Virus record (IMG/VR): IMGVR_UViG_3300044646_002624
Location: 1 to 21,596 of that record
Source: a virus
Strand: one strand, 5' to 3'
Length of the DNA stretch: 21,596 nt
The notes beneath the pieces are model-generated. The model ran no database searches. It was not told the DNA's origin and saw only the letters and a list, made by a program, of their open reading frames with translations. Made by a program: the position numbers and the translations under genes. Positions within the stretch are counted from its first letter, which is position 1, and each line of letters opens with the position of its first letter. Below, piece by piece: positions 1 through 21,596 of this stretch.

Positions 1-1
1 T

Positions 2-589
2 TGGACGGACCTTGCTCCGGGAGATCGCCGGGGCCAGGCGGAGACGGCGAACCCGCCGCCCACCATCACGTCCGCGGATGCGGACTACAACAATCAGCCC
101 GTGGTGGCCTTCAACGGCACGCAGGATCTCGATAGTGCTCTTTGGCTCACGGCCAACCCCATCAAGGGCAAGAGGACGATCCTCCTCGTGGGAGACGCCA
201 CGCCGGGCTCTTCGTTCTTCTCGAGCGCCGCGGACTCCTACGTCTTGCTGAACTCCGGCGGAGTGGTCGAATGGTACAACGGAACCAACCCGATGGTTGG
301 CACAACCGGGGACCCGGGCGACCCGTGCGTGATCTTGATCACGGACGACGGCACGGACTCGAAGCTCTTCGTGAACAACTTCGTCACGGCGGAGGATACC
401 TCCACGGGTTCGAGCCCTCCGATCATCGCGGACTTCGCCCTCGGCTCGAATGCCTACGGCGGGGCGAGCAAGCTAACGGGACGCATCGCGGAGGTTGTCG
501 TGTGGAACGGGGAACTCACCCCCCTCGACCTGCGCGAGCTCTCCGCGTACCTGCTCTCTCGGTACGGCCTCACGGTGCCCGCGTCCTAA
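2..589 (+). CDS. LamG/concanavalin A-like structural protein, 3' end (5' truncated by window edge)
   Basis: This reading frame is open from the first bases of the window and stops with TAA at 587-589, so the N-terminus lies outside. The visible 195 residues are rich in Gly, Ser, Thr and aromatic residues, as in beta-sandwich proteins. The end has the pattern WNGELTPLDLRELSAYL followed by an RYGL motif, which closes many LamG-like (concanavalin A-like lectin/glucanase) domains. Such domains in phage proteins usually bind carbohydrate on tail fibres or decorate the virion. It is followed after 9 bp by the Asp-box protein on the same strand, and the two probably form a tail or receptor-binding module. 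An internal ATG-like start at 101 is possible, but the conserved-looking frame continues upstream of it. Function is inferred from fold motif and neighbour only. Confidence 0.65.
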   Translation, partial: WTDLAPGDRRGQAETANPPPTITSADADYNNQPVVAFNGTQDLDSALWLTANPIKGKRTILLVGDATPGSSFFSSAADSYVLLNSGGVVEWYNGTNPMVGTTGDPGDPCVILITDDGTDSKLFVNNFVTAEDTSTGSSPPIIADFALGSNAYGGASKLTGRIAEVVVWNGELTPLDLRELSAYLLSRYGLTVPAS

Positions 590-598
590 GCTCCTGGC

Positions 599-1864
599 GT
601 GTCACGCCCCGCAGATCCCACCTTCTCCACGCCCACCTGGGCAACGTCCCTAGCGAACTACCCCGCGGGTCCGGAGGACTGGGCCGGGAGCGCCACGAAG
701 GTGGCCCCCGCCGGGGACTACTTCGTTCCCGAATCGCGAATCCCCGCCGATCACTTGAACGACCTGTTCAACAAGGCGTTGAACGGAAGCGTGCAAGCGA
801 AGGCCGCTCTCGCGGCTCTCCTCACCTACGTGGGCCAGGCCCCGCTTCAGAACTTCCGTACGGCGGTGGCGATCGCTGGCGGGGCCAACAGCCTACTCTG
901 GTCCCCCTACGAAGGGCATTGGTACGCCTTCGGGACATCGGACAACGTGCGCCGTTCAGACGATCAAGGCACTTCGTGGTCCGCGAGTTCTGAGGTTTCA
1001 GGGGGCACACCGCGCAATCTCGCACGGGCTGCTGTGTCTCCCTCGGAGATCGTCGCACTCAACTTCCAGTCCAGAGACGTCTATCGCAAGTCTTCAGGCA
1101 CGTGGACCAAGCACACAAACGCCCTGGCGGGTGCTCCCGGAGCCCTCACCACGCCCCGAATCGTCTACGACGAAGTCAACGGTTTGTTTATCGCTGCGTA
1201 CTACGGGGGCAGCAGTATCGTGATCGAGACCAGCCCGACGGGCGTCACGTGGACGCCTCGGTCTCTCCCGGGCGCTTGGGCTGGAGGACACTCCCGACAC
1301 GGAATCGCCACCTACGGGGGCCGCACGGTGCTCGTGGCGCGCAAGGATGCAACGACCACGGAGAGCTCGGTGGCCACGTCCGACGACGGAGGTCTCACGT
1401 GGACGGCCCGTACTGCCCTCACGCACGTGGACGCGGCGACAGCGCAGGACGAGAACACGTTCTTGGACGTGCTCGGCATGGGTCCGGAGGGCGTGATGTA
1501 CACCCCCTGCGACACAAACACGGGAGGCGGAGAAGTCCTTCTCTCCACGAACGGCGGGGAGACCTTCACGTCCAAACTCACCTACGCGGGGCGAATGCTC
1601 GTGAACCCTCTCCCGTTTGGCGCGGCCTGGGTTGCCATGACGGGCACGGCGGCGGGAGGCTTCGCGCTGCAGTTCGCCGGAGAGGCTCGGTTCGTCTACT
1701 CGCTCGACCAGGGGGCTACGTGGCTGGACTCGGGCTATGACGTCCCTTCAAAAGGCCTACAGCACGTCGCCCCGTGTGAGGGCGGCTTCGCGATCTACAC
1801 GAACACCGGAGGCGCGCGCATGGGCTTCCGTTTCGGGGTACCCGGGCGAGAGGTCGTAGCGTAA
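599..1864 (+). CDS. Asp-box (BNR, sialidase-like) beta-propeller protein, probable tail/receptor-binding protein
   Basis: The protein has 421 residues and a GTG start 9 bp after the LamG gene; no strong Shine-Dalgarno is visible. Five Asp-box (BNR) motifs of the form S/T-x-D/N-x-G-x-x-W/F lie about 45-55 residues apart: SDDQGTSW near residue 120, TSPTGVTW near 211, SDDGGLTW near 261, STNGGETF near 316 and SLDQGATW near 368. This spacing is typical of sialidase-type beta-propellers, where the boxes sit on turns away from the active site. The first ~85 residues lack boxes and could anchor the protein to the virion. The Arg triad of a true sialidase cannot be assigned by eye, so enzyme activity is not claimed. 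In a phage, glycan binding or degradation at the host surface is the likely role. Its stop codon directly abuts the stop of the convergent HTH gene. Confidence 0.7.
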   Translation: MSRPADPTFSTPTWATSLANYPAGPEDWAGSATKVAPAGDYFVPESRIPADHLNDLFNKALNGSVQAKAALAALLTYVGQAPLQNFRTAVAIAGGANSLLWSPYEGHWYAFGTSDNVRRSDDQGTSWSASSEVSGGTPRNLARAAVSPSEIVALNFQSRDVYRKSSGTWTKHTNALAGAPGALTTPRIVYDEVNGLFIAAYYGGSSIVIETSPTGVTWTPRSLPGAWAGGHSRHGIATYGGRTVLVARKDATTTESSVATSDDGGLTWTARTALTHVDAATAQDENTFLDVLGMGPEGVMYTPCDTNTGGGEVLLSTNGGETFTSKLTYAGRMLVNPLPFGAAWVAMTGTAAGGFALQFAGEARFVYSLDQGATWLDSGYDVPSKGLQHVAPCEGGFAIYTNTGGARMGFRFGVPGREVVA

Positions 1865-2182
1865 TCAGACCGGCGACGGAACACCCTTCTGCGCGGACAG
1901 CATCCGGATCAGAACGATGGTCGAGTTATCGGGAGGGTTGGCGCCCTTGGCCCATCGGCGAACGGACTGCGGAACCTTGCCGACCGCCGTGGCGAGGGGG
2001 ACGATGCCGCCGAACGCGACGATCAGATCCACCCACGCGGGGGCGTAGATATCGTGGAAGATCTCAGGGCGACCAAGCGTCGCGGGTGACGTAGCTTCTT
2101 CGGGCATCTTATGCGCGAGCCTAGGGGGTGCTGCTTTGGCCTTCTTGGCGGGCTTCGCCTTGCCCGTCTTCTTGGTCACCAT
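1865..2182 (-). CDS. Small HTH DNA-binding protein with Lys/Ala-rich N-terminal tail
   Basis: The protein has 105 residues. The first ~25 are a basic Lys/Ala/Pro tail (MVTKKTGKAKPAKKAKAAPP) resembling histone-like tails. Residues ~50-98 look like a helix-turn-helix of the Cro/YdaS sort: LATAVGKVPQSVRRWAKG followed by a Pro-rich turn and another helix. The gene lies 9 bp after the RuvC-like resolvase on the minus strand and is probably co-transcribed with it from the promoter/operator at 2644-2664. A small HTH protein sitting behind one copy of a repeated palindromic operator is a candidate reader of that operator, perhaps autoregulatory; this is inference. It could equally be a nucleoid-type or YdaS-like toxin/regulator protein. 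No Cys or enzyme motifs are present. Confidence 0.6.
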   Translation of the reverse strand: MVTKKTGKAKPAKKAKAAPPRLAHKMPEEATSPATLGRPEIFHDIYAPAWVDLIVAFGGIVPLATAVGKVPQSVRRWAKGANPPDNSTIVLIRMLSAQKGVPSPV

Positions 2183-2191
2183 GGGGAGAAT

Positions 2192-2635
2192 CTACGCGGG
2201 CCGGCGCCAAAGTTCCACCCGAAAGCCCCACTTTGCGAGACCGATGGCATCGATGATGTTGTTCAGCTTACCCTCGGCAACGCCCTTGGTGCACTGTGCA
2301 TACACCTTGGTCTCCGCGGGAGAGAGGGAGCGGAGCACGCGAGCATTGTGGATCTCCTTGTCCACCTGCCCTTTCCACTCGCCGGGCTTCACGAGCGCTA
2401 GGCCGGCCCCGCGGTCTCGCAACACCTGGGCGTAACCTCCGGCGAGGAAAGCCACCTTCACGAGGTCATTGGGATCGCCCGGTCCGTGCCGGTAAATCTG
2501 CGGGATTTCGATCACCGCGAGGGCTCCGCGAGCTTCCGCCTCGGGCATCCGTAACCCGCACCATTCGAGGTTACCGGCGTCGTCTACGTGCGCGAAGCCA
2601 GAGCAATTGCCCGGATCGATGCCGAAAATTCTCAC
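2192..2635 (-). CDS. RuvC-like Holliday junction resolvase (RNase H fold)
   Basis: The protein has 147 residues from a GTG start. Motif I is FGIDPGNCSGFA with catalytic Asp7, motif II is VIEIPQIY with Glu43, and the C-terminal motif NNIIDAIGLAKWG supplies Asp129. This order and spacing fit RuvC-family four-way-junction endonucleases found in many phages, where they resolve recombination or replication intermediates before packaging. Longer in-frame starts exist up to 2671, but they would run through the palindromic operator at 2644-2664, so the GTG at 2635, directly before the conserved first strand, is preferred. If the -10-like stretch at the end of the operator is real, transcription would begin close to the start codon and the message could be leaderless (inference). 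The next gene downstream is the HTH protein. Confidence 0.8.
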   Translation of the reverse strand: MRIFGIDPGNCSGFAHVDDAGNLEWCGLRMPEAEARGALAVIEIPQIYRHGPGDPNDLVKVAFLAGGYAQVLRDRGAGLALVKPGEWKGQVDKEIHNARVLRSLSPAETKVYAQCTKGVAEGKLNNIIDAIGLAKWGFRVELWRRPA

Positions 2636-2643
2636 GCACGAGG

Positions 2644-2664
2644 TTAGTCTCACGGTGCGAAAAA
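2644..2664 (-). promoter_or_regulatory. Palindromic operator copy 1, upstream of the resolvase
   Basis: On the plus strand the left arm is TTAGTCTCAC, the central base is G at 2654, and the right arm is GTGCGAAAAA. It fills the 39-bp gap between the TerS-like gene and the resolvase. Read toward the resolvase, the distal arm becomes GACTAACCT, a possible -10 region. The centre is 19 bp from the GTG start, the closest of the five copies. Confidence 0.6.
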
Positions 2665-2674
2665 GGCACACGCG

Positions 2675-3232
2675 TTACTCGGTGGGAGACACTTTCTGCA
2701 GGAGCTTCTCGTACTGGTCAAGCTCTTCGTCCGTGAGCTTCGAGAGGTCAATGGTGGTCTTCACGTGCTCGGTGCTCTCCCCGCGCACGAGACGGTCCAA
2801 CTTGATCGCCGTGTCGGTGAGGCGCGTTACCTGCGAGAGCGTGAACGGTCCCGGCATGTCCCCCGAATCCTCCGAGAGCTTGTTCAGCTTCGCGAGTTCC
2901 CTCGAGGCCAAGCTCTTCGCGGAGCCCAAGATCGCCATGTGCTGCGCGGCCACGTCTCGCGCGTTCTGCGCAAGGACCTCTTCCCGCTCGGCTTGTCGCA
3001 AGCCGTCGACGTGGCGATCCCAGGCGAGCACGCGCTCACGCCAGGCGAACGTGTTCGCCCAGTCGTAGATCTTCTGCGTGCGACCCACGAGGCGCGTGAA
3101 CGAACGCGGCGCGCCCTGGTCCCGGTAGGACTGGAACGCGGCCCATGCGTCTTCGGGCTCGGCCTCTTGCCGGTGCCAGGGGCGCACCTCCGCTTGTGCC
3201 GCGCGCCACCGCTCTCGGCTCTCCTTGCTCAT
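2675..3232 (-). CDS. Putative terminase small subunit-like protein
   Basis: The protein has 185 residues, starting at ATG 3232, which overlaps the TGA of the upstream HTH gene by 4 bp (ATGA). It is strongly helical and charged. Residues ~45-85 contain FTRLVGRTQKIYDWANTF and WRERVLAWDRHVDG, a Trp-rich pattern seen in phage proteins often annotated as small terminase subunits or TerS-like DNA-recognition proteins. A conserved-looking C-terminal helix reads LSKLTDEELDQYEKLL. An AAGGAG sequence lies 11 nt before the start. It is next to the portal but divergent from it, and about 3 kb from TerL, so the assignment rests on pattern and general location. An alternative is an uncharacterised head-associated helical protein. 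Longer starts up to 3337 overlap the HTH gene and are less likely. Confidence 0.45.
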   Translation of the reverse strand: MSKESRERWRAAQAEVRPWHRQEAEPEDAWAAFQSYRDQGAPRSFTRLVGRTQKIYDWANTFAWRERVLAWDRHVDGLRQAEREEVLAQNARDVAAQHMAILGSAKSLASRELAKLNKLSEDSGDMPGPFTLSQVTRLTDTAIKLDRLVRGESTEHVKTTIDLSKLTDEELDQYEKLLQKVSPTE

Positions 3233-3411
3233 GTGGGGGCGGGCTCCTTGAGGAACTGCCACGTGCGGCCGGTGCAGATGCGGAACACCGTTCCAAGCGA
3301 GACCCCGAGTTCCCGGGCGATCTTCTCGTACGTCCAATGCTCCGCGCGCAGCTCGAGGACGCGGCGTGCGCCGGTCTCCCGGAGGCGGCCTTGCGGAGTC
3401 TTATACGGCAT
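3229..3411 (-). CDS. Small helix-turn-helix protein
   Basis: The protein has 60 residues. Its centre, WTYEKIARELGVSLGTVFRI, is a clear tri-helical HTH of the resolvase/homeodomain-like type: helix, the LGVS turn, and a recognition helix. A GGAGG sequence lies 13 nt before the ATG. The stop overlaps the start of the TerS-like gene (ATGA), so the two are probably translationally coupled. In phages, such a short HTH protein next to a TerS-like gene may help recognise pac/cos DNA, or may be a transcription regulator of the divergent portal operon. Neither can be decided here. Confidence 0.6.
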   Translation of the reverse strand: MPYKTPQGRLRETGARRVLELRAEHWTYEKIARELGVSLGTVFRICTGRTWQFLKEPAPT

Positions 3412-3489
3412 GTGTCAAGACTAGCCTCCGCCGTGGGATTTTTCGCGCGCGCTTGGCAGGTACTCTATTCCCCTCCCGCCCTTCCGGAC
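3412..3489 (+). promoter_or_regulatory. Divergent intergenic region between the HTH/TerS genes and the portal gene
   Basis: This 78-bp gap separates a minus-strand and a plus-strand gene, so both promoters should lie here. An A/T-richer stretch with TTTTTC and TACTCT about 16 bp apart is a weak plus-strand promoter candidate. No full copy of the 21-bp palindrome is present, only a degenerate CAC-containing fragment. The assignment is by position more than by motif. Confidence 0.3.
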
Positions 3490-4854
3490 GTGATCGAGCC
3501 TCCGCGGCCTCGTGGGGACGCGTGGGAAAACGCGATGCTTGGCTACGGCACGTCGAGGGACAAGGTGGCGCAAGTCGCGTTCACCATGCCGTACCGCCTC
3601 GACGATCACACGCTCCAAGCGCTGTGCGAGAGCGATGCGATCTCCGCCAAGATCGTCGAGAAAAAACCGAAAGAGGCCTTCCGGCGCGGGTATAAGGTCG
3701 AGGCCGAAGAAGCGAAAGAACTCGGCCCCCTGCGGAAGCTCGCAGAGGATCTCAATTTCGACGACGCCCTACAGGAGACCCTCGTGGGCGCAAGGCAGTA
3801 CGGCGGCGCCGTGCTCATCCTTGGCGTCGACGACGGGCTCCCGCCGGACCAGCCGCTCAACCTCGCGGGCGTGCGAGGTATCGACTACATCACCCCACTC
3901 GATCGACGCTTCCTCTCCGTGGAGCGCACTTACCGCGAGCCCTTGCGGGCGAACTTCGGCAAGCCCGAGGTCTACCGCATCGGGGCGGAGGGTTCGCTCG
4001 CCCTCATCCACGAGAGCCGCGTGATTCGCTTCGACGGCACGCGCGCCGACGCAAGGCGCCGCGTTAACGGCGGATGGGGCATGAGCGTCCTGCAGCGCGT
4101 CTACACGGCGTTGCAGTGGTACGTCACCAGCTACCAATCCTCCGCGGCCCTGATGGCCGATGCGTCGCAAGCCGTGTTCACCATCAACGGGCTCATGACG
4201 GCAATCGCCTCGGACCCGGCGACGCTGAAGACGCGCATGGCCCTGGTGGACCAGCAACGCAGCGCGGGCCGGGCCATCATGCTCGACGCAGATGGCGAGA
4301 AGTTCGAGCGAATCGCCACGTCCTTCACCGGCATCCCTGATGTCCTCGATCGGATGATGCTCCTCGTGTGCGGCGTGGCGGACATGCCGGCCACCGTGCT
4401 CTTCGGGCGTTCGCCCGCGGGCCTGAACGCCACGGGGGAGAGTGACACCCGGGGTTGGTACGACGAAGTCTCCTCGATGCAAGACAAGGAACTCACGCCC
4501 GCGGTCGTGCGGTTCTTCGAGGTCTTGAGCGCCGGCCGGGTGAAGGTCAAGGTTTGCTGGGAGCCGCTCCAGGCGCCGACCGCGAAGGAAGAGGCGGAGC
4601 TCGGCAAGGCCAAGGCGGAGACGGACAAGGTCTATATCGACACCGGCGTCCTCCACCCGGAGGAAGTCGCTCTCGCTCGGTTCGGCACGGAGCAAGGGGG
4701 CCAGATCGTGATCGATGAGGCCGCCCGGAAGAAGTCCCTCAAGGAGGAGATCTCCCTGGCCCTAGATCCTCCGCCGCCTCCCCCTCCCGGGGCGCCCGTG
4801 CCCCCTGGCGCGCCTCCCGTCCCCCCGGCGGCTCCCGATGCCCCGCCTCGCTAA
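3490..4854 (+). CDS. Phage portal protein (DUF1073/Phage_portal_3 family)
   Basis: The protein has 454 residues from GTG 3490. The N-terminal part has DAWENAMLGYGTSRDK, then a helix pair (ISAKIVEKKPKEAFRRGYKV), YGGAVLILGVDDG and GIDYITPLDRRFL, all typical of the DUF1073 portal family. The middle reads IHESRVIRFDGTR and SVLQRVYTALQWY. The later VADMPATVLFGRSPAGLNATGESD with RGWYDEVSSMQ is the family's strongest signature. Portals form the dodecameric DNA entry ring and dock the terminase. The last ~30 residues are a Pro/Ala tail, presumably disordered. The GTG at 3490 keeps the conserved N-terminus; an earlier GTG at 3433 is possible, and neither has a clear Shine-Dalgarno. The 3' end overlaps the head morphogenesis gene by 17 bp. 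Confidence 0.85.
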   Translation: MIEPPRPRGDAWENAMLGYGTSRDKVAQVAFTMPYRLDDHTLQALCESDAISAKIVEKKPKEAFRRGYKVEAEEAKELGPLRKLAEDLNFDDALQETLVGARQYGGAVLILGVDDGLPPDQPLNLAGVRGIDYITPLDRRFLSVERTYREPLRANFGKPEVYRIGAEGSLALIHESRVIRFDGTRADARRRVNGGWGMSVLQRVYTALQWYVTSYQSSAALMADASQAVFTINGLMTAIASDPATLKTRMALVDQQRSAGRAIMLDADGEKFERIATSFTGIPDVLDRMMLLVCGVADMPATVLFGRSPAGLNATGESDTRGWYDEVSSMQDKELTPAVVRFFEVLSAGRVKVKVCWEPLQAPTAKEEAELGKAKAETDKVYIDTGVLHPEEVALARFGTEQGGQIVIDEAARKKSLKEEISLALDPPPPPPPGAPVPPGAPPVPPAAPDAPPR

Positions 4855-5581
4855 GCGCGCGCTACGGAGGCGCCTGGCGGCCCGACTGCAGGCGAATCGG
4901 AAGGCCGAGAGAAAGTACGCGGAGGCCCTCGCCGGAGTCATGCGAGCGATCCACGCGGAAACGCTCAAGTGGCTCGAGGGGAAGGGCGTGTTCCGGCAAG
5001 ACGCGAAGGTCTTGCCCAATGAGTTCGATATCCACTTCGCGCGGGTGATCGCTGCGCTCCCGCGAGTCGTGGACGCGAAGTTCAGTGCCATGGCCGCCGA
5101 TGTGGCGGAGTCGAACGAGGAGGCGCTCACGGTCGTGGGCATCAACGCCCGCGCCCTCGGGCTCTCGGCCACCATCGCTAAGGCGAGGGACGAGAACATT
5201 CGCCTCGTGGAGAAGGCCGCGCGCGTGTACGCGGAGGACGTGCGGGAGATCTTCGACGATCCCGACGCGCATACGTGGCGCGTGGAGGAGTTGCAGGGGC
5301 GACTCCTCGAACGCGGGAACGTGAGTGTCTCTCGGGCGGAGCTCATCGCCCGGGACCAGACGCTCAAGACGAACGCGGCGATCACGCAAACGAGGCAGGT
5401 GCAGGCCGGCGTGGAGGAGTACGAGTGGAGCACTTCACTCGATGAGCGAGTGCGCGACGAACACCGCGCGCTCGAGGGGCAGAGGTTCGCTTGGAACAAC
5501 CCTCCGAGCGTCGGCCACCCAGGCGAGGACTTTCAGTGCCGGTGCGTGGCGATCCCGGTCATTCCTGAGGTGGACGACTAA
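4838..5581 (+). CDS. Phage head morphogenesis protein (SPP1 gp7 / Mu F-like)
   Basis: The protein has 247 residues and its ATG lies inside the Pro-rich tail of the portal gene. The N-terminal ~60 residues are basic and helical. The C-terminal third carries the family pattern: AELIARDQTLKTNAAITQTR, YEWSTSLDERVRDEHRALEG, then GHPGEDFQCRCVAIPV with the Cys-Arg-Cys near residues 234-236. This minor head protein binds the portal or the DNA-entry region and usually follows the portal gene, as here. The 3' end overlaps that of the convergent zinc-ribbon gene by 23 bp, with no terminator between them. No scaffold, protease or major capsid gene follows in this window, so the rest of the head module must be elsewhere. 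Confidence 0.8.
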   Translation: MPRLAKRALRRRLAARLQANRKAERKYAEALAGVMRAIHAETLKWLEGKGVFRQDAKVLPNEFDIHFARVIAALPRVVDAKFSAMAADVAESNEEALTVVGINARALGLSATIAKARDENIRLVEKAARVYAEDVREIFDDPDAHTWRVEELQGRLLERGNVSVSRAELIARDQTLKTNAAITQTRQVQAGVEEYEWSTSLDERVRDEHRALEGQRFAWNNPPSVGHPGEDFQCRCVAIPVIPEVDD

Positions 5582-5771
5582 TCGAGGGCGCCGCGTGCTC
5601 GTAGAAGTAGAGACCGCTGCGTCCGCCCTTGCCGTTGATGTGCCGAAGCAGCCACGCCCAGGCGATCCTCACGCAGGGCCCGCAGACAATCCACGTCTCG
5701 GTGTACTGACACCCGCTCGCCGGGTGGGCGACGCCTCCGCAGTCTCGGCACGTGTGGACCGCGAACGTCAC
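5559..5771 (-). CDS. Small Cys-rich (zinc-ribbon-like) hypothetical protein
   Basis: The protein has 70 residues from GTG 5771, whose GTGA overlaps the stop of the gene upstream. Cys pairs CRDC near residue 8 and CGPC near residue 29, with His residues between and around them, suggest a zinc ribbon. The rest is aromatic (WAWLLRHI, GLYFYEH). An in-frame start as far back as 5936 exists, but that extension would read through the neighbouring gene and is Arg/Ala-rich noise. It is the last gene of the minus-strand operon containing sigma factor and TerL. Function unknown. Confidence 0.5.
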   Translation of the reverse strand: MTFAVHTCRDCGGVAHPASGCQYTETWIVCGPCVRIAWAWLLRHINGKGGRSGLYFYEHAAPSISRPPQE

Positions 5772-6007
5772 GACTCCGCCTGGCCGAACCAGCGGTAGGG
5801 CTCCGCAGGCCCGAGGGCGCGATCGTCGGAGTCGTCCCGACGACGGTGCTCCACATGCCGAAGCTCGACGGACCCGGGCAACGGCGCATGCTTCTGATAC
5901 CCGTGGGGCTTCGTCGCCGCACGCAGAAGCCCGCACTCGCAGTACACGACCATGTCCCCCGCCTCTGCGTCGCCGCAGACCACACCCGCCAACGTGTCAC
6001 CGGACAT
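5768..6007 (-). CDS. Hypothetical protein, 79 aa
   Basis: The start is ATG 6007, with an unusually good Shine-Dalgarno (AAAGGAG) 8 nt upstream; a GTG directly before it is an alternative. The N-terminus (GDTLAGVVCGDAEAGDMVVYCECG) looks like a short beta structure with three Cys residues, perhaps metal-binding. The C-terminal half is rich in Arg, Asp and His. It overlaps the upstream ORF by 11 bp and the downstream zinc-ribbon ORF by 4 bp. No family recognised. Confidence 0.5.
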   Translation of the reverse strand: MSGDTLAGVVCGDAEAGDMVVYCECGLLRAATKPHGYQKHAPLPGSVELRHVEHRRRDDSDDRALGPAEPYRWFGQAES

Positions 6008-6179
6008 CACATTCTCCTTTCGGTGGAACGGTCGACGCCGTCCCCATCTCTTCCCGTTCCAAGTCCTCGCGCTGCGCCTCGATCTCCGTGAGCGCCTGCG
6101 CGAAACGAAGCACGTCCGCCAGGGGTCGCCCGGAGAGCATGCGCTCGAGCGCGTCCAACTCCTCCACGAGCGGCGTCAT
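5997..6179 (-). CDS. Small helical hypothetical protein, 60 aa
   Basis: The start at 6179 forms an ATGA overlap with the stop of TerL, so translation is probably coupled to it. The product is an acidic, Leu- and Glu-rich helix (VEELDALERML, FAQALTEIEAQREDLEREE) with coiled-coil character and a short polar tail. Its place after TerL suggests an accessory role in packaging or simple genomic hitch-hiking. No family recognised. Confidence 0.5.
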   Translation of the reverse strand: MTPLVEELDALERMLSGRPLADVLRFAQALTEIEAQREDLEREEMGTASTVPPKGECDVR

Positions 6180-7639
6180 ATCCCGAGCTCCGCCAACCGC
6201 TCGGGGTGCTCCGCGAGGGCGGCCATGGCGGCGGCCATCTGAGACGCCCGGGTCACGAGCCAATTGAGAGCCTGTGTGGTTGCGTCCACGGAGTCGTCCT
6301 TCGCGCCCCGGGGGAACGAGATCATTTCCGTCTCGTGATCATCGATCCACGGGGCAACCTTCGGATGCGGGTGGAAGACGTTCCCGGCCTCGAAGTAGGG
6401 CGCCACCGCGTTCGCGCGTGCGACCTTGCCCCCCTCGGGGTTGATGGGGATGAAGCCCGGGATCTTCTTCTTGAGCGTGGAGATCACCGCCGAACCGTTG
6501 GCCTTGTCCTCCACGAGCTTCACCCCCGCGCGAGGCCACTTTCGTGTCATGGCGCCGATGGCCTTGAGCGTGGCGGGGAAGTCCAAGCGTTCGTGGATGC
6601 GGTCGAGGAGGTAGAACTCTCCCCCGCGAACACCCCACACTTGCCCGCAAACGAAGTCCGAATCGCTCTCGTCCTTGAACGAGCAGTCCCAGGATTGGAT
6701 GAGGAGATCGAACTTCGCCGGTGCCACCTCGAACGATTGGAACCAGCCCCGTTGAAACACCGCGCCGCCCTCGGGCGTTGGCCGTTGCTGCTCCTGCGCC
6801 GCCGTTCCGATGGGCCCCATCTCCTTCGCCCGCGCCGCGCACTCGGCCTCGCCGAACCTCGCCGGGAAGAGGAGCTCACCGTCCTCCGTGCGTGGGTCCT
6901 TGAAGCCGATCGACGTAGAGCAGGCCCGCGCAGGCTCGTAGCGCATCGGCAAGCGCAGGAACTCCCAACCGCCCTCCTGCTCGAAGAGGCCGGCGAGGTC
7001 GCGCTCGTGGAGGCGCTGCATGATGAGCACGGCCGCCCCGCCTTCGTCCGCGGGGAAGATGCGCGAGCGGAGCGTGTTCTTCCACGTGTCCTCGCAGTTA
7101 TCGAGGGCGACTTTCGTGAGGGCTCCGGGCTTGATCGGATCGTCGATCACCAGGCGATGCGCGTGGCGCCCGGTGACGGAGCCCTCGAAGGAGGCGCCGT
7201 AGCGGAAGCCCCCGGCGGAGTTCTCGAAGTCGCCAGCGGCGGCGTCCTTCGACGGGACGATCACCTTCTCACCCCAGCGCGCCTTGAACCAATCACTTTG
7301 GAGGAGCTTGAGGCATCGGCCCCCGTCCCGCTTCCCCGTGAGGCGGGAGTCGAAGGACATGAAGATCCAACGCAGCGACGGGTCCTCGATCCACTCCCAG
7401 CACGGCCAGAAGACGCACGTCTCCAGGGACTTCATGCAGCCCGGCGGGATGTTCACCACGAGGCGGCGGATCTGCCCCCGGTGCACGGCCTCGAGGTGCT
7501 CTGCCATGGCGCCCACGTGCCAGTTGTCCTTGAACTCTCCGGGCTCGATTTGGTGCCACGCAAGGCGAGTGAACGCATGCAAGCCGCCGCGCCGAACGCG
7601 CTCCCTATCGAGGGCGATTCGTTCGGCGAGCGCGCTCAT
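6176..7639 (-). CDS. terL: Terminase large subunit (ATPase-nuclease)
   Basis: The protein has 487 residues, a normal TerL length. Walker A is NIPPGCMKS at residues ~63-71, with the PPG-x-x-KS form common in this TerL group. Walker B is LVIDDP at ~163-168 and the coupling region follows. The C-terminal RNase H-like nuclease carries its acidic residues in IQSWDCSFK (Asp317), LVEDKANG (Glu377/Asp378) and KDDSVDATTQAL (Asp448/449/452). The motor docks on the portal, translocates DNA into the prohead and cuts concatemers. The ATG overlaps the stop of the sigma-factor gene (ATGA). It faces the portal/head genes from the opposite strand, instead of lying directly before the portal as usual. Confidence 0.92.
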   Translation of the reverse strand: MSALAERIALDRERVRRGGLHAFTRLAWHQIEPGEFKDNWHVGAMAEHLEAVHRGQIRRLVVNIPPGCMKSLETCVFWPCWEWIEDPSLRWIFMSFDSRLTGKRDGGRCLKLLQSDWFKARWGEKVIVPSKDAAAGDFENSAGGFRYGASFEGSVTGRHAHRLVIDDPIKPGALTKVALDNCEDTWKNTLRSRIFPADEGGAAVLIMQRLHERDLAGLFEQEGGWEFLRLPMRYEPARACSTSIGFKDPRTEDGELLFPARFGEAECAARAKEMGPIGTAAQEQQRPTPEGGAVFQRGWFQSFEVAPAKFDLLIQSWDCSFKDESDSDFVCGQVWGVRGGEFYLLDRIHERLDFPATLKAIGAMTRKWPRAGVKLVEDKANGSAVISTLKKKIPGFIPINPEGGKVARANAVAPYFEAGNVFHPHPKVAPWIDDHETEMISFPRGAKDDSVDATTQALNWLVTRASQMAAAMAALAEHPERLAELGI

Positions 7640-8376
7640 GCCTCAAGGAACTCGCGAGAGACGTGCTCACGGGCCTGCTCAAGAACGCGCACGATGTAGC
7701 GCCGGCAGAGGCCGAACTCCTTGGCGAGGTCTTCGGTCGTGAGATCGCCCGCGTCGAGGTAGAAGCGCTGGAAGATCTTGCGCGACCGGGGGGAGAGGCC
7801 CTTGAGCGCCTCCGCCATGCGTTGCCCGATGGCGGGATCGTTGGACCCGTCCACGTCGTCCGTGCCGAGGACGGCGCCGCCCACGGGTTCGCCGGGCTCG
7901 CCGGCGGAGCCGTCCGAGATACCGACGAAAGCCGGGGGCATGGTCCACGTTGCCCAGTCCTCTTGGGACACACCGAGGTCTTCGGCGGTGGGCTCGGTGC
8001 CATGTCGCAAGCGGAAGGCGTTCGCCGCCTTGGCGACGGGCGCGGGGATCTTGTGTTGCCGCGTGCGCTTCACGTTGGTGGCCGTTTGCACGGCTTGCTG
8101 GATCTCGTGACGGATCCAGTAGGCGGCGTAGGTGGAAAAGGAACTCTTCTCCGGGCTGAACTTCTTGAGCGCGTGCATCAAGCCGATCATCCCCGCTTGC
8201 TGCACGTCGTCGTCCTCGTACCCCGCACCGAAGCGCCGGGCGAGACGGACCACGAGGGGCTTATTGAGGGTGACCAAGGCATCGTGGAGGCGCCGCTCCT
8301 TCGCTCGATCCGTTCCCTCGTCTCGGAGCTTCACGTACTCCGCGAGCTTCTCTCGGCGCTCATCAACTTGCGACAC
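7636..8376 (-). CDS. Phage-encoded RNA polymerase sigma factor (sigma-70 family)
   Basis: The protein has 246 residues from GTG 8376, preceded by a strong Shine-Dalgarno (AAGGGAGG, 6 nt away). Region 2 spans ~31-101, including LVVRLARRFGAGYEDDDVQQAGMIGLMHAL in two parts and the -10-recognition helix FSTYAAYWIRHEIQQAV. Region 3 covers ~104-145, and region 4 ~190-240 has LSPRSRKIFQRFYLD followed by the HTH TTEDLAKEFGLCRRYIVRVL. Region 1 is absent, as in alternative (SigB/F/RpoH-like) sigma factors. It should redirect host RNA polymerase to phage promoters, most likely late genes, since TerL is the next gene. A longer open frame to 8619 overlaps the phosphoesterase gene and is Arg/Ser noise. An acidic Gly-rich linker lies between regions 3 and 4. 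Confidence 0.85.
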   Translation of the reverse strand: MSQVDERREKLAEYVKLRDEGTDRAKERRLHDALVTLNKPLVVRLARRFGAGYEDDDVQQAGMIGLMHALKKFSPEKSSFSTYAAYWIRHEIQQAVQTATNVKRTRQHKIPAPVAKAANAFRLRHGTEPTAEDLGVSQEDWATWTMPPAFVGISDGSAGEPGEPVGGAVLGTDDVDGSNDPAIGQRMAEALKGLSPRSRKIFQRFYLDAGDLTTEDLAKEFGLCRRYIVRVLEQAREHVSREFLEA

Positions 8377-9187
8377 GGCGAGCCTCCCTTCGATCCTTGC
8401 GTCGGGAAAGCATGTCGATCGTTTCGATGAGGAGGGACGTGCCCGAGTGAATCGGGACGTTCCAGTGGATAAACTTCCCCGTGGGGGCCACGAACTGCAG
8501 GCCGTAACCATGGCTCCACGACGTGGGCGACGTGTGCGCGTAGAGCGGTTGCAGCTTCGCGAGCGTGCCTGGGCACCAGGCGCCGAAGCCCGAAGAGACC
8601 ACGGTGCGCTCCACGACACTCTGAGACCGGTGGACGTGCCCGAACACGACGTTCGCGCCGAACCGTGCGACGTGTTGCGCGGCGGCGTGGCGAGAGTGGC
8701 TCACGCCGTGGACGAAGTAGACCTTCCCGAGCTTGATGGCGCCCGGGATCGCCAGGCCCATGTATTGCTCGCTCCGCTTGTAGTAGCGAATCCCGCGGCT
8801 CGCGAGGTCGAGCGCGGCGGCCGGGCCGAAGCGCTCGAGGAGCATGTCCGCGTCCTTCTTGTTCGTGAACGACCTGGCGGCCCAGCGCTCGACGTGCGCC
8901 TCGTGGTTGCCCTCGAGGTAGTAGATCTTTGCCTTGGGTGCGCGCTTCTGGATCTCGTCCAAGAAGGAGTTCGTGGCCGCGCAGTCGTCCTCGTAGGACT
9001 CGGGGATTTCGTTGGTGTAGTTCCGTTGGTGCGTGGAGAACGTGCCGCCGGCATCGAGGTGGTCCCCCAACATCACGATCTCCTCGGGGCAGATCGACTT
9101 GAGGTCTTTGAGGAAAGCCGTGCGAGCCGCCTCATCGATGTGGTTCCCGTGCGAATCGGGGATGATCACGCGAGCAATGGTGCTCAC
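8363..9187 (-). CDS. Calcineurin-like metallophosphoesterase
   Basis: The protein has 274 residues and a GTG start that overlaps the previous stop (GTGA). The five dimetal motifs are visible in order: PDSHGN (D11, H13), GDHLD (D42), GNHE (N94, H95), FVHG (H160) and GHVH (H184, H186). Such phage enzymes may act as phosphodiesterases, nucleotidases or DNA 3'-phosphatases; the substrate cannot be told. Its neighbours are a deoxyribonucleotidase and a sigma factor. A Mre11-like role would usually come with an Rad50-like ATPase, which is absent here. The 3' end overlaps the sigma start by 14 bp. Confidence 0.8.
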   Translation of the reverse strand: MSTIARVIIPDSHGNHIDEAARTAFLKDLKSICPEEIVMLGDHLDAGGTFSTHQRNYTNEIPESYEDDCAATNSFLDEIQKRAPKAKIYYLEGNHEAHVERWAARSFTNKKDADMLLERFGPAAALDLASRGIRYYKRSEQYMGLAIPGAIKLGKVYFVHGVSHSRHAAAQHVARFGANVVFGHVHRSQSVVERTVVSSGFGAWCPGTLAKLQPLYAHTSPTSWSHGYGLQFVAPTGKFIHWNVPIHSGTSLLIETIDMLSRRKDRREARRVAS

Positions 9188-9768
9188 GGAATGTCACCCG
9201 CGAGGATGCCGGCGACGATCGACACACCCGGGAGGCCGTAGGCGCGTGCAACCAGGGGACCGCCCCTCTCTTGGTTCCACGGTCGATCGACAACGATCGA
9301 GCGCTTGCCCTGTCGCTTGGACCATTCGACGCACGTCTCGAGGCGGTCCTCAATGAGGATGTCTCCGGGCTCGTCCGCCTTCCGCTCCTTGTGGCAGAAG
9401 GTCACGGCATCAACGTGGCCCCGGAGCCATTCGCGCCGCTCTTCAGTCCAGTGCGGGGAGTTGCCGTAGGGCGCCGTGAGGGCCGTGACATGCCCAAGGA
9501 GACGGAGCTCCGCGAGCCAATCCTTCGCCCCCTCGTACCACTCCAGGCCCGAGCAGAACCCGGGGGACGAGCACATGCGGTGCATCTCCTCTTGCTCCCG
9601 CTCGGTGAGAGCCTTGCGCATGTCGTACTCCCGGAAGAGCTCGGGCCGGTACCTAAGAGGCACGACGGAAGGCCGGCGAGAGGGACCGGACCAGGCCTGC
9701 AGGCCTTGGCACACTGCCCCCACGAAGTTCGCCAACACCCCGTCGACGTCGACAAGAATCTTCCTCAT
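9184..9768 (-). CDS. 5'(3')-deoxyribonucleotidase-like HAD phosphatase
   Basis: The protein has 194 residues from ATG 9768, with GGAGG 8 nt upstream and an ATGA overlap with the preceding gene. HAD motif I is ILVDVDGVLANF with Asp7 (nucleophile) and Asp9. Motif II is HVTALTAP with Thr98. The motif III Lys lies in the HKERKADEP segment, and motif IV is GDILIEDR with Asp136/Asp141. This is the NT5C pattern of enzymes that dephosphorylate deoxynucleoside monophosphates. It may tune dNTP pools or remove unwanted nucleotides during infection, in line with the dATP/dGTP diphosphohydrolase-like gene 400 bp away. The open frame extends further upstream to 10086, but that part overlaps the metallopeptidase gene in another frame. 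Confidence 0.75.
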   Translation of the reverse strand: MRKILVDVDGVLANFVGAVCQGLQAWSGPSRRPSVVPLRYRPELFREYDMRKALTEREQEEMHRMCSSPGFCSGLEWYEGAKDWLAELRLLGHVTALTAPYGNSPHWTEERREWLRGHVDAVTFCHKERKADEPGDILIEDRLETCVEWSKRQGKRSIVVDRPWNQERGGPLVARAYGLPGVSIVAGILAGDIP

Positions 9769-10112
9769 GAGTCCAACCTCCAAAGCGCTTGCCCGTTCTG
9801 AGAAACGAGCGTGATCACGTGCGGCGTCACGAGCCGCACCAAAGTCTCTTCGAACTTCTCCCCGTCCACTCCGGGCGCAAGGAACGACGTCAAGAACGTT
9901 CCAATGCCCGTGGCGTGCAGGAAGTAGTGCACGACCTCGTGAACGAGCGTGTCCCGAAGCGAAGCGGGAGAAGCCCCCTGCGCCACGTAGATCACACCCG
10001 CTTCGAAGTCGCAGGCACCGAATTGGTTTTGGAGATCCGAGACCTCCTCTTCCGTTGCGACCACCACTCTCACGGGTTGGCCGCAAATCACAATCAGTCC
10101 CGCCTCATGCAT
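9765..10112 (-). CDS. Small HExxH zinc-metallopeptidase-like protein
   Basis: The protein has 115 residues. TLVHEVVHYFLHATG contains HEVVH (His58, Glu59, His62), and a later acidic helix (EKFEETLVRL) could give the third zinc ligand. This matches short phage proteins of the ImmA/IrrE- or SprT-like type. ImmA-type proteases cleave repressors, so a regulatory role is conceivable, but short phage members are mostly uncharacterised. It is the first gene of the run to sigma factor and TerL. The palindromic operator at 10128-10148 lies just upstream, with its centre 26 bp from the ATG; AAAGGGG between them is a possible ribosome site. Confidence 0.6.
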   Translation of the reverse strand: MHEAGLIVICGQPVRVVVATEEEVSDLQNQFGACDFEAGVIYVAQGASPASLRDTLVHEVVHYFLHATGIGTFLTSFLAPGVDGEKFEETLVRLVTPHVITLVSQNGQALWRLDS

Positions 10113-10127
10113 CGCCGGAACGCCCCT

Positions 10128-10148
10128 TTACTACCACCGTGTTACTAA
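10128..10148 (-). promoter_or_regulatory. Palindromic operator copy 2, upstream of the metallopeptidase-sigma-TerL operon
   Basis: The left arm is TTACTACCAC, the centre C is at 10138, and the right arm is GTGTTACTAA. The inverse complement of the right arm, TTAGTAACAC, differs from the left arm at only two of ten positions, making this one of the two most symmetrical copies. It occupies the 52-bp gap between the diphosphohydrolase gene and the metallopeptidase gene and implies an internal promoter in the long minus-strand gene run. Confidence 0.6.
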
Positions 10149-10164
10149 TTGGCGAGACAAAAGA

Positions 10165-10632
10165 TCACGCCTTGGGAACTTTTTTCAGCGCGTCGAAGCC
10201 CACGCTCTTGGAGATTAGGAACAGGACGCAGCACGCGGCGTGGGCCACGTGAAGTAGCCCGCTCTCTGCGTCCTTCTCGTCTCCCATGTCGGACGCGCCC
10301 AGATGCCGCAGCGCGGCGGCGTAGTAACGATCCTCGAACGGCGTCACCTTCTGCCAGTTGTTCGGGCCGTACTTCGTTGCGCCAAAGGTCAGGACTCGGG
10401 CAACCTCGAACGCCCCGTCCTCCGCGTACACCTCGAGGGCCGCGAGAAGTTCGCTCGCCGCGCCCCGGAGCAGGTCGAGCCCGCCGACGTGGCGCCATGC
10501 GAGGAGCGCGCTTCGGGCGCGGGCGATGTACCGCCGGGCGCGCACGCTCTCCAGCTCGAGCAACGCCCCCGCCGGCAGGAGATCCGTACGCACTTTGCCT
10601 TGATCATCTTTACGTCCTGGTCCCATCGTCAT
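10165..10632 (-). CDS. dATP/dGTP diphosphohydrolase-like protein (DUF5664/MazG-like) with an insertion
   Basis: The protein has 155 residues from ATG 10632, chosen because GGAGG lies 5 nt upstream; an ATG at 10662 would form an ATGA overlap with the polymerase stop and add ten residues. The N-terminal RKDDQGKVRTDLLPAGAL and the later VARVLTFGATKYGPNNWQKV are the family's two halves, followed by DRYYAAALRHL and the Glu/His-containing helix GLLHVAHAACCVLFL. In usual members the two halves are nearly contiguous; here ~45 helical residues (from LESVRARRYIARAR to VYAEDGAFE) separate them. The enzyme should hydrolyse purine dNTPs or act on nucleotide pools. It is the last gene of the polymerase operon. 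Confidence 0.7.
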   Translation of the reverse strand: MTMGPGRKDDQGKVRTDLLPAGALLELESVRARRYIARARSALLAWRHVGGLDLLRGAASELLAALEVYAEDGAFEVARVLTFGATKYGPNNWQKVTPFEDRYYAAALRHLGASDMGDEKDAESGLLHVAHAACCVLFLISKSVGFDALKKVPKA

Positions 10633-10658
10633 GTCCGCCTCCAAAGTTGCGTGAATGG

Positions 10659-12560
10659 TCATGCCGCCAGGGGCGGCGGTTCCCAGGGGACTAGGCGGCC
10701 GGTGGCGTCCACCACGCGCTTCGCGTCCTTGCTCCACGCACGCATGAGCAAGGGCTCCGTCGTGGCGGGAACGTCGGGTAGCCACTCGTTCGCCCCGATA
10801 ACCATGAGCCGCGCGAGTTCCTCCGCGGCCTCGGGGGCGCCAACCTCGGGGGCCTCCACGATGAATTCGTCGTGGACGTAGCAAACGATTCGGCACCCAA
10901 AGAGGGGCGAGCTGCGGTCCACGTAGCAGGCCTTGGCGATGAGCCATCCGGCGTGCTTCGTGGCGTCCGCGCCCAAGCCTTGGAAGAAGGAGTTGCACGC
11001 GGCGGTGTAGGTCGCGCCCCCGCGGACTCGGTCGGAACGGATCTGGGTGATCGTGGCGCCGGTGGGCCCGTCCGCCAGGCGTCCCACATAGGCCATGTAC
11101 TCCCGGGCCTCGGGCCACGTGCGGAACCAGAGTTCCTTCAGCGCCTTGGCGTCCTCTTCGGTGATCGTGACGCCGAAGCCTTGCTTCGCGTAGACCACGA
11201 ACGTCTTCGCCCCGAGACCGCCGGGGAAACCGAAGTTCGCCACCTTGGCAAGGTCGCGCGCGTTCTTGATCTCTGGGTCGCCCGCGGCCTTTCGGGCCTT
11301 GGCTTCGTCGTAGGAGATCCCCAGGATCGTCGCCGCCAGGGCAAGGTGGGGGTCGAGGCCGGCATTCAGCGCGCGGGCGAGCTCGGAGTGCCCGAGGAGA
11401 TCGATGCACGCTTGCGCGAAGGTGCGCAGCTCAAGGCCTTCGTAGTCGCTCTGGGCGAACACGTAGCCAGGCCTGGGGACGAAGCACTCCCGAATGCCGG
11501 GGAGCTTGCGCCAGTTCTGCACGTTGGGCTTGGAGGACGTCGTGCGGCCTGTCTCCGCGAGGTCGAACCTCGTGTGGATCGGGTACGCCACGCCGGCGAA
11601 GAGCGCCTTGAGGTCCTTGGCGAGGACGCCCTTGAGGTTCGCCGCCTTGGCGTAGTCCTTGAGGAGATCGTCCTCGCAGGCCTCGCAGGCGTCGGCATCT
11701 AGGGAAACGTTCCCCGTGTCCGTGAGGCGAAGGGGCCTCCCGTCGATGGCGTTCGCGTCGGGTTCGAAGATGCCCGGCGAGGTCTCGCGCCAGCCGCACA
11801 CCTCGAGCATGCGCGCCTTGGCCTTCTTCGTGTCGCGCGAGCCGTCCGCACGGACCAGACCGGCGGAGATGAGTTGCGCCTCGATCTCCTCGAGTTCCAC
11901 TCGGGTGGCGAGTTCCAGTTGCCGCACGCCCTCGGGGGTCGTGCGCAGGCCCCACGCGCTCGTGAGGTGCAACCACCACGCGGCGCGCGCCTGGCGGAAC
12001 TGGTCCTTGAGGTACTCCGCGTGAATCTCCTGCGCCTGGTAGACGTCCCACGTCGAACGCGCATCCTCCTTGGGGTACGTCCGCGCCCCCTCGGGCCACT
12101 CCTCAAGGGGTACGTCGATGAGCTCTCCGTAGCGAAGACGCCATGTGTCCTTGTCGAGGACACGGCCCGTAGCGCGGCGCGTGAGCGCCTCGAGGGAGTA
12201 GTCGTACTTGACCCACTTCCCACCGGTGCCGAATCGCCCGCGGTAGCAACCCGCCGCGATATCGAGGAGCTTCTGACGCAGCATCGTGTCCGTGACCCGG
12301 TCTTCCTCGTACGCCCGAAAGACGAGAGGGATGAGGGACGGATCGGCGGCGCAGAGGACCGCGAGGTCGTAAGCGACGTTGTGACCTACGAGGGTGTGCC
12401 CCCATTCGAGCCATGCACGGACCAGGGCTAGGCCGTCCCGCGCGCTCTCGATGTGGGGAACGTCCTGTTCGCACTGCCACGTGACGCAAGCGAGCGGCGG
12501 CGCGAGGCACGCCGGCCGAATGAGCGCCGTCTCCGTGTCAAAGCAGACGATGAGGCTCAT
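10659..12560 (-). CDS. Family A DNA polymerase with 3'-5' exonuclease
   Basis: The protein has 633 residues, the normal size of a phage PolA lacking the 5' nuclease domain. Exonuclease motifs are CFDTET (D8, E10), VGHNVAYDLAV and TYPKEDARSTWDVY. Polymerase motif A is QSDYEGLELRTF (D372). Motif B is RDLAKVANFGFPGG, with Arg435, Lys439 and Phe443; the last corresponds to E. coli F762. The usual downstream Tyr is replaced by a Gly-rich turn, as in many phage enzymes. Motif C is YVHDEF (D564). It should be the replicative polymerase. The ATG overlaps the stop of the coiled-coil gene, and its stop overlaps an alternative start of the diphosphohydrolase gene. Confidence 0.93.
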   Translation of the reverse strand: MSLIVCFDTETALIRPACLAPPLACVTWQCEQDVPHIESARDGLALVRAWLEWGHTLVGHNVAYDLAVLCAADPSLIPLVFRAYEEDRVTDTMLRQKLLDIAAGCYRGRFGTGGKWVKYDYSLEALTRRATGRVLDKDTWRLRYGELIDVPLEEWPEGARTYPKEDARSTWDVYQAQEIHAEYLKDQFRQARAAWWLHLTSAWGLRTTPEGVRQLELATRVELEEIEAQLISAGLVRADGSRDTKKAKARMLEVCGWRETSPGIFEPDANAIDGRPLRLTDTGNVSLDADACEACEDDLLKDYAKAANLKGVLAKDLKALFAGVAYPIHTRFDLAETGRTTSSKPNVQNWRKLPGIRECFVPRPGYVFAQSDYEGLELRTFAQACIDLLGHSELARALNAGLDPHLALAATILGISYDEAKARKAAGDPEIKNARDLAKVANFGFPGGLGAKTFVVYAKQGFGVTITEEDAKALKELWFRTWPEAREYMAYVGRLADGPTGATITQIRSDRVRGGATYTAACNSFFQGLGADATKHAGWLIAKACYVDRSSPLFGCRIVCYVHDEFIVEAPEVGAPEAAEELARLMVIGANEWLPDVPATTEPLLMRAWSKDAKRVVDATGRLVPWEPPPLAA

Positions 12561-12883
12561 AGATCTCGGGCCAAAACGGCTTGCGCTAGAGCTTCATTGA
12601 TCGAGCACTTCAGCGCATCGAAGGCGTCGCGAGCCTCCTTGAGTCCGCGCTGCGCGGAGTCCCGTTCCTCTCGAGCTTCGTCGCGCTCACCTTCGAGTTC
12701 GGTGATTTGCTCCTCGAGATCCGCCACGCGCTCCGCCTGTCCCATCGACTCCTTGGCGATCTGAAGGTCGTGCACGAGAGACATCACGAGCTCGTCCCCT
12801 CCGAGTTCCGTCTCGATGCGTGCGATGTGGCTCGCGTCGAGGAGGAAGGGCTTCTCACCGTTGGAGTTCGTCATGATGTGCAT
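12557..12883 (-). CDS. Coiled-coil hypothetical protein upstream of DNA polymerase
   Basis: The protein has 108 residues. Residues ~48-90 form a clear coiled coil of Glu/Arg/Leu heptads (ERVADLEEQITELEGERD and onwards), preceded by a short region with DASHIARIETELGG. The ATG at 12883 is used; a second ATG at 12874 is an alternative. The stop overlaps the polymerase ATG (ATGA), so it is coupled to polymerase expression and may be a small replication accessory or scaffold. A longer open frame upstream runs through the terminator and tRNA region and is rejected. It is the first gene after the tRNA-region terminator, but no copy of the 21-bp palindrome precedes it. Confidence 0.6.
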   Translation of the reverse strand: MHIMTNSNGEKPFLLDASHIARIETELGGDELVMSLVHDLQIAKESMGQAERVADLEEQITELEGERDEAREERDSAQRGLKEARDAFDALKCSINEALAQAVLARDL

Positions 12884-12898
12884 GGGGCCTCGCGCTCG

Positions 12899-12940
12899 AA
12901 AAAGGGCGCGCACGGAGGGAAAGGAGACCTCCGTGCGCGC
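12899..12940 (-). terminator. Strong intrinsic terminator after the tRNA region
   Basis: A perfect 13-bp stem (GCGCGCACGGAGG against CCTCCGTGCGCGC, at 12928-12940 and 12906-12918) has a 9-nt loop and is followed on the minus strand by CC and TTTTT. It starts two bases after the 3' end of the tRNA-Trp-like gene and should end the RNA transcript coming from upstream. Confidence 0.85.
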
Positions 12941-12941
12941 A

Positions 12942-13010
12942 GCGGGACCGTGGGGATCGAACCCACCTAGACCGGTTTTGGAAACCGCTCCGCACCCAGT
13001 GCAAAGCCCC
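12942..13010 (-). tRNA. tRNA-Trp (CCA)-like gene with aberrant 5' half
   Basis: The T arm is canonical (GTGGG, loop TTCGATC, CCCAC). The variable loop is five bases. The anticodon arm has loop TTCCAAA, giving anticodon CCA, with four good stem pairs and one mismatch. The 5' third is unusual: GCAC-TGG-GTGC is too short for a D arm, and the 5' segment GGGGCTT pairs poorly with the 3' acceptor strand GGTCCCG. The CGGGACT just beyond the neighbouring 87-nt hairpin (13101-13107) would pair perfectly with that strand. No CCA is encoded. It may be a degenerate phage tRNA, or a tRNA interrupted by the hairpin element. Confidence 0.55.
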
Positions 13011-13013
13011 AAA

Positions 13014-13100
13014 GAGACGCACGCACGGAAGGGACGCAACCCTCCGGGGTATCCGCACGAAGGCGGAGGTACCGGGCAAAGTTGCCCGTGCGTGCGTCTC
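13014..13100 (-). ncRNA. Structured 87-nt element with 15-bp perfect closing stem
   Basis: GAGACGCACGCACGG at 13014-13028 is exactly inverse-complementary to 13086-13100. On the minus strand the inside can fold into three further hairpins: one around GCAACTTTGC, one with TCCGC-CTTCGT-GCGGA extended by GGTA/TACC, and one with AGGG-TTGCGT-CCCT. That makes a four-way-junction, cloverleaf-like RNA between two tRNA-like genes. No known RNA family is recognised. The downstream terminator supports transcription on the minus strand. Confidence 0.45.
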
Positions 13101-13102
13101 AG

Positions 13103-13178
13103 TCCCGGGGGGTGGTCTCGACCCACCATGTCCACATCCACACAAGGATGTGTTGCCTTGCCATTAGGCGACCCCGAG
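13103..13178 (-). tRNA. tRNA-like gene (possible His GTG) with extended anticodon arm
   Basis: The 76-nt fold has a 7-bp acceptor (CTCGGGG with CCCCGGG), a D arm GCC-TAATGGCAA-GGC with the GG pair, a 5-nt variable loop and a T arm GGTGG-GTCGAGA-CCACC, and discriminator A. The anticodon arm is odd: CACATCC-TTGTGT-GGATGTG is a 7-bp stem with a 6-nt loop, instead of 5 bp with 7 nt. GTG after two U residues would read His codons. No CCA is encoded. It may be a non-functional or specialised phage tRNA; a small ORF overlapping it (to 13380) is less convincing. Confidence 0.5.
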
Positions 13179-13376
13179 TAGTGCCCAGAGGGAACGCGAA
13201 CGCTCGCCCTGGGCGGTGACAAACTCCGTAGCCTCGGGGAAGTTGCCGGTGTTCCCGGTCGACCCTGAGACCTTTGCGACCGCCCGAAAGCGTCGACGGT
13301 AGAGGCCTCCCCCGAAGGGGCGTCACGATGGCCTTTCGTGGAGCGGAGAGGCTGCGAACCTCGCCCGCCCCCTTGC
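13179..13376 (-). other. Non-coding leader of the tRNA region with local hairpins
   Basis: No convincing gene is seen between the OB-like gene and the tRNA-like gene. On the minus strand there are GC-rich hairpins: GCCCAG..CTGGGC enclosing GCGA-GCGT-TCGC near 13183-13214, and CCGG-GAACA-CCGG near 13250. A GGGCGGT/ACCGCCC pair frames about 70 nt in between, suggesting a further degraded tRNA-like fold, but no T arm can be fitted. A GTG at 13380 overlaps the upstream stop and opens a 93-aa frame, but its composition is Arg/Pro/Gly-rich and it runs into the tRNA-like gene. Confidence 0.35.
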
Positions 13377-13862
13377 TCACGCAGCCGCGGGGGCCGGTGA
13401 GAAAACGTGGCGGTGGTAGGTCTTCCCAGGGTTCTTCTTGGAGTCCTTGAGGAAGACGTGATCCCGCACCTTGCGACCCTTCAAGACCTGTTCTGCAGAG
13501 ATCGCCGCTTCTGCGATCTGTTCGATCTCGCCGTCGAGCTTCTTGATCGCTTCCGCGTTCGCCGGGTCCTTGAGGTCGAGACCCACGCAAGCTTGGATGA
13601 ACCCCTTGAGGGCTCCGAAGCCGACGTCCTTATCGGTGAGGTCCTGCATCCAAGAGCGCTTGGCGCCGACCGGATCCAAGAGTTCCCCCTTGTCGTTCTT
13701 CTTCCCGTTCGAGTTCTCGATCACGACGCACTCCGCAATGAAGAACGTCTTCCCTCGACCCGTCACGAGGCACTTCTGCACCTCGAGCACGAACTCGCCC
13801 TCTGCGAGGTACTGGCCCGTTTGGCTCGTCTTCGCTTCACTCAATCCACCGAACATGCCCAT
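13377..13862 (-). CDS. Conserved-type small phage replication-region protein, possibly OB-fold ssDNA-binding
   Basis: The protein has 161 residues. The N-terminal half reads FGGLSEAKTSQTGQYLAEGEFVLEVQK, then GKTFFIAECVVIENS, followed by DPVGAKRSWMQDL and GFGALKGFIQACVGL. This order resembles a group of small phage proteins near polymerases and helicases that look like OB-fold ssDNA-binding proteins (comparable to DUF669-type), but no binding residues can be named. The C-terminus (KNPGKTYHRHVFSP) ends in an Ala/Pro tail. It stands between the helicase gene and the tRNA region, and the palindromic operator at 13905-13925 lies 53 bp before its start, so it likely has its own promoter. An ATG two codons in is an alternative start. 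Confidence 0.55.
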   Translation of the reverse strand: MGMFGGLSEAKTSQTGQYLAEGEFVLEVQKCLVTGRGKTFFIAECVVIENSNGKKNDKGELLDPVGAKRSWMQDLTDKDVGFGALKGFIQACVGLDLKDPANAEAIKKLDGEIEQIAEAAISAEQVLKGRKVRDHVFLKDSKKNPGKTYHRHVFSPAPAAA

Positions 13863-13880
13863 GGTTCTTGACTCGCTTCC

Positions 13881-13897
13881 GTGCGCACTCTGCGCAC
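13881..13897. repeat. Short inverted repeat next to operator copy 3
   Basis: GTGCGCA and TGCGCAC are separated by CTC. It lies 8 bp from the 21-bp palindrome in the 5' leader of the OB-like gene. It contains the GTGCG/CGCAC core of the operator arms and could be a half-strength binding site or an mRNA hairpin. Confidence 0.4.
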
Positions 13898-13904
13898 CGG
13901 GAGA

Positions 13905-13925
13905 TTAGTCACACGGTGCGTGTAA
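13905..13925 (-). promoter_or_regulatory. Palindromic operator copy 3, upstream of the OB-like protein gene
   Basis: The left arm is TTAGTCACAC, the centre G is at 13915, and the right arm is GTGCGTGTAA. Read toward the gene it runs TTTACACGCAC, C, then GTGTGACTAATCT. The TAATCT end resembles a -10 element. The centre is 53 bp from the ATG, the same distance as copy 4 to the chosen start of the nuclease gene. Confidence 0.65.
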
Positions 13926-13949
13926 AGCACATGCCCCCGTGTCGATTCT

Positions 13950-15650
13950 TTACTTTTCCCAACGCGCTCCCGATTGAGGCGCCATGGGCATCGTGCAGTC
14001 TGCATACAAGAGCTTCTGAGGTTGCCCGAGCATGTCTTGCGCCATGCGAGCGTCGGCTAGGGCGCGATCCCAAGAGTCCGCGTGCTCCACGCAGGAGATC
14101 ATGATGTCCACGGTCACCTCATCGGCCTCTTGCCCGTCACGGTGCGTGCGTCCGAGCATCTGCTCCCATGTGTCGGCGCTCGGGGGGAGCGACGTCACGA
14201 GGTTCTTGTTCCAGCGCTGCAGGTTCCGCCCCGTGGAGTTCGCGGCGACGCTGGCAATGATCGGCCCAGAACCCGACTCGATGGGCTTGCCCTTGGCATT
14301 GAGGCCCTGCGGCCCGTAGTAGGGGTGGCCGGTGAGACGGGAGAGCTCACGGGCGAAAAAGGTGTGTTCGCACCATGCGATCCCCTTCTCGCGCTCAAGC
14401 CACGCCGCGCACCAATCGAGCGCCGTGCGGTCGTGCCAGATGGCCTTGGGGTTGATCTGGAACGTGGCGCGGACGCCGTCCCACCAGTCCCATTCGTCCC
14501 GGCGGAGCTTGCCGGCGCGGACAGCGTTCGCCACCTGCAGCTCCGTGTCCAGGGTGCGGGAGTGCGAGAGGACGTCGCGAACGAACTTCGCCCACGCCTT
14601 GCGAGCGTTCAGCCAACCTTGGGGAGGCCTCGGGTCCCACACGTAGTGGAAGCCCAGGGCGAGCTCGCGCGCGTGGCGCCACACGTCCACGGCTTGCGTG
14701 AGAGCCCAACCATCGGGCGTTTCCATTTCCGAGCGGAGCTTGGCGAAGTGGCGATCGGTGTCCGCATTCCCGGGGACCACGTGCCCCTCGAGGTAGAGGG
14801 AGCAAGAGACCTGATCGCCACCGGATGAAACGACGCCGGGGGTGTCCACGAGGCGCCGGTGGAACGCTTTCCGCGCGGTCTCCAGGGCGGTCTCCCCCTT
14901 GTCCTCGGGGGTCGCGAGTGTGAGCAGCGCACCCGGGTGAACGCGCAGGAGGGGGTTCACCTTCTCGTCCAGGCATGAGGCCCATTCCTCGAGTTCGGAG
15001 TCCACGAGGGGGACGGGGGCGTTGTCGCGGTGGGTCCACTCGATGAGGTGGGCGAAGTCCCGGAGGGATCGCTTGAGGATCGAGCCGGACATCACGAGCA
15101 CGCGCGTCTCCGGGTTCTCGCGGAGGTACCGCGTGAGGCGGCGCGTGACTCCCGCGCGCTTGTTCTTCGCGCGGTGACCTTCGTCGAGGATGAGGAAGTC
15201 GGGCTTCACGAAGTCGAGGAAGGCCGCGCTCTGCACGCGCCCGAGCATCTCGTAGGAGACGATCCGCAGGCTCGCGGGGATCTGCCAGTGCTGCGTGAGG
15301 GAGGCCCGCTCCCGGTCGGTCTTGGCCACGAGGGACGCAGGGAGAACGAGGAGCGGCTTCTTCGCGTCGACCATCAACGGAGCGAGGAGGGAGAGGAGCG
15401 TCTTCCCGCCGCCCACACGAATGGGCGCGAAGAGGCCGCGCACCTGTCGGAGCTCCGCGAGGGCTTGAGCCTGAATCGGGCGGAGGGTCATGGTTCCGCC
15501 GGATTTCTTGAGTTCCCGGGTGAGCTTCTCCACGAGCCCTTCGGGCACGGGCCCACGTCGGGGGATGGCTTCAATGCGGCGGAAGTCCGCGGTGCGTTCG
15601 ATCGCGCGCTTCTGGAACGTGCGAGCCGCCTGGTCTTGCCAGAAGCTCAC
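13950..15650 (-). CDS. SNF2-like superfamily 2 helicase/ATPase
   Basis: The protein has 566 residues from GTG 15650, which overlaps the stop of the methyltransferase (GTGA) and has GGGGAGG 8 nt upstream. Q-like motif TLRPIQAQAL at ~55-64 is followed by Walker A RVGGGKTLLSLL (~78-89), Walker B FLILDEGHRAKN (~152-163) with the DEGH box, and motif III-like VLVMSGS (~184-190). Near the C-terminus, IASVAANSTGRNLQRW corresponds to motif V and QMLGRTHRDGQEADEV (~497-512) to motif VI. It is a compact two-lobed DNA translocase/helicase as found in phage replication modules. The frame stays open upstream to 16037, but only inside the methyltransferase gene. The middle insertion between lobes is about 200 residues and otherwise unassigned. 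Confidence 0.82.
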   Translation of the reverse strand: MSFWQDQAARTFQKRAIERTADFRRIEAIPRRGPVPEGLVEKLTRELKKSGGTMTLRPIQAQALAELRQVRGLFAPIRVGGGKTLLSLLAPLMVDAKKPLLVLPASLVAKTDRERASLTQHWQIPASLRIVSYEMLGRVQSAAFLDFVKPDFLILDEGHRAKNKRAGVTRRLTRYLRENPETRVLVMSGSILKRSLRDFAHLIEWTHRDNAPVPLVDSELEEWASCLDEKVNPLLRVHPGALLTLATPEDKGETALETARKAFHRRLVDTPGVVSSGGDQVSCSLYLEGHVVPGNADTDRHFAKLRSEMETPDGWALTQAVDVWRHARELALGFHYVWDPRPPQGWLNARKAWAKFVRDVLSHSRTLDTELQVANAVRAGKLRRDEWDWWDGVRATFQINPKAIWHDRTALDWCAAWLEREKGIAWCEHTFFARELSRLTGHPYYGPQGLNAKGKPIESGSGPIIASVAANSTGRNLQRWNKNLVTSLPPSADTWEQMLGRTHRDGQEADEVTVDIMISCVEHADSWDRALADARMAQDMLGQPQKLLYADCTMPMAPQSGARWEK

Positions 15651-16909
15651 GCCGCCAACCTCCCCGCCGGCCGGTGCATGTTCGCCCGCGCGATGGCCGC
15701 CGCAAGCGGAGGGCACACCGAGTTGCCGCACATGCGTACCTGCGCGGTGATCGAGAGGGCCTTTCCCTCGAAGGTCGGATCGATCACGTAGTCGTCGCGG
15801 AACCCCTGGGCTCGGAAGAGCTCCCGAGGGGTGAGCATGCGCATGCCGATGTCCGTGATCTCCAGGCCCTTGGGGTCTACCCCGAACCGCTCGAGGAACG
15901 CGCGTACCTGGGCACGGCGGGGCCCGTTCACTTCGACCGTCAAGAGCGAGTGGTGGTCCTGCGTCGTGATCGTCGAGAGCGGCGCCCGGAGAGACGCTCC
16001 GGTGCCCTCGTGGCCGCCGTAGTGCTTGGCGATGCACGCGTACACGAGCCCGTGCTTCTGCCCGCCCGCCACGACCGTTCCAAGGGGCTTCTTGAGGTCA
16101 AGCACCCGTGGGGCCTGTCCCTTCCGCTCCCCGTAGCTCGTCTGGATGAGCGCGGCGGCGCCCTCGGGTACGAGCACGGGGTGCTGCGCGTCGAGGACGT
16201 GCTTTTGAATCGCCCGGGCGATGCGCGCGAGCGTCTTATCCGCGAGGGGCTTCTTCCGGTCGAAGATCGAGCGGACGGGGGTCGTCCAGTCGATGCACTC
16301 ACTCGCCGTTCGGTAGGGGACGAGCCCCGGGCCGTGCGTGGGCTCGGGCCAAACGATGGGCTCGCCGTCACACCGGGCGACTACGAAGAGGCGCTTGCGC
16401 GAGGTGGGCGCGCCGTAGTGATGTGCCTGCAGTTCGCGCCACTCGACCGCGTACCCAGCGCGTTCGAGTTGCCGCACCCACGTGCGAAAGGACTTACCCT
16501 TACGCTTCGGGCACGGCTTCCCGTTCGCGAGGAGAGGGCCCCACGTCTTGAACTCGGGGACGTTCTCCACGATGATCACACGGGGCTTCACCGCGCGAGC
16601 CCAGCGCACGCCCACGCTTGCGAGCGAGCGAATCTTCGCGCTCTTCGGCTTCCCACCCTTCGCTCGGGAGAAGTGGGTGCAGTTCGGTGAGAGCCAGAGG
16701 AGGCCCATGGGCCGGCCGCCGGTGGCCTCCTCGGGATCGATCTCGTAGATGTCCGAGCGATAGTGCTTCGTGCCCGGGTGGTTGGCCTCGTGCATCGCCA
16801 GGGCCATCGCATCGTGATTGATCGCGAAGTGCGGCGGGAGGCCGGCGAGGGTCAAGCCTTCGCTCGCACCCCCGCCGCCCGCGAAGCCATCGCCCACGAG
16901 CTCCTTCAC
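15647..16909 (-). CDS. DNA (cytosine-5) methyltransferase
   Basis: The protein has 420 residues and a GTG start directly after the stop of the pentapeptide gene. Motif I is DGFAGGGGASEGL (SAM binding). Motif IV is LWLSPNCTHFSRAKGG, with catalytic Cys77 in an SPNC form instead of the usual PPC. Motif VI is VIIVENVPEF with Glu115, motif VIII is GAPTSRKRLF with Arg171/Arg173, and motif X near the end is MCGNSVCPPLAAAIA. A target-recognition region lies at ~220-340. The SPxCTHFS form is common in phage solitary methylases, which protect phage DNA from host restriction or mark it. No cognate restriction enzyme gene is visible beside it. Translation of the helicase downstream is coupled by a GTGA overlap. 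Confidence 0.9.
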   Translation of the reverse strand: MKELVGDGFAGGGGASEGLTLAGLPPHFAINHDAMALAMHEANHPGTKHYRSDIYEIDPEEATGGRPMGLLWLSPNCTHFSRAKGGKPKSAKIRSLASVGVRWARAVKPRVIIVENVPEFKTWGPLLANGKPCPKRKGKSFRTWVRQLERAGYAVEWRELQAHHYGAPTSRKRLFVVARCDGEPIVWPEPTHGPGLVPYRTASECIDWTTPVRSIFDRKKPLADKTLARIARAIQKHVLDAQHPVLVPEGAAALIQTSYGERKGQAPRVLDLKKPLGTVVAGGQKHGLVYACIAKHYGGHEGTGASLRAPLSTITTQDHHSLLTVEVNGPRRAQVRAFLERFGVDPKGLEITDIGMRMLTPRELFRAQGFRDDYVIDPTFEGKALSITAQVRMCGNSVCPPLAAAIARANMHRPAGRLAA

Positions 16910-17797
16910 TTACGCTTCCACCCGAAGAGACTTCTTGGGCTTGATCTCGGTGGCGAGGTCCACGACCGAAGGCACCCGAGCGCGATAGTCCTCGAGCCAC
17001 GAAGCGGCCCAGAAGTATGCCTGCGCAGCGGCCGGGTTCGTCTCCGGGGTATCGCCCCGATTGATCCGCGCGAACCACATCTCCGCGGGCCGGCTCGAAT
17101 CCCGAGGGAGGCCCTTCAGGCCGTTGCGATCGAGTGTGCCTACGAGGCACGCGCAATCCCCATCGCCGTAGGTCGAGCCGTCGACCTTGCCCGTGCGCAA
17201 CGCGGTGAGCAGGCCTGGCACCTCGCCCGGTGCGAGTTCGAGGATCTTGTGGATGTCCTCGCGGAACTTCGCAAAGTATTCCTCGACGCCTTTCGTGCCC
17301 CCGAGGTTGGCGCCATAGAGGTTGGCGCCATAGAGGTCGGCGCCCCCGAGGTCGGCGCCATAGAGGTTGGCGCTTCGGAGGTTGGCGCTTCGGAGGTCGG
17401 CGCTTCGGAGGTTGGCGCTTCGGAGGTTGGCGCTTCGGAGGTCGGCGCTTCGGAGGTCGGCGCTTCGGAGGTCGGCGCTTCGGAGGTTGGCGCCCCCGAG
17501 GTCGGCGCCCCCGAGGTCGGCGCCATAGAGGTTGGCGCCATAGAGGTTGGCGCTTCGGAGGTTGGCGCTTCGGAGGTCGGCGCTTCGGAGGTCGGCGCTT
17601 CGGAGGTCGGCGCCCCCGAGGTTGGCGCCCCCGAGGTTGGCGCCCCCGAGGTCGGCGCCATAGAGGTTGGCGCTTCGGAGGTTGGCGCCCCCGAGGTCGG
17701 CGCCCCCACGCAAAGCCTCCAAGATGGCCTCACGCAAAGTCAAATGCTCGGAGCGGTGAAGAACTGCTTCCGTGTAGCGGTGCTTGATTTCGATCAT
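16910..17797 (-). CDS. Pentapeptide-repeat protein with conserved phage-type C-terminal domain
   Basis: The protein has 295 residues from ATG 17797 (AGGAAGGA upstream). Residues 31-165 are 27 uninterrupted pentapeptides, each an A-D/N-L triplet preceded by only GG, RS or YG. Such repeats make a right-handed square beta-helix of about seven coils; DNA-mimicking relatives such as MfpA and Qnr bind gyrase, but a gyrase role here is only an analogy. The C-terminal ~130 residues contain LAPGEVPGLLTALRTGKVDG, GDCACLVGTLDRNGLKGL and RINRGDTPETNPAA, a block that accompanies pentapeptide repeats in other phage proteins and has no known function. The long repetitive frames on the plus strand here are shadows. 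Confidence 0.8.
   Translation of the reverse strand: MIEIKHRYTEAVLHRSEHLTLREAILEALRGGADLGGANLRSANLYGADLGGANLGGANLGGADLRSADLRSADLRSANLRSANLYGANLYGADLGGADLGGANLRSADLRSADLRSADLRSANLRSANLRSADLRSANLRSANLYGADLGGADLYGANLYGANLGGTKGVEEYFAKFREDIHKILELAPGEVPGLLTALRTGKVDGSTYGDGDCACLVGTLDRNGLKGLPRDSSRPAEMWFARINRGDTPETNPAAAQAYFWAASWLEDYRARVPSVVDLATEIKPKKSLRVEA
17303..17707 (-). repeat. 15-bp coding minisatellite, 27 units
   Basis: Each unit is 15 bp and encodes one pentapeptide. Units differ almost only in a six-base block (GG, RS or YG codons) and in one base giving Asp or Asn. Synonymous positions are otherwise uniform, which implies recent expansion or homogenisation. Runs such as eight RS units in a row suggest slippage or unequal recombination. 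Confidence 0.95.
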
Positions 17798-17813
17798 GGT
17801 CTGGTCCTTCCTT

Positions 17814-19106
17814 TCAGTGTCCGACGACGACGTAGGCCGCCCGGGATTCGAGAGCTGCGAGGCACGCGGAGCCCTCGGGGGTGCGCGTGGAGAGGGTGAT
17901 TGCGTCGTGCTCCTCGGCCAGCTTCGCGACCGCGAGCGAGAGCACGCCGGGGCCCTTGCCGTATCCGATGAAGCGGAAGTCCTCGACACCGCCCGTCTCC
18001 GGGTCCGCCTTGATGATGCCGCGAGCTTGCTCCACGAGCGTGGAGAGACGAGTCACCGAGCGACCACGCACGGGCTCGCAGTCGACGTAGAGAGCGAAGG
18101 CACCTACGCCCGCCTGCACGGGGGTGACCTTCTCCGCCTTCTTCGTGGTGCGCTTGGGCTTCTCGGCGGGGGCTTCGGGCGCGCCGGCCTCTTCGGGCAC
18201 GGGGCACGGCGGGAGAGCACTCTCCGGCGGGTTGATCGGGACGGGATCGAGCGCGGGGGGCGCGTCGTCCTCCACGGGAGCGGGCGCCTTGGGCGCAACA
18301 ACATCCTTACGAGCCTGGAGAGACGAGAGAAAAGATCCGGACATGACAGATTTCAACCTTTCAGCGGGGGACAAGTTGCAACGTGAGCGATGTGGACAGC
18401 CCCCAAAGGCCTCACACGCGTTCGCATTCGGAGGGAGAGAGAGAGCCGCTGGCTTCGCCCGGTGCAGCTCGGTGAGTTCGTGCGCAACGCCTTCGATCAC
18501 CGGCATGACCTGCGCGGCGTGCTCTCGGGTGACCTCCACCTCTACGGGCCTGGCGACCTTTGAGCCCTTCGTCGGGAGGTAGAGCCAACGAAGGCGCACC
18601 AAATCGGTGCCGTAGAAGTCGAGGTGATCCTGGGCGTAAAGGATGGCCTGCGTGTCCCAGAGGAGATCGTCGGACGTCTTCGCGTACCGCAGGTTCCCCG
18701 TGCTCTTGTGATCGTGCACGAGCCCGGGCATCTCCACGTCCTTGAAGCCCTGGTAGAGGAAGCCCGTGCGCAGCGATTGCACGACGAACGAACCCTCGAC
18801 CACAAGACCGGGCGAGAGAGGATCGGGAATGTGTCCGAGGGCGGCTTGCGCGATGGCGCCGCTCTCGTCCACGGTTCCGTCCTCGTGGACGAACGTGAAC
18901 GAACCGCCCTTGAGGTGCGTCTCGAGTTGCTTGTGCACACGAGAGCCCAAGAGGGCGTTCGGATGCGCGGGAGTCTCTACGCCTTCGATGTACTTGAAGG
19001 CCCACTTACGTGCACACTGCAAAAACGTCTCGATCTGAGACGCGGAAAAGCAGGGCACGTTCCGGTGCACGGTAGGTGCATAGGTAAACCACATGACGGC
19101 GCGCAT
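17814..19106 (-). CDS. Cas4/RecB-like PD-(D/E)XK nuclease fused to an extra C-terminal domain
   Basis: The protein has 430 residues from ATG 19106; ATG 19094 and a GTG at 19070 are alternatives, and earlier starts would overlap the operator. FSASQIETFLQCARKWAFKYI begins the fold in two parts. GSRVHKQLETHL follows, then GFKDVEMPGLVHDHKST with Asp123, Asp132 and Lys134 as probable catalytic residues, and DTQAILYA as the Q-x-x-x-Y motif. One N-terminal Cys (31) and three C-terminal ones (231, 237, 243, in CEAFGGCPHRSRC) fit a 4Fe-4S cluster as in Cas4/AddB. A Pro/Ala/Lys linker then leads to ~105 unassigned residues (GAFALYVDCEP, FRFIGYGKGPGVLSLAVAKL, TPEGSACLAAL). It may process DNA ends in phage recombination. 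It heads the minus operon with the MTase and helicase. Confidence 0.78.
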   Translation of the reverse strand: MRAVMWFTYAPTVHRNVPCFSASQIETFLQCARKWAFKYIEGVETPAHPNALLGSRVHKQLETHLKGGSFTFVHEDGTVDESGAIAQAALGHIPDPLSPGLVVEGSFVVQSLRTGFLYQGFKDVEMPGLVHDHKSTGNLRYAKTSDDLLWDTQAILYAQDHLDFYGTDLVRLRWLYLPTKGSKVARPVEVEVTREHAAQVMPVIEGVAHELTELHRAKPAALSLPPNANACEAFGGCPHRSRCNLSPAERLKSVMSGSFLSSLQARKDVVAPKAPAPVEDDAPPALDPVPINPPESALPPCPVPEEAGAPEAPAEKPKRTTKKAEKVTPVQAGVGAFALYVDCEPVRGRSVTRLSTLVEQARGIIKADPETGGVEDFRFIGYGKGPGVLSLAVAKLAEEHDAITLSTRTPEGSACLAALESRAAYVVVGH

Positions 19107-19148
19107 CGCGGCTCTCGCGAGCGCGCGGTCCCTTTCGACAAGGGGTAT

Positions 19149-19169
19149 ATAGTCACACCGTGCGCCGAA
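19149..19169 (-). promoter_or_regulatory. Palindromic operator copy 4, nuclease side of the divergent region
   Basis: The left arm is ATAGTCACAC, the centre C is at 19159, and the right arm GTGCGCCGAA is less symmetrical. Read toward the nuclease gene it continues as GTGTGACTATATACC, with TATATA as a good -10 candidate. The centre is 53 bp from ATG 19106. Confidence 0.6.
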
Positions 19170-19178
19170 CGCACACAA

Positions 19179-19199
19179 TTTTTCTCACCGTGCGAATAA
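19179..19199 (+). promoter_or_regulatory. Palindromic operator copy 5, PrimPol side of the divergent region
   Basis: The left arm is TTTTTCTCAC, the centre C is at 19189, and the right arm is GTGCGAATAA. The inverse of the right arm, TTATTCGCAC, differs from the left arm at two of ten positions. Its centre is exactly 30 bp from that of copy 4, about three DNA turns, so both could be bound on the same face. AATAAT at the right arm is a -10 candidate for the PrimPol-helicase gene. Confidence 0.65.
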
Positions 19200-19236
19200 T
19201 TGTTCTTTCGGGGCCCTTTTTGCCTAGCTTGCCCTG

Positions 19237-21366
19237 GTGACTCGCTTCCCCCTGCACCCGGTCCGCGATGGCGTCTGCACATGTCACGAGGGCGCCGAGT
19301 GTGAACGACCCGGGAAGCACCCCATGGTCCTCTGGGGCTCCCTCGAGAAGGGGGAGAACGTCGAAGGCCCCGAGGGGTGTGGATACGGCCTCGCGACGGG
19401 CGCACGGAGCGATTGCTTCGTTGTCGACTGCGACACGCCGGAGAGCGTCGCTCTCTTCCTCGGGTGCAATCCGCCGCCGACGCGCACGGTGCGCACACCA
19501 CGCGGGGGAGCACACTTCTACTTCCAGTGGCCCGGGTGGGCGGTGCGCTGCTCTCAGAAGGAGATCGACGCCGACGTGGACATCCGCGGCGACGGCGGCT
19601 TCGTCGTGCTCCCGGGGAGCGCGCATCGGAACGGAGGCTCTTACGTGCTCGCGGAGGGTACCGAGGAGATCGCCCCGGCGCCCGAGTGGCTTCTCTCGTG
19701 GGACGGCCTCCGCCGGCGGGAACGCGTCTCCCCCGAGGGCACGCTCGAACCCGTGGACGTCGCCACGCCCGAGGGGATCGAGGCCCTCGAGGAGGCTCGC
19801 GCATACCTCGCGACCGTCGCCCCGTGCATCGAGGGCAAGGGCGGGGACATGCACCTTTGGTACGTGGCGCTCCGTCTCATGCGCACCCTACGCCTGCCCC
19901 TCGAGGTGGCCTTCGAGGAGCTCGCGCCGTTCAACGCCCGGTGCGAACCTCCTTGGGATACGAACATCCTGCGAAGAAAGCTCGAAGAAGCCCGGGACCA
20001 TGCGGAGCGCCCGCCGGGGGAATGGCTTCGCCCGTCATTCGTCGCGCGCCTCGTGGCCAAGAGCGAGGCTGCGCGCATCGTCCCGCCGAGAGAGGAAGCG
20101 CCCCCGCGGCGGAAGAAGAACCCGGCGCACAAGCACACCTACGAGGTGACCACCCTCGCGCCCAACCCGATGATCTCCAAGGGGCGCCTCACCGACGTCA
20201 TCACCTACCTCTCCACCGACGCGTGGGAAGGCGTGCTGCAGTACGACGCCTTTGCCGGTCACCCCCTGGCGGTCGACCCGCCGATCGCTCTCCGTGCCGA
20301 GCAAGGGACCCTGGCGCAGAGCGACGCGACCTCCGTCCGCGCGCTCCTCGAGCACCAAGGTATCGCCGTGGGGAAGGACCTCGCCTTCGACGCCCTCGAG
20401 GCGGTCTGCTACGCGAACAAGTTCGATCCCCTCAAGGAGCACATCCTCGCCCTTCCGCCCGGGGACCCGAAGATCCTCGAAGGCCTCGCCGCGCGGCTCT
20501 TCGGCGCCACCGAGCACATCGAGGAAGTCTTCTTCCGCAAGTTCCTCATGGGTTCGATCGCCCGCGCCCTGGTCCCCGGGTGCAAGTTCGACGAAATGCT
20601 CATCCTCTCCGGCGAAGGCGGCGCAAGGAAGAGCACCTTCGCGGAGGTCCTCTGCCAAGAGATCGCCTGGTTCTGCGACGCCCTCCCGGCCCTCGACACG
20701 GACAACGTGATCCGACAACTCCAAGGCAAGTGGATCGTCGAGGTCGCGGAGCTCGCGGCGACCAAGAGGAGTGACATCGAGACGCAGAAAGCCTTCACCT
20801 CGCGCCGCTCCGACCGCTTCACGCAGAAGTATGAGCGCCATGCGGAGGACCACCCGCGCCGGTGCGTCTTCCTCGGGACGACGAACGACCAAGAGATCCT
20901 CTTCGACACGAACGGCAACCGCCGTTACTGGTGCATCGAAGTGCGCCTCGCGGAAATCCCCATCGACTGGTTCCGCGAGCACCGAGATCAGATCCTCGCC
21001 GCCGCCCGGGACCTCTACCTATCAGGGGAGCCGCTCTACCTCTCCCCCGAGGAGAAGGTCCTCGCCCGGGAGCAGACGCACCAGTTCGAGGTCTCGGACA
21101 CCTGGACGGAGAAGCTCGCCGAATACTGCGCGGGGAAGGACGAGGTCAAGGTCTCGCGCGCGCTCGCCTTCCTCGGGGTGCCTATCGAGCGGCAAGGGGT
21201 GGCGGAGCAACGGCGCGTCGGCGGGTGTCTGCGCATGCTCGGGTGCTCGCGGAAGGTCAATCGCGGGACTCAGGGGACGAGGTTGCGTGTGTGGGTGCCG
21301 CCCGATGAGCTCCGGGCGGCGAAGCCGAGCGGCGCCGTGGTGGCGTTCGACAGACAGCCAGGATGA
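19237..21366 (+). CDS. PrimPol-helicase (archaeo-eukaryotic primase plus VirE/D5-like ATPase)
   Basis: The protein has 709 residues from GTG 19237. Residues ~1-150 form the bifunctional primase/polymerase domain: FPLHPVRDG, GKHP, GYGLATGARSDCFVVDCDTP with the catalytic acidic pair, RTPRGGAHFYF and VDIRGDGGFVVLPGSAH. Residues ~430-620 form a VirE/D5-type SF3-like ATPase: EEVFFRKFLMGSIARALVPG, Walker A LSGEGGARKSTF, IVEVAELA as Walker B, and FLGTTNDQEILFDTNGNRRYW as the sensor region. In the P-loop the residue before Lys is Arg instead of the usual Gly. The protein should unwind and prime phage DNA. It is divergent from the nuclease operon, with a terminator and possible origin iterons after it. 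Confidence 0.9.
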   Translation: MTRFPLHPVRDGVCTCHEGAECERPGKHPMVLWGSLEKGENVEGPEGCGYGLATGARSDCFVVDCDTPESVALFLGCNPPPTRTVRTPRGGAHFYFQWPGWAVRCSQKEIDADVDIRGDGGFVVLPGSAHRNGGSYVLAEGTEEIAPAPEWLLSWDGLRRRERVSPEGTLEPVDVATPEGIEALEEARAYLATVAPCIEGKGGDMHLWYVALRLMRTLRLPLEVAFEELAPFNARCEPPWDTNILRRKLEEARDHAERPPGEWLRPSFVARLVAKSEAARIVPPREEAPPRRKKNPAHKHTYEVTTLAPNPMISKGRLTDVITYLSTDAWEGVLQYDAFAGHPLAVDPPIALRAEQGTLAQSDATSVRALLEHQGIAVGKDLAFDALEAVCYANKFDPLKEHILALPPGDPKILEGLAARLFGATEHIEEVFFRKFLMGSIARALVPGCKFDEMLILSGEGGARKSTFAEVLCQEIAWFCDALPALDTDNVIRQLQGKWIVEVAELAATKRSDIETQKAFTSRRSDRFTQKYERHAEDHPRRCVFLGTTNDQEILFDTNGNRRYWCIEVRLAEIPIDWFREHRDQILAAARDLYLSGEPLYLSPEEKVLAREQTHQFEVSDTWTEKLAEYCAGKDEVKVSRALAFLGVPIERQGVAEQRRVGGCLRMLGCSRKVNRGTQGTRLRVWVPPDELRAAKPSGAVVAFDRQPG

Positions 21367-21392
21367 GCGAGGGCCCCGAAAGGGGCCTTCGT
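21367..21392 (+). terminator. Probable intrinsic terminator after the PrimPol-helicase
   Basis: GGCCCC-GAAA-GGGGCC forms a tetraloop hairpin that extends outward with A-U and G-U pairs. It begins directly after the stop codon. The following bases, CGTTTG, are only weakly U-rich, so termination may be partial. Confidence 0.6.
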
Positions 21393-21398
21393 CGTTTG

Positions 21399-21494
21399 TG
21401 GATCACGTGCGTGGATCACTGGTTCTCGCGGATTGTGATCCATTGGTTCCTTTGGAGTTACGAGGGGTTGCCGTGCGTTGGATCACTTGATCAC
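21399..21494. repeat. Iteron cluster TGGATCAC, possible replication origin
   Basis: TGGATCAC occurs at 21399-21406, 21412-21419 and 21479-21486, and inverted at 21435-21442. The variant TTGATCAC follows at 21487-21494. Two copies share the longer context CGTGCGT(T)GGATCACT. Repeated short sites in an intergenic, locally A/T-richer stretch next to a replicative PrimPol-helicase fit an iteron origin or a regulator-binding array. Confidence 0.5.
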
Positions 21495-21596
21495 ATAAAA
21501 GGGGCATTCCTCCAAGAACTCCCTACGCACCCCGGGAGCCTCCCCCGCGCACCCCTGCCCTGCTCCCCCTCTTACAAACCCTTTCTAAGGGATGTG
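21495..21596. other. Intergenic tail without recognised gene
   Basis: The plus strand is strongly C/T-rich from about 21505 to 21575. A small hairpin (CCCTT-TCT-AAGGG, 21579-21591) lies just before the window edge. AAGGGAT then GTG at the last bases could be the ribosome site and start of a gene outside the window, but this cannot be judged. Confidence 0.3.

Follow-up and report, generated by a model that had tools for sequence, protein, structure and literature searches.

Dispersed 21-bp palindromes before five transcription units of an uncultivated phage: probable operators of one repressor, with a core that varies between relatives

The DNA analysed here (hereafter, the window) is a 21.6-kb IMG/VR phage fragment, and the counts of five sites given below apply to that stretch only. 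Five different transcription units, each preceded by a copy of the same palindromic element, can be distinguished in it: (i) a Holliday junction resolvase-like (RuvC-like) gene (2192–2635, minus strand; PHROG 1770; GTG start at 2635), followed directly downstream by the gene of a 105-aa helix-turn-helix (HTH) protein (1865–2182, minus strand); (ii) a small metallopeptidase-like gene (9765–10112, minus strand; HEVVH motif recognized by eye; PHROG 1233, function unknown), which heads a unit with the sigma factor and TerL genes; (iii) an OB-like protein gene (13377–13862, minus strand), whose putative OB assignment comes from a preliminary description of this DNA and whose product has no match in Pfam and 60–62% identity in relatives; (iv) a PD-(D/E)XK nuclease gene (17814–19106, minus strand; PF12705), which leads a nuclease/methylase/helicase unit; and (v) a PrimPol-helicase gene (19237–21366, plus strand; PF09250 and PF05272).

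Two IMG/VR phages, G002 (32.9 kb) and G003 (48.1 kb), are syntenic with the window across the shared part, with 45–88% identity for most proteins. The loci L047/L055 are the G003 phage again (99.8%) and add no independent evidence. Among bacterial genomes, a helicase scan found no relatives, and a TerL scan gave distant relatives only, at or below 48%. Between the OB-like and coiled-coil genes there is a long structured noncoding stretch (12884–13376) that contains a tRNA-Trp (CCA) gene (12942–13011, minus strand); the same gap holds an odd tRNA-like gene with no clear anticodon in G002 and, in G003, a tRNA-like stretch that ARAGORN does not call. A pentapeptide-repeat protein (PF00805) is encoded at 16910–17989 on the minus strand, in a slot that in G002 and G003 holds different, SAAE-type repeat proteins.

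The element is an odd-centred palindrome of 21 bp, TTANTCNCAC-S-GTGNGANTAA, found with at most three mismatches at 2644–2664 (copy 1, minus strand, before the resolvase and HTH gene pair), 10128–10148 (copy 2, minus strand, before the metallopeptidase, sigma factor and TerL genes), 13905–13925 (copy 3, minus strand, before the OB-like gene), 19149–19169 (copy 4, minus strand, before the nuclease gene) and 19179–19199 (copy 5, plus strand, before the PrimPol-helicase gene). The pattern TTANTCNCACSGTGNGANTAA, again with up to three mismatches, has exactly five matches in the window and none in 100 dinucleotide shuffles, so the palindromes reported in the preliminary description are real, and the centres given there are correct. 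The five sites reach 22.6–30.5 bits with a matrix derived from them; the next match in the window is intragenic and reaches 13.1 bits, 9.5 bits below the weakest site. The heptamer CACSGTG occurs 11 times, i.e., in the five sites and in six other places which, as had been described, lack the A/T arms. All five sites are wholly noncoding, compared with 5.6% of the 21-mers of the window, and the probability of this placement by chance is therefore about 5e-7. With start codons chosen using the relatives as a guide, the recomputed distances from centre to start are approximately 19 (GTG 2635), 26 (ATG 10112), 53 (ATG 13862), 53 (ATG 19106) and 48 bp (GTG 19237), in agreement with the reported intergenic location 19–53 bp before a start codon.

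The sites, mostly single copies, are spread over about 16.5 kb; copies 4 and 5 lie 30 bp apart, centre to centre. Between six and eight of the ten arm pairs are symmetric, copy 4 being the weakest (three mismatches and 6/10 arm pairs). In most records, generic palindromes are about as numerous as after shuffling and, in consequence, symmetry alone was not taken as evidence. An exact search for the motif in IMG/VR returned a single match (L029), which was set aside because a few chance matches are expected, by our estimate, in a collection of that size.

When the matrix of the window was applied to 24 TerL-related loci, no matching set was found, and the window motif is absent as a set from G002 and G003. 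This result first suggested that the element was not conserved, but reading the orthologous intergenic regions revealed sites with changed cores. Two loci keep related palindromes in both relatives: the region before the OB-like gene and the divergent nuclease–PrimPol intergenic region. Among these sites, the outer arms TTAGT/ACTAA are kept and the core varies (CACSGTG, CTCSGAG, CAANNTG). The counterpart of copy 3 before the OB-like gene is TTACTGGCTAGGAGAGAATAT at 16395 in G002 and TTAGTTGCAATGCGCTAGTAA at 18671 in G003. Between the nuclease and PrimPol genes, G002 has TTACTCTCTCGGAGAGACTAT at 21097 (counterpart of copy 4) and a second copy at 21126 (counterpart of copy 5), and G003 has CGGGTTGCAGTTTGCCACTAA (counterpart of copy 4, at 12805) and a degenerate partner that corresponds to copy 5; the spacing of the pair is 30, 29 and 31 bp in the window, G002 and G003, respectively. 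Copies 1 (resolvase) and 2 (peptidase) have no clear site at the matching places of G002 and G003, and the regulon is therefore only partly conserved. The relatives have few sites, of which some are weak, with 5/10 arm pairs; shuffling of single regions gave P values for the arms from <0.0005 to 0.22, several of them at 0.05–0.22, so that individual weak sites are unproven and it is the combination of place, spacing and arms that carries the argument. Two copies in G002 and some in G003 are weakly symmetric, which would fit palindromes that had arisen by chance or acted at the RNA level (for instance, as leader hairpins) and that no common protein binds. Such an origin is very improbable, given that shuffling predicts no matches, that the sites are strictly intergenic and that both the loci and the spacing of the pair are conserved in relatives.

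Further sites are found in G003 at 41157 and 45379: TTAGTTGCAGATTGATAGTAT precedes an operon formed by a 58-aa ORF and a tyrosine integrase gene (PF00589), and TTAGTATCAATCTGATACTAA separates the lysis cassette from a divergent zinc-finger-like ORF. No integrase was seen within the 21.6 kb of the window. The phage group is probably temperate, since G003 encodes this integrase and carries variant sites before the integrase operon and the lysis cassette. An integrase is also encoded by G004, a more distant phage, in which a 21-bp odd-centred palindrome, AATCYAGCGYSGCGCTRGATT, occurs twice (10399–10419 and 36394–36414): one copy lies between OB-like and polymerase genes, and the other heads a run of genes that ends in the integrase gene. 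The proposal that the element defines an operator-like regulon is well supported by its exclusively intergenic location, the five units that it precedes, the two loci kept in two relatives, and the integrase and lysis sites of G003.

The position of the element with respect to promoter-like sequences was analysed after turning each site towards its gene. The score for a -10-like hexamer peaks sharply at position 19 of the site (mean of 2.27, versus about -2 downstream), a peak inflated in part by the TAA of the palindrome itself; the hexamers found there include TAACCT, TAATCT, TATATA, TAAGTT, TATCTT and TAATGT. In addition, 5 of 12 sites have a recurrent TGC within a -35-like hexamer placed 17 nt before the -10-like one (P = 0.0015 by shuffling and 0.0065 by jittering), as in GTGCCT-N17-TAACCT (copy 1, minus strand), GTGCTT-N17-TAATCT (copy 3) and GTGCGT-N17-TATATA (copy 4). 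Hence, with a site that ends in a -10-like TAnnnT and that often has a TGC 17 nt before it, the palindrome would fill the spacer of a promoter. A scan of the window with the strict E. coli sigma-70 consensus found no promoter. The suggestion that the element combines an operator and a -10 box is, in consequence, plausible but no more than moderately supported: the peak at position 19 and the upstream TGC speak for it, while the contribution of the palindrome's own TAA and the lack of strict sigma-70 promoters speak against it. A second -10-like box is present before the PrimPol gene at 19219–19237, downstream of copy 5, with the sequence CCTAGCTT in both the window and G003 and CCTAGGTT in G002; this box may be the true PrimPol promoter.

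Poor -35 boxes and the absence of strict sigma-70 promoters would also fit promoters that depend on an activator, and the phage encodes a sigma-70-like factor; the sites could, accordingly, be bound by a phage activator, or by a partner of that sigma factor, through which early or middle promoters would be switched on. This is nonetheless unlikely. Activators rarely bind across the -35/-10 spacer (MerR-type proteins are the exception), and the palindrome would cover the whole of it and touch the -10 box; moreover, one site common to integrase, replication and lysis genes fits lysogenic repression better.

The same geometry bears on a function in replication or DNA maintenance, i.e., as iterons of a replication origin, parS-like partition sites or recombination sites. 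The CACSGTG core resembles that of parS, and the divergent nuclease and PrimPol genes have two copies in the gap that separates them. However, parS sites, with ParB encoded nearby, are even-centred and clustered near the origin, whereas those of the window are odd-centred and dispersed over 16.5 kb, mostly as single copies, each before a unit and in a constant position with respect to a -10-like box. Besides, G003 has an integrase and no ParB was found in the subset of proteins scanned, all of which makes this function extremely unlikely.

The five palindromes are, by contrast, probably dispersed operators of one phage repressor, the specificity of which would have drifted between relatives. 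The repressor would be a single phage-encoded dimeric (or dimer-of-dimers) protein that, in the prophage, would occupy the -35/-10 spacers and hold off the promoters of replication, recombination and packaging-control genes and, in G003, those of integration and lysis genes as well. Upon loss of the repressor, these units would be switched on together. A lysogeny repressor would be expected to act through one site common to genes of replication, integration and lysis. Repression rather than activation, and binding by a protein of the phage itself, are inferred. In the relatives, some of the corresponding promoters retain an operator with unchanged outer arms and altered core bases, as would be expected if repressor and operators drifted jointly and the phages became heteroimmune.

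Regarding the protein that would bind the sites, the 105-aa HTH protein, encoded in the unit behind copy 1, is tentatively considered the likeliest known candidate. The C-terminal half has a confident all-helical model (pLDDT about 90), and Cro proteins are among the best Foldseek matches of that model, the first being N15 Cro bound to its operator, with a probability of 0.98 but a weak E-value (0.21). Searches of the protein against Pfam and PHROG gave no match, its profile gave chance matches only among PDB sequences, and scanning found no relatives beyond G002 and G003. Its orthologues are 34–41% identical, among the least conserved of the shared proteins (most neighbours, 45–88%), and the predicted recognition helix shows changes as well as a short insertion. 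The gene lies in a late-gene region, not in a classical immunity region. Other DNA-binding proteins of the phage are a conserved 60-aa HTH protein, whose gene adjoins that of the small terminase, and the sigma-70-like factor already mentioned. A 59-aa protein of G003, ribbon-helix-helix (RHH)-like and encoded near the integrase (L037 4724–4903; G003 43623–43799), is an alternative candidate; no RHH protein was seen in the window.

If the sites were instead bound by a regulator of the host (a LexA-type SOS repressor, for instance), the phage genes would be tied to the host damage response. The TTAGT...ACTAA arms resemble some known LexA boxes, and an SOS regulon could well include nuclease, primase, resolvase and OB-like genes; yet the core differs in three related phages at kept positions, which is unexpected for a shared host regulator unless the hosts differ, and this origin is quite unlikely. 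P22 Arc is a phage repressor whose operator, of 21 bp as in the window, lies in the -35/-10 spacer of a phage promoter; unlike the arrangement in the window, it acts at a single locus and is a ribbon-helix-helix protein.

Systems of this kind are already known (BPs, phiC31 and cluster A phages), and it is the sequence and the phage group that are new. The BPs repressor gp33 binds five regulatory regions across the genome, controlling several promoters, and an operator lies between the -10 and -35 of the early promoter PR (PMC4557955). The window is similar in that binding of five regions by a small repressor, at operators located in promoter spacers, is proposed for it. The differences are that (i) the full BPs operator is made of two half sites of 12 bp, CGACATATGTCG and a copy that varies, separated by a variable spacer, while that of the window, unrelated in sequence, is a single odd-centred palindrome of 21 bp; and (ii) BPs immunity is integration-dependent (PMC4557955). 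For phiC31 and L5, the same account describes 18–30 dispersed repressor sites in their genomes (PMC4557955), compared with five in the window fragment; the likeness is one of layout, with many sites dispersed over one temperate phage genome, as in phiC31. According to the same account, the phiC31 repressor gene is downstream of the structural genes (PMC4557955), and the HTH gene of the window is also in a late-gene region.

In cluster A mycobacteriophages, the consensus of the binding sites and the specificity of the repressor diverge between relatives, resulting in heteroimmunity (PMC6550527); the group of the window likewise has a layout common to relatives and a diverging consensus. Their stoperators, 20–30 in number, are asymmetric, oriented with transcription and mostly not associated with promoters (PMC6550527), unlike the sites of the window, which are symmetric (six to eight of ten arm pairs) and promoter-proximal. 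The resemblance to repressor operators or stoperators noted in the preliminary description is thus well supported for the former; it is not supported for the latter, the sites being symmetric and all intergenic before start codons.

It is conceivable, if doubtful, that in this new phage group one small Cro-like protein, encoded outside any classical cI/cro immunity region, acts at once on the promoters for replication, recombination, packaging control, integration and lysis by binding a single operator in the spacer of each, with the core swapped wholesale between close relatives and positions and outer arms kept. If so, these phages would offer a natural series in which heteroimmunity and the co-evolution of a repressor with its operators could be followed. 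In any case, an uncultivated phage group gains a regulatory map, with the genes switched together and the probable places of its promoters. The co-varying core is the most interesting feature of the system: three relatives in which it changes, while the arms and some positions stay, provide a test case for joint change of repressor and operator specificity.

Finally, an element of different sequence, TTGACACTT-N5-CTAGTCT, is found before late genes at about 26300–26340 in G002 and about 39300–39390 in G003 (loci L034 and L037), and is possibly a late promoter.
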